This document shows, piece by piece, positions 1 through 64,000 of a stretch of DNA of 64,000 bases; the stretch's first letter is position 1; every line of letters starts with the position of its first letter. The DNA is taken from positions 434,001 through 498,000 of the forward strand of contig NZ_JANDJO010000001.1 of the NCBI RefSeq assembly GCF_024331145.1. The letters are read 5' to 3'. This stretch comes from Shimia sp. CNT1-13L.2 (GTDB taxonomy: Bacteria > Pseudomonadota > Alphaproteobacteria > Rhodobacterales > Rhodobacteraceae). The notes below the pieces were generated by a model. It ran no database searches. It worked only from the letters and a program-made list of their open reading frames with translations, and was not told where the DNA came from. Made by a program: the position numbers and the translations under genes.

Positions 1-458
1 AGATCGGCTTTGACCACGGCACCTTCGCCCCGCTTGCCGTGATGTACCCAGAGGCCGACGTGCCCGTGTTCCAGGTCTCCATGCGCCACAATTACGATCC
101 GGTCCAGCACATGGCCCTTGGCCGCGCCCTCGCCCCCCTGCGCGATCAGGGCGTGGTGATCATCGGCTCCGGCCTCAGCTACCACAACCTGCGCCTGATG
201 AACGAAACCGCCCGCGAACCGTCGGAAGCCTTCGACGGCTGGCTCAACACCGCGCTGGCACTTCCCGCCGAAGACAGAACCAAGGCACTGGAAAACTGGG
301 AACAGGCCCCCCACGCCCGCACCTGCCACGCCAAGGAAGACCACTTCGTCCCGCTGTTCACCGCCCTCGGCGCGGCGGAAAACGACCCCGCCACCCGCAT
401 CTATCACCAGAAGGATATCTTCGGCGGCGTCACCGCATCCGGCTTCCGCTTCGGCTGA
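1..458 (+). CDS. Class III (DODA/LigB-type) extradiol ring-cleavage dioxygenase, 3' part
   Basis: The reading frame is open from the window edge (first full codon at 3) to the TGA at 456-458, so the gene starts upstream and about 152 C-terminal residues are visible. The stretch GFDHGTFAPL followed by MYPEADVPVFQVS is typical of the LigB/DODA family, whose members cleave catechols or act on DOPA-like substrates using a non-haem metal in the cytoplasm. HYNGLSY-like conservation is seen as VVIIGSGLSYHNLR. The first metal ligands lie outside the window, so activity cannot be judged. A perfect 7-bp hairpin follows the stop codon. The substrate cannot be inferred from here. Confidence 0.85.
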   Translation, partial: IGFDHGTFAPLAVMYPEADVPVFQVSMRHNYDPVQHMALGRALAPLRDQGVVIIGSGLSYHNLRLMNETAREPSEAFDGWLNTALALPAEDRTKALENWEQAPHARTCHAKEDHFVPLFTALGAAENDPATRIYHQKDIFGGVTASGFRFG

Positions 459-476
459 CCTATCCTTTCGGATAGG
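459..476. other. Perfect hairpin directly after the dioxygenase stop
   Basis: CCTATCC, loop TTTC, GGATAGG begins at the base after the stop codon. No T-run follows, so it is more likely an mRNA 3'-end stabiliser than a complete intrinsic terminator. The rest of 477-673 shows no gene. Confidence 0.4.
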
Positions 477-673
477 GCATTATCCCGAAACCCCTCTGCC
501 TTTGGTTGAGGACTTGAATTACAAAAGACCTGTCCTCGGCGAGGGAGGACACTTTTACCCGCTGGCTCCGCTTGCATCCCCATGTGGGTCGGTGGGTGAA
601 ACAGATCTCCGACAGGGCGGCCACGCCCCGCCCTGTCACCCTACCCCCAACATTCAGATCGCGATCCGGCAAA

Positions 674-704
674 GAAAAAGGCGCCGGGGTGCCCCCCAAC
701 GCCT
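674..704 (-). terminator. Intrinsic terminator of the D-aminotransferase gene
   Basis: On the minus strand, GGCG and GGGG pair with CCCC and CGCC around a short loop, followed by TTTTTC. It lies about 26 bp past the stop at 730. Confidence 0.6.
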
Positions 705-729
705 CATGGTCTTGTCTTGAAAGCGTGGA

Positions 730-1590
730 TCAGATCGCGGCCTTGCGACCTTCATCCAGATAGATCTCGCGCAGGCGCTTTGCGATCGGACCGGGGGTGC
801 CGTCGCCAAGGGTCACACCGTCGATCTCGACAACCGGCATCACGAAGGCCGACGCCGAGGTGGTAAAGGCCTCATCCGCCTCTTTCGCCTCGTCGATGGT
901 GAACAGGCGCTCTTCGATCTCCATCTGCGCCTCTTGCGCCAGACGCAGCACCGCCGCGCGGGTAATGCCATGCAGGATGTCGTTCGACAGCGGACGGGTC
1001 ACGATCTTGCCGTTCTTCACGAAATAGGCGTTGTTCGACGTGCCCTCGGTGACATAGCCGTCCTCGATCATCCACGCATCATCACAGCCCGCCTTCTTGG
1101 CCATCATCTTGCCCATCGAGGGGTAGAGAAGCTGCACGGTCTTGATATCACGACGGCCCCAGCGGATGTCCTCGATCGAGATGATCTTGGCACCCTTCTG
1201 CGCCGCCGGGCTGTCGGCCAGACCGGGCTTGTTCTGGGTGAACAGCACGATGGTCGGCTTCACATCATCACCCGGGAACACGAAATCGCGGTCGCCATCC
1301 GACCCGCGGGTCACTTGCAGATACACAAGCCCCTCGTCGATCCCGTTCAATTCAACCAGCTTGCGGTGAATCTCCAGCAGTTCCTCTTTCGTGCAGGGCT
1401 CGGCCATGTCCAGCTCGTCCAGCGACCGCTTCAGGCGCACCGCGTGACCTTCAAAATCGATCAGCTTGCCATCCAGAACCGAGGTCACCTCGTAAACCGC
1501 GTCCGCCATCAGGAACCCACGGTCAAAGATCGAAACCTTGGCTTCGGTTTCCGGCAGGTAGTCGCCATTCACATAAACGGTACGCGTCAT
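730..1590 (-). CDS. dat: D-amino-acid aminotransferase (class IV PLP enzyme)
   Basis: The 286-residue protein is a fold-type IV aminotransferase that interconverts D-amino acids and 2-oxo acids (D-Ala/D-Glu exchange). The PLP lysine is K150 in the context WGRRDIKTVQ; the N-terminal YVNGDY and the C-terminal GITRAAVL and SASAFVMPV segments are also family-typical, and the length is normal. I chose the ATG at 1590, with AGAAGGA about 9 bp upstream; the frame stays open further back but only to a TTG without family similarity. A branched-chain aminotransferase is the main alternative, but its neighbours dgcA and dgcN handle D-glutamate, which favours D-amino-acid work. Confidence 0.85.
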   Translation of the reverse strand: MTRTVYVNGDYLPETEAKVSIFDRGFLMADAVYEVTSVLDGKLIDFEGHAVRLKRSLDELDMAEPCTKEELLEIHRKLVELNGIDEGLVYLQVTRGSDGDRDFVFPGDDVKPTIVLFTQNKPGLADSPAAQKGAKIISIEDIRWGRRDIKTVQLLYPSMGKMMAKKAGCDDAWMIEDGYVTEGTSNNAYFVKNGKIVTRPLSNDILHGITRAAVLRLAQEAQMEIEERLFTIDEAKEADEAFTTSASAFVMPVVEIDGVTLGDGTPGPIAKRLREIYLDEGRKAAI

Positions 1591-1752
1591 GTCTTTCACA
1601 GTCCTTCTCAACTTGCTGTCCCCCTCCGGTATCGCACCGGACAAGGCGTTATTCGGTGGGGTTTACCCCGTTGTCATGTCCCGCGCGGGGATCTGTTGCC
1701 TCGCTCATCGGCCAAGCCGCTGCGCCGGTCAAGTCTTGTGATCCCCCAAGGC

Positions 1753-2568
1753 TCACTTTGCCGCCCCATAGCGGGCATCACCGGCGATAATCTGGCCTTT
1801 GTACTTTGTGCCGGGCGATGTGGCCCACGAGAACCGCGCCGCGCCATTGTCGATCTCATGAATGATCAAACACCGCGTTCCGTACCGCTTGCCATTGTCC
1901 GAAACACTGTCGAACATGCAAACCAACCCGTCCTTCGTGGCCACCCACTCGCCAAAATCCGTGCGCAGAATGCCGCTATTGGCCTTGCTGTGCTGCGCGC
2001 CATGCCCCACCTCGAACCAGATCGCAAACGCCCGATGCTGTGTGTTCATGAAACTGCGCTTCATCAGCGCCGCCTCGAGCTGCTTGTCCCGCGCCAACCG
2101 GCTGCGATGCGACGGCGCCTTCTCAAGCGCCTTGTAATCGGCCACCGCAGCCGCCTTGTTGCCGGTGAAATTCACCGCCGCACGGCCAAAGAACGCCGGC
2201 GCCGTCTTGCCATTGATCGGCTTGTAGACCTTCGACACCACGCGGGTCTTGGCCACAGGTTGCGCCACGATCACCCCGTCCACCGCGAACAGGATGCAAT
2301 CCCGCCGCCCCGGCTTCAGGAACCCCCGACATCCGGCAAGGGCCCGCGCACTCGCCGCCTTTGTGGTGTTGTAACCCCAGGAATGCCCCCAGGCCCCATC
2401 CGGTGAAATAGCAAATGCCGTGATCCCCGGTCGTTCTTTCAGGGCCGCGAACTTGTCAGCCTGCCGCTTGTTCAACGCGACCTTCCAGGAACCACCATCC
2501 GCCAGCAATGGCAGCGGCCCAAGAACCGCCAGCCCAACCACAAGCGCCAGAACGCGTTTTACAAACAT
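1753..2568 (-). CDS. Secreted/periplasmic hypothetical protein
   Basis: 271 residues with a clear Sec signal peptide (VKRVLALVVGLAVLGPLPLLADG, cut near residue 22). The mature part is mixed polar with several cysteines and tryptophans (GAWGHSWGY, GCRGFLKPGRRDC, AIWFEVGHGAQ). The N-terminal half (AFAISPDGAWG...A...GC) looks like the small DUF4189-type secreted modules, but I am not certain of that assignment. ATG at 2568 is preceded by GGAGGG. It sits between dat and dgcA on the same strand, 70 bp from dgcA, but has no obvious role in D-amino-acid metabolism. Confidence 0.6.
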   Translation of the reverse strand: MFVKRVLALVVGLAVLGPLPLLADGGSWKVALNKRQADKFAALKERPGITAFAISPDGAWGHSWGYNTTKAASARALAGCRGFLKPGRRDCILFAVDGVIVAQPVAKTRVVSKVYKPINGKTAPAFFGRAAVNFTGNKAAAVADYKALEKAPSHRSRLARDKQLEAALMKRSFMNTQHRAFAIWFEVGHGAQHSKANSGILRTDFGEWVATKDGLVCMFDSVSDNGKRYGTRCLIIHEIDNGAARFSWATSPGTKYKGQIIAGDARYGAAK

Positions 2569-2638
2569 GAGACCCTCCAAAACGATACGCCCCAATGTGG
2601 CGCAGTCAGTGGTCCCAAGTAAACGGTCATCCGCAGCC

Positions 2639-3604
2639 TCAGCCCCAGAGCGCGGCAACCGGCGGATGCACGCCCGCATCGTCAAACACCAGCGGCTGGT
2701 CACGGTCCTCGGCCAGCAAAAGCGGCCCGTCCAGATCGGTCACCATCGCCCCCTGCGCCACCAATGTGGCCGGCGCCATCGCCAGCGACGAGCCCACCAT
2801 GCAGCCCACCATGACCTTATAACCTTCCGCCAAAGCCGCCTCGCGCAGACGCAGCGCCTCGGTCAGACCACCGGTCTTGTCCAGCTTGATGTTCACCACG
2901 TCATACTTGCCCTTCAGCTTGGGCAGGCTGGTGCGATCATGACAGCTCTCGTCAGCACAAACCGGCACCGGCCGCTCCATCCCGATCAGCGCCTCGTCTT
3001 CTCCCGCCGGCAAAGGCTGTTCCACAAGGGCCACCCCAAGGCGCACAAGATGCGGCGCAAGATCGGCATAAACCTCGGCGCTCCAGCCCTCGTTGGCATC
3101 CACGATGATCTTCGACGCGGGCGCACCGGCACGCACCGCCTCAAGGCGCGGCATGTCATCCGGCGTGCCCAGCTTGATCTTCAACAGCGGCCGAAAGGCA
3201 TTCTTGGCCGCCTGCTCCCGCATCTTTTCCGGCGTATCGAGAGAGAGCGTATAGGCCGTGATTTCCGGCCCCGGCGCGGCCAGACCGGCCAACTCCCAGA
3301 TCCGCTTGCCCGCAGCCTTGGCTTCAAGATCCCACAGGGCACAATCCACCGCGTTGCGCGCCGCCCCCGCAGGCAGCAGATCATACAGCGCCTCGCGATC
3401 AAAGGCGCCCGGAAGGGCCTCGATTTCCGCTGTCACACTCTCCAGCGTCTCGTCATAGCGCGCATAGGGCACACATTCGCCCCATCCGGTCACCCCGTCC
3501 TTCGACACCCGCACCGTCAGCACCTTCGCCTCGGTGCGCGATCCCCGGCTGATGGTGAACACCTGCGCCAGCTTGAACACGTCGCGCGTGACTGAAATCT
3601 GCAA
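2639..3604 (-). CDS. dgcA: N-acetyl-D-glutamate racemase DgcA (enolase superfamily)
   Basis: 321 residues, muconate-lactonising/mandelate-racemase branch of the enolase superfamily. Visible active-site elements are the catalytic lysines in LKIKLG, the metal ligands in DANEGW, VEQPLP and ADES, and the second lysine in VNIKLDKTGG. The family also contains L-Ala-D/L-Glu epimerases, but placement beside a DUF1611 DgcN gene points to the DgcN-DgcA route, in which D-Glu is N-acetylated and then racemised to N-acetyl-L-Glu. No ATG is available: I take TTG at 3604, giving MQISVTRDVF, with a GAAGAAGAGGGCAGGG purine tract just upstream; a second TTG is at 3631. Confidence 0.8.
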   Translation of the reverse strand: MQISVTRDVFKLAQVFTISRGSRTEAKVLTVRVSKDGVTGWGECVPYARYDETLESVTAEIEALPGAFDREALYDLLPAGAARNAVDCALWDLEAKAAGKRIWELAGLAAPGPEITAYTLSLDTPEKMREQAAKNAFRPLLKIKLGTPDDMPRLEAVRAGAPASKIIVDANEGWSAEVYADLAPHLVRLGVALVEQPLPAGEDEALIGMERPVPVCADESCHDRTSLPKLKGKYDVVNIKLDKTGGLTEALRLREAALAEGYKVMVGCMVGSSLAMAPATLVAQGAMVTDLDGPLLLAEDRDQPLVFDDAGVHPPVAALWG

Positions 3605-3682
3605 AACCCTGCCCTCTTCTTCTTGGTTCAAGTACCCTGGGGGTCCGGGGGCAAAGCCCCCGAAACCGTCACCGCCAGCGAT

Positions 3683-4684
3683 TTAGATCGCCGCCAGCGC
3701 ATCCACCAGCTTGCCCGCACCATAGCGGAACGGATCGGTGGTCGGCAGGCCCATTTCGGCTTCGACCTCGGCCAGATAGGCCTTGGCGTCCTCGTCCGAC
3801 ATATGCTGGGTGTTCACCGAGATCCCAACAACCTGACAATCCGGGTTCGCCACCTTGCCGAGGGTCAGGGCGGTGTCACGCAGCGCCTGCAGCGACGGTT
3901 GCTGGTACTCGGGCAGGCCGCGCATGTGTTCGCGGGTCGGCTCGTGCGCCAGGATCAGCGCATCCGGCTGGCCACCATGGATCAGCGCCATGGTCACACC
4001 CGAATAGGACACGTGGAACAACGAACCCTGACCCTCGATGTGATCCCAGTGATCCGCATCGTTGTCGGGGGTCAGATATTCCACCGAACCGGCCATGAAG
4101 TCGGCAATCACCGCGTCCAGCGGCACACCGTCACCGGTGATCAGGATGCCGGTCTGGCCGGTAGCACGGAAGGTCGACTTCATGCCGCGCTTGCGCATTT
4201 CGGCGTCCATGCACAGGGCGGTGTACATCTTGCCAACCGAACAGTCGGTGCCAACCGCCAGCACGCGCTTGCCGCTGCGCTTCTTGCCGTTTGCAATCGG
4301 GTATTCCACTTCCGGGATACGCACGTCATGCAGTTCCTGGCCGGTCGCTTCGGCCACGGCCACAAGATCAGGCTCGTCGCGCAGCAGGTTGTGCAGGCCG
4401 GAGGCCAGGTCAAAACCTTCTTCCAGCGCCATCACCAGAACCTTCTTCCACTCCTGGCTGATCACGCCGCCACGGTTGGCCACGCCGATCACCAGCGTCT
4501 TGGCGCCCGCGGCCTTGGCCTCTTCAAGCGTCATGTCGGTCAGGCCGACATCTGCCTTGCAGCCTTCCATGCGGAATTGGCCAACGGCGTTCTCGGGACG
4601 CCAGTCCTTGATGCCTTGCGCCACTTTCGCGGCAAGCTGGTCGGGGGCATCGCCCAGGAAAAGCAGGTAGGGTGTCTTGATCAT
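3683..4684 (-). CDS. dgcN: D-glutamate N-acetyltransferase DgcN (DUF1611)
   Basis: 333 residues of the DUF1611 family. A P-loop-like segment GTDCSVGKMYTAL lies near the middle, and the C-terminal half carries ALIHGGQPDALILAHEP and GISVNTQHMSD, as in family members. DgcN acetylates D-glutamate using acetyl-CoA as first step of D-Glu catabolism in marine proteobacteria (established family knowledge). ATG at 4684 has AGAAGGA upstream. It is the first gene of a co-directional group dgcN-dgcA, with dat 1 kb further on, a coherent D-amino-acid module. Confidence 0.85.
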   Translation of the reverse strand: MIKTPYLLFLGDAPDQLAAKVAQGIKDWRPENAVGQFRMEGCKADVGLTDMTLEEAKAAGAKTLVIGVANRGGVISQEWKKVLVMALEEGFDLASGLHNLLRDEPDLVAVAEATGQELHDVRIPEVEYPIANGKKRSGKRVLAVGTDCSVGKMYTALCMDAEMRKRGMKSTFRATGQTGILITGDGVPLDAVIADFMAGSVEYLTPDNDADHWDHIEGQGSLFHVSYSGVTMALIHGGQPDALILAHEPTREHMRGLPEYQQPSLQALRDTALTLGKVANPDCQVVGISVNTQHMSDEDAKAYLAEVEAEMGLPTTDPFRYGAGKLVDALAAI

Positions 4685-4794
4685 CGCGGGAATCCTTCTC
4701 TCTCTTGTGAAAGAGTTTCCACGGAGTTCAGCGCAAGTTCATACCTAATTCGCCGAATGCACAAACCGACGCGCAAGAAATCACGACATACTCA

Positions 4795-6066
4795 TCAATT
4801 TGACGAAGATTCTCCCGCTACGTCAGAATGATTGCCACTTTCTTCCTCTGCAATCCAGGATTCCGCCTGCAACACCCCCGTTTGGGGCGCGCCAAGCACC
4901 GCCATCGCCTGCAAGGAGCCCGTTTCTTCCGGCGCGGCCTCTTGAACGCGACGCATCAGGGACACCGCAGAGACCATGAAACACAGGGCCGCCAGCACCA
5001 TCAGGAACCCATTTCCGTCAGCAATGCTGACCGTATTAGGAATGATCAGGATACCCACGAACTGCCCAACGTTCAGAACAAAGGCCATGGTGCCACTGGC
5101 AGGCACGATTTGCGAGGGTTTCAACTGGTCATTGGCATGGGCCGAACAGACCGCATACATCGGCAAGCTGGCCCCGGCGAGCAACGCGAACCCAATCACC
5201 ATGGCTCGCGGTCCGGGCGTCACCAGCATCCACAGGCAGGCCCCCCCCCCAATCACCCCAAGCCCCAGCAACACCAGTCGACGGTCTGTCTTGTCGCTGA
5301 TCCAGCCGACAGGATATTGCACCACGGCTCCAACGATCATCGCCACCACCAGCGCCCCCGAAGCCTGCGCTGCCGACATACCCTGCGCCAGTGCAAACAG
5401 CGGCAAGGCGATAAACCAGCCGGCCACCGCCGTGGCGCTGATCAGGTTGCCCGCCACTGCCGTCGGCGACACACGATACAGTTTCATCACCGGCATCCGG
5501 TCCGGCACCTCGTAGTCCGGCGCCTTGTTGCCCGAAAGCAAAAGCGGCACGATCGCCAGTGAGATCAGGATCGACACCACCCCGAACAGCATGTTGCCCG
5601 TCGGATCAGGCGCCGCCACAAGCGCGGTCCCGATCGCCGGCCCCGCCATCCAGATCATGAAATACAGCGACAGGATCTGCGCGCGGTTGTGGTTCTCCGA
5701 TTTCGCCTGCAACCAGCTTTCGGTGATCACATACATGCCGGGATAACAGAACCCCGCCAGGAACCGCATCGCCGACCACGATGCCGGATCAGAGGTCAGA
5801 AGGTGCACGATCGCCGAAATCGACACCAGCGAGGCCAGAGCCGAAAACGCCCGGATATGTCCCACTTTCTCGACCATCTTGGGCGCAATCGCCGTCCCGG
5901 CAAGCGCCCCAAGCGGATAGGCCGCCTGCATGATCGAGATCGTGAACTCGGAAAATCCCAGCCCCGATCCGCGAATGGTCAGCAAGGTCACCAACAGGCC
6001 GTTGGCGATCATCAACATCATCATGCCCAGGAACAGGGCCCAGTTTTCAAGGAATGCACGTTTCAT
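4795..6066 (-). CDS. MFS transporter
   Basis: 423 residues with about twelve hydrophobic segments, beginning LFLGMMMLMIANGLLVTLL and ending VLAALCFMVSAVSLM. The YfcJ-like subgroup has the same N-terminal GLGFSEFTISIMQAAYPLGALAG. The central loop has the MFS signature-like GWISDKTDRR. ATG at 6066 is preceded by GAAGGCGGA. The polar 45-residue C-terminus is unusual but not diagnostic. No substrate can be deduced; it is divergent from mcl1 and ends 111 bp from dgcN, so export or import of an organic anion or amino acid is only a guess. Confidence 0.8.
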   Translation of the reverse strand: MKRAFLENWALFLGMMMLMIANGLLVTLLTIRGSGLGFSEFTISIMQAAYPLGALAGTAIAPKMVEKVGHIRAFSALASLVSISAIVHLLTSDPASWSAMRFLAGFCYPGMYVITESWLQAKSENHNRAQILSLYFMIWMAGPAIGTALVAAPDPTGNMLFGVVSILISLAIVPLLLSGNKAPDYEVPDRMPVMKLYRVSPTAVAGNLISATAVAGWFIALPLFALAQGMSAAQASGALVVAMIVGAVVQYPVGWISDKTDRRLVLLGLGVIGGGACLWMLVTPGPRAMVIGFALLAGASLPMYAVCSAHANDQLKPSQIVPASGTMAFVLNVGQFVGILIIPNTVSIADGNGFLMVLAALCFMVSAVSLMRRVQEAAPEETGSLQAMAVLGAPQTGVLQAESWIAEEESGNHSDVAGESSSN

Positions 6067-6240
6067 GATTCCGCCTTCGCATATCGCCACCACGGCCTTC
6101 GCGTCTGTTTGCGGCAACAAAAACGCCGCCGCATCGCAGCGTCAGTATTTCTGCGGGCGCAAAATTTCCTTGCGCAGCGCAGCGCAACTTAATAACACTC
6201 CACTCGACTTTGACGAAATTTCCTTACCGAGAGGATCGAC

Positions 6241-7203
6241 ATGAGCTTCCGCATCCAACCCGCCGCCCCGGCCCGCCCGAACCGCTGCCAGCTGTTCGGC
6301 CCGGCCTCGAACACCAAGCTGTTTGCGAAGATGGCTGCCTCGGCCGCCGACGTCATCAACATCGATCTCGAGGATTCGGTGGCCCCCACCGACAAGGACA
6401 TGGCCCGCGCCAACGCCATCGAGGCGATCAACACGATCGACTGGGGCAACAAATACGTGTCGGTGCGCATCAACGGCCTCGACACCCCCTATTGGTACCG
6501 TGACGTCGTGGACCTGATGGAACAGGCCGGCGACCGTCTCGACCAGATCATGATCCCCAAGGTGGGCTGCGCCGAAGACGTCTACGCCGTGGATGCGCTG
6601 GTCACCGCCATCGAACGCGCCAAGGGCCGCACCAAGCCGATCTCTTTCGAGGTCATCATCGAATCCGCCGCCGGCATCGCCCATGCCGAAGAAATCGCCG
6701 CCTCCTCGCCCCGTATGCAGGCCATGAGCCTCGGCGCGGCCGACTTCGCGGCCTCGATGGGCATGCAGACCACCGGCATCGGCGGCACTCAGGAAAACTA
6801 CTACATGCTGCGCGAAGGCGTTCAGCACTGGTCCGACCCGTGGCACTGGGCACAGGCCAAGATCGTCGCCGCCTGCCGCACACACGGCGTCCTGCCGGTT
6901 GATGGCCCCTTCGGCGACTTCTCAGACGATGAGGGCTTCATCGCCCAGGCAAAACGCTCGGCAACCCTCGGCATGGTCGGCAAATGGGCCATCCACCCGA
7001 AACAGATCGCCCTTTCGAACCAGGTGTTCACCCCCTCGGACGAAGCTGTCACCGAAGCCCGCGAAATCCTTGCGGCCATGGAACAGGCCAAGGCCAACGG
7101 CGAAGGCGCCACCGTCTACAAGGGCCGCCTCGTCGACATCGCCTCGATCAAGCAGGCCGAAGTCATCGTGGCACAGGCAGAACTGATCGCCCAGAACGGC
7201 TGA
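6241..7203 (+). CDS. mcl1: L-malyl-CoA/beta-methylmalyl-CoA lyase
   Basis: 320 residues that match the Rhodobacter Mcl1 sequence almost throughout (MSFRIQPAAPARPNRCQLFGP, INIDLEDSVAP, SLGAADFAASMGMQTTGIGG, GKWAIHPKQIALSNQVFTPS). It cleaves (S)-malyl-CoA to glyoxylate and acetyl-CoA and beta-methylmalyl-CoA to glyoxylate and propionyl-CoA in the ethylmalonyl-CoA pathway, and belongs to the CitE-like TIM barrels; the Glu/Asp metal site is in EVIIES and NIDLEDS. ATG at 6241 follows ACCGAGAGGATCGAC, which contains GAGAGGA. A terminator follows at 7234. The ethylmalonyl-CoA pathway is used to grow on acetate. Confidence 0.95.
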   Translation: MSFRIQPAAPARPNRCQLFGPASNTKLFAKMAASAADVINIDLEDSVAPTDKDMARANAIEAINTIDWGNKYVSVRINGLDTPYWYRDVVDLMEQAGDRLDQIMIPKVGCAEDVYAVDALVTAIERAKGRTKPISFEVIIESAAGIAHAEEIAASSPRMQAMSLGAADFAASMGMQTTGIGGTQENYYMLREGVQHWSDPWHWAQAKIVAACRTHGVLPVDGPFGDFSDDEGFIAQAKRSATLGMVGKWAIHPKQIALSNQVFTPSDEAVTEAREILAAMEQAKANGEGATVYKGRLVDIASIKQAEVIVAQAELIAQNG

Positions 7204-7233
7204 CACTAGGGCACTTAACGAACCAAGATTTTT

Positions 7234-7270
7234 CGGGCGGGACCAGCGGTCTCGCCCGTTGCGTTTTCTA
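7234..7270 (+). terminator. Intrinsic terminator after mcl1
   Basis: CGGGCGGGA pairs with TCTCGCCCG around a short loop, followed by TTGCGTTTTCT. It lies 30 bp past the mcl1 stop. Confidence 0.65.
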
Positions 7271-7292
7271 TTAGAGGTGGCATAAAGCCCGC

Positions 7293-7913
7293 ATGAAGAA
7301 GACCATCACCCTGCTGCACACCTCTCCCGTCCACATTGCCCCGTTCAAGGCACTGGCCAAGCGTATTGCGCCCGAGGTCGAATTGATTCAAGTCGTCCGC
7401 GAAGACTGGCTGAAACAGGCACGTAAACATGGGCTGCGCCAAAGCCTGATGGAAGAGGTCGCCGCGACGGTCCAGAAATCCAAGGGCACCGTGATCTGCA
7501 CCTGCACCTCGCTCTGCCCTGCCGCCGAATCCGCGGGTGCCATCCGGATTGACGGCCCCATGATGCAGGAAGCCTCGCGCATCGGCGGCCCGATCCTCGT
7601 GGTCTTTGCGCTGGAATCCACTCGCAAGCCGACGATGGAACTGATGAACAGCGCACTCCTGGCCGCCGATCAGGAGGCCGAAGTTGTACCACTGTTCCTT
7701 GGCGAATTTTGGCCCCTGTTCGAGGCCGGGGAAACCGAGGCGTTTATCGCCTGCATCACCACCGCCGTGCGCCATGCCGTGGCCGATCACGACATCGCCT
7801 GCGTGACCTTGGCGCAAGCCAGCATGGCACCCGCCGCCGAGCGCCTGACCGACCTCGGCATCCCGGTCCTGACCTCGCCCGAAATGGCCTTCCGCGCCGC
7901 GCTGGACGCCTGA
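7293..7913 (+). CDS. Asp/Glu/hydantoin racemase-like protein
   Basis: 206 residues with the Asp/Glu racemase fold pattern: an N-terminal strand ITLLHTSPVHIAPF, a first cysteine pair in TVICTCTSLCPAAE and a second acidic cysteine near the C-terminus (ACVTLAQASMAP carries C170-region). Members racemise amino acids or hydantoins or act as maleate isomerase-like enzymes. In this copy the second catalytic cysteine of the usual pair falls in DIACVTLAQAS, which has the family's VxLAQxSM pattern, so catalysis is plausible. ATG at 7293 has only a distant AGAGGTGG. Substrate unknown. Confidence 0.65.
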   Translation: MKKTITLLHTSPVHIAPFKALAKRIAPEVELIQVVREDWLKQARKHGLRQSLMEEVAATVQKSKGTVICTCTSLCPAAESAGAIRIDGPMMQEASRIGGPILVVFALESTRKPTMELMNSALLAADQEAEVVPLFLGEFWPLFEAGETEAFIACITTAVRHAVADHDIACVTLAQASMAPAAERLTDLGIPVLTSPEMAFRAALDA

Positions 7914-7985
7914 TCCACCGCTTCCCCTCGTTAACCGCGCGGCAACCGCGTCCGCGCCGTTAACCTGCGGATTTCACAGGTCGAT

Positions 7986-8024
7986 ACCGTCGCAATACCG
8001 ACATGATACCGACGCTGCACCGAC
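7986..8024. repeat. Helically phased ACCGAC repeat, copy 1
   Basis: ACCG occurs at 7986, 7997, 8008 and 8019, exactly 11 bp apart. A near-identical block lies at 49822-49860. It is in the gap between two convergent genes. Function unknown; see findings. Confidence 0.6.
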
Positions 8025-8060
8025 AGCGGTTTTCGCTCTTAACCTTGGTAAACGCCGGCC

Positions 8061-8513
8061 TCAGGCCCGCTCGTCCTTGGGCGACCCCATGACCACGTAA
8101 GATGTGATCGCATTCACATGCGGCACCGTGCCAAGAACGTCGGTGTGGAACCGCTTGTAATCCTCAAGATCCGCCGCCTCGATCCGCAGCAGGTATTCCA
8201 CCGCACCGGTGATGTTGTGGCACTCGCGCACCTCCGGCGCCAGCGCAATGGCCCGCTCAAAGGTTTCCTGCGCCACCTTGGTGTGTTCGTTCAGACCAAC
8301 GGTCACATAGGCCACGAATCCCCCGCCCAGCGCCGCCCGGTTCAGAACCGCCCTGTAGCCCTTGATGATCCCAGCCTTCTCAAGGTCTTGCACCCGCCGC
8401 AGGCAGGCCGAGGGCGATAGGCCGACACGTTCGGCCAGCTCAAGATTGCTGACCCGCCCATCGCGGCCCAGCTCACGCAATATCTTTTCGTTGATTTGGT
8501 CAAGCTTCGTCAT
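8061..8513 (-). CDS. Lrp/AsnC family transcriptional regulator
   Basis: 150 residues: N-terminal winged HTH (KLDQINEKILRELGRDGRVSNLELAERVGLSPSACLRRVQDLEKAGIIKGY) followed by the RAM/ligand domain (VTVGLNEHT, CHNITGAVEYLLRIEA, FHTDVLGTVPHV). It probably senses an amino acid. The ATG at 8513 is chosen because the HTH starts right after it; the longer frame to 8543 would run through a perfect palindrome. It is divergent from a LysE-type exporter, the standard arrangement in which an Lrp protein controls amino-acid export. Confidence 0.9.
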   Translation of the reverse strand: MTKLDQINEKILRELGRDGRVSNLELAERVGLSPSACLRRVQDLEKAGIIKGYRAVLNRAALGGGFVAYVTVGLNEHTKVAQETFERAIALAPEVRECHNITGAVEYLLRIEAADLEDYKRFHTDVLGTVPHVNAITSYVVMGSPKDERA

Positions 8514-8517
8514 TTGT

Positions 8518-8531
8518 TGTGAAATTTCACA
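8518..8531. promoter_or_regulatory. Perfect palindrome in lrp/lysE intergenic region
   Basis: TGTGAAATTTCACA, a 14-bp perfect palindrome, lies 5 bp upstream of the regulator's ATG and 55 bp upstream of the exporter. Position and symmetry suggest an operator for the adjacent Lrp protein; this is inference. Confidence 0.5.
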
Positions 8532-8585
8532 CATGACGCACAAAAACGCAATTCAATCGCGCATGTTTCAACGCATCATTGTGCC

Positions 8586-9182
8586 ATGACCTATGACATC
8601 CTCACCGCCCTGACCGCTTTCGCCTTCGTGTCCTCGATCACACCGGGCCCGAACAACCTCATGCTGATGGCGTCCGGGGCAAACTTCGGCTTTGCCCGCT
8701 CGATCCCCCACATGCTGGGCATCGGCATCGGCTTTGTGGTGATGGTCATCCTTGTCGGCATCGGCCTGATGCAGGTCTTCGACACCTTCCCGATCACCCA
8801 CACCATCCTCAAGGTCGCCAGCATCGGCTATCTTCTGTATCTCGCTTGGAAAATCGCCAACGCCGGCGCCCCGGAAGGCGCCCAATCAGACGCCCGCCCC
8901 ATGACTTTTATCCAGGCCGCGCTGTTCCAATGGGTGAACCCCAAGGCGTGGACAATGGCCCTGACCGCCATCACCCTCTACGCGCCGGACCGATCGTTGA
9001 CGTCGATCCTCTTGGTCGCCGCCATATTCGGGGCCATCAACCTGCCCTGCGTCAGTTCCTGGACCGTACTTGGCCAGCAGATGCGCCGCATCCTGCGCAG
9101 CCCCGCCCACCTGACCGCCTTCAACTGGCTCATGGCAGGGCTGCTGGTGGCCTCGCTTTACCCGGTGGTCTTTGCCACCTGA
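8586..9182 (+). CDS. LysE family amino-acid exporter
   Basis: 198 residues with about six hydrophobic segments and the family start FVSSITPGPNNLMLMASGANFGFARSIPHMLGIGIGF. The FQWVNPKAWTMALT motif is also characteristic. Members export basic or neutral amino acids or homoserine lactones across the inner membrane. Divergent from the Lrp gene with a shared 72-bp regulatory region. ATG at 8586; a purine-rich site is weak (CATTGTGCC). Confidence 0.88.
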   Translation: MTYDILTALTAFAFVSSITPGPNNLMLMASGANFGFARSIPHMLGIGIGFVVMVILVGIGLMQVFDTFPITHTILKVASIGYLLYLAWKIANAGAPEGAQSDARPMTFIQAALFQWVNPKAWTMALTAITLYAPDRSLTSILLVAAIFGAINLPCVSSWTVLGQQMRRILRSPAHLTAFNWLMAGLLVASLYPVVFAT

Positions 9183-9194
9183 ACGGCCTCCCGC

Positions 9195-10025
9195 TCAGGC
9201 CAGCGCCAGGCAGATTTCCGTCACCAGATCATCCGGCGCCGTATCGCGCGGGTTGTTGAGATACACTTCAAGGCAAGGCGTATCCGCCGGCATTTCACCG
9301 GACTTCGGCAACCACTCTCCGAACAGGGCTTCATAGGCCCCATGAATCCCCGCATAGGGGCCAGTATAGGTCAGAACCGCATACCGCCCTGCCGGAATTT
9401 CGCAGCTCTCGAAATCTTCAGGCACCTCGCCATGCCACGTCGCCCCGGCAATACTGAGCAGGTCGGCCTCGGCCTTGTCATCGGGATTGTCGAAATAGAC
9501 CCCCAACATCGGCCCGCACTGGGCCCACAGGTTGCGGGACTGGCAAACCGCGCCAAAAGCCTCAAAGCTCTTTCCGATCTCGGAATAATTCCCCTTGTGC
9601 AAAAGCCCCGCGGCCTTGCGAACGCCTTCTTCACGAATGGTAACCGGATACATGGCAAACTCTCCTTTGCGCCGTGTTAACAAAGGGGCCGGAAATGACC
9701 CCCGTTTCCGGAATTCCGAAGGGCTCAGACCATAGTGTCCCTGAAACGCACGCGCAAAACTGCGGGCATTGTCATAGCCCACGTCCCGTGCGATCCGCGC
9801 GGGATCCGTGCTGCTGTCCAGCAACATCGTTGCCGCGCGATGCAACCGCACCCGCCGCACCGCCTGCGCACAGGTTTCGCCGGTCATCGCCCGGAACACC
9901 CTGTGCCAGTGAAAGCGCGACATCGCCGCCTCATCCGCCAGACGGTCCAGCGACATGTCACCCGCCGGATTGTCATGGATGTATTGCAACACGCGCAACA
10001 TGCGCTTTTCGTAACTCTGGCTCAT
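9195..10025 (-). CDS. AraC family regulator with GyrI-like effector domain
   Basis: 276 residues. Residues 1-105 form the AraC double HTH (DNPAGDMSLDRLADEAAMSRFHWHRVFRAMTGETCAQAVRRVRLHRA and IARDVGYDNARSFARAFQGHYGLSPSEFRKRG). Residues 125-276 form a GyrI-like/SOUL-fold small-molecule-binding domain (GVYFDNPDDKAEADLLSIAGATW, EIPAGRYAVLTYTGPYAGIHGAYEALFGEWLP, CLEVYLNNP). The family (MarA/Rob-like with effector domain) typically responds to drugs or hydrophobic compounds. ATG at 10025. It converges on lysE with a 12-bp gap and diverges from accA. Confidence 0.88.
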   Translation of the reverse strand: MSQSYEKRMLRVLQYIHDNPAGDMSLDRLADEAAMSRFHWHRVFRAMTGETCAQAVRRVRLHRAATMLLDSSTDPARIARDVGYDNARSFARAFQGHYGLSPSEFRKRGSFPAPLLTRRKGEFAMYPVTIREEGVRKAAGLLHKGNYSEIGKSFEAFGAVCQSRNLWAQCGPMLGVYFDNPDDKAEADLLSIAGATWHGEVPEDFESCEIPAGRYAVLTYTGPYAGIHGAYEALFGEWLPKSGEMPADTPCLEVYLNNPRDTAPDDLVTEICLALA

Positions 10026-10169
10026 GCCCGATCCCTTCGGAAGTCCTGTCCGATGCTTGCCACGGGCGCATGGTACAAATCTTGCTGAATGCAGCAATGC
10101 GCAGGATCAGTTGCAATTCGTGTTACTCAGGGTCATATAGCGAGACGCAGACATGCCTCGGAGACCCTT

Positions 10170-11132
10170 ATGACCAACTACCTCGACTTCGAAAAACCGC
10201 TGGCCGAAATTGAAGGCAAAGCCGAAGAATTGCGTGCAATGGCGCGTCAGAACGAGGAAATGGACGTCTCGGACGAGGCCGAGGCCCTGGACCGCAAGGC
10301 CGAGGAACTGCTCAAGGATCTCTACAAAGAGCTGACCCCCTGGCGCAAATGCCAGGTCGCGCGTCATCCTGAACGTCCGCACTGCAAAGATTACATCGAC
10401 GCGCTGTTCACCGAATACACACCGCTGGCAGGCGACCGCAACTTCGCCGATGACCACGCGGTCATGGGCGGCCTCGCCCGCTTCGACGACAAGCCCGTCA
10501 TGGTAATCGGCCACGAAAAGGGCAACGACACCAAGAGCCGCATCGAACGCAACTTCGGCATGGCCCGCCCCGAAGGTTATCGCAAGGCGATTCGCCTGAT
10601 GGAGATGGCGGACAAGTTCGGCCTGCCGGTCATCACCCTTGTCGACACCCCCGGTGCATACCCCGGCAAAGGCGCCGAGGAACGCGGCCAGTCCGAAGCC
10701 ATCGCCCGCTCGACCGAGAAATGCCTCCAGATCGGCGTGCCTCTGGTCTCGGTCGTGATTGGCGAAGGTGGCTCCGGCGGCGCTGTGGCCTTCGCCACCG
10801 CCAACCGTGTCGCGATGCTCGAACACTCGGTCTACTCGGTGATCTCGCCCGAAGGCTGCGCCTCGATCCTGTGGAAGGATTCCGAAAAGATGCGCGAAGC
10901 GGCCGAGGCCCTGCGCCTGACCGCACAGGACCTGATCAAACTGGGTGTGGCCGACCGTATCGTCGAAGAACCGCTGGGCGGTGCCCACCGCGACGCCAAA
11001 GCCGCCATCACATCGGTCGGCAACGCGATCCGCGGCATGCTGAAAGACCTTGAGGGTCAGGACGCCAAGGCGCTTGTCAAAGCCCGCCGTCAGAAATTCA
11101 TCGGCATGGGCAGCAAAGGCCTCGCGGCCTGA
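10170..11132 (+). CDS. accA: Acetyl-CoA carboxylase carboxyltransferase subunit alpha
   Basis: 320 residues, the usual length. N-terminal [18 protein letters not shown], the [16 protein letters not shown] segment and the CoA/biotin-binding region ([65 protein letters not shown]) are all family-typical. It transfers the carboxyl group from biotin to acetyl-CoA together with AccD in fatty-acid synthesis. ATG at 10170 has GGAG upstream. Confidence 0.96.
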
Positions 11133-11172
11133 TCCCGCTGCCCCGGCCGCGCACCGCAACAAGGCGCTCGCC

Positions 11173-12501
11173 ATGCTGGCCATCCTGAAAAACCGGACCT
11201 ACGCAAGGCTATTCTCGGCGCAGGTCATCGCGCTTCTCGGCACCGGCCTCCTGACCGTCGCCCTCGGGCTTCTTGCCTTCGACCTCGCAGGCCCCGCTGC
11301 GGGGGCCGTGCTGGGCACGGCCTATACCATCAAGATGATCGCCTATGTCGGCCTGTCTCCGATCACGGCCGCCATCACCGCCCGTCTGCCCCGCAAGGCC
11401 GTTCTGATCGTCATGGACGTCCTGCGCGCTGCCGTGGCCCTCTGCCTGCCTTTCGTGACCGAGATCTGGCAGATCTACGTGCTGATCTTCCTGCTGCAAT
11501 CGGCTTCGGCCACCTTCACACCGGCGTTTCAGGCGACAATCCCGGACATCCTGCCGGATGAGGCCGAATACACCCGCGCGCTCTCGCTGTCGCGGCTGGC
11601 CTATGACATCGAAAACCTGATCTCACCCACCCTCGCGGGCCTGCTGCTTCTGGTGATGGATTTCCACTGGCTGTTTGCCGGAACCTTTGCGGGCTTCCTG
11701 CTGTCGGCCCTGCTGGTGCAGCGCACCACCTTCCCGAAAACCGAACCGGCCGTCCAGCGCCCGTTCCGCGAACGCGTCACGCGCGGCAGCTGGATCTACC
11801 TGTCCACGCCACGCCTGCGCGGCCTCTTGGCCTTCAACTTCACCGCCACGACCGCCGGGGCCTTCGTGATTGTCAACACCGTCGTCATGGTCCGCAGCAC
11901 CTATGGCTTTGATGAAACCGCGCTGGCACAGGCGCTGGCCGCTTTCGGGGCCGGTTCCATGCTCGCCGCGCTGACCATCCCGCGCCTTCTCGACAGCATC
12001 GACGACCGCAAACTCATGTCGACAGCGGCTCTGGCGCTTGGCTTCTTCACCCTCGGCCATGCCTCGCTGTTTGCCACCTTCGGCGCACCGCCCTGGGGCG
12101 TGTTCCTTCTGGCATGGGCCCTCACCGGCATCCTCTACAGCGCCATCCTGACGCCCTCGGGTCGCCTCCTGCGCCGCTCGGCACATCCCGAAGACCGCAC
12201 CGCCATCTTCACCGCACAGTTCGCCCTAAGCCACGCCTGCTGGCTCATCACCTACCCGACCGCTGGCTGGGTCGCGACGCTGGTCTCGCTGCCTGCCGCC
12301 ATGGCCATCCTCGGCGCACTTGGACTTGTTTCCGCAACCCTCGGCCTGCGTCTCTGGACCGGCCACGAAGGCACGCTGTCACATGACCATCCGGACCTGC
12401 CCGACGATCACCCGCACCTGATGGAACACGGCAACGCGGGCCAGCACGTCCACCCGATCATTATTGATGACAACCACCGCCGCTGGCCGCAGCACCGCTA
12501 G
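11173..12501 (+). CDS. MFS transporter with histidine-rich C-terminal tail
   Basis: 442 residues, about 12 membrane segments starting LFSAQVIALLGTGLLTVALGLLAFDLAG. It resembles the Bcr/EntS-like efflux MFS branch (LILLQSASATFTPAFQATIPDILPD). The last 45 residues are polar and loaded with His/Asp (SHDHPDLPDDHPHL, HGNAGQHVHP), a feature of metal-handling proteins; the tail is cytoplasmic by topology. It starts 40 bp after accA on the same strand (ATG at 11173, weak purine site). Metal efflux is possible but unproven. Confidence 0.8.
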   Translation: MLAILKNRTYARLFSAQVIALLGTGLLTVALGLLAFDLAGPAAGAVLGTAYTIKMIAYVGLSPITAAITARLPRKAVLIVMDVLRAAVALCLPFVTEIWQIYVLIFLLQSASATFTPAFQATIPDILPDEAEYTRALSLSRLAYDIENLISPTLAGLLLLVMDFHWLFAGTFAGFLLSALLVQRTTFPKTEPAVQRPFRERVTRGSWIYLSTPRLRGLLAFNFTATTAGAFVIVNTVVMVRSTYGFDETALAQALAAFGAGSMLAALTIPRLLDSIDDRKLMSTAALALGFFTLGHASLFATFGAPPWGVFLLAWALTGILYSAILTPSGRLLRRSAHPEDRTAIFTAQFALSHACWLITYPTAGWVATLVSLPAAMAILGALGLVSATLGLRLWTGHEGTLSHDHPDLPDDHPHLMEHGNAGQHVHPIIIDDNHRRWPQHR

Positions 12502-12510
12502 GACGCTGCG

Positions 12511-13161
12511 TTAACCCGCCAGCATCTTGAGGCCCTGCGTCACGTCCGACCGCACCGCCAGCCGCAACCCCGGCTCATCCCCCGCCTTCAACGCCGCGAT
12601 GATCAGGCGATGGAAATGCGGCGGCTCGGTCTTGCGCAGTTTACCGTAGAGCGCGCGCATCGTCGGCCCCAGTTGCAACCACACGGTTTCGGCCATCGCC
12701 AGCATCGCTGGCGCCTGCGCGCGTAGGTACAAGGTTCTGTGAAACTCGAGATTTGACCGGATGTAGCTCACCGCATCACGCCGCGCGACCGCCTGCGCCA
12801 CGGTCCCATTGATCGCCTGCAAACGGTCGATCAGCGCGATATGCGCCCGTGGCAGCGCCCGGCTGGCAAGCTCCACCTCGATCAGCGCCCGCAACGCCGC
12901 AAGCTCCTCAATGCGCTCGCTGGTCAGCTCCGGCGTCGACACACGGCCTGACGAAGACAGGAACAAGGCCCCCTCTGCCACCAGACGCCGAACCGCTTCG
13001 CGCGCCGGGGTCATCGACACGTCGTATTCCTTGCCGATCCCGCGCAGCGTCAGCGCCTGACCCGGCTCGATCTCGCCGTGCATGATGCGCGTACGCAAAC
13101 GGCGGTACACACGGTCATGGGCGGAACTGGAGGGGTCCAAGGGCTTTGTCTGGCTGAGCAT
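12511..13161 (-). CDS. GntR family (FadR/FCD-type) transcriptional regulator
   Basis: 216 residues. The N-terminal winged HTH spans about 15-75 (HDRVYRRLRTRIMHGEIEPGQALTLRGIGKEYDVSMTPAREAVRRLVAEGAL), followed by the all-helical FCD domain with its metal-binding Asp/His positions (LEFHRTLYLRA, HFHRLI). FCD regulators sense small acids. ATG at 13161. A palindrome TGTGATCACA lies 9 bp upstream and may be its own operator. Target unknown. Confidence 0.85.
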   Translation of the reverse strand: MLSQTKPLDPSSSAHDRVYRRLRTRIMHGEIEPGQALTLRGIGKEYDVSMTPAREAVRRLVAEGALFLSSSGRVSTPELTSERIEELAALRALIEVELASRALPRAHIALIDRLQAINGTVAQAVARRDAVSYIRSNLEFHRTLYLRAQAPAMLAMAETVWLQLGPTMRALYGKLRKTEPPHFHRLIIAALKAGDEPGLRLAVRSDVTQGLKMLAG

Positions 13162-13169
13162 GTGCCAAA

Positions 13170-13179
13170 TGTGATCACA
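13170..13179. promoter_or_regulatory. Palindrome upstream of the FCD regulator
   Basis: TGTGATCACA, a 10-bp perfect palindrome lying 8 bp upstream of the regulator's ATG. Candidate operator; inference from position. Confidence 0.35.
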
Positions 13180-13192
13180 AAGCCAGGGAAGG

Positions 13193-13885
13193 TCAATCGC
13201 CAAATCTGTAGCGATGGAGAAGTTCGCTGTTGTCACGCAGCCACCGGCGCAACGGATCGTAGGGGCCGTGAATATCTTCGACCACCTTCCAGAAGGCTGC
13301 CGAGTGGTTCATCTCAGCCAGATGCGCCACCTCATGCGCGGCCACATATTCCAGTACCGCCGACGGCGCCATCACCAGCCGCCAGCTATACATCAACGCC
13401 CCCTTCGACGAACACGACCCCCAGCGCGAGCGCGTGTCCCGAATGGTAATCCGGCTATAGGTCCGCCCCAGCCGCGCCGCATAGCGATCCGAGGCCGCCA
13501 CCAGCCGGTCGCGCGCCATAGTCTTGAGGTAGGCCTGCACTCGCGTCGCCGCCTGCTCCGGCTGTCCCGGCAGGCGCATCTCTCCACCCGCGACCTGCAC
13601 CGACCGTCCGCCACCCGCCACAAGCCGCAGGGGACGCCCTTCAAAAGGCAGATCCACCCCCAGCCCGACCGCAACCTGATCCGGCTGCCGCTCAAGCTGT
13701 TTGCGAATCCAGTCCGCCTTTTCATCGGCAAAAGCCAGCGCCTCACCCTCGCGCACACCGTTGGGCAGGGTCAGCGTCACGCGGCCATCCAGACGCGACA
13801 CCCGCAGGCTGATCCGTCGCGCCCTCGACGAGCGACGCAGAACAACGCCGATTCTCGGCTCACCGGGAAGGAAATGTTGCTCCAT
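13193..13885 (-). CDS. YgjP-like (DUF45) zinc metallopeptidase
   Basis: 230 residues of the YgjP/M48-like family. The zinc site is HEVAHLAEMNHSAAFW with HExxH, a conserved downstream His/Trp and the upstream RSRWGSCSSKGALMYSW motif typical of this family. The N-terminal half (RRSSRARRISLRVSRLDGRVTLTLP) is the usual beta-rich region. Cellular role is not established; likely cytoplasmic protease. ATG at 13885. It is upstream of the GntR gene, gap 31 bp. Confidence 0.9.
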   Translation of the reverse strand: MEQHFLPGEPRIGVVLRRSSRARRISLRVSRLDGRVTLTLPNGVREGEALAFADEKADWIRKQLERQPDQVAVGLGVDLPFEGRPLRLVAGGGRSVQVAGGEMRLPGQPEQAATRVQAYLKTMARDRLVAASDRYAARLGRTYSRITIRDTRSRWGSCSSKGALMYSWRLVMAPSAVLEYVAAHEVAHLAEMNHSAAFWKVVEDIHGPYDPLRRWLRDNSELLHRYRFGD

Positions 13886-13993
13886 GCGCGCTCCTGTTCA
13901 CCAATGCGCATTATACCCTTTGACACGCCGCCGATGATATGGCAGTCCGCCCCAACCGTCGACATGACTCATAGAATCTGAAGGGGATAACCC

Positions 13994-14320
13994 ATGCCCA
14001 AGGAAGAATGGGGCGTCAAGCGCGTTTGCCCGACCACTGGTAAACGCTTCTACGACCTGAACAAGAACCCGATCGTTTCGCCCTACACCGGTGAAGTGGT
14101 AGAAATCGATGCTGGCAAAAGCCGGATGATCGAAGCGGATGCCGAAGACGCGGCAACGCTCAAAGCAAAAGCGGCCAATCTGGATGATTCCGATGACGTG
14201 CTGGACGATGACGATTCCGTCGACATCGAGCTCGAGGACGACATTCTGGATGACGATGATGATGAAAACGTCTCGCTCGACGAGATCGCAGACGTTGCTT
14301 CGGACGACGAAGAAAATTAA
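13994..14320 (+). CDS. FYDLN acid domain protein (TIGR02300 family)
   Basis: 108 residues. N-terminal 40 residues carry the FYDLN signature (WGVKRVCPTTGKRFYDLNKNPIVSPYTGE) with a probable zinc-ribbon half-site (C plus conserved Gly). The C-terminal 60 residues are almost all acidic (Asp/Glu tracts). Function unknown. The gene very often lies just upstream of a tRNA in alphaproteobacteria, as here. ATG at 13994 with GAAGGGGATAACCC upstream. Confidence 0.92.
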   Translation: MPKEEWGVKRVCPTTGKRFYDLNKNPIVSPYTGEVVEIDAGKSRMIEADAEDAATLKAKAANLDDSDDVLDDDDSVDIELEDDILDDDDDENVSLDEIADVASDDEEN

Positions 14321-14326
14321 TTTTAC

Positions 14327-14357
14327 GGAGCGGGCTTTTTTCGCTTGAACCCGCTCC
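14327..14357. other. Hairpin after the FYDLN gene
   Basis: GGAGCGGG (14327-14334) pairs with CCCGCTCC (14350-14357); the T-run lies inside the 15-base loop, so it is not a classical terminator. Confidence 0.4.
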
Positions 14358-14404
14358 GACATACGCCTAATTAGGCGCGCACAGGCTGAGAGGCCTGACG
14401 GTTT

Positions 14405-14480
<76 letters not shown>

Positions 14481-14683
14481 AACTTCCTCAGGAAATGACA
14501 CTGACATCGCGCGAAACCTTTGCGCCTGGTACTCGTGTCACCCTTGTCGGTCCGGCCCGGTCCGCGCGGTCAATACGCCCATCCAGACCTTCACATCCTG
14601 TCCGGCACAAAACTCTTCGCGAAAAACTGATCCGCTCGCCTCGCCCGTGCGTAATTCCTTTGTTCTTTGAGGAGTTAGGCACC

Positions 14684-15772
14684 ATGAACGAGATCGTGAC
14701 ACCGAAACAGCTGACCGAGGTGGAAAGTTTCACAGCGCCCACGCTTGCCGAAGTCGAAGGCGCGCTGGAAATCATCAAACGCCATAGGGCGCTGCGGTCC
14801 GATCACGATTTTGCAGGTGCCCTTCCTTTCGACGCATTGGAATTGAACCGCGTCTACCCCGCGGATTTCGTGGCCGACGCCGCCTACAAGGCAACCATGC
14901 CGGATCTCCAGAACGGCCCCTCCAGTCTGATCAAGGGCGCCAAGACAGACATCCAGCACGTCGGCATCTCGAATTTCCGCCTACCCCTGAAATGGCAAAC
15001 CCGTGACGGTGACCCCCTGGTGCTTGAAACCTCGGTCACGGGCTCGGTCTCGCTCGAGGCGTCGAAAAAAGGCATCAACATGAGCCGCATCATGCGCTCG
15101 TTCTACAAACACGCAGACGCGCCATTCGATCTCGAAACCACAGACCGCATCCTGCGGACCTACCTCGACGATCTCGAAAGCCTTGACGCCCGCCTGCAAC
15201 TCTCTTTCCGATACCCCGTCCTCAAACGGTCACTGCGCAGCAATCTCGAAGGCTACCAATACTACGATGTCGCCTACGAGGTCATCCGCAACGGCCAGCA
15301 GGTCACGCGGCTGATGCACGTCGACTATGTCTACTCGTCCACGTGCCCGTGCTCGCTCGAACTCTCCGAACACGCCCGCAACACGCGCGGACAGATTGCA
15401 ACGCCACACTCGCAACGCTCGGTCGCGCGGCTTTCTGTTGTGGTCCATCAGGGACAGACACTGTGGATCGAAGACCTTGTCGACCTGTGCCTTGCTGCGA
15501 TCCCGACAGAAACCCAGGTCATGGTGAAGCGCGAAGACGAACAGGCCTTTGCCGAGTTGAACGGGGCCAACCCGATCTTTGTCGAAGACGCGGTGCGCCT
15601 GATGTACGAAGCCCTTGAAAACGAAGGGCGCATCGGCGACTTCCGCGTGATTGCCAGCCATCAGGAATCCCTGCACAGCCACGACGCGGTTTCCATTCTG
15701 GCCAAGGGCGAAACCTTCCAGCAGGTCAGCTATGACCACCGGATGTTCGCCTCGCTCTACCACGTTGGCTAA
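14684..15772 (+). CDS. folE2: GTP cyclohydrolase IB
   Basis: 362 residues, FolE2 (type IB GTP cyclohydrolase). Family motifs: DIQHVGISNFRLPL, SASLEAS-type region KGINMSRIM, the catalytic STCPCSLELSEHARNTRGQIATPHSQRS and EDAVRLMYEALENEGRIGDF. It makes 7,8-dihydroneopterin triphosphate, the first step to folate and queuosine, and works with metals other than zinc. ATG at 14684 (MNEIVTP) is supported by GAGGAG; the frame is open further upstream to 14495 but lacks similarity. It converges on a pteridine reductase-like SDR gene. Confidence 0.95.
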   Translation: MNEIVTPKQLTEVESFTAPTLAEVEGALEIIKRHRALRSDHDFAGALPFDALELNRVYPADFVADAAYKATMPDLQNGPSSLIKGAKTDIQHVGISNFRLPLKWQTRDGDPLVLETSVTGSVSLEASKKGINMSRIMRSFYKHADAPFDLETTDRILRTYLDDLESLDARLQLSFRYPVLKRSLRSNLEGYQYYDVAYEVIRNGQQVTRLMHVDYVYSSTCPCSLELSEHARNTRGQIATPHSQRSVARLSVVVHQGQTLWIEDLVDLCLAAIPTETQVMVKREDEQAFAELNGANPIFVEDAVRLMYEALENEGRIGDFRVIASHQESLHSHDAVSILAKGETFQQVSYDHRMFASLYHVG

Positions 15773-15801
15773 GGCCCGACTCGCCGCCCCGTGCGGCGCG
15801 T

Positions 15802-16614
15802 TCAATGGGCGCTGATATGATACCCCCCATCCAGAGCGATCATCTGACCGGTGATCGCTCTTTGCGTGATCAGGAACTTCACCGTGTCGCAGGCCTCGCG
15901 CAGCGATGCAGGTCGCTGAAGCGGCAGACGCGCGCAACGGGCGCGGAACTCCTCTTCGGTCTGGCCAGCTTCCGGCAGGATCGGCCCTGGCCCGATCGCA
16001 TTGACCCGGATCTTCGGTGCAAACTCTTCGGCCAGAACCTTCGTCAGCGTCCACAGACCCGTTTTCGACAGAGTATAGGTCAGGTGGCGCGGCGTTGGAT
16101 GCAGGACCCGTGAATCGATGACATTCACAATCGCGCCCCCCGCCCCCTTCGGCAGCCGGTCAGCGAAATGCTGGCACAAAAGCAGCGGTGACTTGAGGTG
16201 AACATCCATATGATGCCCGAACGACCGCGCTGTCGCCGTAGAGAGGTCATCCCACTCAAAGACCGACGCATTGTTGACCAACACGCCAATCGGCCCAAGC
16301 AGGTTCTCCGCACGCTCGATGAGCTTTTCGGCTTCCTGCGACTGGGAAAGATCGGCCTGAACGATTTCCGCACGCCCCCCACCGTTGACGATCTCATCCC
16401 TTAGGTCCAACGCCTCGGCTTGCGATCCGTTGTAGTGAATGACCACGGGCCACCCCGAGGCCGCCAGATCCCGAGCGAACGCCCGCCCCAACCGCTTTGC
16501 CGCCCCGGTCACCAGAACCGCACTTGTCTGCGGCATTGGCTGTTCGAAAACATCGGGAAAGAACACGTCGTCGGCGTTGGGTGCGGATGTGGAAATCGGC
16601 TCTGGGGTCTGCAT
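15802..16614 (-). CDS. SDR oxidoreductase of the pteridine reductase/FolM type
   Basis: 270 residues. NADPH motif is TGAAKRLG, i.e. TGxxxRxG, the signature that separates pteridine reductase-like SDRs from the usual TGxxxGxG; NNAS, and catalytic YTLSK are present, ending GQMIALDGGYH. The first 25 residues are a non-conserved extension (ATG at 16614). It may reduce dihydrofolate or dihydromonapterin; its position end-to-end with folE2 supports a pterin role. Conserved active-site Asp of the usual NASxx is replaced in NNASVFEWDD, so substrate is not certain. Confidence 0.82.
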   Translation of the reverse strand: MQTPEPISTSAPNADDVFFPDVFEQPMPQTSAVLVTGAAKRLGRAFARDLAASGWPVVIHYNGSQAEALDLRDEIVNGGGRAEIVQADLSQSQEAEKLIERAENLLGPIGVLVNNASVFEWDDLSTATARSFGHHMDVHLKSPLLLCQHFADRLPKGAGGAIVNVIDSRVLHPTPRHLTYTLSKTGLWTLTKVLAEEFAPKIRVNAIGPGPILPEAGQTEEEFRARCARLPLQRPASLREACDTVKFLITQRAITGQMIALDGGYHISAH

Positions 16615-17055
16615 GTTGTCGGTCACTTGATGTTGTTCAGGAAACGAATGAAGGGCCTTTCCTTCACTACGCACGAACGTCATCGATGGATCACAATCAA
16701 AGGTCGCTAGCCTACAATCCTTCGCCTTCCGTCACCTCACCGCTCCACGGCTCCGCTGAGCAGCGTGGCGTCAAGCTCAGCATCCGCTGAAACCCGTAGG
16801 GGCGGGGGTCGCTGTTGCAACACGCTTCGATCTTCTTGACGAAAGGCAAGGGCAATTCCTCCATCTTCCGCCACGTGAAGAGTTCGATCGATTGGATCAA
16901 AGATGAAAACCGGCCGGTCCTTTGCAACGACGCAATAAACTGGCGCCAGTCGAAACTCTCCAAGTTGGCCCCGCAAGGAAAAACGGCGACCTTACTGGTT
17001 TCGCCGCCGCTCTTCCGCCGATTGACCGGATAACCTGGGTACCGCAGAATCTGTA
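16615..17055. other. Intergenic region with an unrecognised, possibly decayed ORF
   Basis: Between the SDR start and the hutU stop there is no recognised gene. Two overlapping minus-strand frames are open: 16712-17055 (contains ANLESFDWRQFIASLQRTG) and 16737-16976 (YCVVAKDRPVFIFDPIDRT). Both have protein-like composition, and I cannot say which, if either, is real. Possible relic. Confidence 0.25.
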
Positions 17056-18729
17056 TCAGGTCCCCAGGATGCCGGGCAGACGCAGACCATGCTCCTTGGC
17101 GCAATCAACTGCGATCTCATAGCCCGCATCCGCATGCCGCCAGACACCGCTGGCCGGATCGTTCCACAACACACGCTCAAGGCGTTTCGCGGCCTCGGGC
17201 GTCCCGTCGGCGCAAATCACCACACCAGCATGCTGCGAAAAGCCCATACCAACACCACCACCATGGTGCAGGCTAACCCAGGTCGCACCCGAGGCGGTGT
17301 TGACCAACGCGTTTAGAAGCGGCCAGTCGCTCACCGCGTCCGAGCCATCTTTCATGGCTTCGGTTTCGCGATTGGGTGAGGCCACCGAACCGGAATCAAG
17401 GTGGTCGCGGCCAATCACAACCGGTGCCTTCAATTCGCCGTTGGCGACCATTTCGTTAAAAGCCAGCCCGGCCTTGTGGCGATCTCCCAGCCCGATCCAG
17501 CAAATCCGCGCCGGCAGACCTTGGAATTCGATCCGATCCTGCGCCATGTCGAGCCAGTTGTGCAGATGGGCGTTGTCCGGAAACAGCTCCTTCATCTTCT
17601 GGTCGGTCTTGTAGATATCCTCGGGATCACCCGACAACGCACACCAGCGGAACGGTCCGATCCCCTTGCAGAACAGCGGGCGGATATAGGCTGGAACGAA
17701 GCCGGGGAAGGCAAAGGCATTTTCCAGCCCCTCCTCCAGCGCCATCTGGCGGATGTTGTTGCCATAGTCCACGGTCGGCACGCCGTCATTGTGGAAGGCG
17801 ACCATTGCTGCCACTTGCACCTTCATAGACGCGCGGGCCGCGGCTTCGACAACCTTGGGCTCGGTCTGGGCGCGGGCGCGCCATTCCGCAACGCTCCAGC
17901 CCTGCGGCAGATAGCCATTGATCGGATCATGCGCCGATGTCTGGTCCGTCACGATATCCGGACGGATGCCGCGCTTGTGGATTTCAGGGAAGATATCGGC
18001 GGCGTTACCGATCAGCGCGACCGACTTGGCCTCTCCGGCCTCGGTCCAGCGGCGGATCATCTCGAGGGCTTCGTCGAGCGAATGGGTCTTCTCGTCCACA
18101 TAGCGGGTCCGCAGACGGAAGTCCGCGCTCTTCTCGTCGCATTCCACGGCCAGACAGCAGGCGCCGGCCATCACAGCCGCGAGGGGCTGGGCGCCGCCCA
18201 TGCCGCCAAGGCCGCCGGTCAGAATCCACTTGCCCGTGAGGTCGCCGCCATAGTGTTGACGACCAGCCTCGGCGAAGGTTTCGTAAGTGCCCTGCACGAT
18301 GCCCTGGGTGCCGATGTAGATCCAGGAACCGGCCGTCATCTGGCCGTACATCATCAACCCCTTCTTATCGAGCTCGTTGAAGTGATCCCAGTTGGCCCAG
18401 TGCGGCACGAGGTTCGAGTTGGCGATCAGAACTCGTGGTGCATCAGCGTGGGTTTTGACCACGGCAACCGGCTTGCCCGATTGCACGAGCATGGTTTCAT
18501 CTGCTTCAAGGTCTTTCAACGTGTCGACCATCAAGTCAAAGTCCTGCCACGAACGCGCGGCTCGGCCGATACCGCCATAGACCACCAGCTCATGGGGGTT
18601 CTCGGCCACATCCGGATGCAGGTTGTTCATCAGCATTCTCATCGGAGCCTCTGTCAGCCAGCTCTTGGCGGTGATCTCACTGCCGGTAGGCGGGAAGACG
18701 TCGCGAATATTATGACGCGGGTTGTTCAT
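17056..18729 (-). CDS. hutU: Urocanate hydratase
   Basis: 557 residues, full family length. The NAD-binding glycine motif [19 protein letters not shown] and the [25 protein letters not shown] and [18 protein letters not shown] segments are highly characteristic. It converts urocanate to imidazolonepropionate, with a tightly bound NAD acting as electrophile. ATG at 18729 has GAGGAGA upstream. Last gene in the hutI-H-G-U unit. Confidence 0.97.
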
Positions 18730-18739
18730 TGCTGTCTCC

Positions 18740-19543
18740 TCAGGATTGCAACGCGCCGTTCAGCGCGATGTCTTCTAGCTGTTTCAGGATTTTCTCAATC
18801 ACCGGGCGGACGCGCTGTGCACGGTCCTCGCGGTAGGTCCAGGGCGCGACCTCATCCATGTAGGCGCTCTGTGCCATCTCCATTTGGATTGCGTGGGTTC
18901 CAGTCTCCGGCTGGCCGTAGTGGCGAGTGGTCCATCCGCCCTTGAAGCGACCGTTTAGCACCGACGGAAACTCTGCCGCGTCGACACAGATTTGTGTGAC
19001 CGCGCGCTCGATCGACTCGGCACAGGTCGTGCCATTGTTGGTCCCGACACAAAAAACTGGCAGGGTTCCGTCGAACAGAAACGGGATTTGCGAGCGGATC
19101 GAATGGCAATCATAGAGGATCGCAACACCGTGTTTAGCTTTTACACGCTCCAGCTCCGCGCTCAACGCGGCATGATACGGGGCATGGTAGGCACGGCGAC
19201 GCTCCTCGATCTCTTCCTCGGACGGTTCCTGCCCTTCCTGCCAGATCGGGTCGCCATTGAAATCGATCGTCGGGCAAAGCGTCGTGGTGTTCTGCCCGGG
19301 ATAAAGCGATACGCCTTCGGGATCGCGATTGGCATCGATCACATAACGATGGACGTGAGACTGAACGACTGTCGCCCCGCTCAAAAGGCCTTCGTGAAGG
19401 CGATCGATGTGCCAATCGGTATCGTCCAGCCCCTGACCACGAATGTTCAGCCGGTCAAACAGGTCATCAGGCATCCATGTGCCACCGTGAGGCTGTCCCA
19501 GTACAATGGGGCTGTCGCCAGATTTGACAGTAAACAGGTTCAT
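18740..19543 (-). CDS. hutG: N-formylglutamate deformylase
   Basis: 267 residues, N-formylglutamate amidohydrolase family ([69 protein letters not shown]). It hydrolyses N-formyl-L-Glu to Glu and formate, the last step of the HutF route. Its start codon overlaps the hutH stop (ATGA), indicating translational coupling. hutU follows after 10 bp. Confidence 0.95.
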
Positions 19544-21078
19544 GCATCCAGCTCCGGCAAGGTCACTCCGGCAACCGCGGTCAAAGCACCCGAGCCGACA
19601 AGGCGCGCGGCCTCTTCAAGGTCCGGCGCCATGTAGCGATCCTGATCAAGGCTCGACACGCTCTCACGCAAACGGGAATACACGGCCTGCAAGGGAGCAC
19701 TGGTTGTGAGCGGCGCGCGAAATTCGACACCCTGCGCCCCGCAAAGCAGCTCCACACCCAGAATGTAATTCAGGTTCTCTACCATACGGGTCAGCCGCCG
19801 TGCGCCATGTGCCGCCATCGAAACATGGTCTTCCTGGTTGGCACTGGTCGGCGTCGAGTCGGTCACGCAGGGATTGGCCAGATGCTTGTTTTCACTCATC
19901 AGGGCAGCCGTTGTTACTTCGGCAATCATCAACCCCGAATTGAGGCCGGGATCACTCGCAAGGAACGGCGGCAGGTCAAAGCTCAGCGTTGGATCGACCA
20001 TGAGCGCGATACGTCGTTGGCTGATTGCACCCAGCTCGGAAACCGCAAGGGCAATCATGTCAGCGGCAAAGCCCACCGGCTCGGCATGAAAGTTCCCGCC
20101 GGAAACGATCATGTCGGCCTGCGTCAGAACCAGCGGGTTATCGGTGGCGGCGTTCGCTTCTATCTCGAGGGTGAACGCAGCTTGCCGCAGAACATCCATC
20201 GCAGCGCCCGTCACCTGAGGCTGACAGCGAATGCAATAGGGGTCCTGCACACGGCTGTCACCATCCCGGTGGCTTTCGCGGATCACCGAACCTGCCAAGA
20301 TCGCGCGCATGGCAGCGGCTGCCTCGATCTGGCCGCGCTGTCCACGCAGCGTGTGAATCTCTGGTTGTAACGGTGCGGTCGAGCCCATGATCGCGTCAGT
20401 GGACATGGCTGAGATAACCAGAGCATTCTGCGCTGCGCGCCACGCCTGAAACAGTCCAGCCAAACCAAAAGCCGTCGAGAACTGGGTGCCGTTGATGAAC
20501 GCCAGCCCCTCTTTCGGGCCAAGCTGGATCGGCGCAAGGCCCGCACGTTCAAGTGCCTCGGAACCGGGCAAAATCTCGCCTTCGTACTCGGCCTCCCCCT
20601 CACCGATCACTACCGCTGCCATATGCGCCAGGGGGGCCAGATCGCCAGAGGCGCCGACCGAGCCCTGAGCAGGGATCACGGGGCTGACACCACGCTCAAG
20701 CATCCCCTGAAGCAGCTCGATGTATTCCCAGCGAACACCCGAGGCACCACGGCCAAAACTCAGGAGCTTCAGCGTCATCACAAGGCGTACCATATGCGTT
20801 GGAATCCGCTCGCCGACACCGCAACAGTGACTGAGAATAAGGTTACGCTGCAGGGTCGCAGTGTCGTCCTTGGCGATCTTCATCGACGCGAGCTTACCGA
20901 AACCGGTGTTCACACCATAGACCGGCACGTCGCCAGATGCCGCAGCCGCGATTCGCGAAGCCGCCTCTTCAACCGCCGGGCGGCAGGCCTCGTTGAGGCG
21001 CACGGGTTTCTCATTCCAATAGACCTCCGCGAGTTGTGACAGGGTCACTTCGCCGGGGATGAGTTCAAGGGCGCTCAT
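19540..21078 (-). CDS. hutH: Histidine ammonia-lyase
   Basis: 512 residues. The MIO electrophile comes from A143-S144-G145 within [16 protein letters not shown]; the conserved Y (VYGVNTGFG) and NPxFL-like regions are present ([36 protein letters not shown]). It deaminates histidine to urocanate. ATG at 21078 overlaps the hutI stop (ATGA). The open frame continues to 21201 but that is hutI coding. Confidence 0.97.
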
Positions 21079-22268
21079 TCGCAGCCTCCCAAATATCGTT
21101 TGTAAAGGGGGTTGAACCCGATGCGGTAAGCCAATTCCGCCGGGTGCTGGACGTTCCAGACGGCAAGGTCGGCACGTTTGCCGCCTTCGATCGTTCCGCA
21201 ATCCTTCAGACCAAGCGCGCGGGCTGCATTGCGCGTCACCCCTGCCAAAGCCTCTTCAGGCGTCATGCGGAAAAGGGTGCACCCCATGTTCATGGTCAAG
21301 AGAAGCGAGGTAAGTGGCGAAGATCCGGGGTTAGCATCGGTCGCGAGCGCCATCGGCACACTATGCCGACGTAGGGACTCGATTGGAGGCACCTGGGTTT
21401 CGCGGAGCGTATAGAAGGCACCGGGCAGAATGACCGCAACGGTGCCTGCAGCAGCCATCGCCGCGACCCCCTCATCATCCAGATACTCGATGTGATCCGC
21501 GCTCATTGCGCCATAGCTGGCGGCGAGCTTTGCGCCGCCAAGGTTGGAGAGCTGCTCAGCATGCAACTTGACCGGCAGCCCCAATTCCCGCGCCATGTCA
21601 AAGACACGGGCAATGTGCTCGGGCTGAAACGCGATTCCCTCACAGAAACCGTCAACGGCATCCACCAATCCTTCGGCATGGGCCGCGCGCAGAGCCGGAA
21701 TGCAAACATCGTCAATATAGCGGTCATGCTCGCCCGCCATTTCCGGCGGCAGCGCATGCGCACCGAGGAAAGTTGTCAGCACCCGCACCGGGCGCTCCTG
21801 GGCAATCCGGCGGGCAGCCCGCAACATGCGCAGCTCCGTTTCATGGTCGAGGCCATAGCCCGACTTGACCTCGAGGACAGTCACACCCTCGGCAATGAGG
21901 GCATCAACGCGCGGAAGCGCATCTGCCAGCAGCTGGTCTTCTGATGCGGCCCGCGTCGACTTGACGGTCGAGACAATACCGCCCCCCGCCCGCGCGACTT
22001 CTTCGTAAGTCGCGCCGTTCAATCGCATTTCGAATTCCTTGGCGCGATTGCCACCAGAAACCACATGCGTGTGGCAATCGATCAGGCCCGGGGTAACGAG
22101 GCGACCACCTAGATCGTGCGCTTTGAGACTTGTGTATTGCTCGGGCAACTCAGCCTGCGGACCAGCCCACACAATTTTCCCGACCTCAATGACCACTGCC
22201 CCACTCTCAATCATGCCGTAGGGAGCATCACCCACCAGTGTGGCCAGCTTTGCATTCGTCAGCAGCAC
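21075..22268 (-). CDS. hutI: Imidazolonepropionase
   Basis: 397 residues, amidohydrolase superfamily: [53 protein letters not shown]. It opens the imidazolone ring to N-formimino-L-Glu. I take the GTG start at 22268 ([13 protein letters not shown]), with AGGGG 8 bp upstream; an in-frame ATG at 22316 would place the start in the operator region and lacks a ribosome site. First gene of hutI-H-G-U. Confidence 0.93.
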
Positions 22269-22279
22269 AAGAATTCCCC

Positions 22280-22295
22280 TTGTTATATTGCACAA
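22280..22295. promoter_or_regulatory. Candidate HutC operator half-sites (TTGT...ACAA)
   Basis: TTGT and ACAA separated by 8 bp lie 11 bp upstream of hutI's start, on the divergent hut promoter. HutC-type sites usually look like TGTATATACA; this match is loose. Confidence 0.3.
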
Positions 22296-22300
22296 AAATG

Positions 22301-22320
22301 TTTTATGTCTGCTCATAAAA
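22301..22320. promoter_or_regulatory. Perfect inverted repeat between hutI and hutF
   Basis: TTTTATG and CATAAAA, 6-bp spacer. It sits in the 75-bp divergent region and is a likely regulator site, most plausibly for the adjacent HutC. Confidence 0.4.
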
Positions 22321-22343
22321 AGCTGTCAAGCAGGAAAATCAGG

Positions 22344-23708
22344 ATGAAAACCATTTGGGCGAACCAGGCTTTGACAGCCAAGGGATGGGCGAGCCACGTC
22401 AGTGTAGAGATCGGTGCCGATGGGCGCATCGTCAACGTGGACGAGGACACGCCGCCCAGAGGGCACCGGGTTGAAACCCTGCTCCCCGCACCTGCAAACA
22501 GCCACAGCCACGCCTTCCAACGCGCGATGGCTGGCCTGACCGAGAAGCGCGGCGAAAACCCGACCGACAGCTTCTGGACCTGGCGCAAGCTCATGTACGA
22601 CTTCCTCGGACGGGTGACGCCGGATCAGGTAGAAGCGATTGCCGCGCTGGTCCAAATGGAGATGCTCGAGGCTGGCTACGCCACCAATGTAGAGTTCCAC
22701 TACCTGCACCACCAAGCCGACGGCAGTTCCTATGCCCAGCTTGGCGAAATGTCCGAGCGCATCGCGGCTGCGGCCTCCGAAAGCGGCATAGGACTGACCC
22801 TACTGCCGGTCCAATACCAATACGGCGGCTGCGACAAACGCGCTCTGACCCAAGGCCAGCTGCGCTTCGGAAACGATCCCGAGCGCTATGCCCGGCTGCT
22901 TGATGAAGCTGGTAGGGCGCTCAAAACCCTGGCGCCTGATGCCCGGCTGGGCGTGGCCCCTCACAGCCTGCGCGCCGTTGCACCCGAACAGCTGCGCGAC
23001 GCCGCAACCCTTGTGCCCGAGGGTCCCGTTCACATTCACATCGCAGAACAGATTCCCGAGGTTGAGGAAGTTCAAGCCGCCTGGGGCGCAAGGCCAGTAG
23101 AATGGGCCCTCGACAATCTCGACCTCGACCAACGCTGGTGCATGATTCATGCCACCCAGATGCTGCCGAACGAAACCAAAGCACTGGCCGCAACCGGTGC
23201 CATCGCTGGCCTTTGCCCGATCACCGAGGCCTCGCTGGGTGACGGCATCTTCGATGGCGTTCGCTGGATGGATGCGGGTGGCAGGATCTCGGTAGGATCA
23301 GACAGCAACATCCTGATCTCCCTCGCCGAAGAGATGCGCGTTCTCGACACCACCCAGCGCCTGCGCGACCACACCCGCGCCGCATTGGCCGACGCCACCA
23401 CATCCACCGGACGTCGGATCTTTTCAGGTATCTGCGAAGGCGGGGCGCTGGCCGCAGGGCGTAGTTCCGGCTCCATCGCCGTAGGACAATGGGCAGACCT
23501 TCTGTCGCTGGATATGAACCACATCAACCTGGCCGGCCTTCGGGGCGACACCATCCTGGATTCGTTTGCGTTTACCGGGGACAACCGGATGATCAGCGAC
23601 GTGTGGGCCGCGGGACGTCACATGGTCAGGGACGGGGCACATGTTCGGCGCGCCGAGATCACCTCTCGCTACAGGAAAGCGGTCGCTCATCTGCGCGAAG
23701 GGGCCTGA
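22344..23708 (+). CDS. hutF: Formimidoylglutamate deiminase
   Basis: 454 residues, amidohydrolase superfamily (PAPANSHSHAFQRAMAG, VHIHIAEQ, MIHATQML, ISVGSDSNILIS). It converts N-formimidoyl-L-Glu to N-formyl-L-Glu and ammonia. Together with HutG it replaces HutG-type formiminoglutamase. ATG at 22344 has AGGAAAATCAGG just upstream. Divergent from hutI; ends zero bp from the convergent hutC stop. Confidence 0.96.
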   Translation: MKTIWANQALTAKGWASHVSVEIGADGRIVNVDEDTPPRGHRVETLLPAPANSHSHAFQRAMAGLTEKRGENPTDSFWTWRKLMYDFLGRVTPDQVEAIAALVQMEMLEAGYATNVEFHYLHHQADGSSYAQLGEMSERIAAAASESGIGLTLLPVQYQYGGCDKRALTQGQLRFGNDPERYARLLDEAGRALKTLAPDARLGVAPHSLRAVAPEQLRDAATLVPEGPVHIHIAEQIPEVEEVQAAWGARPVEWALDNLDLDQRWCMIHATQMLPNETKALAATGAIAGLCPITEASLGDGIFDGVRWMDAGGRISVGSDSNILISLAEEMRVLDTTQRLRDHTRAALADATTSTGRRIFSGICEGGALAAGRSSGSIAVGQWADLLSLDMNHINLAGLRGDTILDSFAFTGDNRMISDVWAAGRHMVRDGAHVRRAEITSRYRKAVAHLREGA

Positions 23709-24398
23709 TCAGAACCGCGTGGTCATCCGATGCCCGCGCTGGAATACCATGCGCACATATGTGATCGGCTCTCCGCGCCACCACGTTGACCGCTCGGCCA
23801 GGAACAGCGGATTCCCTACCGCACAGCCAAGATGGCTGGCCAGAACTTCATCCGACGCCGTCGCAGAAAAACTGATTTCAGCATCCGAGAACGGCACGGT
23901 TTCCACCAGCCATTCATTCGGGCTCGTCTCGGAAAAATCCACATCCGCGGCGTTCGGCAGGGCCGCAAGGTTAATCCAGCGATCCTCGTACTGATAGGGG
24001 TTGTTGTCGGCATAGTGCACGCAGACGAGGTGCAGAACCTGCCCTCTATCTCCAAGCCCCATCCGCGCCCGCAACCAATCCGGCGTATCGCACAGGTCCC
24101 GACGCACAAGCGCGTAGCGGTACATCCTGCCACTGGCCTCGATTTCCTCGCGCACTACGGGGATCTCGAACTGGGCGCGCCGAACCGGAGACATCCTGAC
24201 CCGAGTTCCTGCCTTGCGCTTACGCTCAACGAGCCCTTCTTCAGCCAGTTCTCGTACCGCACGGTTAACCGTTGCGCGCGCGCACTGAAACTCGGCAGCA
24301 AGATCAATTTCGTTCGGGATCAACTCACCAGGCCCCCAATCGCCATCCACAATTCGGGTTCGGATAACTTCTTTGACATCCCGGAAAGCTGCCTTCAT
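23709..24398 (-). CDS. hutC: HutC-type histidine utilisation repressor (GntR/UTRA)
   Basis: 229 residues: N-terminal GntR HTH (FRDVKEVIRTRIVDGDWGPGELIPNEIDLAAEFQCARATVNRAVRELAEEGLVERKRKAGTRV) and a C-terminal UTRA ligand domain ending with LFLAERSTWWRGEPITYVRMVFQRG. In other bacteria HutC is released by urocanate. ATG at 24398 with GAAGGGGTGGGG upstream. Its stop abuts the hutF stop in convergent fashion. Confidence 0.9.
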   Translation of the reverse strand: MKAAFRDVKEVIRTRIVDGDWGPGELIPNEIDLAAEFQCARATVNRAVRELAEEGLVERKRKAGTRVRMSPVRRAQFEIPVVREEIEASGRMYRYALVRRDLCDTPDWLRARMGLGDRGQVLHLVCVHYADNNPYQYEDRWINLAALPNAADVDFSETSPNEWLVETVPFSDAEISFSATASDEVLASHLGCAVGNPLFLAERSTWWRGEPITYVRMVFQRGHRMTTRF

Positions 24399-24913
24399 CG
24401 AGCCCCACCCCTTCGACAGTGAAGAAAATTTACAGCAACAAAACTTAGTTAAGTGCGAATTTATTTGCAATTCACTACAAGGGAAACTTCTCAGACGCAA
24501 AAAATATGGAGTTTTCCCACGTTTCAACCTCCGCTTTGCGGTGAAATTCCACAACGAAAATCATTTGCCTAGACATATTACCCGCTACACTCTCACTGTA
24601 GGGCACTGACCCGAATGGCAGGCCCTCGGGGGCGCACACTGCGCAGCCCCCCCCCAATCCCAACGTCACGCAAGCGATGCGCAACCGAGGTCAAACCCTG
24701 ATGCAGCTGCTTGCCCTGAAGTCCGGACAAACACCCGTACCTAGTCCGCTACCATCCCCGGTACTGAAGCCCTTCCAGCGTAATTCAAACATCGAGGGCT
24801 TCCAGCACAACATAAAACTACCAACGCGCTGTTGCTGTGCGAATTGCGAAGCAGCAGAACGCCCGCACTCTCCCAATAGAAACGGGCACCGCGTTAGTCT
24901 TTACTTGGTAAAA
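24399..24913. other. Non-coding stretch between hutC and the island boundary
   Basis: AT-rich near hutC (its promoter region), a run of nine C at about 24647, then neutral sequence up to the tRNA-Phe repeat. No credible gene or RNA structure seen. Confidence 0.5.
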
Positions 24914-24960
24914 TGGTGCCCGGGGGCGGAATCGAACCACCGACACGAGGATTTTCAATC
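24914..24960. repeat. Attachment-site repeat, left end of island (attL-like)
   Basis: 47 bp identical to the 3' part of the tRNA-Phe gene at 42351-42397, in the same orientation (CCA end at the left). It is a partial tRNA: the sequence diverges immediately after the anticodon-loop bases. With the integrase next to the tRNA at the other end, this defines the left boundary of the island. Confidence 0.92.
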
Positions 24961-24994
24961 ACACTACCAATAATGAAATCAAGGAGTTATTGGT

Positions 24995-25020
24995 GAGTGT
25001 ATCATTTTGTGTATAACTTT
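24995..25020. repeat. TGTGTATAA motif near left end
   Basis: GTGTATC at 24997-25003 and TGTGTATAACTTT from 25008. TGTGTATAA is TTATACACA in reverse, fitting the DnaA-box pattern TTATNCACA. A closely matching pair occurs at 42270-42291 near the other end, so it may be an integrase arm site or a DnaA box. Confidence 0.5.
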
Positions 25021-25158
25021 CACTCGAAGAGATCAGAAATTTCGGTCAAGTATTTGAAATATCATCATCATTTTTCCACGAATAGATTCACACCCTCCCC
25101 AAGCCAGATACTCAAAAGCCCACGCTTAACCACTTGGGCCGGACCGCTTCCAATATGA

Positions 25159-26544
25159 TCAACCTTCCAGCTTTGCAGGGCGCCCATACTCGTTTTCCTT
25201 GTGCTCCATAAACTTTGGGGTTGCCGAAATGCGTGGATAAAGAGCCTTTTCGTGCTCTCTGATAGAACTGCAAAGTTTGTCATGCAGACCTCCAAGACGC
25301 TCAACATTCAACATATCCTGAGCGATGTTACGAAACACTCGGGCAAATGGTTGATTCTTGTAGTGCCTAAATAGTTGATCGAATTTCGTACTCACGCCCA
25401 GGTTAACTCCCGTGAAACCTACCGACAGTGAAAACTGCAGGCCATTGCCAGTGGACACGGCGTATTTCTTCATCAACTTTGCGCACGATTGGTCCACATA
25501 TTTCAGAACATTGTTGACCTCCTTGAACTTGTCCGCCGCAGACAAGTGAGAAAGGTTATGAAAAACGGTTCTACATTCTTTGAACTCGCGCCTGTTTCGC
25601 AGCTCTAACGCCAGCTCGATACACTGTTTAGGGTTATCTGTTTTAGAGATTAGGTAGGCTGTGAAGAAAGGTAGGCGAACTGCAAATTGAGCTTGCCCGC
25701 TGGGTTCAAGAATGGATGACAGCGTCTGTTGAGACTTCTCTTTGAGGTTTTGAAGTAGGCCAGAAACTTGAGACGGATAGTCAATCCGGTAACAACTCTC
25801 ACAGAAGGCGTCGCGAAGAGGAGCCAAGAAAACATCCGCACCTTCCATATGGGCGATTGCATTGTAGAAATGAGAGCGCTCAGCAGCCCAGCCATAGCCA
25901 AAAATCAGCCGATCCAAAGCGGTTTTTCCATCTTCTCCTCGGAATTGCGGGTTGCTTGTGCTGAAGGCGTGCACGAGATCCTTAGCATCACGAATTTCAG
26001 GCTGTTCAACTACATTGATCGCCGGGCTGTGATCATCGTCTGATGCAACCAGCTTGCGATCAGTTTCTTCGTTGCGGAATGCACTGTCGATTGCTTCCTC
26101 ATATCTTGGGCGCTTTGGATTAGTCACCAAATAAGAAAGTGTCAGATACTCGCTTGAAACCCAAACATCCCATCTCAATTGCGGGTCAATTCGCAAAGAT
26201 TCAAAGAAACTGACGACATCCCCAGCGGGCTTCGAATCTTCGAACGAAAATGTCATGCTACGTGCAAAATTAGCAGCATCTGCTGAAATTTCTGAGTGCT
26301 TGTCAGCATCGACGCTTGAGAAATTTATGAAGTCAAAGTTCCGAAGCCTTTTAGACCGATACTCTTCCTTGTAATCATCAACTCCTAACAACTGGTCGCT
26401 GAACAAGATTGCGGTCACAAGCTTTTCCAAACACAGAATATCGTTATCGATATAGTTCAGATTCAACGTCTGGCTGACGCCGGTGATGCGCTCCACTCCG
26501 CTCAGCGTGGCGTTATCAACTAGGATGCGACGGTTGGTACTCAC
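25159..26544 (-). CDS. Hypothetical protein, island orphan
   Basis: 461 residues, no recognised family. It is mostly polar and helix-rich, has no signal peptide or convincing membrane segment, and carries cysteines around CESCYRIDYPSQ (residues about 248-251). The start is GTG at 26544 with AGGA about 8 bp upstream; no ATG is available at the N-terminus. The N-terminus (TNRRILVDNATLSGVERITG) resembles a PIN-like strand start with an early Asp, which is only a suggestion. Composition matches the island. Confidence 0.65.
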   Translation of the reverse strand: MSTNRRILVDNATLSGVERITGVSQTLNLNYIDNDILCLEKLVTAILFSDQLLGVDDYKEEYRSKRLRNFDFINFSSVDADKHSEISADAANFARSMTFSFEDSKPAGDVVSFFESLRIDPQLRWDVWVSSEYLTLSYLVTNPKRPRYEEAIDSAFRNEETDRKLVASDDDHSPAINVVEQPEIRDAKDLVHAFSTSNPQFRGEDGKTALDRLIFGYGWAAERSHFYNAIAHMEGADVFLAPLRDAFCESCYRIDYPSQVSGLLQNLKEKSQQTLSSILEPSGQAQFAVRLPFFTAYLISKTDNPKQCIELALELRNRREFKECRTVFHNLSHLSAADKFKEVNNVLKYVDQSCAKLMKKYAVSTGNGLQFSLSVGFTGVNLGVSTKFDQLFRHYKNQPFARVFRNIAQDMLNVERLGGLHDKLCSSIREHEKALYPRISATPKFMEHKENEYGRPAKLEG

Positions 26545-26716
26545 TGGAAAATCCTATTGAAACTGACGCTTGGAGTTATGGGCGGTGAAACATGACCGCT
26601 TCGCCAAACACATCTCACTCTGCCGAGGTTGAGTCGACAACCTGCTGCCATTTCCACAGACGTCCTGAGGAAACCAATACCACTGAAGAAAATCTGAGTT
26701 AAAACGTTTCCACACT

Positions 26717-27121
26717 TCAATCCATCCACTTAGCGATAGCATCGTGAAGCATCCATGGGGAAGGAGCGGTGCACTTAACCTCTGTAGTCGAACTGGCGGT
26801 GAAATAGCACCATTCTTCATCATCCGAAGACCACTCGCCGATGATTTCACCATCGATGAGCAGCACGTCGCCGCTGAAAGAACCGTTGTGATAACCGGTC
26901 ATTATGATGCCGTGACGGACCATGCCTCCGGCATCAACCAGACCACAAATGGCACGAAACTGGCTACGTACAGATTCCAGAGCTTCGCCTGACAACACAC
27001 CGACTTCAAAGGTACGATACTTCACCGTACCGACGAAGCTGCCATTACTTTCGTCAGATGATATCTCACAGGACAAGTCGCCATATTCATCAACAATTTT
27101 TTGCATTGTTCCAATTTTCAT
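26717..27121 (-). CDS. Hypothetical small acidic protein
   Basis: 134 residues, beta-rich with acidic patches (SCEISSDESNGSF, GEWSSDDEEWCYF), no signal peptide and no family recognised. ATG at 27121. It lies between two other island genes on the same strand but with non-coding gaps on each side, so it may be a separate unit. Confidence 0.5.
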   Translation of the reverse strand: MKIGTMQKIVDEYGDLSCEISSDESNGSFVGTVKYRTFEVGVLSGEALESVRSQFRAICGLVDAGGMVRHGIIMTGYHNGSFSGDVLLIDGEIIGEWSSDDEEWCYFTASSTTEVKCTAPSPWMLHDAIAKWMD

Positions 27122-27195
27122 AGTTAGGGCAGTTTGAAATTGAGTATTTTCAATACCTCAAAGAAAGCGCCGAAATGGTGTTTGGAAAGATGATT

Positions 27196-28344
27196 CTAGC
27201 TCTGTCCCACCGGCTTCAATTGAATCACATTTGACCCAGAAGCTTCCAAAGAGCGGCCAAAAATCGCCAACTCTCCCGAACGCGGCAGAGACAACCTCTG
27301 ACGAACTTGTCCGAGCAGCAACTCGCTTCCATCTTCAATTGCTTCAATAGCACGCCGAAACATGCGCGGCTTCTCAAGAGGCATTTCCTTGTCGAAAGGC
27401 TCCCCCCGCTTGCCACGGTACCCATTCTTCGAGGCGCGAATATTCAATGCCCGTGCCCATTCAGAGTCGCAGACGCCTAGGTCCTGTGCGCGTTTGATTT
27501 GGGCAAGAATTGAAATCCCCCATTCTTGCTTATGTGAAGCAAACTCCTCCAAAGACGGATACTGTACGGTTCTCAAGAATGAGTCACGCGGGAAAAGCAG
27601 TGCGCCGGCAAATCTGTGCGCTTGTTTCTCGATTGCCTGATAGGTTTTGGCGTGGCGGACCTCTTTTTCAGAGACCGAGCCAAAGTGAGCCAGAACATGG
27701 TAGAGCTCATGCGCAAGATTGAAACGCATCCGTACCGCGGATGATTCAAGGGTGTTAGCACCGACAATTGGGCGTTGAATGTGGTCAGCCCATCGGGAAT
27801 ACCCAGATTGCTTCTCGTTCTCGATGTCGAAGGCGAGAACAGGGATACCAATATTCTCAAGTGCCAAACACATATCGGGAATTGGGTATGCACCCAAGCC
27901 CCAAGCGTCACGACAATGGTCGGCCAAATCTTCAATTTGCTCATTTGAAACAGCCGCCCAATTCAGCGGCCAATTCTCAAGACGAGGCAACTCAAGCCTC
28001 GGGAAATCAACATATTCACTCAAGATCCCAAAAGCTTCGGCTGCCCAGTCAATACGTTGCGAAGTCTTGTTTTGTGAGCGCAGCGGTTCAGACGCCTGCC
28101 GACGCCAGAAAACCGGACCACTCATCGGAGGAGGTGTTGGCCTCAGGAAAAACTGACGTGGGAAGGCTGTTCTTTCAACAATTGCGTCGAAGGTTTCCTG
28201 CTTAGGCAGCGAGTCACCAGACTCAAGAGCGGTCAACGCATTCGTCGAGATATCCAACATGCCGCTTAGAGCAGTTTTAGTTAACCCATGCGCTTCTCGA
28301 GCTTGGGTTAGCCGACCACTAACAAATCCTTCTACCCGCTTCAT
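27196..28344 (-). CDS. XRE-HTH regulator with ImmA/IrrE-type metallopeptidase
   Basis: 382 residues. HTH at about 11-60 (RLTQAREAHGLTKTALSGMLDISTNALTALESGDSLP), a linker, then an ImmA/IrrE-type peptidase with HELYH at 212-216 and a following His (VLAHFG) and Glu (EKQAHRFAGALLFP). In phage and ICE elements such proteins cleave repressors; elsewhere they pair with a partner as a toxin-antitoxin-like module. ATG at 28344 overlaps the stop of the next gene (28341), so the two are translationally coupled, with 28341-29060 upstream. Confidence 0.85.
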   Translation of the reverse strand: MKRVEGFVSGRLTQAREAHGLTKTALSGMLDISTNALTALESGDSLPKQETFDAIVERTAFPRQFFLRPTPPPMSGPVFWRRQASEPLRSQNKTSQRIDWAAEAFGILSEYVDFPRLELPRLENWPLNWAAVSNEQIEDLADHCRDAWGLGAYPIPDMCLALENIGIPVLAFDIENEKQSGYSRWADHIQRPIVGANTLESSAVRMRFNLAHELYHVLAHFGSVSEKEVRHAKTYQAIEKQAHRFAGALLFPRDSFLRTVQYPSLEEFASHKQEWGISILAQIKRAQDLGVCDSEWARALNIRASKNGYRGKRGEPFDKEMPLEKPRMFRRAIEAIEDGSELLLGQVRQRLSLPRSGELAIFGRSLEASGSNVIQLKPVGQS

Positions 28345-29060
28345 CGCTCAACGTCTTTCTCTCCCAGATTACTTTTCAGCGTAACTACGACACGGTCCTC
28401 CTGAGTGCGGCTAGCAGCTTGCACAGAATAGAAGTTCGACCAGTCAAGCATCGCGCTGAGCTCGCCGTTCATCACGTTTGCCTTGAAAAGCCAAGAGCTA
28501 AATGAAGCATCGGGGACAACGAGCCGCATCATTTCAAGAGCGGTATCTCTACGATTGAAACCACCCGACCTCATTCCATGTTGAACTACAGCAAGTATCG
28601 TATTTCGGGCGTCGATCCTCTGACGCCAGCCATCGCCGAGGTCCATCTCAAGTTGTCGAATGGCAAAGTGTGACGCCGCCAAGTCAGCTTTATACGCTGC
28701 ATGTTCAGGTCGTGCCGACAAATTGTCGATGGGCTCAGTTACCACTAAGAGTTGACCAATCTGGCCAACAACAATTTGCTGACCATTACATGCAAGTGAC
28801 TTCACCTGAAATGGAGTGCCATGGTCAGTGCATGAACGCATCAGCGCCCTCATCCCGCTGCTGCGCCGGGCCCGCCGAACCGTTTGCAGATCGATCCGGT
28901 CCAACTCGGAGTGCGGGCGAGTTATCGAAAATACGCCGGGAGGGCTGACAACATCCTCGTAGTTCTTTGCATACTCACCGCGAAGGGCATCTTGGAGCGA
29001 CGTCATAAAGGGTTCTTGGAGATCCCTCTGCAAGGTGTTCAATATTTCAGATTCGCTCAT
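28341..29060 (-). CDS. Hypothetical partner of the XRE/ImmA gene
   Basis: 239 residues (start taken at ATG 29060, MSESEIL; an in-frame ATG at 29078 is also possible, neither with a good ribosome site). Not recognised. It has RRARRSSGMRALMRSC and a central strand-rich region (PFQVKSLACNGQQIVVGQIGQLLVVTEP), no signal or membrane segment. First gene of a two-gene unit with the HTH-protease downstream, an arrangement that suggests a protease-controlled or toxin-antitoxin-like pair. Confidence 0.6.
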   Translation of the reverse strand: MSESEILNTLQRDLQEPFMTSLQDALRGEYAKNYEDVVSPPGVFSITRPHSELDRIDLQTVRRARRSSGMRALMRSCTDHGTPFQVKSLACNGQQIVVGQIGQLLVVTEPIDNLSARPEHAAYKADLAASHFAIRQLEMDLGDGWRQRIDARNTILAVVQHGMRSGGFNRRDTALEMMRLVVPDASFSSWLFKANVMNGELSAMLDWSNFYSVQAASRTQEDRVVVTLKSNLGEKDVER

Positions 29061-29728
29061 TAGACTACTCATCGGCATCAAGTTGAGCGGAATATTTCAC
29101 GAAAAACACCAAGTGACAAGGGGTGAGGCTCATTTTTGGCAATCCGGTAAGAACCCACCAAATCGTTTGGGCTAGTTTTTCGGTTGGATCATTGAGCTAT
29201 CGGCAGCGGTCCTCGGGTATCACGAGACGATCGCAATGATGCTCACGCAGACACCTTCCTCTCCCCAACGGAAGCTGCTACGACTGCACCTGACATGGCA
29301 GACGCGGCCATGTTGGGGCGTGGAAACCCCTTCTCTGACTAGGCCGAAACTCGGCTGAACACCTTTGACCTATGGTCGGGGTGCCTGTGTTATACAACAG
29401 GCCCCGGCTAAAGGCACAGGGTCCGTGTCAGAGCGGATTTCCAACACCCCGATCACCAGTCAACCGCGAGGGCGCTCGCAGATCGGGGCCTTATGCAGCC
29501 AAGTCGTGTGAATAGTATGCGTTTCGGCGTGGCTCGGTCCTGCGACAGCATTTGTGGCTACATAGCAGCTCACAAGCTTTCGAAACTATCTCTCACTAAA
29601 TTCTGTTGGCCTGTTCGCATTCAGGGGGGATCACCCTTTTGCCAAGGCTCCAGCCGACCAAACCTCTGTTGGAGGTTGGCAGGCCAATACCAGTGACCCG
29701 ACATCAATATTCAGGTGCATATCGACCC
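29061..29728. other. Non-coding stretch upstream of the secreted protein gene
   Basis: About 670 bp with no convincing gene; rich in inverted repeats, especially 29293-29488 (separate entry). Confidence 0.5.
29293..29488 (+). ncRNA. Candidate structured RNA with mutually exclusive helices
   Basis: Several perfect stems lie in under 200 bases: ACATGGC/GCCATGT (29293-29313); GCCGA/TCGGC with a 3-base loop (29343-29355); a 10-bp closing stem GGTCGGGGTG (29374-29383) with CACCCCGATC (29445-29454) enclosing GCCTGT/ACAGGC (29383-29402) and GGCAC/GTGTC; and CCCCGATC (29447-29454) with GATCGGGG (29481-29488) enclosing GCGAG/CTCGC. The last uses the same bases as the closing stem, so the two are alternatives. 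Strand is assumed to be that of the downstream gene; expression is unproven. Confidence 0.35.
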
Positions 29729-31315
29729 ATGAAGAAACTAACTATTTCAGCCCTTGTAGCATTTTCCCTAGCAACATTCGGTGTGGTTGGCCAAGGCGCT
29801 GCCGAAGCGATTCCTCAAACGCAACAGGCAGAGCAATCACGTTGGCTTTTGGAGGTCGCTTTCAAAAAGCTTTCGGAGCGCGACCGCATCCAAATCCAAC
29901 TCCATTTGGCCGAATACGGTCTGTACAACAGCACGCTAGATGGTCTTTGGGGAGGGAACACCGCTGCCGCGCTGAATATTGCCGCCGACATGATGGAACA
30001 AAACATGGGCGGCGAACTAAGCTTGATCACGTTGGATCGGTCAAAGGCCTTTCTCAAACAGTTTGTGGACGGATCGGCCAGCGCGTACATGTGGGGAGAA
30101 GGTGGCGAGTGCGACGGCTGTGCCGAAAGCGACCAGCAAATTCTGACTTCAACAGGTAACACAGTTTTCTTGCCAGAAAACTTTCGGTGCAACTCTATCC
30201 CTCGCACACGGGAGTCTGGAATTCTTGAAACGGGTAGCCCGCAATGGACCAAAGCCATGGACAAGGTCGATGCCCTGGTGATGTCCTTTGACCGATCCGT
30301 CCAACAAGGACGAAACATTAGCGCTTCCGACAGGCGTCAAATCGAAGAAATCATCAGCAGATATGAAATACCTTACGCGGCTGAAATGTATGGATACGCG
30401 CTTTACCAGTCAGGCGACCTCAAAAGAGCACATGAAATCTGGGCGACAGCTGCAATATACGGCGAACCCAGTAGCGCCTCGTTGCTGACGGTTTCACTGA
30501 TGGGAGGATACGACGAATTCAAACATTTGAAGTTCGAAAATTTCCCCTCAACCGAAGTGATCACACATTGCTTGCGCTTTGCAGCGAGCGAGGGAGTAGA
30601 GAACGCGAAACTTTGGCTGGCAGCCGGTTTCGTTGGAGATACAGACGTTCCTGAGGGCGTTCGAAATACTCTGGGGATCGATACCACCCAAGCCCGGTGG
30701 TTGCTTAACTCGCTTTCTTCGAACGCGAAAAACGAAATGGCAAACGACATTTCAAGCATTTTGGCGCTGGCTGACGCGGAAGATCAAAAAGAACGCTCCG
30801 CGCAAGAGCGTCAAGCTGCCAGTGCTTTACGAGAGTTAACCTCAAAATGCGACGATTTGGTCAAACTGAAAGGCATCTGCTGGGCGCAGGCGATCGATGA
30901 GATGGAAACGTCTCTCATTTCACAGGGGTACAAGTGTGATATCGGCCCTATCCGAGGTCGCGCCTGTGAAGCTGGCAAAGCAGAGGTTTACATTTCCGAC
31001 GTGGGCATTTCGTTCAATTGCACTGCATTTGAAATCTGCCCATACGATTTTGAAGAAGTTTCAAGCTTTCTCATTGAGCAGGGCTTAGTTGCATCGATGG
31101 AGAAAGGCCGAAGCTTTGAAACACCAAATGAATTTACGTCTATTCAACTTACCCTGTTAGGGTTTGATACACCCAGCCAGCCATACTGGCTTTTTTTCAG
31201 TTGTGGCAAAGGCCCAAAAGGGCAAGAGCTTTGCGTTGAGCAACCCGAGGGCGGTGAAGTCAGGATTGTACTGAGGAAGAACACCTATGGCGCTGCAACA
31301 CCCAGCTTTCAGTGA
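29729..31315 (+). CDS. Secreted protein with an N-terminal peptidoglycan-binding-like segment
   Basis: 528 residues. A lipobox-free Sec signal peptide (KKLTISALVAFSLATFGVVGQGAAEA) is followed by a region similar to peptidoglycan-binding domains (LAEYGLYNSTLDGLWGGNTAAALN, residues about 60-85), then an alpha-helical TPR/Sel1-like stretch (YEIPYAAEMYGYALYQSGDLKRAHEIWATAAIYGEPSSAS). Many Cys pairs (GECDGC, GYKCD, RACE) suggest an oxidising compartment. Function unknown. ATG at 29729, weak ribosome site. It precedes the reverse transcriptase by 120 bp on the same strand. Confidence 0.7.
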   Translation: MKKLTISALVAFSLATFGVVGQGAAEAIPQTQQAEQSRWLLEVAFKKLSERDRIQIQLHLAEYGLYNSTLDGLWGGNTAAALNIAADMMEQNMGGELSLITLDRSKAFLKQFVDGSASAYMWGEGGECDGCAESDQQILTSTGNTVFLPENFRCNSIPRTRESGILETGSPQWTKAMDKVDALVMSFDRSVQQGRNISASDRRQIEEIISRYEIPYAAEMYGYALYQSGDLKRAHEIWATAAIYGEPSSASLLTVSLMGGYDEFKHLKFENFPSTEVITHCLRFAASEGVENAKLWLAAGFVGDTDVPEGVRNTLGIDTTQARWLLNSLSSNAKNEMANDISSILALADAEDQKERSAQERQAASALRELTSKCDDLVKLKGICWAQAIDEMETSLISQGYKCDIGPIRGRACEAGKAEVYISDVGISFNCTAFEICPYDFEEVSSFLIEQGLVASMEKGRSFETPNEFTSIQLTLLGFDTPSQPYWLFFSCGKGPKGQELCVEQPEGGEVRIVLRKNTYGAATPSFQ

Positions 31316-31435
31316 GATAGCGAGTGGTAGATCAAGAACCTAAGGCCATTTGAACCAAGGCACCTTTTCCTTTCTGGATTTGCTCCTTCAAACTCCCATT
31401 TCTTGATGCCATAGTGCCTCAGCAAGCTTGGCATT

Positions 31436-32878
31436 TTGGTTAGAATTCAATTGACTTCCTTTTCTCTAGAACCCCGCCTCACCAGAGAGGTTTGGCAAAA
31501 ATTAAGAGAAGGGCCAGTTCCACTCGTTGATCCGACTGATTTTGGGAACATTCGGAGCTTTGTAGCTGAATACAACGAGCGACTTAAAAGCCGAAGCTAC
31601 GTTCCCAATGTGGTTCATGGCTACTTGGGTCTTCAAAAGGGGAACGGGGTAACACGATTTCTTCCAATCCTCACCAAGGAAGACATGGCAATATATTACC
31701 ATCTTTGTGGCTACATCGGCGAAAAGGTACTGAAGAAGGAACCTAACGTTTTTGGTGGTTGGCGTTCTATTCCGGTGACTCCCAGAGCGCCAAAAACGTT
31801 AACTCACACTAAGGATGAGATTGAGGCGAAGGCAGCTCAAGCGGGGTATTTCTTTGACACCTTCTCCGACACGATGTGGCTCGAGCAGTTCAAAAATTTC
31901 ACGCAACTTATCCGAGAACTGTCAAAACAAGCGTCTAGCGGGACTTACGTCGCAACCACCGACATAGCCAATTTCTATGATTCGATTGAACTTCCGCGTC
32001 TTGTCCAAAAGCTACGGCGTGATGTCCAAGGAGAGTTGCACGAGGAAATCGAGCTCTTGGAAATGTTCTTAGCGCTTTGGGATCGAAGGACGACTGGGTA
32101 CAGCCGTTCGTCAAAAGGTATCCCTCAAGAGATTATCTCCGATGGCTCACGCTTCCTGTCGCATTACTATCTACAAGATTTTGACGGGAAGTTCATGGAT
32201 TACTGCAGAAGGAACAAACTACTCTACGTTCGTTGGGCGGATGACATGTTGATTTTCGGGCCAAGCAAAAGGGCTTTGGAGCACGCGATCCACAGGGCCT
32301 CACGGATTCTGCTGTCAGAAGGGCTCAACCTCAATGCGCACAAAACAAGGATTCTTAGCCGTAATGAACTAGCACGCAATCGCGGCTTGGACGTCTTGAG
32401 CGCCATAGATTCAAGGAATGCCGCCGACTTTCGCAGGAAGTTGCGCTCAGCGATTTCATGGCATCGACAAGGAAACCAGCTACGCTTGGACACGGTTTTT
32501 CGAGCATCTCTTGGTTACACATTCAGGCTAGGTAAAAATGCCAAGACGTTTGAAAAGAATTTCCTATTTGAGACAGTAGACGAGAATCCAGACATTCTTG
32601 CAACGCTCAATGACGTCCAGTTGATACGACTGATTTCAATCGCAGATGATCCGAAGGAGATGTTTGTGAAAGTCAGAAGCTCTTGTCTGACTCGTCCATA
32701 TGCGGGAGCTAGAGCCAACTTCCTTCTGTTGATTAGAAAACATAGCAGGGGGCTTGTCCGCATAGGAATTTCTGAAAGGCTACAAAAATCCTCTGTTGAA
32801 ATGATCGCAAGAGAAAGCGGTGACAGCGTGATAATCAGAACCATCTGCGCTCCCCCAGCCTTGGCAGCCATCCCCTAA
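31436..32878 (+). CDS. Reverse transcriptase, unclassified (UG/DRT-like)
   Basis: 480 residues. RT motifs in order: A YVATTDIANFYDSI (D176), B KGIPQEIISDG (228-236), C YVRWADDMLIFG (D269, D270; an unusual RWADD version), D LNLNAHKTRIL. No maturase, HNH or Cas1 domain; the C-terminal about 170 residues are helical and may be the domain common to defence RTs. Start is uncertain: the frame opens with TTG at 31436, no strong ribosome site, and no close ATG. It could also be a retron-like RT, but no msr/msd has been seen directly upstream. Convergent with the K+-channel gene, 4-bp overlap. Confidence 0.85.
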   Translation: MVRIQLTSFSLEPRLTREVWQKLREGPVPLVDPTDFGNIRSFVAEYNERLKSRSYVPNVVHGYLGLQKGNGVTRFLPILTKEDMAIYYHLCGYIGEKVLKKEPNVFGGWRSIPVTPRAPKTLTHTKDEIEAKAAQAGYFFDTFSDTMWLEQFKNFTQLIRELSKQASSGTYVATTDIANFYDSIELPRLVQKLRRDVQGELHEEIELLEMFLALWDRRTTGYSRSSKGIPQEIISDGSRFLSHYYLQDFDGKFMDYCRRNKLLYVRWADDMLIFGPSKRALEHAIHRASRILLSEGLNLNAHKTRILSRNELARNRGLDVLSAIDSRNAADFRRKLRSAISWHRQGNQLRLDTVFRASLGYTFRLGKNAKTFEKNFLFETVDENPDILATLNDVQLIRLISIADDPKEMFVKVRSSCLTRPYAGARANFLLLIRKHSRGLVRIGISERLQKSSVEMIARESGDSVIIRTICAPPALAAIP

Positions 32879-33726
32879 GATCGCCTACTTTCTGGGAACT
32901 TGTCAGCAAGGGTTTCCACACCCTCAGGCCTGTAATGGAACATTCGTTCAAACTCTGGATCTTCAAAATCAGGTCGCCAAAAGGGTTCGTAGCTCGCAAT
33001 GAAATCACGATTTTCAAGCACGAGAATTTCATTTGGCTTATATTGCACCGACGCGGCGACTTCCGAGCCCTTTAGGTTTCCAGAAACACATACTCTCAGG
33101 CAATCTCCATCCACGAGCTTCCGGTCAATCTCCTCCACCGAGTGCTTGTCGATGAAAAACGTTTGCACAGCTGTTGTTAAAAAAGGTGGAGCGATTGCAG
33201 GGCTAACGGTCCAATCGCGACCGAGTTTGAAATACGAGCTTATCGAACAATTTTCTAACCTCGACACGCTAGCATTGAGAAAGATCACCATAAATCTTTG
33301 CTCCTCGAGGCAGTAGTAGGCATATCTTGAGAAAACTATGGTGTTTGCTGATGGCCGAAGTGCCTTTACCGTTAGAAGCGAGACGGCTCCCGCAAACAGC
33401 CCAACCCCCACTAATGCCTCCAAAATTGAAAGGGCTTTCCCGAAGCCATTAGGCGATATGTCTCCGTAGCCAACAGTCAGGATGGTGACGAAATTGAAAT
33501 AGATAGTGTCGAGTACTCCGACAGCCTTACCGTCAGATCTCTGAATCCACTGCGCTTCACAACACTTTAATCCGACAATCTCAATCGAACTGACCATCAT
33601 GACAACGCCAACGTAGGTGATCAAACCGAAGAGGACCAACCGCCAGAAAGACGTATCATCCACGAGCTTGAGAAACTTTCCTTGGCGTCTTCTAGGTAGC
33701 TGATGATATTTGCTATTTTCACTCAT
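32875..33726 (-). CDS. Kir-like two-TM potassium channel
   Basis: 283 residues: TM1 about 28-50, pore helix and selectivity filter TVGYGD (84-89), TM2 about 97-121, and a cytoplasmic region resembling the Kir channel C-terminal beta-sandwich (FMVIFLNASVSRLENCSISSYF, SGNLKGSEVAASVQYKPNEILV). Kir-type channels are rare in mobile elements. ATG at 33726. Its 3' end overlaps the RT's by 4 bp, so expression of the two could be linked. A role as a membrane effector is inference; simple K+ homeostasis is the alternative. Confidence 0.85.
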   Translation of the reverse strand: MSENSKYHQLPRRRQGKFLKLVDDTSFWRLVLFGLITYVGVVMMVSSIEIVGLKCCEAQWIQRSDGKAVGVLDTIYFNFVTILTVGYGDISPNGFGKALSILEALVGVGLFAGAVSLLTVKALRPSANTIVFSRYAYYCLEEQRFMVIFLNASVSRLENCSISSYFKLGRDWTVSPAIAPPFLTTAVQTFFIDKHSVEEIDRKLVDGDCLRVCVSGNLKGSEVAASVQYKPNEILVLENRDFIASYEPFWRPDFEDPEFERMFHYRPEGVETLADKFPESRRS

Positions 33727-33933
33727 TATCAATTCTTTCGAAAGGGTCGGCAGTAGCATCAAGTGCTTTAGGTGAGGTCCTCATTTCAAATCTGCACACA
33801 CTTCTACAAGGCTTACTCGCAAACCAGAAGACGTGCTTTTCCGATCCCGGACCCAAATTCGGTTGAAATGCAGAACGGTCTCTCGGATGCCTTCTACGAC
33901 AAACCAAGGTTTGCTTTGTACGGAGGGTCCGAA

Positions 33934-34581
33934 TTGACAGAATACGTTGCCTATTATCGGGTTTCGACGGAACGGCAGGGCCGGTCTGGCCTTGGGCTGG
34001 AAGCCCAACGTGCGATGGTCGAGCAGTTCCTTCAACCACATGACAAAGTGATTGCCGAATTCACGGAAATCCAGTCTGGAAAACGCGATGACCGGGCAGA
34101 GTTGTGGAATGCAATCAACCTCACCAAGAAAACCCGGTCGAAGCTGCTGATCCCGAAGCTCGACCGCTTCTCCCGAAAGGTGTCATTCATCTCGGGTATC
34201 ATTGACCAAGGAATTGAATTGGTCGTCTGCGAGCATCCAAACGTCTCAACATTCTTCCTGCACCTGCTGGCCTGCTTTGCCGAAGAGGAACGCAGACAGA
34301 TTTCAGAACGGACCAAAGCGGCACTCAGAGCGGCAAAGAACCGTGGGACCGTGCTTGGCCGGAATGCTCATGCCCTGAACGCCAAGCGCCAATCAGAAAA
34401 GCGGGATTTCTTCGAGACCATCCGGGATGAGTTTGAACGAGCCTTCGAGGAGGCTGGTACGTTCTCAGGAACCGCACGGCTGCTGAACGAGCGGGGTGTC
34501 CGAACCGCCAAGGGCGGCAAATGGTATCCGCAGACGGTTCGGAACTACTCAATTGGCATGTCTGATGATACATGGCGATAA
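33934..34581 (+). CDS. Small serine recombinase (resolvase/invertase family)
   Basis: 215 residues with the catalytic serine in YYRVSTERQGRSGLGLEAQR, the arginine motifs SGKRDDR and LDRFSRK, the dimer helix AEEERRQISERTKAALRAAK and a C-terminal HTH with GTFSGTARLLNERGVRTAKGGKWYPQTV. I chose TTG at 33934 because GGAGGG precedes it by 6 bp and the catalytic domain begins just after; an in-frame ATG at 33868 would add 22 non-conserved residues. A resolvase/invertase could act on the element or a nested transposon. Confidence 0.88.
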   Translation: MTEYVAYYRVSTERQGRSGLGLEAQRAMVEQFLQPHDKVIAEFTEIQSGKRDDRAELWNAINLTKKTRSKLLIPKLDRFSRKVSFISGIIDQGIELVVCEHPNVSTFFLHLLACFAEEERRQISERTKAALRAAKNRGTVLGRNAHALNAKRQSEKRDFFETIRDEFERAFEEAGTFSGTARLLNERGVRTAKGGKWYPQTVRNYSIGMSDDTWR

Positions 34582-34805
34582 ATAGAGTAAGCCCAACACC
34601 TTCGTTACTTGGATCAACCACCCATCAAGCAACGACATGGACTTGGCTTGAATTCGCACTCTGGACGCTAGCCAGAGCGGGGTTGTCTCGTATCCCAAAC
34701 AACATTTAGCCATCTTCACACTCGCTCAGCATTCGCCTATCAACGAACCTAGAAGGCTAGCTGAAAGGCTCCGAGCCGATCACAGTTTTCGAAAAGAGGT
34801 TTTTC

Positions 34806-35696
34806 ATGTCGAGCACCACAGATTATGTGATTGAGAAAATGTGGGCACACGCGCAGCGGTTCGTCTCCCAAGTTTCATTCACCTGCCCGGAATGCAACGA
34901 ATACATCGAAACTGAAGTCGATGTACCAGAGCCAAATTTCGCTGCCGACAAGACATCGGACATGACCAGCGACGATGTGACGGAAGTAGAATGCCCCAAA
35001 TGCGGAGAGTGCTTCTCTGCCTATGCTTATGCAGGACCATCTCACTGCTCAATAGAGTTGAACGACTATCCAGAAACCTCGGTAAGCGCTGATATCCCAC
35101 ATTACACACAGCCAGACGATTGGGACGACTACGAACTTCCAAAAGATCCGTTTCAGATATTCATGACAACGACGACCGAATTGCGGTCCATGTTGAAGAT
35201 GCACGGCAGTGCAGATCCCGAAGCTTTGATGAATCGGATGATCTTCTCGCAGGTCATCGCTGCGTTTGAGGCATATTTTTGCGACACGCTTATTATTGAG
35301 GTCACTCGGTCAAACGATGCGATGCAGAAGCTAATTTCCAAGGACGGGGCGCTTTCCGAGATCAAGATCGGACTTGCCGATGTCTTGAATGGCTCTAATC
35401 TCGTGAAGGAACAAATTGAATTCAGCCTAAAAAACAGGCTCTATCACAAGATTGATGACGTTGCGAAACTTTACAAGAACGCGCTCGACTTAACGATCAG
35501 ACCGGATCGCCAAGCCCTCACCGACATTAAGACAGCCATTGGTTACAGGCATGATTGCGTCCACAGAAATGGGATGGACAAAAGTGGCAAGCAGTTGAAT
35601 GTCTTCGATACATCGTATGTCACCCATATCATTGAAACAGCCGAAAACTTCGTCAAACATACACAGGATCAGATTGACAAACGGCTGCCATTCTAG
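34806..35696 (+). CDS. Zinc-ribbon plus HEPN-like domain protein
   Basis: 296 residues. Residues 27-69 carry a CxxC...CxxC zinc ribbon (CPEC and CPKCGEC). Residues about 120-290 are all-helical and end in YRHDCVHRNG (R248, H253), the Rx4-6H motif of HEPN ribonucleases, in a family-typical position near the C-terminal helix. HEPN proteins are toxins or antiviral RNases, or nucleotide-binding scaffolds. ATG at 34806 with AGAGGT about 6 bp upstream. No antitoxin-like neighbour is visible. It stands alone between gaps of 224 and 62 bp. Confidence 0.75.
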   Translation: MSSTTDYVIEKMWAHAQRFVSQVSFTCPECNEYIETEVDVPEPNFAADKTSDMTSDDVTEVECPKCGECFSAYAYAGPSHCSIELNDYPETSVSADIPHYTQPDDWDDYELPKDPFQIFMTTTTELRSMLKMHGSADPEALMNRMIFSQVIAAFEAYFCDTLIIEVTRSNDAMQKLISKDGALSEIKIGLADVLNGSNLVKEQIEFSLKNRLYHKIDDVAKLYKNALDLTIRPDRQALTDIKTAIGYRHDCVHRNGMDKSGKQLNVFDTSYVTHIIETAENFVKHTQDQIDKRLPF

Positions 35697-35758
35697 TCGA
35701 TAGGCCTTGTCTTCTTTGGGGCGGGAATGGCTATCTCTATCGCCAGCCTTAAGGCACT

Positions 35759-36382
35759 TTAGAACGGAATATCGGGGCCTCTGTGTTCTTCGAGCCGCAG
35801 TTCAGCCGAACGCTTGGTCCAAAATCTTCTACGCAGTTCAGACAGCTCCGGCAGGTCAGCCTCGTCAATCACACCGGGGAGGGCATCCAACATTTCCGCA
35901 GCATACTGCTTTTTGAGATACCGCCTGATGGTCATGGTGACATCACGGATCAGTGCGCCATACTTGTCCACGTACTGACGTGATACGGGAACGCCGCCAG
36001 CGGCTTCGGCTTCAATCTCGGCGGCAGAAAGCTTGTGCGATGAGATTGCCTCAGAGCACTGGGACACCAAGCTCCCAATCTCCTTGAGCCAGTTCGCAAT
36101 TTTGGGATCGTCAATTTCCGCCAACTTAGCGATGAGATACGCGCGGTTGAACAAGAACAACCGTTCTTCACCTCGTAGGTCAGCAAGGCTTCGCCTATCA
36201 ACCAACTTTCCCAGCTTGGCACCAAATGCTTCACACAGAGGCTCCCAGAAGAACTCACCAATCCATTCTCCATACGAAGGGCGTAGGGGCCTAGTAATCG
36301 GCCCATCAGCCCCACCAAGCAAAGCATCCAGATCAGCCAAACATTGCTGTGAATTCGTCTTGTAATGATGCTCTTTGGACAC
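35759..36382 (-). CDS. Hypothetical protein next to piPolB
   Basis: 207 residues (GTG start at 36382, GGGGG 8 bp upstream; TTG at 36397 is an alternative). Not recognised. Helix-rich and polar, ending RRRFWTKRSAELRLEEHRGPDIPF; contains RPSYGEWIGEFFWEPLCEAFG. It starts 33 bp downstream of the piPolB stop, so it is probably translated from the same mRNA and may be a polymerase partner. Confidence 0.6.
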   Translation of the reverse strand: MSKEHHYKTNSQQCLADLDALLGGADGPITRPLRPSYGEWIGEFFWEPLCEAFGAKLGKLVDRRSLADLRGEERLFLFNRAYLIAKLAEIDDPKIANWLKEIGSLVSQCSEAISSHKLSAAEIEAEAAGGVPVSRQYVDKYGALIRDVTMTIRRYLKKQYAAEMLDALPGVIDEADLPELSELRRRFWTKRSAELRLEEHRGPDIPF

Positions 36383-36415
36383 GAACAAATCCCCCAAATC
36401 TTTGATGAATACGAA

Positions 36416-39172
36416 CTACGTGGAAGCGGCAGAACGTGCCACTGTTTCAGATTGCTCAACGTCTAGGTTGAACGCCGCCACCGGCGTCAGAAACACATCG
36501 ACTTCTAGCAGCGGAAACAACTCCTGTTTCACCTGTTTCAAGACGGCCACGGTCTCGGCTGTTCGCGGCACCTGATGTGGGGTGAAGACGGTTTTCTTCC
36601 GAGCGTTATCCACGTCCGTCTTCACACATGGGACATCCAACTCGTCCGCCAGCACCTCGGCAAATTCCTTCGCCTTCAGCTTGGAGACATTTTCCAAGTG
36701 TTCCCGACCAAAGGCTTTGGGCTTCAGTTCATGTGTTCCGGCTTTTCTCAGTTTATGGGCGATGACCAAATCACGACGCAAGCGCTTTAGCGGGCCGTTC
36801 TCGGTTGCCAAATGCCGACCTGCATCACCTTGGGCTGCCAGCTTGCCTTCAAAGAACGAGGCAAAGTCTTGGTAGTCGGCAACGGATTTCAGGCAGTGAG
36901 GATTGCCTTTGTTGTATTGCGACCAGATTACGCGGGTGGTGTTGAACTGATCGACCGTTTCCCAAGGCTGTGTGGAGAAGGCCAGATGTTCACAGGTCTT
37001 GCCCTCGCCATAGGAGGCCAACACATCACCCGCCTTGTCGGGCTTCCGCTTCCAATCGAACTCCATCGATAACCGCTTGACCATTGTCTTATCCACGAAG
37101 TCCATGCCCTGTTCGTACATCTCGCGAATGCCCGTGCCCATGGTCACGGTCAGCGTGTCGGTGGGCTTGCGTTCAAAGAACAGTTTTGTGATCTCGGCAT
37201 TCTGTTCGGACTTGTTCAGCACGCCTTCAAGCTTGATACCGCCTTTGGCCAAAACAACCTTTTCGTCATCCTTGGGGTTCATGCCGGTGCCATCCCAATC
37301 GGAGGCCTCAGACGGCTTCAAGGTGGCCTGCCCACGGGTACGCCAGCCCACAGGCTGACGGATGATATGCTTGATCTCGTAGATACCCCATTCGCCAGCA
37401 AGCCGTCGTCTGGCGTCCAGATATCTTTGCCCCAAGGGGCCAGCATGAACAACATCCCGCATCTGTTGATCCGTGGCTGTTGTCAGAAAGCCGTCTGTCG
37501 TCACGCTGAAGATTTGAACGCTTTCGGGAAGGGCGTTCATGATTTCACCCAGCACACCCCGACAGAAAGCCGTGATGAAGGCGGCATAGACAGGATTAGT
37601 GATCTTGCTGGGTTCCAACGGCTTGGTCTCGGCATCCCGCAGATCGTATATCCGCCGCTCTCTCAACCCTTGAGCGGTTTTGCCATAGGTGGAATTCACA
37701 AGCTCTTTCCAGAAGAGGTTGTCCAGAGTCTTCTTGGGATACTTGGAACGTTCGGCAATGCAGTTGCGGGCAAAGCCTGAGAAGGGGCGTTTCGCGGGAG
37801 CATATTCCTCTGTCCGGCTGATAATCCTGTCAGAGTCGATCTGCCGACCTTCAACCAAACTGATCTTGCACCCAAGTCGTTTGGCCAAAAGGATTTCGCT
37901 GATGTGGGTAGTGCTGTTGCCTTTTCTTGGAAACAGCAAGCCATTCTCCGTTCGCACCGGCAAAACCGGATATCTCACGTCTTCTGGGAACTCGAAGTCC
38001 ACATTGGCAAAGGCCAGATCATCCACGGCAAAACGGGTAAGCAATTCCTCGGTGCTGCCTATCGCTCTGATCGTGTCCCAGTGAGGCGCACCGATAATCG
38101 CCATGGCCGAAGGATACGCACTCGTCAGATCATAATCGTACCAAACACCTTCTAGCGCAGGGCCAAACCAGAATTGCTCGTTGCGCCCCCCATGATAACA
38201 CTCGGTAAAAAAGTCCTCGTTCCAATGCAGCTTGCTTGTCGAGACAATCCGCTTGCGGGACTGAAAGCGATTGTTCTTCTTACTCCAATATTTCTCGATC
38301 ACCTCTTCCTTCGCCACGATGTCCAGAGGATGAACACCATGGCTTGCCCAATACTCTTGGATCAAATCAACGCCGATGGAGGTTAGCGTCACGGGCAGTT
38401 TGAACTTGCCAGTCTTTTCAAAATAAAGGCGGATGATACGTGAGGTGTAGTGGGCACAAATCTCAGCATCCCGAATGGCATAGTCTCGAAACAGCCGCCA
38501 ATCGCGCTCCATGAACACCGCCATATGCCGCTTCAGATACAGCTCTTCTTCCGGATCATCAGCGAGCTTCAACTTTTCAAATCCAAGGATATCGCCAAGC
38601 TGCGCCAGACTTCTGGCACCCGTAGGAGCCAGCGCAATCGTATCCCTGATCTTCACACCAAGACGAATGGCTTTCCGGCCTTTGCCCTGAGGCAGTTTGA
38701 CCGCAATGTCCTTGCTGACATTCATGAACAGGCTTCGAACGTTTTCGAGGTTCAGGCTGGCGCGTTTGTCCTCATCCTTGAAGTCGCTGAACCCCGGCAC
38801 ATCTGCTCGTGTGAAGTGGGCCACCAGATAGATATCGACGGGCAGCTTTAAACCCGGATGAGCACGGAAGCCCGCCGCCAAAGCATGGGTGACAAACTCA
38901 GATAGCGTCAGCCGATCCTCGTCCCGACGCCCTTTCGGCAGAACAATCCCCGACCAGCTTGGCTCTTCCCCGTCATTGCTTCGCGTTATCACCCTACAGC
39001 TAAACTGGTAGGACAGAACCTTGTTTCTGATCTCCACCAACCCATCAGCATTCACGAACTCTTCCCGCTGATACTCGGTATCAAAGCCAATAATCAGATA
39101 GCGGGGATAGGCCGATTTTGGATTGTTCTTCGGCAGAAACTGCTCTTTGCTGAATGTCATATTGGCTTGCAT
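36416..39172 (-). CDS. Primer-independent family-B DNA polymerase (piPolB)
   Basis: 918 residues. 3'-5' exonuclease: ExoI DTEY at 31-34, ExoII AHFTRADVPGF near 119-128, ExoIII YAIRDAE near 231-237. Polymerase: motif A YDYDLTSAYPSAM (345-357), motif B KELVNSTYGKTAQG (489-502), motif C SVTTDGFLT (556-564; TTDG instead of the usual DTDS) and RTRGQ (611-615; the KTRG-type motif in place of KxY). These variants fit the primer-independent clade, which initiates DNA synthesis de novo, and not protein-primed or replicative PolB. ATG at 39172; MTFSKEQ 4 codons later is the alternative. No terminal-protein gene is needed for this type. Confidence 0.88.
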   Translation of the reverse strand: MQANMTFSKEQFLPKNNPKSAYPRYLIIGFDTEYQREEFVNADGLVEIRNKVLSYQFSCRVITRSNDGEEPSWSGIVLPKGRRDEDRLTLSEFVTHALAAGFRAHPGLKLPVDIYLVAHFTRADVPGFSDFKDEDKRASLNLENVRSLFMNVSKDIAVKLPQGKGRKAIRLGVKIRDTIALAPTGARSLAQLGDILGFEKLKLADDPEEELYLKRHMAVFMERDWRLFRDYAIRDAEICAHYTSRIIRLYFEKTGKFKLPVTLTSIGVDLIQEYWASHGVHPLDIVAKEEVIEKYWSKKNNRFQSRKRIVSTSKLHWNEDFFTECYHGGRNEQFWFGPALEGVWYDYDLTSAYPSAMAIIGAPHWDTIRAIGSTEELLTRFAVDDLAFANVDFEFPEDVRYPVLPVRTENGLLFPRKGNSTTHISEILLAKRLGCKISLVEGRQIDSDRIISRTEEYAPAKRPFSGFARNCIAERSKYPKKTLDNLFWKELVNSTYGKTAQGLRERRIYDLRDAETKPLEPSKITNPVYAAFITAFCRGVLGEIMNALPESVQIFSVTTDGFLTTATDQQMRDVVHAGPLGQRYLDARRRLAGEWGIYEIKHIIRQPVGWRTRGQATLKPSEASDWDGTGMNPKDDEKVVLAKGGIKLEGVLNKSEQNAEITKLFFERKPTDTLTVTMGTGIREMYEQGMDFVDKTMVKRLSMEFDWKRKPDKAGDVLASYGEGKTCEHLAFSTQPWETVDQFNTTRVIWSQYNKGNPHCLKSVADYQDFASFFEGKLAAQGDAGRHLATENGPLKRLRRDLVIAHKLRKAGTHELKPKAFGREHLENVSKLKAKEFAEVLADELDVPCVKTDVDNARKKTVFTPHQVPRTAETVAVLKQVKQELFPLLEVDVFLTPVAAFNLDVEQSETVARSAAST

Positions 39173-39881
39173 GGAAACCTGAATTGCAGTGAGACTGAGG
39201 CAACGGCGTCGCCAAGTCAGAAATGGTAAAAGTTGGGCCACTACACCCATATGGAACTTTTACTATTTTTGCATTCCAATTCACAAGACCGGGGGAGAAT
39301 TCACCCCTCATTCCAGAGACTGTGGGACATTCTCCCAAATTTGCCAAACCGCCACCAATGCACCTGCATCGGCGTATAAATACCATCACACAACAACACA
39401 TACCGACCATATAAAGCCATATTGAACACAGCTCGTAGCTCTCTCGTATCAGGACAGCGATACAAACAAACACATAGCCAGCCCGAAGCGTCATGCGATC
39501 AGAAGATAATCTCCGTCGGACGGTGCAGAACCGAATTTAGTAGGTCAGCAGACATGACGTCATCGAAAAGTAGGGTCAGGAGACAGCGTAAGCCGGGGGA
39601 AGGATGAAAGCCCCCATCAGAGAGCCAGAGCAAAGAATTGTCATCACGAGACGGGGAAGTGCCGTCGCCGAGCTAGCCAAATTGCCATCCACAGGCGGCT
39701 AGTCCATCGGTCCGCTGTTAGAGCAGCACGTAGGCTGAGACCGGATAACCGCCAGCCGAGCTTTGGAAAGCAATCGTGTGTGGATGGTTTGTCAGACCTC
39801 TTGGTCTCACATGCTTCTCCTGAGCGGATAGGAAAAGTATGTTCAAAATCCAAATAATCCCAAATAGATACAAACGAAGTT

Positions 39882-39902
39882 CTTGATCATGAAATGATCA
39901 AG
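39882..39902. repeat. Perfect inverted repeat upstream of piPolB
   Basis: CTTGATCAT, loop GAA, ATGATCAAG: nine perfect pairs, tight loop, about 710 bp upstream of the polymerase start. Confidence 0.6.
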
Positions 39903-39984
39903 CCATGGTCCCAATGTTTGTCTATGGCTTCACTTCGTGAAGTGCTTCGCAGGTGCTTGAGAACTTTATTGGTTGGTTGGGCTG

Positions 39985-40036
39985 GGCGGGCTGAGTATTG
40001 AGTTCGGCCTTTGGCCAAACAGGCTTTCAGCCCGCC
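39985..40036. repeat. 10-bp inverted repeat with nested GGCC/GGCC
   Basis: GGCGGGCTGA pairs with TCAGCCCGCC across 32 bases; the loop itself contains GGCCTTTGGCC. It lies just past the stop of the DUF6641-like gene, so a transcription-end role is also possible. Confidence 0.5.
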
Positions 40037-40045
40037 ATCAGCATT

Positions 40046-40411
40046 TCATTTAGTAAACCGGCTGCGGATCGTGCTGGCGGCTTCCATCAACACATCGTCC
40101 AACTTACCCTCATCTGCCAGCGCCTTCAGTTTTTGAAGGTTCTTGGCAACGTCGGCCACATCCACACACTTGATCGCATTCAGGCCGGGGGCCAGTTCCA
40201 GAGGTGTCCGTCCATAACGGGGAGAGATGAACCAATTCCCATCATCAGACTTCCAAACCCATGTGCTGGTGATTGTGTTGGACCCATCATCGGGCACACC
40301 GGCCAGCTGCTTATCGACAGTAGCGATGAACTTCTGACGGCGTTGGGCAAACGGCTGGATCGCTTTCGGCTTCTCAGCGGCTTCAAGTTTGAACTGTTTC
40401 TCAAGTGCCAT
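40046..40411 (-). CDS. DUF6641-like small hypothetical
   Basis: 121 residues. N-terminal KFKLEAAEKPKAIQPFAQRRQKFIATVDKQLAG followed by WVWKSDDGNWFISPRYGRTPLELAPGLNAI and a helical end (LKALADEGKLDDVLMEAAS). This resembles DUF6641, a small family often carried near integrases; assignment is moderate. ATG at 40411 with GAGGAG upstream. Function unknown. Confidence 0.6.
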   Translation of the reverse strand: MALEKQFKLEAAEKPKAIQPFAQRRQKFIATVDKQLAGVPDDGSNTITSTWVWKSDDGNWFISPRYGRTPLELAPGLNAIKCVDVADVAKNLQKLKALADEGKLDDVLMEAASTIRSRFTK

Positions 40412-40551
40412 TTGGGTCTCCTCTTGTGACCACAACGGCGTCCCTTGGGTCACGGGGAGAGGGCAACGGCTCATGGGAGTACAAAGGGGTTTAATATCCC
40501 CGTTCCTGAGCTTACCAATTCAGTGAAACACTTGAAATCCAATAGGTTGTT

Positions 40552-40980
40552 ATGTCCGATCTAAGAAATTACTTACATCAGCCCGTGAGCTCTAAATTTG
40601 AAGATAACCTCAAGATCATAGCCGCCCACACCGTTTTGTCATTGCAAGCTCGAGTCCACAGAAAAGGCACTCAGGAAACCCGACGAAGAGAGATCAAGTC
40701 GAGAATGATAGATTTCAAGTGGTCCAATGGTAAAGCTTCAGCTTACTCGAAATTGGTTGAGAATTTGATCTCCACACTTACTGGAATTCACGGTGTTTCA
40801 AAGTTGTCCGCCAAATCATCATTCTGGGATGACTGGGAACAAATGGATACTGAAAAGCGCTTTCATAGGGTTCATGCCGAGCTTTTTGGCTTCACGACTG
40901 CAAGGCGGATTAACACGATTGTACAGCTCTGCAGGCATTTCAAAGTGAGGTACGGCAATTCTCAACCTCCATTTGAATAG
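40552..40980 (+). CDS. Hypothetical protein, island orphan
   Basis: 142 residues, basic N-terminal half (RVHRKGTQETRRREIKSRM), no recognised domain. ATG at 40552 with AATAGGTTGTT upstream. Divergent from the DUF6641-like gene, 140 bp gap. Function unknown. Confidence 0.5.
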   Translation: MSDLRNYLHQPVSSKFEDNLKIIAAHTVLSLQARVHRKGTQETRRREIKSRMIDFKWSNGKASAYSKLVENLISTLTGIHGVSKLSAKSSFWDDWEQMDTEKRFHRVHAELFGFTTARRINTIVQLCRHFKVRYGNSQPPFE

Positions 40981-41063
40981 AAAACTGCTCACTGTGCCAA
41001 AACTCGTAACAGCAAAGGTAGCGTTCGGAGACTTGAAAGCCAGCTAGGTTGAAAATTCCGCTC

Positions 41064-42251
41064 TCAATCATCACCGTTGGTCTGCAAGTTCTCAATCAAC
41101 TCCTTCGTTGGAGCCATCTTCTGCAAATAGAACCGCTCTAGCTGATCCACGGACGTCCCAGCATTCTTGGCCAGCGTATAAAGATTTACCCGTCCCTTGG
41201 AGCTTCTGAGGCGGGCTTGGATGGCATAGTGACGGAGGGAGTAGGGGGACAACTTTCTGTCTTCATCCACCAAATCGGCCTTTTCCAAAATGTGGTTGAA
41301 CAAACGGCGGGCTGTATTGATTGCGGTTCGACGGTTTGGGTACTCCGGCATCCACACATAGTCATCCCGATCTGGCTCCACCGGGTCAAATGGGTTCCGG
41401 TCCCCTTTGTAGATCACGACACCCAGCTTCAACGTCACACTGGTTCGCTTGCCTGTCTTGCCGCCACGGACAGAGATTTCCAAATGCGGCGGGTCAGTCA
41501 TTTCCTGAACGTCTTTGTGTTTCAGGCCGAACAACTCCCCTTCGGTCGGACGAAGGAAGCTGTGAACGACAAAGCGGAACATTCTGACATGATGGCCGGT
41601 GAGCTGAACACCACGCACCCTGTCGCCGCGTTTGGCACAAGCATTCGCGGCCTTCATGAATTGCCGATACTCGCTGTCTGAGAACGTGTGCCGTGGCGTG
41701 TCCACAGTTTTGATCTTTGGCATCACGGGCAGGACATTTAGAATCCCATCCTCGACAGCCAACGCCAATACCTTGCGGATAATGATCACATGTTTCGATT
41801 TGGTAGAATGGGCCAGAGGCTTTTTCCGGTTCCCGTCCAGATGTGTCAGGTAGTCACGAACCATCCCCGTGGTAATCTTGGTGACGTCATACTTCCCGAA
41901 ATAGACGATCAGACCATCCTTAGAACGGTTCAGGAGTTTGTTATCCCCCTCTGACCACTTTGACTGCCCCTTCTGCATTGCCATCAGTTTCTTGGCATAG
42001 TGTTCGAAGCTGGTAGCCTTGGTCTTGGCATGATCGCTGTTGGCCTTGCTTCGGAAGCTGTCGGCATACTCATAGGCCACTTCTGCCGCTTCGAGACGAG
42101 AGGTCTCCTTGGAAGACTTGGAAACATACTTTCCGGCAATCGGATCCCAGAGACGGATCAGCCAGTAAGGGCTCCGAGGCGTCAGGAGAATGGCCAGACC
42201 TTTTCGAAGGTGTTTGATCTTGAGTATTCGATTTTTGGATTCTTTGGCCAA
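41064..42251 (-). CDS. Tyrosine recombinase/integrase
   Basis: 395 residues: an N-terminal arm-binding region, a core-binding domain (about 75-180) and the catalytic domain with R234 (SFLRPTEGELFGL), K265 (RGGKTGKR), LRH at 339-341 and Tyr375 (LERFY). It recombines the 47-bp repeats, which are the tRNA-Phe 3' end. The reading frame opens with TTG at 42251 and has no internal ATG before about residue 90, so TTG is probable though its ribosome site is weak. Lies 99 bp from the tRNA, the usual place for an integrase that targets a tRNA 3' end. Confidence 0.93.
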   Translation of the reverse strand: MAKESKNRILKIKHLRKGLAILLTPRSPYWLIRLWDPIAGKYVSKSSKETSRLEAAEVAYEYADSFRSKANSDHAKTKATSFEHYAKKLMAMQKGQSKWSEGDNKLLNRSKDGLIVYFGKYDVTKITTGMVRDYLTHLDGNRKKPLAHSTKSKHVIIIRKVLALAVEDGILNVLPVMPKIKTVDTPRHTFSDSEYRQFMKAANACAKRGDRVRGVQLTGHHVRMFRFVVHSFLRPTEGELFGLKHKDVQEMTDPPHLEISVRGGKTGKRTSVTLKLGVVIYKGDRNPFDPVEPDRDDYVWMPEYPNRRTAINTARRLFNHILEKADLVDEDRKLSPYSLRHYAIQARLRSSKGRVNLYTLAKNAGTSVDQLERFYLQKMAPTKELIENLQTNGDD

Positions 42252-42269
42252 ATCAGACCCGTCGGAAGA

Positions 42270-42291
42270 GTGTATAACTGTGTATAACTTT
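42270..42291. repeat. Tandem 10-bp GTGTATAACT repeat near right end
   Basis: Two exact copies (42270-42279 and 42280-42289), the second containing TGTGTATAA. It matches 25009-25020 near the left end. Possible integrase arm sites or DnaA boxes, just upstream of the integrase start. Confidence 0.6.
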
Positions 42292-42350
42292 TACGGACGA
42301 AATCCGAAGGTTTCAACGAACCAAATAAATCAACAATTTCAGTGATTTAG

Positions 42351-42397
42351 TGGTGCCCGGGGGCGGAATCGAACCACCGACACGAGGATTTTCAATC
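42351..42397. repeat. Attachment-site repeat inside intact tRNA-Phe (attR-like)
   Basis: 47 bp identical to 24914-24960. Runs from the CCA end through the T arm, variable region and anticodon stem 3' side to the anticodon loop. Confidence 0.92.
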
Positions 42398-42425
42398 CAC
42401 TGCTCTACCCCTGAGCTACCCGGGC
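42351..42425 (-). tRNA. tRNA-Phe (anticodon GAA), integration target
   Basis: Minus-strand cloverleaf: acceptor GCCCGGG/CCCGGGC, D arm GCTC AGGGGTA GAGC, anticodon loop TTGAAAA (GAA), T arm with GGTTCGATTCC, and encoded CCA at 42351-42353. The tRNA is intact; only its 3' 47 bases are duplicated at the island's left end, so integration preserved the gene. Confidence 0.96.
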
Positions 42426-42502
42426 ACGGGTGAACATCTCTGTTCGGGTTGCGGCGTTCTATGTCAGCTTTGGGGGGCTGTCCAGAGGGTTTTGCAAAAA
42501 AA

Positions 42503-42685
42503 TCAGTGCAGTCGGTCGTTTTGTTTGGCGATCTCTTCCAGCGCCTCGATCTGCTCTTCCGGATCCTGCGAGGCGACCGCGTATTCCTCGCCGAACCAGC
42601 GCCCCAGATCGACATCCGCGCAGCGTTTCGAACAGAACGGACGGTAGGCCTGAACCGTGTCTTTCCGGCAGATCGGACAGGCCAT
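42503..42685 (-). CDS. yacG: DNA gyrase inhibitor/zinc-binding protein YacG
   Basis: 60 residues with the zinc motif CPICR...FCSKRCADVDLGRW (CxxC and CSKRC) and an acidic C-terminus, the normal YacG layout. YacG binds zinc and inhibits gyrase. ATG at 42685 shares one base with the rng stop (TGATG), indicating coupling. Confidence 0.92.
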   Translation of the reverse strand: MACPICRKDTVQAYRPFCSKRCADVDLGRWFGEEYAVASQDPEEQIEALEEIAKQNDRLH

Positions 42686-43704
42686 CAGATCAGCCCCCGC
42701 ACCGCCACACGGGCGCGTTTGCGCTGGAGTTCATAGTGGCCAAGCGGCGTCCAGCCGGCCAGCACCGTATCCACCGAATCCGCCTTGAAGGCCGCCCTGA
42801 GCGCGCCTTCAAAGCCGCGCCGGTCTTTCTTGGCCATCGGGGCGAGGTCGAGCGTAATCTGGCCGCCAAGGCCGCGCACACGCAGGGCCGCGGGCAGGGC
42901 ACGCGCCAGGGCAAAGTTCGCCTTGGCGCCCGCCGCGGGCGAGGTATCGCCGCCGGTGTTCACATCGACCGCCACCAGCGCACGGGTCGGTTCGACAAAG
43001 GCATAGGCACCGCCCTCGAGCGGCACGCGCGCGCCCTTCACGTCTTCCAGGGCATCCAGCACGCCGTGGGTCTCGAATCCCCCTGGCTCCGACACAATCT
43101 CGGCCGGCTCCACCCACTCGCGCCAGGCCTCGACATGTGGGCCGTCGCCTTCGGTGAGCTTTTCCATGTCGCCCTCGGCATCCGCCATCACCGCGCGCGC
43201 CATATCGACCATGGCGGCGATGTCCTCGGCGATCTCCTCGGGGTCGGCCTCGGCACAGGAGGAGCGCATGATCAGCCCCATTTCCTCGCCGTCCATCACC
43301 TCGTGGGCAATCCCCAGAAGCGTGTCGCGCAGATCATCGTCGCGGATCGAGCGGCTGATATTCAGCCCCGGCGCCTCGGGGGTGACAATGGCATAGCGGC
43401 TCTTGAACAAAAGCTTCTGCGTCACCGGGATCGCCTTGCCATCCTCGGCATAGCCCGTCACCTGCACCAGCAACGGCTGACCGGGCGAAAGCCCCTTGAC
43501 CTGGCGCAGGAACACATTGCCATCGGGGGTGCGCAGGAACATGCCGCCCTGCCCTTTCACCGGACGGTCGGCAATGGCGCGATAGATCGTGCCGGGGCGC
43601 GGCGCATCCCCGTCGATCAGGAAATCGCTCAGCTTGCCATCCACCATCAGGGCCGCGGCCTCGCGGTCACCGATGTGGTCGAGAATGATCTGGCTGCCCT
43701 TCAT
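42685..43704 (-). CDS. rng: Ribonuclease E/G family protein
   Basis: 339 residues, the short alphaproteobacterial RNase G-like form. It lacks the long C-terminal scaffold of RNase E. The active site is [50 protein letters not shown] with the metal-binding Asp pair, and the N-terminal S1-like part is recognisable ([21 protein letters not shown]). ATG at 43704 overlaps the maf stop (ATGA). Confidence 0.9.
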
Positions 43705-44279
43705 GATGTTTCCTTGTAAAGCGGGTATCCGGCCGCCTGCAAAAGCGTGGCCGTCTCGGCCACCGGCAGGCCCATGATACCTGTGAACGATCCGCTGATC
43801 CACGGAATGAAGGCCCCGGCCGGGCCCTGGATCGCATAGCCCCCCGCCTTGCCCTGCCAGTCACCGGTGGCAAGATAGGCGTTCAGCTCATCATCGCTCA
43901 GGCGTTTCATCTTGACCGCGCTCACCACGGTCTTTTCCCAAAGGCGGTCGCCACGGCGCAGGGCCACGCTGGTGATCACCTGATGCCGCCTGCCCGCCAG
44001 CGACAACAGGAACTCTGCGGCCTGCCCGGCATCTGCGGGCTTGCCCATGATGCGGCGGCCCAGCGCAACGGTGGTGTCGGCGCACAACACGATGTCGCCG
44101 GCGTCGGCCTGAACGGCCATCGCCTTCTCGCGGGCGATCCGCTCGCAGTACGGGCGGGGCAACTCACCTTTTCGTGGGTCTTCGTCGATATCGGGCGGGC
44201 GGATATCATCCGCCACCACACCGATCTGCAACAAGAGGTCCTTGCGGCGCGGGCTGCCGGAGCCGAGGATCAGTTTCAT
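43701..44279 (-). CDS. maf: Maf-type nucleoside triphosphate pyrophosphatase
   Basis: 192 residues: the Maf signature [14 protein letters not shown] at the N-terminus, [18 protein letters not shown] with the catalytic region, [13 protein letters not shown], and [31 protein letters not shown]. Maf hydrolyses dTTP/UTP or modified nucleotides. ATG at 44279; overlaps rng by 4 bp. Confidence 0.94.
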
Positions 44280-44324
44280 GCCATCGGTCCTGTCTTGATG
44301 CCGCGCCACGAGGGCAGTCTGCGC

Positions 44325-44543
44325 TTACTTGAAGCGGTAGTTGATCCGACCCTTGGTCAGATCGTAGGGGGTCATTTCCACCTGAACCCGGTCGCCAGCC
44401 AGAACACGGATGCGGTTCTTGCGCATCTTGCCTGCCGTATGTGCGATGATCTCATGGCCGTTCTCAAGCTCGACCCGAAACGTCGCATTGGGCAGGAGTT
44501 CCTTCACGACACCGGGAAATTCGAGCAGTTCTTCCTTGGCCAT
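44325..44543 (-). CDS. infA: Translation initiation factor IF-1
   Basis: 72 residues, an S1-like beta barrel: [72 protein letters not shown] at 44543 has GAAGGAGA upstream. First gene of the infA-maf-rng-yacG group. Confidence 0.97.
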
Positions 44544-44578
44544 GTTATCTCCTTCACAAAACACCCGGCTTTTCGCGG

Positions 44579-44620
44579 GCTGCCCCTAAATGGGGGCAAA
44601 CGGCCTGATTTTCAAGGCCG
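44579..44620 (-). terminator. Hairpins between the nitrilase-like gene and infA
   Basis: TGCCCC/GGGGCA (44581-44598) and GGCCT/AGGCC (44602-44619), in the 80-bp gap. Either could end transcription from the upstream gene; no strong T-run. Confidence 0.4.
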
Positions 44621-44624
44621 ATTC

Positions 44625-45503
44625 TCACTGCATCGACATATATGTCACGTCACCGTCACGCGGGCTCTGTTCCTGCCAATGGGTCCGGTTCAGCACCACC
44701 CCATCCGCCCGCACATGGGCAATCGCTTCGACGTCCACCTCGCCATAGGTCCAGCCCGCCTCGTTGAGCGTCCCTTCGGCGATCACGCCGGTCGCCGGAA
44801 AGCCGGTATCCGGCGGCCCGAACAGCCCGCCCATGCCGGTATTGACGTCCACCGCCTCCGACCAGTCCGCTGTGCCGACAAGCGAGGCCATCACCGTGAC
44901 ACACTGCTGTTCAAGCGCCCGTGCCATGGCCCCGATCCGAACCCGCCAGTAGCCGGAAAGCGCCTCGGTACAGCTGGGCACGAGAATCAGGTCGCATTCC
45001 GATATGGCACGCCCCAAAAGCGGGTATTCGCTGTCATAGCAGATCAGCACCCCGATCTTGCCCAGCGCGGTGTCAAACACCTTGAGCGGCCCGCCACCCA
45101 CCACGCCCCATATCTCGCGCTCGAAACGGGTCATGATCTGCTTGTCCTGATGATCCGCCTTGCCGTTCGGGGCAAAGAAATGCGCACGGTTCACCGGGCG
45201 CGCGCCACCGTCGAAGACGGGCGCCGACCCGCCCAGGATATGCACCCCGAATTCCCTTGCCAGGTGGGCATGCAGCGCGTTGGCATCCGCCATGCGATCC
45301 GAGACCGCATGCAGCGATTTTTCAAGATCCGCCGCCACCTCGGCCCCATCCAGCGTCGCCAGTTCCATCGCGGCATACTCGGGAAACACGAGAAGCTCGG
45401 CCCCGTGGCTCGCGGCCTCGTCCACCCAGCGGAAAACCTTGTCTTCGTACCCGGCCCAGCTGTCAAAGAAATCCAGCGGGTAGGCAGCTGTTGCAATCTT
45501 CAT
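44625..45503 (-). CDS. Carbon-nitrogen hydrolase (nitrilase superfamily)
   Basis: 292 residues. Catalytic triad Glu in VFPEYAAME, Lys in DKQIMTRFERE, Cys in GVLICYDSEYP. Closest in layout to the amidase branch (N-carbamoyl/amino acid amide type) and not the nitrile hydrolases. ATG at 45503, preceded by AGGTGGAG. Substrate unknown. Not part of the usual core block, so it is an insertion. Confidence 0.88.
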   Translation of the reverse strand: MKIATAAYPLDFFDSWAGYEDKVFRWVDEAASHGAELLVFPEYAAMELATLDGAEVAADLEKSLHAVSDRMADANALHAHLAREFGVHILGGSAPVFDGGARPVNRAHFFAPNGKADHQDKQIMTRFEREIWGVVGGGPLKVFDTALGKIGVLICYDSEYPLLGRAISECDLILVPSCTEALSGYWRVRIGAMARALEQQCVTVMASLVGTADWSEAVDVNTGMGGLFGPPDTGFPATGVIAEGTLNEAGWTYGEVDVEAIAHVRADGVVLNRTHWQEQSPRDGDVTYMSMQ

Positions 45504-45598
45504 GTCCATCTCCACCTGTTCGCCGACAATCCTATACCCGCCCCGGATATCTTGTCATCCACCGCCCGCCCTGGCCGCGCTGCCGGATGCCTCCGGCG

Positions 45599-45650
45599 GG
45601 AGTATTTTGCGTGCATTGAAAACCCGTCTTCAATGCACGCAAAATACTCC
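45599..45650. repeat. Long perfect inverted repeat between CN-hydrolase and GNAT genes
   Basis: Two 22-base arms (45599-45620 and 45629-45650), fully complementary, with an 8-base loop AACCCGTC. Arms start GGAGTATTTTGCG and end with CGCAAAATACTCC. It may be a terminator or a mobile repeat. See findings. Confidence 0.8.
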
Positions 45651-45698
45651 GGGGTGAGGTCGGCGCGGCAGCGCCGGCCGAGGGGCAACGCCCCTTTT

Positions 45699-46283
45699 TC
45701 AGAGATCGCGAATCCAGAACTGCAACGGCTTGCGGCTTTCCCCCGCATCCCCCAGATCCTTCCACGAGAACTCGGCAATCGCGCCCTCCAGCGGGACATA
45801 GCCGCGCTTCAGCCAGAACGGGTCCAGCGGCGCATAGTCGGCGGGACGCGTCGGATGATCCTTGGGGCGCACCACGCCGCAGAAGGCGGTCTTTTGGAAC
45901 CCGTGCTTGCGGGCATGGGCCTCGCGCGCATCAAAAAACGCGTGGCCGATCCCATGTCCACGGTACTCCGGCAACAGCACCGACTCGGCACAGTAGAAGA
46001 TTTCGCCAAGGTCCAGACCGGTATGGGCAAAGGCGGCGGCAAAGTCATCCGCGTGATCGGCCAGCGGCGTGCCTGTCGAGGCCCCCACTAGCCTGCTGCC
46101 GTCGAACGCCCCCACAAGCACCGCAAGATCGCTTTCGCGGTAGGTGTTCAGATAGCCGCGCTCATAGTCGAAATCGCCATCGTAGAGATAGGGAAAGGCC
46201 CGGAACACCGCGATCCGCAGCTGCGCCACATCATCCAGCGCCGCCTCGAGGGCCTCTCCCGTCAGAACCCGCGTCTCGATCAT
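45699..46283 (-). CDS. GNAT family N-acetyltransferase
   Basis: 194 residues. Acetyl-CoA-binding motif A is LLPEYRGHGIGHAFFDARE; the N-terminal strand and C-terminal strand patterns (RLVGASTGTPL, HGFQKTAFCGVV) fit. ATG at 46283 overlaps the SnoaL-like stop. Substrate unknown. Confidence 0.85.
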   Translation of the reverse strand: MIETRVLTGEALEAALDDVAQLRIAVFRAFPYLYDGDFDYERGYLNTYRESDLAVLVGAFDGSRLVGASTGTPLADHADDFAAAFAHTGLDLGEIFYCAESVLLPEYRGHGIGHAFFDAREAHARKHGFQKTAFCGVVRPKDHPTRPADYAPLDPFWLKRGYVPLEGAIAEFSWKDLGDAGESRKPLQFWIRDL

Positions 46284-46675
46284 GAGACCTGCGCAATCCA
46301 GTCGTTGAGGTTGTAGTAAGTGGTGACGCGGGTGATCTTGCCATCCTTCAGGCTCAGGAACCCGCCACCGGGCAGGCGATAGGTCTGCCCGTGCGCCTCC
46401 GGCAGGTCGCCATCGGTCTTGAGATAGGTACCGTTCACGATGAACTCGGCCGCCCCGCGGGTGCCATCCTCACTGACGAAGAACACCATGTCGGTCAGCT
46501 CTTCCTTGTAGCACTCGGACATATGGGCACAGAATTCGCCAAAGGCTTCCTTGCCATCCCGGCGGCTGCCCTCGTTCACGTCATGCACGAAATCATCCGA
46601 AAGGCAGGCCACCATGCCCGCGATATCACCCGCGTTGAAAGCCTCGTAATAGTTGCGAATGGTGTCGATGCTCAT
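46280..46675 (-). CDS. SnoaL/NTF2-like ketosteroid isomerase-related protein
   Basis: 131 residues, NTF2-like fold: MSIDTIRNYYEAFNAGDIAGMVACLSDDFVHDVNEGSRRDGKEAFGEF, then beta-strands with GGGFLSLKDGKITRVTTYYN. Binding pocket type, no catalytic role shown. ATG at 46675; translationally coupled with the GNAT gene downstream (ATGA). Confidence 0.82.
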   Translation of the reverse strand: MSIDTIRNYYEAFNAGDIAGMVACLSDDFVHDVNEGSRRDGKEAFGEFCAHMSECYKEELTDMVFFVSEDGTRGAAEFIVNGTYLKTDGDLPEAHGQTYRLPGGGFLSLKDGKITRVTTYYNLNDWIAQVS

Positions 46676-46776
46676 CTCGCGTCCCCGTCTGTTCAAACTT
46701 TCCGGAACCCTAGGGAGGATCGTCGCGATTCTGCCGCCGATTTGCGACAGGTTTCAGAACAAAAACCGCCTTGCTG

Positions 46777-47232
46777 TCAGGCGATCGGATCGCCCCAGCG
46801 TTCGGTCAGACGGGCGATGATCTCGTCGCGCGCCTGCCGGTAGGCCTCAAGCCTCGCATCGCGGGTCTCGCCCATGCCGCAGGGGTCCATGATCGGCCAG
46901 TATTCCAGCTCGCAATGGCTATAGCGCGTCAGGTCTTTTACCTCGCGCCGGCTTGCCGGCGTCAGCGCCACCACCAGATCGAAGGAAGAAATCGGATCGC
47001 CCCATTTCTCCATCTCTTCAAAGCTGCGCGACCGGTGGCGCGACAGTTCGACCCCGATCTCCTGGCACACCGAAATGGCAAAGCCATCGATCTCGAGGTC
47101 GTTCTTGATGCCGGCCGACTGCACATAGGTGTCCGTGCCGTAGAACTTTTTCATGATGCCTTCCGCCATCGGAGAGCGCACCGCGTTATGATCGCAGCAG
47201 AACAATACCGATTGGGGCAGCTCCACAGGCAC
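46777..47232 (-). CDS. Low-molecular-weight protein-tyrosine-phosphatase/ArsC-like
   Basis: 151 residues. The phosphatase loop is FCCDHNAVRSPMAEG, a variant of CxxxxxR(S/T) with the Asp near the C-terminus (PIMDPCGMG). Consistent with the gene usually found after UPF0262. GTG at 47232, which is 6 bp after the UPF0262 stop; GGGGG lies upstream. Confidence 0.88.
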   Translation of the reverse strand: MPVELPQSVLFCCDHNAVRSPMAEGIMKKFYGTDTYVQSAGIKNDLEIDGFAISVCQEIGVELSRHRSRSFEEMEKWGDPISSFDLVVALTPASRREVKDLTRYSHCELEYWPIMDPCGMGETRDARLEAYRQARDEIIARLTERWGDPIA

Positions 47233-47237
47233 GCGCG

Positions 47238-47717
47238 TCAGCCCCCGAAATGCAACACGCAGATCAGCGTGAACAGACGCCGCGAGGTGTCATGATCCAC
47301 CTCTGCCTTGCCTTCCAGGCGTTCGGTCAGGATGCGCGCTCCCTCGTTGTGGATACCGCGGCGGGCCATGTCGATGGTCTCGATCTGGCTCGGCGGCATG
47401 TTCTTCACCGCATCGTAATAGCTTTCGCAGATCGCCCAGTAATCCTTGACTACCTGACGGAACGGCGAGAGCGAGAGATGGAACTCCACGGCCTTCTCGC
47501 CGCTTTCGGTGTGCACGTCGAACACAAGACGCTTCTCGCGGATCGACAGCTCGACCTTGTAGGGGCCATCGGGCACCAGGCGATCATCGCGCTTGGGCAG
47601 GTCAAAGGTATTTTCTTCCAGAAGATCGAAGACAGCCACCTTGCGCTCCTGCTCGATCTCGGGCGTCGGCGGGGGCAGGTTACGGTCGTCAATTTCGATT
47701 TGGCTGATGCGGGACAT
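47238..47717 (-). CDS. UPF0262 family protein
   Basis: 159 residues, helix/strand pattern characteristic of UPF0262 (DDRNLPPPTPEIEQERKVAVFDLLEENTF, AVEFHLSLSPFRQVVKDYWAICESYYDAVK). Conserved next to hisD in alphaproteobacteria; function unknown. ATG at 47717. Confidence 0.93.
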   Translation of the reverse strand: MSRISQIEIDDRNLPPPTPEIEQERKVAVFDLLEENTFDLPKRDDRLVPDGPYKVELSIREKRLVFDVHTESGEKAVEFHLSLSPFRQVVKDYWAICESYYDAVKNMPPSQIETIDMARRGIHNEGARILTERLEGKAEVDHDTSRRLFTLICVLHFGG

Positions 47718-47794
47718 GGTTTTCTAAGGTTTCTACTCGCTCCGTTGACCTGCATGACTAACGGATGCAACGCATCTGGGCAACGCAGGAGTCA

Positions 47795-47822
47795 CGAAAC
47801 CCCGCTGCCTGCGACAGCGGGG
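47795..47822 (-). terminator. Intrinsic terminator after hisD
   Basis: CCCCGCTG and CAGCGGGG form an 8-bp stem, 7-base loop, with TTTCGT following on the minus strand; 25 bp past the hisD stop. It separates hisD from UPF0262. Confidence 0.55.
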
Positions 47823-47846
47823 CACTCTTTTGTCCCGTAACTGGGC

Positions 47847-49148
47847 TTACTTGTTCAACGCATCCAGCCGTGCGCGCACCGACAGGCCGTGCGCTTCGAG
47901 GCTCTCGCTGATCGCCAGCGTCTCGGCCGACGGGCCAATCGCGCGCAGGCTTTCCAGTGTCATCTTCGACAGCGTGGTGCGCTTGATGAAATCCATCACG
48001 CTCAAACCCGATGAGAACCGCGCAGAGCGGGCGGTCGGCAAGACGTGGTTCGGTCCGCCGACATAGTCACCAATCGCTTCCGGTGTGTACTGGCCAAGGA
48101 AGATCGCACCGGCATGGGTGATCTCTTCCGCCAGCCCGTCCGGATCAGCCACGCAAAGTTCAAGGTGCTCGGGCGCCACTCGGTTCGAAAGCTCTGCCGC
48201 CGTCGACAGGTCCGGCACGGTGATCACCGCGCCGAAATCGCGCCAGCTTGCCCCGGCAATGGCCCGCCGTTCCAGCGTCTCAAGGCGTTTGTCCACCGCA
48301 TCGGCCACGGCACGGCCAAAGCCCGCATCATCGGTGATCAGGATCGACTGCGCGCTTTCGTCGTGTTCTGCCTGGCTAAGCAAATCCAGCGCAATCCAGT
48401 CAGGATTGTTGTCCTTGTCGGCAATCACCAAGATTTCCGACGGCCCGGCAATCATGTCGATCCCGACCTTGCCAAACACCCGCCGCTTGGCCGCCGCCAC
48501 AAAGGCGTTGCCCGGTCCGGTGATCTTGTCGACCGGCTGAATGGTCTCGGTGCCATAGGCCAGTGCCGCCACCGCCTGCGCCCCGCCAATGCGATAGACC
48601 TCGTCCACACCCGCAAGCCGCGCCGCCAGCAACACCAGCGGGTTGGCCACACCATCCGGCGTCGGCACCACGATGGCCAGACGCGCAACACCCGCCACCT
48701 TGGCCGGGATCGCATTCATCAGAACCGACGACGGATAAGACGCAAGACCACCCGGCACATAAAGCCCCGCTGCCGACACCGGCGTCCAGCGCCAGCCAAG
48801 CGTCGCCCCGCTCTCATCGGTCCAGCTGGCATCTTCGGGCATCTGGCGTTCGTGATAGGCCCGGATCCTGTCTGCCGCCAATTCCAGCGCCGCGCGATCC
48901 GCCTCCGAAACCTCCGCACAATAGGCGTCGATCTCGGCCTCGGAGAACCGCAGCGTCTCGGGCGTCAGATCAAGCCGGTCAAACTTCGAGGTCAGCTCGA
49001 TCACCGCCGCATCGCCCCGATCACGCACATCGGCGATGATCTCGGCCACCACCGCGTCCACGTCCGGGCTGTCTTCCCGCTTGGCCCCCAGAAGGGTCTG
49101 GAAGCTGGCTTCGAAATCGGCTGCGGTCGCATCGAGGAATACGGGCAT
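47847..49148 (-). CDS. hisD: Histidinol dehydrogenase
   Basis: 433 residues, full length. Signature GPGNAFVAAAKRRVFGKVGIDMIAGPSEILVIADKDNNPDWIALDLLSQAEHDESAQSILIT, and GGLASYPSSVLMNAIPAKVAGV and APEHLELCVADP. It catalyses the two-step NAD-dependent oxidation of histidinol to histidine. ATG at 49148 has AAGGAGA. Confidence 0.97.
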   Translation of the reverse strand: MPVFLDATAADFEASFQTLLGAKREDSPDVDAVVAEIIADVRDRGDAAVIELTSKFDRLDLTPETLRFSEAEIDAYCAEVSEADRAALELAADRIRAYHERQMPEDASWTDESGATLGWRWTPVSAAGLYVPGGLASYPSSVLMNAIPAKVAGVARLAIVVPTPDGVANPLVLLAARLAGVDEVYRIGGAQAVAALAYGTETIQPVDKITGPGNAFVAAAKRRVFGKVGIDMIAGPSEILVIADKDNNPDWIALDLLSQAEHDESAQSILITDDAGFGRAVADAVDKRLETLERRAIAGASWRDFGAVITVPDLSTAAELSNRVAPEHLELCVADPDGLAEEITHAGAIFLGQYTPEAIGDYVGGPNHVLPTARSARFSSGLSVMDFIKRTTLSKMTLESLRAIGPSAETLAISESLEAHGLSVRARLDALNK

Positions 49149-49230
49149 GGCGGGGTCTCCTTTGACTGCGCTCCTTACCCGCGCACAGCCCCGCTCTCAA
49201 GTCTTTCCCGCAAAGGCGCGTCGCAAGGCC

Positions 49231-49719
49231 CTACCGGCCCCGCCCCAGCGCCCAGATACCAAGCCCGGCACACATGAGTGTCACCCCCGACACCACGGTC
49301 CGGGCAATGTTCCAGACCTGCCAGGTTTCGGAATAGCTGCGCCACACCTGGGCGGCATCCGGGGAAGACGGTTCAACCAGCGCCAGCGCCTCGTTCATCG
49401 GCACATTGACGGAGACGGTCAAGATCAGCCCCCCGACCAGATAGACCAGCCCGCCCAACCCGAAACTCAGCGCCGCAAGACGATGGCGACGCGACAGCGC
49501 CGCAGTGATCAGGAGAACGAAAGGTGTGCCAAAGAACGCCGGCGCGAAGACCGCATTGCGCACCGAGGCATTCATCCCCTGCATTGCGGCGATTGCGACC
49601 TCTGGTGCGATCTGGTCCAGACCCCACATGGTCGAGCAAACCCAGGCGTAGAAGAACCCGAAAATGGCACCGGACAACAGAAGCGACAGTCCGGCAAAAA
49701 CAGGCAAAAGAATCGGCAT
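49231..49719 (-). CDS. DUF1772 (anthrone-oxygenase-like) membrane protein
   Basis: 162 residues with four hydrophobic segments (ILLPVFAGLSLLLSGAIFGFFYAWV, FFGTPFVLLITAALS, LGGLVYLVGGLILTV, VVSGVTLMCAGLGIWALG) and the VNVPMNEAL motif of DUF1772. ATG at 49719, annotated start earlier in frame (49803) lacks the membrane start. Function unknown. Confidence 0.82.
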   Translation of the reverse strand: MPILLPVFAGLSLLLSGAIFGFFYAWVCSTMWGLDQIAPEVAIAAMQGMNASVRNAVFAPAFFGTPFVLLITAALSRRHRLAALSFGLGGLVYLVGGLILTVSVNVPMNEALALVEPSSPDAAQVWRSYSETWQVWNIARTVVSGVTLMCAGLGIWALGRGR

Positions 49720-49821
49720 TGAAATGACTCCACAATTTAAACAATCAACAACTGGTACGCATGGCCCAGAGTTTTCCGGCGCACCGAACGGTGAATTAAT
49801 CACGAAAAATTCGAAACCCGC

Positions 49822-49860
49822 ACCTCCGCAATACCGACATAATACCGACGTGGCACCGAC
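49822..49860. repeat. Helically phased ACCGAC repeat, copy 2
   Basis: ACCG at 49833, 49844 and 49855, 11 bp apart, with ACCT at 49822 on the same phase. Matches 7986-8024. Lies between two genes. Confidence 0.6.
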
Positions 49861-49908
49861 GTTGAAAACCCGCCGATACCCGCCGTTAATCTATTGATTC
49901 GAAAGCGC

Positions 49909-50385
49909 CTATTCGTGCGTCGGGGCCTTGCCCGACGGGGCAAGATACGGACGTGTCACATCCTTCAACGTGACCTCCAGCGCCTCGACCGACAGGCGGA
50001 TCGCACCGTCTCCGGCCAGCGTCAGGATCACCTCTCCGTCGGCATCCTCACCGGCCTCGAACGCCATCGACAGCACCGACAGGATCATGTCCTTCTCGCT
50101 GCGGTCCACGCCCTGGCTTGCGACACGCATCACGTTGTCGACCACCAGCACCGATTGCACGCGCTCAACCGGACGTCCGCGCTGCTCGGCAACCGGCTTG
50201 TCCTCCCAGCGGAACCGGTTGAGAAGCAAGGCGAATTTCCGCTCTGCCGCGATCCAGCGCATCTCGGTCACGGGGAAAACCGCATCCTGCACCAGCGACG
50301 AAATCACCTGCAGGTCATCCCCGTCCAGCGCCCCAAGGTTCAGGGGCGCTTCACCACCGTCTTCGAATTTTGCATCCTGGCTCAT
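49909..50385 (-). CDS. DUF2948 family protein
   Basis: 158 residues, beta-rich, sequence pattern typical of DUF2948 (DDLQVISSLVQDAVFPVTEMRW, FALLLNRFRWED, GGEVILTLAGDGAIRLSVEALEVTLKDVTRPY). Conserved between murA and hisD in alphaproteobacteria; function unknown. ATG at 50385 shares a base with the murA stop (TGATG). Confidence 0.92.
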   Translation of the reverse strand: MSQDAKFEDGGEAPLNLGALDGDDLQVISSLVQDAVFPVTEMRWIAAERKFALLLNRFRWEDKPVAEQRGRPVERVQSVLVVDNVMRVASQGVDRSEKDMILSVLSMAFEAGEDADGEVILTLAGDGAIRLSVEALEVTLKDVTRPYLAPSGKAPTHE

Positions 50386-51653
50386 CAGGCCTTCACCCGT
50401 TCGATATGGGCGCCCAGCGCACCCAGTTTCTCTTCCACGCGCTCATAGCCACGGTCGAGGTGATAGACACGGTTGACGATGGTCTCGCCCTCCGCCGCCA
50501 TCGCCGCAAGGATCAGCGAAACACTGGCCCGCAGGTCCGTCGCCATCACCGGCGCGCCCTTCAGACGTTCGACACCATGCACCGTCGCCGTACCGCCATG
50601 CACCTCGATATTGGCCCCCATCCGCGTCAGCTCGGGGGCGTGCATGAACCTGTTTTCAAAGATTTTTTCCTCAAGAACCGACGTGCCCTCGGCGGTGCAC
50701 ATCAGCGCCATCATCTGGGCCTGAAGGTCGGTCGGGAAGCCCGGGAACGGCTCGGTGGTGACATCCACCGCCTTCACCCGCCCGTTCTTGCGGCTCACCT
50801 TCAACCCTCGTGCGGTTTCTTCAATCGAGATGCCCGCCTCGTCCAGTTTCTCGCAGAACGATCCCACCAACTCGATCCGTCCGCCGAGGCATTCCACCTC
50901 GCCGCCACAGATCGCCGGAGCCAGCATGTAGGTACCCAGTTCGATACGGTCCGTCACCACCTCATGAGTCGCGCCATGCAGACGATCAACGCCCTGAATT
51001 TCGATCCGGCTGGTGCCGTCGCCCTCGATCTGCGCGCCCATCGCCCGCAGGCATTTGGCAAGGTCCACGATCTCCGGCTCACGCGCCGCGTTGTGCAGCA
51101 CCGTGGTGCCCTTGGCCAACGTCGCCGCCATGAGGATGTTTTCGGTCGCCCCCACCGAAGCAAACGCAAGGGTGATCTCCGCGCCCTTCAGACCACCGGA
51201 CGGTGCCTTGGCGTGAAGGTAACCATCTTTGAGTTCAATCTCCGCACCCAGGGCTTCAAGCCCGTGAATGTGCAAATCCATCGGCCGCGCCCCGATCGCA
51301 CAGCCACCCGGCAGCGATACAACCGCCTGCCCCAGCCGCGCCAGCATCGGCCCAAGAACAAGGTTCGAGGCCCGCATCTTGCGCACGATGTCATAGTCGG
51401 CCACGTGGTTGTCGAGGTCATGGCTCGACATGGCCAGAACCTTGCCGTCCTGAAGGCTCGAAACTTCGGCCCCGAGCGAGCCCAGAAGCTCGGTCATTGT
51501 CTTGATGTCACTAAGGCGCGGCGCATTGGTCAGCGTCAGCGGATCTTCGCTCAGAAGCGTCGCCGGCATCAGGGTCAGACAGGCATTCTTGGCCCCGGCA
51601 ATCGGAATTTGCCCGCTCAGCGGCCCGTTGCCGCGTACAATAATCGAATCCAT
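50385..51653 (-). CDS. murA: UDP-N-acetylglucosamine 1-carboxyvinyltransferase
   Basis: 422 residues. The first catalytic Lys/Asn ([10 protein letters not shown]) and the loop around the fosfomycin-target position are visible; here the loop reads [16 protein letters not shown], with Cys present at the expected place. Committed step of peptidoglycan synthesis. ATG at 51653. Confidence 0.96.
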
Positions 51654-51658
51654 CTGCT

Positions 51659-51823
51659 CTAACCTTCTTCGTTCTCGCCGGTGCTGTTTTCGTCGACTTG
51701 TACCGCCCGGGCACGCGCCTGGGCCTTTCTACGGCCCATATTGGCCTTCAAGGCCGCCTTGAGGCGATCTTCGCGCGAAAGCTGCTTGGGCTTTTGTTTA
51801 TTGGGGGATGCGTCACGTTCCAT
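51659..51823 (-). CDS. Small basic conserved hypothetical
   Basis: 54 residues ([40 protein letters not shown]), charged and basic. ATG at 51823 with GGAAAGG just upstream; ATG at 51838 has none. It is five bp from murA, same strand, so likely in the same transcript. Function unknown. Confidence 0.5.
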
Positions 51824-51909
51824 GCCCTTTCCATACATTAGGTAAAAAAAACCGTCCAGATGGGGTTGCGCCCTATGAACTTTGAGTCTAAATCCCGCGC
51901 CACGGTAAC

Positions 51910-51984
51910 GCTGCTGTAGCTCAGTGGTAGAGCGCACCCTTGGTAAGGGTGAGGTCGGGAGTTCAATCCTCCCCAGCAGCACCA
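51910..51984 (+). tRNA. tRNA-Thr (anticodon GGT)
   Basis: Acceptor GCTGCTG/CAGCAGC, D arm GCTCAGTGGTAGAGC, anticodon stem CACCC/GGGTG with loop TTGGTAA (GGT), T arm with GTTCAATCC, CCA encoded. Confidence 0.95.
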
Positions 51985-52381
51985 TCTCCCCAACATCTTG
52001 AATTTGCTTGGTTCGGGCATGGTGCACCTGCATCCGCCGATACGTCACGTCACTCTCCCTTTGGTTTGACGCAACACTCCCCGACATGCGCCTCTTGCGG
52101 TCAGGACGAGACCAAAATGCCCGAATTCAAGACTCTTCGAATCGATCAGGACCAGACCAATATCGGCATAGCGCAAAGACAGCCCACCATTCCCTAACGA
52201 GATGAGGCCCGCGCACTTATCCGGGAAATGGAGGGCAAATCACCGTCGGAAACCTGAAGCCAGTCGCCATATCGCCTTGCCGCCGCGTCACACATTCCGA
52301 TTTTGATACATATCACGGAAACCTTCCTGCGCAGGAAGTATAATAGTGGCGCGCGGACCTCACATCTTAGGGAGGCACGAC
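51985..52381. other. Non-coding stretch before the RTX gene
   Basis: About 400 bp, no supported gene. Only the RTX ribosome site (GGGAGGCACGAC) at its end is clear. Confidence 0.4.
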
Positions 52382-55087
52382 ATGGCTATTTCAGGTACAC
52401 CCACAGGTACTGGGAACGATCTCGTAACCGTCAGCCCGACCGGCTGGCACACAGTCGACGGCAAGGACGGGTCAGACACCTTACGGGTGCAATATGGCTC
52501 GCTCACAGGTGACGTTGACATGTATTACACCGGCTACGGCTGGTGGCGCGTGACCGATGAGTTCAGCTCGGCTGTCGATTTCATCAACTTCGAGGCGCTC
52601 GACGTCACATCCGGCAGCGGCGACGACTATATTCGCGGCTGGACCGGCAACGACACCCTCACGGCAGGGGCTGGCGATGACATTCTCGAAGCAGGTGGTG
52701 GCGTCGACGTTCTTCGCGGCGGCACAGGGATCGACCGTGCGATTCTCGATTTTCGGGGATCGGGCGTATCCCATTCCCTCACCCTCGATCCCACCGCGAC
52801 CGTCACTGTTGGCGGAAACGGCACCACGCTTGCCGGGATTGAAAACGTCCAGATCTGGACGGACATCGGCAACGACCTCATCGACAGCCGCCTCGGGCAA
52901 GGCAATGACATCCTTGAAACCGGTGACGGCAACGACACCTTCATGTCCCGCTCTGGCCATGACTCGTTCAACGCTGGCAACGGAACCGACCTTCTGGTCG
53001 TGGACTTCTCCGCTGCCACCACTGCGGTCAGCACGACCTATACCGGCTACGGCTGGAACCGCCTTGCCGACAAGGCCGGCGTCAACTCGGTCGACTATTA
53101 CGGCGTCGAGCGTTTTAACCTCACGGGCGGCACCCGCAACGACACGCTGCTTGGGGGCGAGTTGAACGACACCCTCGTTGGCCGCGGTGGCAACGACTGG
53201 CTGAATGGCGGTAAGGGCGGCGACAAGATCGAAGGCGGCGTCGGCATCGACACCTGGCAGGTAGACCTCAGCGACCGTACGGTGAAAACCAACGTCAACC
53301 TTCAGAACCAGTCCACCAATGTCGGCGCGACCCTGAAAGGTGTGGAAGCCTTGCACCTGACCGGCGGCGTTGCCGAAGACTACGCCAAGGCCAAGGCGGG
53401 CCGCTTCAACGATTGGTTCTCAACCGGCGAAGGCAACGACACGGTGGTCACCGGCCTTGGTGTCGACAGCGCCAACGGCGGCAACGGCGACAAGGACTTG
53501 CTGGTCATGAACTGGAGCGGCATCACCGATCCGGCCCATGACATCTTCCAAAGCTACGAAGGCTATGGCTGGAACCGCTTCAAGGCCGCCTCGGGCGACA
53601 TGCTCGACTACTACGGTTTCGAACGCTTTGACCTGACCGGCGGAGCAGGACATGACAACCTTATCGGGGGCGTGCTTGGCGACAAGCTGAAAGGCAATGG
53701 CGGCAACGACACCCTGAACGGAGGCACCGGCAACGACACCGTCAACGGTGGCGCGGGCGATGATCTCTGGATCGCTGACACAACCGCGAAATCGGCCAAC
53801 ATGTTCTTCTCGGCAGCGAAAAGCCAAACCACGGCCCAGCTTGCCAATCGCGGCATGAACGTCACCAAGATCGAAGCCGTGAACCTCAAGACAGGGGCCG
53901 GGGCGGACACCATCAACACCGCTGGTTTCTCCCTGTCCGACGTGATCGAATCCGGTGCAGGCCGCGACAAGATCAACTCCGGCCTCGGGTTTGACACGCT
54001 CAATGGACAGGATGGTGTCGACACGCTGATCCTGAACTACGACGGGCTGACGTCCGACATCTCGACCACCTACCTCGGGTACAACTGGAACCGATACGGA
54101 GATGCCGACGGCACAACGCACGCCGACTATATCAACTTCGAGCGTTTCAACATCACTGGCGGCAAGGGCAATGACGCACTTGTTGGTGGCGACGACATTG
54201 ACCGTCTGATCGGCAAGGGCGGCAACGACGTTCTGAACGGCGGGGCAGGTCAGGACTACATCAGCGGCGGCACCGGCAACGACACTTGGATCGCCAACTA
54301 TGGAACCGAGACAACAGGCATGGCCTTCACGCTCAGCACCCTGGGCAACGGCACCCTGACACATATCGGAACCAAGGTCTTCGGGGTCGAGAACGTCCAG
54401 ATCACCACCGGTCAGGCCAACGACAGCATCGACCTCTCGCGCATGTCGGGCAATGACATTGTCAACACCGGCGACGGAGACGATGTGGTCAACCTCGGGC
54501 GTGGCACCGACGACGAAGCCAATGGCGGCCTTGGCACCGACACGCTGATCGCCGACATGTCCGATGCCACCTCGGGCCTGCGCATGTCCTATGCTGGCTA
54601 TGGATGGGAAAAGGTCGAAGCCAGAAACGGCAGTTATGTCCTGGATTTCGTGAACTTCGAACACGTCAACCTGACTGGCGGCAACCGCAATGACCGGCTC
54701 TATGGTTTTGGCGACACCGACACGCTTGTTGGTGGCAATGGCCGCGACATCCTCGAAGGCAAGGGCGGCAACGACGTCCTGACCGGTGGAAACGGGGCCG
54801 ACATGTTCCTGTTCAAGACCCCCACCTCGGACGGCATCGACCGGATCACCGACGGGGCCGCGGGCGACATGCTCCGTATCGCGGGCAGCTCGCTGACAGG
54901 CGGGGTCACTGCGGGCAGCGGCGCCAACGTGGGACAGGGCGAAGTCCAGCTGGCAACGGCAGGCGGGCTAACCACCCTTTATGTCGGGCTGGACGCCACC
55001 GCAGGATACGATTTTGCCGTGCAACTCGACGGCACCTTCGCAACCTCCGACTTCTCGCTCGGCGGAACAGACATCCTGCTGATCTAA
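52382..55087 (+). CDS. RTX-type secreted protein with five repeats of a ~172-residue module
   Basis: 901 residues with many GGxGxDxUx calcium-binding nonapeptides (GSGDDYI, GGTGNDTVNGGAGDD, GGNGRDILEGKGGNDVL) and a C-terminal RTX-like end (AGYDFAVQLDGTFATSDFSLGGTDILLI), consistent with type I secretion. The YxGYxW motif recurs at Tyr49, 220, 392, 564 and 737, so the protein is built of about 172-residue modules, each a beta-rich block followed by RTX repeats. ATG at 52382 with GGGAGG. Surface adhesion is possible; no enzyme domain is seen. Confidence 0.88.
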   Translation: MAISGTPTGTGNDLVTVSPTGWHTVDGKDGSDTLRVQYGSLTGDVDMYYTGYGWWRVTDEFSSAVDFINFEALDVTSGSGDDYIRGWTGNDTLTAGAGDDILEAGGGVDVLRGGTGIDRAILDFRGSGVSHSLTLDPTATVTVGGNGTTLAGIENVQIWTDIGNDLIDSRLGQGNDILETGDGNDTFMSRSGHDSFNAGNGTDLLVVDFSAATTAVSTTYTGYGWNRLADKAGVNSVDYYGVERFNLTGGTRNDTLLGGELNDTLVGRGGNDWLNGGKGGDKIEGGVGIDTWQVDLSDRTVKTNVNLQNQSTNVGATLKGVEALHLTGGVAEDYAKAKAGRFNDWFSTGEGNDTVVTGLGVDSANGGNGDKDLLVMNWSGITDPAHDIFQSYEGYGWNRFKAASGDMLDYYGFERFDLTGGAGHDNLIGGVLGDKLKGNGGNDTLNGGTGNDTVNGGAGDDLWIADTTAKSANMFFSAAKSQTTAQLANRGMNVTKIEAVNLKTGAGADTINTAGFSLSDVIESGAGRDKINSGLGFDTLNGQDGVDTLILNYDGLTSDISTTYLGYNWNRYGDADGTTHADYINFERFNITGGKGNDALVGGDDIDRLIGKGGNDVLNGGAGQDYISGGTGNDTWIANYGTETTGMAFTLSTLGNGTLTHIGTKVFGVENVQITTGQANDSIDLSRMSGNDIVNTGDGDDVVNLGRGTDDEANGGLGTDTLIADMSDATSGLRMSYAGYGWEKVEARNGSYVLDFVNFEHVNLTGGNRNDRLYGFGDTDTLVGGNGRDILEGKGGNDVLTGGNGADMFLFKTPTSDGIDRITDGAAGDMLRIAGSSLTGGVTAGSGANVGQGEVQLATAGGLTTLYVGLDATAGYDFAVQLDGTFATSDFSLGGTDILLI

Positions 55088-55094
55088 GAAAACC

Positions 55095-55128
55095 AAAAGG
55101 CCCGCCCTCTCGTGGGGCGGGCCTTTTT
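55095..55128. terminator. Strong intrinsic terminator, bidirectional
   Basis: AAAAGGCCCGCCC / GGGCGGGCC(TTTTT) stem of about 9 GC pairs with a short loop. It ends the RTX gene and lies just past the agmatinase gene stop. Confidence 0.85.
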
Positions 55129-55131
55129 CTG

Positions 55132-56094
55132 TCAGCCAGCGATCCGCTTTGCCATCACGCAAAGCAGTTCGAACATGATCGACACACCAAGGAACGCGGT
55201 CCCGGCACTTTGGTCAAAGGGCGGCGACACCTCGACAAGGTCGGCACCGACAATGTTCACCCCATCCAGTTCGCGCACCACCTGAAGGGCCTCGAACGAA
55301 TTCGGCCCGCCCACTTCCGGCGTTCCGGTGCCCGGCGCAAAGGCAGGGTCCACAAAGTCGATGTCATAGGAAACATAGGTCTCCTGATCGCCCACGATCT
55401 CACGCGCCTCGGCCATCACATCGGCAAGGCCACGCGCAAAATACTCTTCGATCGGAATGATCCGCACCCCGACCTCGGCCGCGAACTCCCGGTCTTCCAT
55501 GTCATAGGCCGTGCCACGAATACCGATCTGCACAACCCGCTTGGGATCAAGCAGACCCTCTTCAATCGCCCTCCGGAACGGCGTGCCGTGGGTATACATC
55601 GTGCCGCCGAAATAGCTGTGGAACAGGTCGGTGTGGCTGTCGAAGTGGATCATCCCCACCGGCCCCTTCTTGGCAACGGCCCGCAGGATCGGCAGCGAAC
55701 ACAGGTGGTCACCACCCCCGGTCAGCGGCATGATCCCCGCCTCGATCACCTTGTCATAAAAGGCCGTGATCCGCTCCATGCTGTCGATCACATCCGCCGG
55801 ATTGGGCGAGACATCCCCCAAATCGGCGCAGTTCACCAATTCAAATGGCCGCACGTTGGTGGCCCCGTTCTGCGCGCGGATCATCGTCGACATGTCCCGC
55901 AACTGGCGCGGACCATGGCGCGGTCCGGGGCGGTTGGTGGTGCCACTGTCCCAGGGTGTCCCGATCAGCCCAACCTGCACGTCGCCAAGCCGTGCATCCT
56001 CCAGCCCGACATGCGGCAGGCGCATGAAGGTTGGCACACCGGCAAACCGCGGCAAGTCAAAGCCGGAGACCGGCTGAAAGAAGGGATCGCTCAT
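55132..56094 (-). CDS. speB: Agmatinase/ureohydrolase family protein
   Basis: 320 residues of the arginase fold. Metal motifs: GGGDHLCSLP, HFDSHTDLFHSYFGGTMYTHGTPFRRA, SYDIDFVDPAFAPGTGTPEVGG. The substrate could be agmatine, guanidinobutyrate or a similar guanidino compound. I took ATG at 56094 over 56097 on ribosome-site spacing (AGGAG). The symbol is by family, not shown for this copy. Confidence 0.8.
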   Translation of the reverse strand: MSDPFFQPVSGFDLPRFAGVPTFMRLPHVGLEDARLGDVQVGLIGTPWDSGTTNRPGPRHGPRQLRDMSTMIRAQNGATNVRPFELVNCADLGDVSPNPADVIDSMERITAFYDKVIEAGIMPLTGGGDHLCSLPILRAVAKKGPVGMIHFDSHTDLFHSYFGGTMYTHGTPFRRAIEEGLLDPKRVVQIGIRGTAYDMEDREFAAEVGVRIIPIEEYFARGLADVMAEAREIVGDQETYVSYDIDFVDPAFAPGTGTPEVGGPNSFEALQVVRELDGVNIVGADLVEVSPPFDQSAGTAFLGVSIMFELLCVMAKRIAG

Positions 56095-56187
56095 CATTCT
56101 CTCCTGAACCAAGGGACGATTGTGCCACCTTAGACACGGGAAAGGTTCTGGCAAGCACCAGAATCGCGCTGGTCGTGGTCCAGAGAT

Positions 56188-56883
56188 CTAGTCGCGATAA
56201 GGGGGGCGTCGCATCGGCGCCATCGCATCAACGATGTCCAGCAGGCCATAGATGATCAGCGCCACGATGACATGCCCCATCCAAGGCCCCGCCAGCGCAC
56301 CAAAGGGGATCAGGCCCGAAAGTCCGGCCACAAAGGCCACCGGCAGTTCCTTCCACGACCAGGGGCTTGGTTCGCCCGCTTCCTGCCGACTGCTGACCTG
56401 TTCACGCACCAGCCGCGCAAGCAGACGCGCCACCACCGCCACCAACCCCAACGTCGTCCAGAAAAACCCCGTCCCGAAAAGCCGATCCGCCAACAGCCCG
56501 AGCGCGCCATAGAACATCGCGTGCTGGTGCATGTCCGACAGGTAATCCAGATCGGCCCCGATCAACGAGGTCCGCCCCGTCAGCCGCGCCAGCGTCCCGT
56601 CCACACAATCCAGGATCTGGAACAGGGCGCCACTGATGAACAGCGCCCAAACCGCCACGGGCACAGGCAGGAACATCGCCTGTAACGGCATCGACAGCGC
56701 CAGCAGGAACCCCAGCGCCGTCACCGCCATCGGCGTCATGCCAAGCCGCGCACAGATCCAGACAAACGGCGGGCTTGTCATCCGGTACAAAAGCGCAATC
56801 GCCCAGGAGGTCCGGAATTCGTTGATCACATGTGGCCCGCGCAGATCGCGCAGAATGTCTTTGAAGCTCAGCCCGTCTTGCAT
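56188..56883 (-). CDS. CDP-alcohol phosphatidyltransferase family protein
   Basis: 231 residues. Signature DCVDGTLAR with the following G and DxxxD (DLDYLSD) matches D(x2)DG(x2)AR(x8)G(x3)D(x3)D, the metal/CDP-alcohol site, and five to six hydrophobic segments surround it. Phospholipid head-group transfer is the family role; the alcohol is unknown. ATG at 56883. Confidence 0.87.
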   Translation of the reverse strand: MQDGLSFKDILRDLRGPHVINEFRTSWAIALLYRMTSPPFVWICARLGMTPMAVTALGFLLALSMPLQAMFLPVPVAVWALFISGALFQILDCVDGTLARLTGRTSLIGADLDYLSDMHQHAMFYGALGLLADRLFGTGFFWTTLGLVAVVARLLARLVREQVSSRQEAGEPSPWSWKELPVAFVAGLSGLIPFGALAGPWMGHVIVALIIYGLLDIVDAMAPMRRPPYRD

Positions 56884-57035
56884 CTTCTTCGCCCTGTTAG
56901 ACCCCTTACCCACCTCATAACACAGCCAGACCAAAGGTCACGACGACAGCTCGGCGCAGGATCAAAACCTGCTTGCCGCCCCTGCCCGCGCACGCGATGT
57001 TAGGCAAACCTTCAAACGCCGGAGCACGCCTGCAC

Positions 57036-57929
57036 ATGCAACCCTCGTTGTTCGCCGATCTTCAGGACCTGCGTGACACGGCAGATGACGTGCCCCCGTT
57101 CCGCACCCAGCTGATCAAATGGATTGGCAACAAACAGCGCTACGCGGAACAGATCATCGCGCATTTCCCCAAGACCTACGGCACCTATTTCGAACCCTTC
57201 ATCGGTTCGGGCGGGGTCATGGCCAATCTTGTGCCCGACCGTGCCCTTGGCTCGGATATCTTCGGCCCGCTGATCGAAATCTGGCAATGCCTGTCAGACG
57301 ATCCGGACCGCCTCAAGCACTGGTACGCCGAACGCTATCACGAGTTTCACGCGGGCGACCCCAAGGATCGCTATGACATGATCCGCGCCCGCTATAACGC
57401 CGCGCCTAACGGCCCCGATCTCCTTTTCCTCTGTCGTGCCTGCTATGGCGGCGTTGTGCGATTCCGCAAGAAAGACGGCCTGATGTCCACCCCGCTGGGT
57501 GCGCATCCGGTGATCAAACCCGAGAAATTCAACAAGCGCGTCGACATGTGGGTGCCCCGAACCGCCGGGGCCCGTTTCGAACGGCTGGACTATCTCGAGG
57601 CGATGGCCCGCGCCGCCCCCGGTGATCTGGTTTACTGCGATCCTCCCTATGCGCATTCGCAAAGCATCCTCTACGGCGCACAGGCTTTTCGGCTGGAAGA
57701 ATTGATGGAAGCCATAGCCGATGCGAAGGGGCGCGGTGTCCATGTGGCGCTGTCGATAGACGGAACGAAGAAGTCGGGGAATACCTATTGTGACATCGCC
57801 TATCCCGATGATCTGTTTGAGAACGAGCATTTTGTGAATATTGGTAGAAGCATGCTCCGGCGTTTTCAGATGGACGGTCAGACGATGGAAAAGGAGATCG
57901 TGAGAGACCGTCTTCTGCTCACGTACTAA
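57036..57929 (+). CDS. D12-class DNA adenine N6-methyltransferase (Dam-like)
   Basis: 297 residues. Motifs in order: KWIGNKQRYAEQIIAHFP, FEPFIGSGGVMANL (SAM-binding) and YCDPPYAHSQ (DPPY catalytic). Not CcrM-like in layout. No restriction endonuclease partner is beside it, so it is an orphan methyltransferase or a Dam analogue. ATG at 57036 has GGAG 11 bp upstream; ATG at 56997 is an alternative. Recognition site unknown. Confidence 0.9.
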   Translation: MQPSLFADLQDLRDTADDVPPFRTQLIKWIGNKQRYAEQIIAHFPKTYGTYFEPFIGSGGVMANLVPDRALGSDIFGPLIEIWQCLSDDPDRLKHWYAERYHEFHAGDPKDRYDMIRARYNAAPNGPDLLFLCRACYGGVVRFRKKDGLMSTPLGAHPVIKPEKFNKRVDMWVPRTAGARFERLDYLEAMARAAPGDLVYCDPPYAHSQSILYGAQAFRLEELMEAIADAKGRGVHVALSIDGTKKSGNTYCDIAYPDDLFENEHFVNIGRSMLRRFQMDGQTMEKEIVRDRLLLTY

Positions 57930-58634
57930 AGCAGTCAAATCCCCCTGATTCGGCACAGACTTGCCATCTTTGTCGAATCATTTCGGCGGAAACTGTGGAC
58001 AATAGTCCGGTTTCCGCCCCTTTTCTCAGGCAACGGAAACGATCAACTGTTGTCACGGCGACACGCCTTCCCTTGGGGAAGCACACCCCGATTGGTTCCC
58101 AACTGGAAACACTCAGCCACAATACCGTTTCCGAATTCTCGCCATTGACGAATCCCGGGCCCTATTGATCCCGCATTCTTAGAATTTGATCGGAATTTTC
58201 GGCGAATCTCACCCCAAATCCCGGAAACAATGTGCGCCGCAAGTCCCGCTCGCGGCACAATTGAATCTGGGCATTTTTAGGGCGAACCACCCGGAAATCT
58301 TCGTTTTCCAAGGATTTTTGTTTCTTCACCCGCCCGATTGCAGCATAAATAAGGCACGTCCGACTGGGGGACGTAATGTGGCTTGGGGCGGCCGCTAACT
58401 GCTGGTGTCCGTTTTGGGATGCGAGGGAATGTCTGCGTAATCTACGTGAAAACGTAGAGCTGCCGTTTACGAGCGAAACCCGTGCAACTGCTGCGCGGAG
58501 GGCGCTCTGTCCTCAACTTTCAATTCCCGTACGCTGGTACAATGGTGAGGCTTTTGGCGTGAATACCCACGTCGAGCGAGATTTTTGTGACGGGAAGGTA
58601 GCGTGCCCCGTTTGCTGCTGAGGAGTGCTGATAG
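57930..58634. other. Non-coding stretch with hairpins before the RTX/Hint gene
   Basis: About 700 bp with no supported gene. It includes a terminator at 57985-58018, a hairpin ACGTCC/GGACGT at 58356-58374 and a GAAA-tetraloop hairpin TCTACGT/ACGTAGA at 58441-58458, in the leader of the RTX/Hint gene. Confidence 0.45.
57985..58018 (+). terminator. Terminator-like inverted repeat after the methyltransferase
   Basis: GGCGGAAAC pairs with GTTTCCGCC across a 16-base loop, followed by CCTTTTCTC. The stop is 56 bp upstream. Confidence 0.5.
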
Positions 58635-61600
58635 ATGACTGCCTATTCGACTTCGAATCTGATCTATCTGGGCAATTTTGCCACGACCGATTCTTATGAA
58701 GGTGACTACAAGTCCGAGTATGCCAACAACTTGGTTGGAGTTTCTCGTGATCATACGGAAATGCAAATCGTGACTGTTGGGATCTACGACAAGGATCACG
58801 ACGGCGTCATGGAAGATGACGAATGCAATCCGTACCACGATTATATCACTTACGACACCGGCTCCGGCTCGACCAACCAGCAGACCGATAGTTCGATGGA
58901 ACTTCAGGTCACGCTGACGCTGGCCGATGGCAGCACCACGTCCGTCAAAGTCGTTGCCATGCAAATGCAGAACGGCGACCTCTTCATTTCCGATCTCTAT
59001 AATAATGGCACGCTGGACAACCTTGAGATCACCAATGTCGAGATCACCCAGGTAACCGGCAACAACTTCAGCGGCTGGTACACCAACCAAAGCGTCGACA
59101 ACACGTCTATCGTGTCGCCTGTCACGCCCGATGGCATCGTCGAGGGCACAGCAAGCAATGACCTGATCGACGTGGCCTATACCGGAGACCCCGAAGGCGA
59201 CATGGTCGATAACAACGACGCCATCTTGCCCGGCGCAGCACCCAATGACGACTTTATTCAGGGTTTTGCGGGCGACGACACCATCAAAGCCGGTGAAGGC
59301 GATGACAGCGTCGAAGGTGGCGCGGACAACGACCTGATCTTCGGTGAAGCCGGCAGCGATACGCTGAAAGGCGACGGCGGTCACGACACGATTTATGGCG
59401 GCAACGGTCCGGATGGCGGCAGTGGTGGCGTTTCAGAAAGTGACATCGACCCGGTAAGCCTCAACTTCACCGATGTTCGCAGCGGTTCGGAAACCAACTC
59501 CAGCAACAACGCATCGGCTGGTGATAGTGTTATCTATGATAACGTCGCGACTCTTCCGGACGGCACCGAAGTATCCGCACGGCTTGTTCTTGTAAGCACC
59601 TCGAACAACAGCCTGCAAATCGACATGGCGAACAATTCGGATTACGAAATCCTGCTGAACGCCAACAACGACAGCGGAATGCAGGGCGAGACCGCGACCT
59701 TTCGTATGGAGTTCTTCGATACCGCGACAGGTGATCCCGTTGAGCTCGAACCGGGCATCGTGTTTGCCGATCTCGACCAGAATGTAGGCCAGGAAGTTCT
59801 GACAATCACCGACGACAACTTGGTGAATGTCGGCACGCCTACAGTCAGCTCGCTTGACGTCACCTATGACGGTGATGACCTGAGCGTCGCTGGTACAGAG
59901 GACAACATCGATCCGAACGAAGGCGACTCGCAAATCGCCACTGTCTTCAGCACCACCAGTTCGATCGAGTTCACCCTGACCTCGCGTGGCGTAAACTCCG
60001 GCACCAACTTCGGAACTGTAGACGGCCAGGACTTTAACTACGTGAACCCGTTTGCTTCCGGCGACGACGAAGGTGACTCGATCCTTGGTGGCGAAGGCAA
60101 CGACCTGATCTACGGTCAGGGCGGCAGCGACACCATCGACGGTGAAGCCGGCGACGACACTATTTATGGCGGTGGCCCGGAAACCACCTCGACCCACGAG
60201 ATTTTCAAGTGGTCCGAAGGTCCGGGTTTTGCCAACAACGCGAACACCCCGAACTTCACCCAGGATACGGGCAACGCCAACATCACCTTCACCACCGTTT
60301 CGCAAAGCAGCGGTGTGGAAACCGAGTATGAAACCTCGACCCAGGATGTCAGTGAGCTCGATGCCGAAGTGGGCTCGAACTCTTCGCTGTCCTCGATCCT
60401 GAACGGCGATCCGAACTCGGCCAAGTACCAGTGGGAATCGGACACGCCGCTTGAAAACGTCGAGTTCCGCGTGAACGACATCGACGGGGACGGCCGCATT
60501 GTGGTCCGCGCCTGGGACGAAAACGGCGATCCGATCGAAGTCACCCTGTCCGACGCAGGTTCGGGCCTTGCCCTGTCAAACAGCGACAGCGTGCCGGGCA
60601 ATGACACCGCAACCAGCATCGACAACAACTACACGTCGGACAGCAACCCCGAGCACTCGGTTCTGGTCAATATCGAAGGCCCGGTCAGCCGCTGGGAAAT
60701 CCTTCACGAACAGGATGGCTCGTACAACTCGGGTATCAATGTCACCGACATTACCTTCGACGTTCCCTCGACCATCGTCGACGACGATAACGCGGGCGAC
60801 TCGCTGATCGGCGGCGACGGGGATGACCACATCTTCGGTCAGGGCGGCGACGACACCATCACCGGTGGCGACGGTCAGGACAACATCGACGGCGGCACCG
60901 GCAACGACAGCATCGACGCGTCTTCTGACGACGCGGTTGATCTGCCTGACCTCGGCTTCCCGGCCTACGGTCCGTTCCCCGCAGTCCCGGCCGACCCGGA
61001 TCCGGAAAACGACCGCGACTTCGTTGACGCTGGCTCGGGCAACGACACCGTTGTCACCGGCGACGATGCCGACACTATTCTCGGCGGTTCGGGCGATGAC
61101 TCGATCGACGCGGGTGTCGACACCGACTCCATCGAAGGCGGCAGCGGCGAAGACACCATCATCGGTGGCGAAGGCAACGACACCATCGACGGCGGCGACG
61201 ATGACGACGTCATCTATGGCGGCCTTGACCCGTCCTTCCCGGATTATCTCAACATCCCGGATGACGGACATGGCGGTGTCATTCCCGATCCCGAAACCGA
61301 CAACGGCCGCGACCTGATCGACGGCGGTGCCGGCAACGACACCATCTTCGGCCAGGACGACGACGACACCATCTCGGGTGGCACCGGTAACGACGTGATC
61401 GACGGCGGTGTGGACGAAGACTCCATCACCGGCGGCGAAGGCAACGACGCTCTGACTGGTGGCCACGGTGACGACACCATCCACGGCAACGAAGGCGACG
61501 ATACCATCCACGGTGGCATTGGCGCGGACTCGCTGACTGGTGGCGAAGGCGACGACAGCTTCACCCTCGGTGGCGGCGACGGCGCTGGCGACTATGCCGC

Positions 61601-62420
61601 TGGTGGCGACGATCAGGACACCTTCACCAACATCGGCGCTGGCGACACCATCGACGGTAACGAAGGCGGCGTTGACTACGATACGCTCGATCTGACCGGT
61701 GCAGGCGAAGCCAACAACCCGGGAGGCTCCTACTCGGTTGAATACAGCGCGCTGAACCCCGAAGACGGTATCGTCAAGTTCTTCGACGCAGGCGGCACCC
61801 TGACCGGCACAGCAGAGTTCTACAACATCGAGAACGTGATCTGCTTTACCCCTGGCACCGCTATCCTCACCCCCTCGGGCGAGATTGCCGTAGAAGAGCT
61901 GAAGGTCGGCGACCGCGTGGTGACCCGCGACAACGGTCTGCAAACCATCCGCTGGATTGGCCGCAAGCCGCTTACCGGCCGTGATCTGCTGTCGCGTCCG
62001 AAGCTGCGCCCGATCATGATCCGCAAGGGCTCGCTCGGTCCGAACCTGCCCGACCGCGATATGATGGTCTCGCCGAACCACCGTATGCTGCTCGTCAGCC
62101 AGCAGGCACAACTGCTCTTTGAAGAGAGCGAAGTGCTCGTGGCTGCCAAGCACCTGGTCCACATGGACGGGGTTCACCAGGTCGACACCACCGGCGTGGA
62201 GTACATCCACTTCCTGTGTGACCACCACGAGGTTGTTCTTGCCAACGGCGCATGGAGCGAAAGCTTCCAACCCGGCGAGTTCTCGATGGGTGGCATCGGC
62301 CAGGAACAGCGCGCGGAAATCTACGAACTGTTCCCGGAACTGCAAGATCGCGAGACGCTCGAGAACTTCTCCGCGGCTCGCCTGACCCTGAAGCGGCACG
62401 AAGCCAAACTTCTGGGCTAG
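58635..62420 (+). CDS. Large RTX-type protein with C-terminal Hint domain
   Basis: 1261 residues. The N-terminal domain about 1-150 is unrecognised. Then RTX repeats (GGDGDDHIFGQGGDDTITGG, and similar) alternate with beta-rich blocks, two of them related (SETNSSNNASAGDSVIYDN, STHEIFKWSEGPGFANN). Residues 1070-1261 form a Hint_2-like domain beginning CFTPGTAILTPSGEIAVEELKVGDRVVT and continuing SPNHRMLL, VDTTGVEYIHFLCDHHEVVLANGAWSESF. The first Cys is present, as needed for autoprocessing. Secretion by a type I system is likely; the domain layout is common in Rhodobacteraceae. ATG at 58635 with GAGGAG. Confidence 0.92.
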   Translation: MTAYSTSNLIYLGNFATTDSYEGDYKSEYANNLVGVSRDHTEMQIVTVGIYDKDHDGVMEDDECNPYHDYITYDTGSGSTNQQTDSSMELQVTLTLADGSTTSVKVVAMQMQNGDLFISDLYNNGTLDNLEITNVEITQVTGNNFSGWYTNQSVDNTSIVSPVTPDGIVEGTASNDLIDVAYTGDPEGDMVDNNDAILPGAAPNDDFIQGFAGDDTIKAGEGDDSVEGGADNDLIFGEAGSDTLKGDGGHDTIYGGNGPDGGSGGVSESDIDPVSLNFTDVRSGSETNSSNNASAGDSVIYDNVATLPDGTEVSARLVLVSTSNNSLQIDMANNSDYEILLNANNDSGMQGETATFRMEFFDTATGDPVELEPGIVFADLDQNVGQEVLTITDDNLVNVGTPTVSSLDVTYDGDDLSVAGTEDNIDPNEGDSQIATVFSTTSSIEFTLTSRGVNSGTNFGTVDGQDFNYVNPFASGDDEGDSILGGEGNDLIYGQGGSDTIDGEAGDDTIYGGGPETTSTHEIFKWSEGPGFANNANTPNFTQDTGNANITFTTVSQSSGVETEYETSTQDVSELDAEVGSNSSLSSILNGDPNSAKYQWESDTPLENVEFRVNDIDGDGRIVVRAWDENGDPIEVTLSDAGSGLALSNSDSVPGNDTATSIDNNYTSDSNPEHSVLVNIEGPVSRWEILHEQDGSYNSGINVTDITFDVPSTIVDDDNAGDSLIGGDGDDHIFGQGGDDTITGGDGQDNIDGGTGNDSIDASSDDAVDLPDLGFPAYGPFPAVPADPDPENDRDFVDAGSGNDTVVTGDDADTILGGSGDDSIDAGVDTDSIEGGSGEDTIIGGEGNDTIDGGDDDDVIYGGLDPSFPDYLNIPDDGHGGVIPDPETDNGRDLIDGGAGNDTIFGQDDDDTISGGTGNDVIDGGVDEDSITGGEGNDALTGGHGDDTIHGNEGDDTIHGGIGADSLTGGEGDDSFTLGGGDGAGDYAAGGDDQDTFTNIGAGDTIDGNEGGVDYDTLDLTGAGEANNPGGSYSVEYSALNPEDGIVKFFDAGGTLTGTAEFYNIENVICFTPGTAILTPSGEIAVEELKVGDRVVTRDNGLQTIRWIGRKPLTGRDLLSRPKLRPIMIRKGSLGPNLPDRDMMVSPNHRMLLVSQQAQLLFEESEVLVAAKHLVHMDGVHQVDTTGVEYIHFLCDHHEVVLANGAWSESFQPGEFSMGGIGQEQRAEIYELFPELQDRETLENFSAARLTLKRHEAKLLG

Positions 62421-62455
62421 GGGCCTCCACTGGGGCAAATGTTTCGCTAGCGGAA

Positions 62456-62479
62456 GGCGGTCCTTAGGGGCCGCCTTTT
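62456..62479 (+). terminator. Intrinsic terminator after the RTX/Hint gene
   Basis: GGCGG/CCGCC stem extended by CC/GG, followed by TTTTG. Confidence 0.65.
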
Positions 62480-62553
62480 GCGTATGGGGCGGGTTGACAG
62501 CCGCCAGTCAATTTACTTAACATGTGAATTGTTATTCAGGAGGAGAGTGACCG

Positions 62554-63534
62554 ATGCCCGTACCCGCCCCCAATCTTTATCCGCCATTCAACATCGTGCG
62601 CCTGTCACATGTCGAATACCGCGTCACCGATCTGGCCAGGTCGCGTGCCTTCTATGTCGACACTCTCGGCCTTCAGGTGACCTATGAGGACGACAGCCAT
62701 ATCTACCTGCGCGCCATGGAAGAACGCGGGCATCACTGCATCATCCTCGTCAAGGCGAACACAGCCGATGTCGGCGTTCTGGGTTTCAAACTCTATGACG
62801 AGCCTGATCTCGACAAGGCCGCCGCATTCTTTGCCAACAAGGGCCTGCCCGTGGAGTGGGTGGAACGCCCCCACATGGGCCGCACCCTGCGCACCCGCGA
62901 CCCCTGGGGAATTCCGCTGGAATTCTACGTCAAGATGGATCGCCTTGCCCCGATCCATCAGAAATACAGGCACTACAACGGCGTAAAACCCCTGCGCATC
63001 GACCATTTCAACATGTTCTCGGCAGACGTTGATGCCTCGGTTGCCTTCTACAACGAGATCGGCTTCCGCACGACCGAATACACGGAAGATGCCGAAAGCG
63101 GCCGTGTCTGGGCGGCATGGATGCACCGCAAGGGCGGCGTGCATGACGTCGCCTTTACCAACGGCACCGGTCCGCGCCTGCACCACACGGCCTTCTGGGT
63201 ACCGACCCCGCTCAACATCATCGACCTCCTCGACCTGATGTCGACCACAGGCTGGGTGGACAACATCGAACGCGGTCCAGGGCGGCACGGCATCTCGAAC
63301 GCCTTCTTCCTCTACGTGCTGGACCCGGACGGCCACCGGATCGAGATTTACTGCTCCGACTACCAGACCGTTGATCCGGATCTCGAACCGATCAAATGGG
63401 ATCTGAAAGACCCGCAACGCCAGACCCTCTGGGGCGCCGCCGCACCACGCTCGTGGTTCGAACACGGCTCCACCTTCGAAGGCGCGGAAACAACCGAAAG
63501 CGCCCTCAAGGCCCAGCCGATCATCGCCCCCTGA
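62554..63534 (+). CDS. hpaD: 3,4-dihydroxyphenylacetate (homoprotocatechuate) 2,3-dioxygenase
   Basis: 326 residues, vicinal oxygen chelate fold of HpaD. Metal ligands His151 (RIDHFNMFS), His210/211 (PRLHHTAFWV) and Glu264 (HRIEIYCSDY). Adjacent hpaI supports the homoprotocatechuate meta-cleavage pathway, which ends in pyruvate and succinic semialdehyde. ATG at 62554 with AGGAGGAGA upstream. A related catechol extradiol dioxygenase is the alternative. Confidence 0.9.
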   Translation: MPVPAPNLYPPFNIVRLSHVEYRVTDLARSRAFYVDTLGLQVTYEDDSHIYLRAMEERGHHCIILVKANTADVGVLGFKLYDEPDLDKAAAFFANKGLPVEWVERPHMGRTLRTRDPWGIPLEFYVKMDRLAPIHQKYRHYNGVKPLRIDHFNMFSADVDASVAFYNEIGFRTTEYTEDAESGRVWAAWMHRKGGVHDVAFTNGTGPRLHHTAFWVPTPLNIIDLLDLMSTTGWVDNIERGPGRHGISNAFFLYVLDPDGHRIEIYCSDYQTVDPDLEPIKWDLKDPQRQTLWGAAAPRSWFEHGSTFEGAETTESALKAQPIIAP

Positions 63535-63600
63535 CCCTCTGGACAATCCGCCAAACACACAGTCAGATGTGGCCAAACCCGTGCCCTCAAGGAGCCAGCC

Positions 63601-64000
63601 ATGCCCGCGCCCAAGAACCTTTTCAAAGACGCCATCGCCGCCAAACAGCCGCAAATCGGCCTCTGGGTCACCGCCGCCGACGCGGGGATCACCGAACTGA
63701 TCGGCACCACCGGCTTTGACTGGCTGGTGGTCGATAGTGAACACGCCCCCAACGACATCCGCAGCCTGCGCGACTCCCTGATGGCGCTGAACGGGTCCGA
63801 CAGCCACCCGGTCGTGCGTATCCCCTTTGGCGAGGCATGGATGGTGAAACAGGTTCTCGATGCCGGCGCACAGACGGTTCTGGTGCCGATGGTCGATACC
63901 GCCGAACAGGCCCGCGAAATGGCCGCCGCCATGTACTATCCGCCCAAGGGCATCCGGGGCATGGGCGCGTCGGGCGCGCGGGTCTCGCGGTTTGCCGCCA
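63601..64000 (+). CDS. hpaI: 4-hydroxy-2-oxoheptanedioate aldolase, 5' part
   Basis: 133 residues visible, cut by the window end. HpcH/HpaI family: GLWVTAADAGITELIGTTGFDWLVVDSEHAPNDIRSL with the catalytic His/Asp region and PVVRIPFG, VLVPMVDTAEQAREM. It cleaves the meta-pathway product to pyruvate and succinic semialdehyde. ATG at 63601 with AAGGAG upstream; 66 bp after hpaD. Confidence 0.9.
   Translation, partial: MPAPKNLFKDAIAAKQPQIGLWVTAADAGITELIGTTGFDWLVVDSEHAPNDIRSLRDSLMALNGSDSHPVVRIPFGEAWMVKQVLDAGAQTVLVPMVDTAEQAREMAAAMYYPPKGIRGMGASGARVSRFAA

Follow-up and report, generated by a model that had tools for sequence, protein, structure and literature searches.

An integrated pipolin at tRNA-Phe with a conserved folded noncoding element upstream of its polymerase gene

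Within the window, the whole stretch of 64,000 nucleotides of Shimia DNA analysed here, a 17.4-kb element with a family B DNA polymerase gene lies against a tRNA-Phe gene. What is this element, is it able to move, and what might maintain it? The pipolin itself belongs to a known kind. The novel part is a folded noncoding element, which is taken up after the boundaries, the polymerase and the relatives of the pipolin.

Boundaries and polymerase of the element

The repeat search returned a perfect 47-bp direct repeat with a spacing of 17,437 bp (Table 1). The last 47 nt at the 3' end of an intact tRNA-Phe(GAA) make up the right copy, the left copy is that fragment alone, and the whole assembly holds two copies; a perfect repeat of this length at a tRNA 3' end in two genome copies rules out a chance match. 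Both the coordinates and the tRNA 3' end of the 17.4-kb element proposed by the first-pass annotation were thereby confirmed, and its tyrosine recombinase was found as an integrase with a Phage_int_SAM_5 domain. Direct repeats overlapping a tRNA gene together with a tyrosine recombinase, the mark of integrated pipolins, are both present. G+C is 0.503 within the element versus 0.613 and 0.61 in the flanks.

The polymerase frame (36416-39250, minus strand) matched DNA_pol_B_2 of Pfam with an E-value of 1.5e-9. The ATG at 39172 is the likelier start; from it the predicted 918-aa protein begins MQAN, comparable to MQAK in the related L009-L011. According to a passage in PMC7544198, piPolBs lack the first Asp of motif C. 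Motif C of the window polymerase reads VTTDG, the same as in E. coli pipolins, and TTDG or VTDG was present in all 32 piPolB rows examined, in sharp contrast to DTD in phi29, PRD1, Cp-1 and E. coli Pol II. A 36-row tree, which includes the E. coli and S. epidermidis piPolBs, split the piPolBs, that of the window among them, from the phi29, PRD1 and Cp-1 PolBs and E. coli Pol II with support of 80/91. The tree was built without L006 (split gene), without L028, L029, L090, L091, L093, L094, L095 and L099 (partial or broken), without L087 and L088 (taken as the same contigs as L014 and L015), and without L085 and L096 (the window itself).

Motif C and tree position both argue for the primer-independent PolB candidate of the first-pass annotation, and the phylogeny that it called for gave no placement outside the piPolB clade. 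A protein-primed PolB would fit the PHROG and Pfam matches, which are to generic DNA polymerase families only. We rejected this reading as extremely improbable on the strength of motif C and the tree: the window polymerase has neither the DTD motif nor a place beside the phi29 and PRD1 PolBs, and the element ends in direct repeats within a tRNA gene, with no inverted repeat listed at its ends by the repeat search.

Table 1 Features of the element in the window
Feature	Position	Strand	Evidence
Left attachment repeat, 47 bp, 3' fragment of tRNA-Phe	24914-24960	-	Repeat search
461-aa protein	25159-26544	-	phrog_13435, E 2.6e-49
RmrA-like protein (HTH + Peptidase_M78)	27196-28344	-	PADLOC model, E 2.7e-88
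RmrT-like protein	28341-29081	-	PADLOC model, E 6.2e-7
Second conserved noncoding block	29273-29502	.	93.5% identical to L011
569-aa cargo protein	29606-31315	+	Homologues in pipolins L011 (51%) and L012 (42% over 171 aa)
Reverse transcriptase, UG13b group, candidate anti-phage DRT	31436-32878	+	PADLOC model
Ion-channel protein	32875-33762	-	Ion_trans_2
Serine recombinase, resolvase type	33772-34581	+	81-87% identical in six relatives; present in 7/8 tRNA-Phe-group relatives
296-aa protein	34806-35696	+	phrog_29321; 77% identical copy in L008
212-aa protein directly downstream of polB	35759-36397	-	67% identical copy in G248
piPolB, about 918 aa (open frame to 39250)	36416-39172	-	Pfam, motif C, tree
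Structured noncoding element, highly conserved; modelled core 39666-39790	39471-39856	Listed -; neither strand favoured as RNA	Conservation, covariance model
142-aa protein	40046-40474	-	Weak DUF6641 match, below Pfam cut-off; phrog_31551, E 1e-7
Tyrosine recombinase / integrase, 395 aa	41064-42251	-	Phage_int_SAM_5 (Pfam); 73-88% identical in 8/8 tRNA-Phe-group relatives
Right attachment repeat, within intact tRNA-Phe	42351-42397	-	Repeat search
tRNA-Phe (GAA), integration target	42351-42425	-	Intact gene

Relatives and mobility

E. coli pipolins (excerpts of PMC7385651; L100, L101) resemble the window element in having piPolB, tyrosine recombinases, direct repeats over a tRNA gene and varied cargo; they use tRNA-Leu, however, and their piPolB is about 30% identical to that of the window. 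Plasmid pipolins (S. epidermidis pSE-12228-03 and Fusobacterium plasmids) share piPolB and a serine recombinase family protein, yet these are circular and carry a relaxase, whereas the window element is integrated and has a tyrosine recombinase, with no relaxase among the window proteins scanned. Alphaproteobacterial pipolins have already been published (PMC9710591, ExplorePipolin, Fig. 3 legend); like the window element, they are piPolB-bearing elements in Alphaproteobacteria.

Eight relatives make up the tRNA-Phe group (L008-L012, L023, G248 and G374). All eight carry the integrase and seven the serine recombinase, and intact tRNA-Phe adjoins the integrase in six, which weakens the earlier suggestion that the tRNA target may be new. 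Second copies of the 47-bp repeat were found in L011 and L023, and one copy in L010. The element core is integrase, piPolB and serine recombinase, with variable cargo.

Across the family piPolB is patchy (10/394 genomes). Within the genus, each of the 24 other genomes gave a match to tRNA-Phe and none to piPolB; six of them hold an additional 47-bp repeat copy, 10.9-55 kb away on the same contig. The variable occupancy at this tRNA that the first-pass annotation looked for in relatives was thus observed. No empty site sharing the left flank turned up among the genus genomes, because the only match to this flank was in the window's own genome.

We consider it highly probable that the locus is an integrated pipolin, presumably mobile via its 47-bp repeats and replicated by piPolB, with variable cargo and a folded element that may serve its upkeep. 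In the mechanism that we propose, the tyrosine recombinase would join both repeats and release a 17.4-kb circle, in which piPolB would start to synthesise DNA primer-independently and multimers would be resolved by the serine recombinase. The circle could then be reinserted into tRNA-Phe, and every insertion would restore the tRNA, since its 3' end travels with the element. The cargo would probably shield the host, and hence the element, from phages.

Excision of the window element is consistent with its intact recombinase and both repeats. Circular forms are likely in this lineage, since the contig ends of one relative overlap: L013 is an 8,837-bp contig with two identical 77-bp ends, giving a circle of 8,760 bp that encodes piPolB and a tyrosine recombinase. 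It seems unlikely that the element is a defective or fixed remnant, a one-time pipolin now sitting in the chromosome as an immobile genomic island. Two repeat copies in the whole assembly mean that there is no third, junction copy, as a remnant would have it, and piPolB is broken in several relatives, with a remnant bearing stops in G093, one stop in G299 and G285, an interrupted gene in G374 and a gene split by IS66 in Pseudosulfitobacter plasmids. In contrast, the polymerase, integrase and serine recombinase of the window are open and intact, as are both repeats, and the identity of the two recombinases to those of relatives (Table 1) also speaks against a remnant.

The folded noncoding element

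Upstream of polB lies a noncoding stretch of about 385 nt in which relatives share 83-91% identity, in sharp contrast to the four-fold sites of polB, which are only 38-44% identical. Host sequence was ruled out by its single copy in its own genome, and coding sequence by the lack of any frame open throughout; the longest open run, 99 codons, is unshared among the three copies checked.

With a covariance model we found diverged copies in pipolins L013 and L014 and further copies in G165, G130 and G378, genomes without any piPolB match, where they sit in integrative elements. The element is absent from L009, cut short in L023 and not found in the more distant pipolins searched, including the E. 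coli pipolins L100 and L101, where 46-58 bp separate polB from the preceding gene; it is therefore no general requirement of piPolB replicons. Four of the seven genomes with the element have piPolB, compared with 10/394 overall (P 7e-6; the piPolB and folded-element searches covered 394 genomes each, assumed to be the same 394). We do not count this as evidence, since the model was trained on pipolin copies, those four included, so that the co-occurrence is not independent, and since the window's genome was chosen for having both.

In helix H1, spanning about 100 nt, 8 of 9 pairs covary, and 0/86 swapped partners pair as well as the cognate ones; the pseudoknot helix H2 is weaker, with 19/86. 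These pair counts lean toward structure, as alignments A8 and A10 were fitted to the covariance model, and L116 and L117, being 95.6% identical, are not independent. Folded singly, the window copy does only slightly better than its shuffled versions, with z of -1.8 on one strand and -0.9 on the other. The numbers of G-U and A-C cells are nearly equal, 11 and 10, so that neither strand is favoured as RNA.

On the element, all Rfam matches besides the tRNA were below gathering scores. RF01712, the Methylobacterium-1 RNA, is an orphan Rfam motif published in 2010 (excerpt of PMC2864571), and it overlaps the folded-element copies of L013, L014 and L116-L118. All five reached its gathering score (46-56 bits versus 40), compared with 0/21 further loci (other pipolin loci and L123, a set that does not take in L008, L010-L012, G248 and G374, the other close relatives of the window copy), and the window copy gave no match to it even at E up to 5 or 10. 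The RF01712 model spans 103 nt of the other strand and takes in only part of the element, whereas the conserved stretch here is about 390 nt with a further long-range helix. A literature search gave no paper with both 'pipolin' and 'noncoding RNA'.

How, then, should the element be read? Tentatively, we regard it as possible that the 385-400-nt element forms one class of pseudoknotted nucleic acid, with the orphan Methylobacterium-1 RNA as just a part of it, that it is a replication origin or copy-control RNA for alphaproteobacterial integrative elements, pipolins among them, and that it is a module swapped between those with and those without piPolB. If the block acted in cis on the piPolB gene alone, as a leader or operator, this would suit its position in the window, L008, L010, L011, L012, G248 and G374, where polB follows downstream at a distance of a few hundred bases to about 1.5 kb. 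The L014 copy, however, lies about 3.3 kb past the polB end and the L013 copy on the integrase side, neither upstream of polB, and G165, G130 and G378 have the block without piPolB. This reading is therefore improbable: since diverged copies occupy other positions in further pipolins and are also present in genomes with no piPolB match, the element is apparently not simply a leader of polB. We are slightly more doubtful still that it is an origin of transfer used in trans by the host's conjugative plasmids, as its occurrence in integrative elements with and without piPolB and the lack of a relaxase among the window proteins scanned would allow. A covarying helix with a span of about 100 nt would be unusual at a nick site, and the window copy matched none of 72,556 plasmids.

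As a maintenance module, the folded element upstream of polB would most likely serve as a replication start or in copy control, either as noncoding RNA or in the form of folded single-stranded DNA. Pipolin replication is unsettled, and what piPolB does biologically is still described as unclear in a passage of PMC9710591. A noncoding stretch outdoing the polymerase in conservation provides a candidate cis or RNA component that can be tested, and the lineage includes a relative, L013, that seems to exist as a small circle. The orphan motif RF01712 also gains a genomic setting, that of integrative elements.

Cargo genes

The conflict-type cargo noted in the first-pass annotation was borne out by matches to the UG13b reverse transcriptase, RmrA and RmrT models of PADLOC, a set spanning known and candidate systems. 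The UG13b model matched residues 11-447 with an E-value of 5.9e-126, which places the reverse transcriptase in that group; a literature search on UG13 listed no paper that by its title concerns a bacterial reverse transcriptase, and none on anti-phage activity. Among the papers listed in a search on RmrA and RmrT, one bacterial genome study (PMC11883136) contains both words. A HEPN domain in the 296-aa protein, under the Pfam cut-off at E 0.0067, is not claimed. DNA similar to the gene of the 142-aa protein lies at the same position in L008-L011 and L023.

Conservation and distribution of the folded element

In a DNA comparison, the noncoding DNA upstream of polB is conserved better than polB itself. 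In alignment A5 (columns 53-457), identity between the window and L008, L010, L011, L012, G248 and G374, all carriers of related pipolins, is 83.3-90.9%, and no reading frame spans the block. For polB, identity in six relatives (L008-L012 and G248, with G374 left out) is 64-76% at the protein level and just 38-44% at four-fold sites. The block is absent from L009, and in L023 it is cut along with the start of polB. Plain-DNA matches occur in 5 of 394 family genomes, namely the window's own (G000), G248, G374, G285, which has a piPolB piece and matches over 70 nt at a contig edge, and G375, which is without piPolB and matches over 27 nt.

A 125-nt covariance model (R1), run over 47 sources (784 kb), recovered all seven training copies as well as the cut L023 copy (E 0.18), and it found two new copies in L013 and L014 that are 80% identical to each other over 400 nt. 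A second model (R2), with these two copies added, matches seven of the 394 family genomes: four with piPolB (G000, G248, G374, G284), which are training copies or share a contig with one, and three without a piPolB hit (G165, G130, G378). A class-wide sample of 308 genomes gave two matches, one in the genome of the window and a weak one in G1065 (29.7 bits); over 43 sources, pipolin loci and others, R2 matches were limited to the window, L013, L014 and the truncated copy of L023 (E 3.1).

Coordinates of features in the window and in fetched loci
Feature	Stretch	Position	Strand	Remarks
Direct repeat, left copy	window	24914-24960		perfect, 47 bp
Second conserved noncoding block	window	29273-29502		93.5% identical to L011 over 231 bp
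Folding part of second block	window	29285-29420	one strand	folds better than shuffles, z -4.0; remainder of block does not
Cargo protein, 569 aa	window	29606-31315		recurs in pipolins L011 and L012; no family above cut-off
PolB ORF	window	36416-39250	-	Pfam DNA_pol_B_2, E 1.5e-9
polB ATG, likely start	window	39172
Inverted repeat	window	~39215-39272		AAAAATAGTAAAAGTT ... AACTTTTACCATTTCT, directly upstream of polB
Folded block	window	39471-39856		modelled core 39666-39790
Direct repeat, right copy	window	42351-42397		3' part of tRNA-Phe
tRNA-Phe(GAA)	window	42351-42425	minus	intact
New R1 copy	L013	264-386		E 5e-4
New R1 copy	L014	16036-16156		E 3e-3
piPolB element	L013	1-8837		8,760 bp, apparently circular
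Folded-element copy beside ChlI-type gene	L118 (G378)	9898-11198		gene apparently cut at its start
piPolB split by IS66 element	L006	11608-17152		integrase and mob genes adjacent
piPolB piece	L120 (G374)	10986-13232		second piece in L095, ~11 kb apart

Structure, strand and relation to an orphan RNA motif

Compensatory changes were assessed in alignment A10, in which 12 sequences were fitted to the model. The arms of the long-range helix H1 read CCATCCACA with TGTGGATGG in the window, TCCCATT with AATGGGA in L013, TTCCGTT with AACGGAA in L116 (from G165) and CTCCAAT with ATTGGAG in L118 (from G378); both sides change in 8 of 9 H1 pairs and in 4 of 5 pairs of the second hairpin. Altogether 94.7% of cells pair, as against 28-48% in slid controls. 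Cells changed on both sides number 54 vs 20.3 after shuffling, and the covariation score is 0.645 vs 0.269, with 0 of 500 shuffles as high in either case. The number of double-change pairs is not exceptional, since 43 of 500 shuffles reach it, shuffled alignments have more of the further pair types, and H1 carries two A-C mismatches in L010 and L011. When arms were swapped between subfamilies, they paired as well in 0 of 86 cases for H1 and in 19 of 86 for the pseudoknot helix H2. On this covariation and these swaps, H1 and the hairpins are well supported and the pseudoknot moderately so. In A5 alone (7 sequences, the structure taken mostly from its own folding), 12 of 71 pairs show double changes, 5 of the 12 in a terminator-like hairpin at the edge.

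Several observations count against an RNA. Folded as a single sequence, the window copy does not stand out on either strand (z -1.8 and -0.9), G-U cells (11) and A-C cells (10) are about equal in number, RNAalifold energies are alike on the two strands (-102 and -107 kcal/mol), and no sigma-70-like promoter was found in 39100-40560. The copies in L013, L014, L116, L117 (from G130) and L118 overlap Rfam RF01712, the Methylobacterium-1 RNA, on the opposite strand with 46-56 bits, the gathering score being 40. A table row of PMC2864571, the source of this orphan motif, gives it as RNA 'Y' and cis-regulatory 'n', from Methylobacterium and marine sources. Neither the window copy nor any of 21 further loci scanned reaches the gathering score. 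The conserved stretch is ~4 times the length of the RF01712 model, and in L117 the match stops short of the H1 5' arm. The folded element is an extension of this orphan motif, and it probably serves as a maintenance element. As far as the literature was searched, this is the first link between the motif and pipolins or kindred integrative elements; no paper combining 'pipolin' with 'noncoding RNA' was found, and a single one names the motif.

In L014, L116 and L117, the folded element lies between a gene of 97-99 aa and the integrase side, and L013 has a 96-aa homologue of that gene on the same side. In G165, an integrase-like gene adjoins tRNA-Arg, and there is a second, small tyrosine recombinase; the G130 integrase shares 87% identity with its L014 counterpart. 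For the two larger integrases, in G165 and G130, Pfam matches lie under the cut-off. In G378, the folded element adjoins the ChlI-type gene, a scan of 7 proteins there showed no integrase, and the site is perhaps an insertion into comM.

L013, a metagenome contig of 8,837 bp, begins and ends with the same 77 bases, and its 78-base ends differ; this pattern typically marks a circle that was assembled with 77-mers. Its piPolB and integrase are 60% and 36% identical to the window's. A 199-aa protein resembles, by eye, the L116 protein called phage integrase by Pfam, and a 630-aa protein matches phrog_16088 (E 9e-46), a family without assigned function; its start looks flagellin-like, and we take it to be cargo. 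The bin label is Flavobacteriaceae, yet the piPolB pairs with Thalassobacter (100/99), and the bin seems to be mislabelled.

The polymerase

The first-pass annotation had proposed PolB as a piPolB candidate, and the phylogeny agrees. In a tree of 36 rows (32 piPolB and 4 other PolBs), the nearest neighbours of the window are L008 (Pseudophaeobacter) and G248 (99/98), all three within a roseobacter-group clade, and all piPolB rows separate from the other four (80/91); the deeper order is unsure because of long basal branches. Motif C reads VTTDG in the window and DTD in the PolBs of phi29, PRD1 and Cp-1 and in E. coli Pol II; every one of the 32 piPolB rows examined has TTDG or VTDG. A motif C without the first Asp is described as a piPolB trait in PMC7544198. 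The likely start was chosen because relatives L009-L011 begin MQAK. By eye, the inverted repeat upstream of polB also has a near-perfect form in L012, and it looks like an operator.

To include the best-studied kind of pipolin, E. coli was searched with the piPolB of G685, a further member of the phylum, and 299 of 5,426 complete E. coli genomes matched; among 10 listed matches, several are annotated merely as hypothetical protein. Two E. coli loci fetched (L100, L101) have piPolB near tRNA-Leu with a tyrosine recombinase in between, in agreement with the description in a passage of PMC7385651. A tblastn search of 72,556 plasmids gave 46 matching records, including plasmids of Fusobacterium and pSE-12228-03 of S. 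epidermidis; PMC9710591 names plasmid pipolins from the latter species.

Borders, relatives and the tRNA-Phe site

The pipolin part adds a member to an already known kind. It would be a replicon that integrates and excises, with its own, predictedly self-starting polymerase and apparently defence-type cargo. The window lies on contig C1 of a 4.1-Mb genome, and the borders given by the first-pass annotation were recovered exactly as the two repeat copies. G+C is 0.503 within the element vs 0.613/0.61 in the flanks. No excision junction is assembled, since the whole assembly holds exactly the 2 known copies of the 47-bp repeat.

A scan of 84,980 species genomes yielded 22 piPolB loci and is not exhaustive because it uses peptide patterns. 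piPolB occurs patchily, in 10 of 394 family genomes, 4 of 398 from the phylum, one locus in IMG/VR and a single genome among 60 relatives, namely that of the window itself. The eight nearest relatives (L008-L012, L023, G248, G374) have integrases 73-88% identical to the window's. An intact tRNA-Phe adjoins the integrase in six; L008 and L010 have a partial copy only, in L010 because the contig begins there. A second repeat copy delimits elements of 12,047 bp in L011 (47 bp) and 14,102 bp in L023 (41 bp); L010 also has a copy of the repeat, and none was found within the stretches searched in L009 and L012. More distant pipolins adjoin tRNA-Asn, -Lys, -Thr and -Gly; L014, L024, L026 and L027 among these have a tRNA-end repeat. 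Six of the eight relatives encode a serine recombinase that shares 81-87% identity with that of the window, and G248 also has one (7 of 8); in G374, none was seen in the main stretch (L120). The conserved core thus comprises integrase, piPolB and serine recombinase. Content outside the core varies: the window carries a UG13b reverse transcriptase, RmrA/RmrT and an ion channel. In a scan of 10 cargo proteins from four loci, L010 had an NB-ARC/TPR protein and a cytosine methylase, L023 had glycosyltransferases and a transposase, and the three proteins of L011 had no family.

A joined-flank query was compared with 25 genomes of the genus, the window's included. Its tRNA-Phe part matched in all 25, and piPolB is absent from the 24 others. 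Further repeat copies lie on the same contig, 10.9-55 kb off, in 6 of the 24 (G002, G003, G008, G009, G011, G019) and on another contig in four more (G006, G010, G020, G022), so other elements seem to use the same site. Among 10 proteins scanned near tRNA-Phe in 10 genomes, three are phage-type integrases (G006, G009, G023), three resemble ordinary host genes (G014, G017, G018) and four are without Pfam match. The window's left flank has no match in any other genome of the genus, and therefore no strict empty site with identical flanks was found among the 24; genes of the farther left flank (11050-14362) occur, among stretches fetched, only in G017, ~16 kb from its tRNA-Phe.

Near the second noncoding block, the cargo protein is just ~51% identical to its L011 counterpart. 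Pseudosulfitobacter plasmids account for 30 of the 46 plasmid records, with piPolB matches in two places; L006 is the one fetched. In G374, too, piPolB lies in two pieces.
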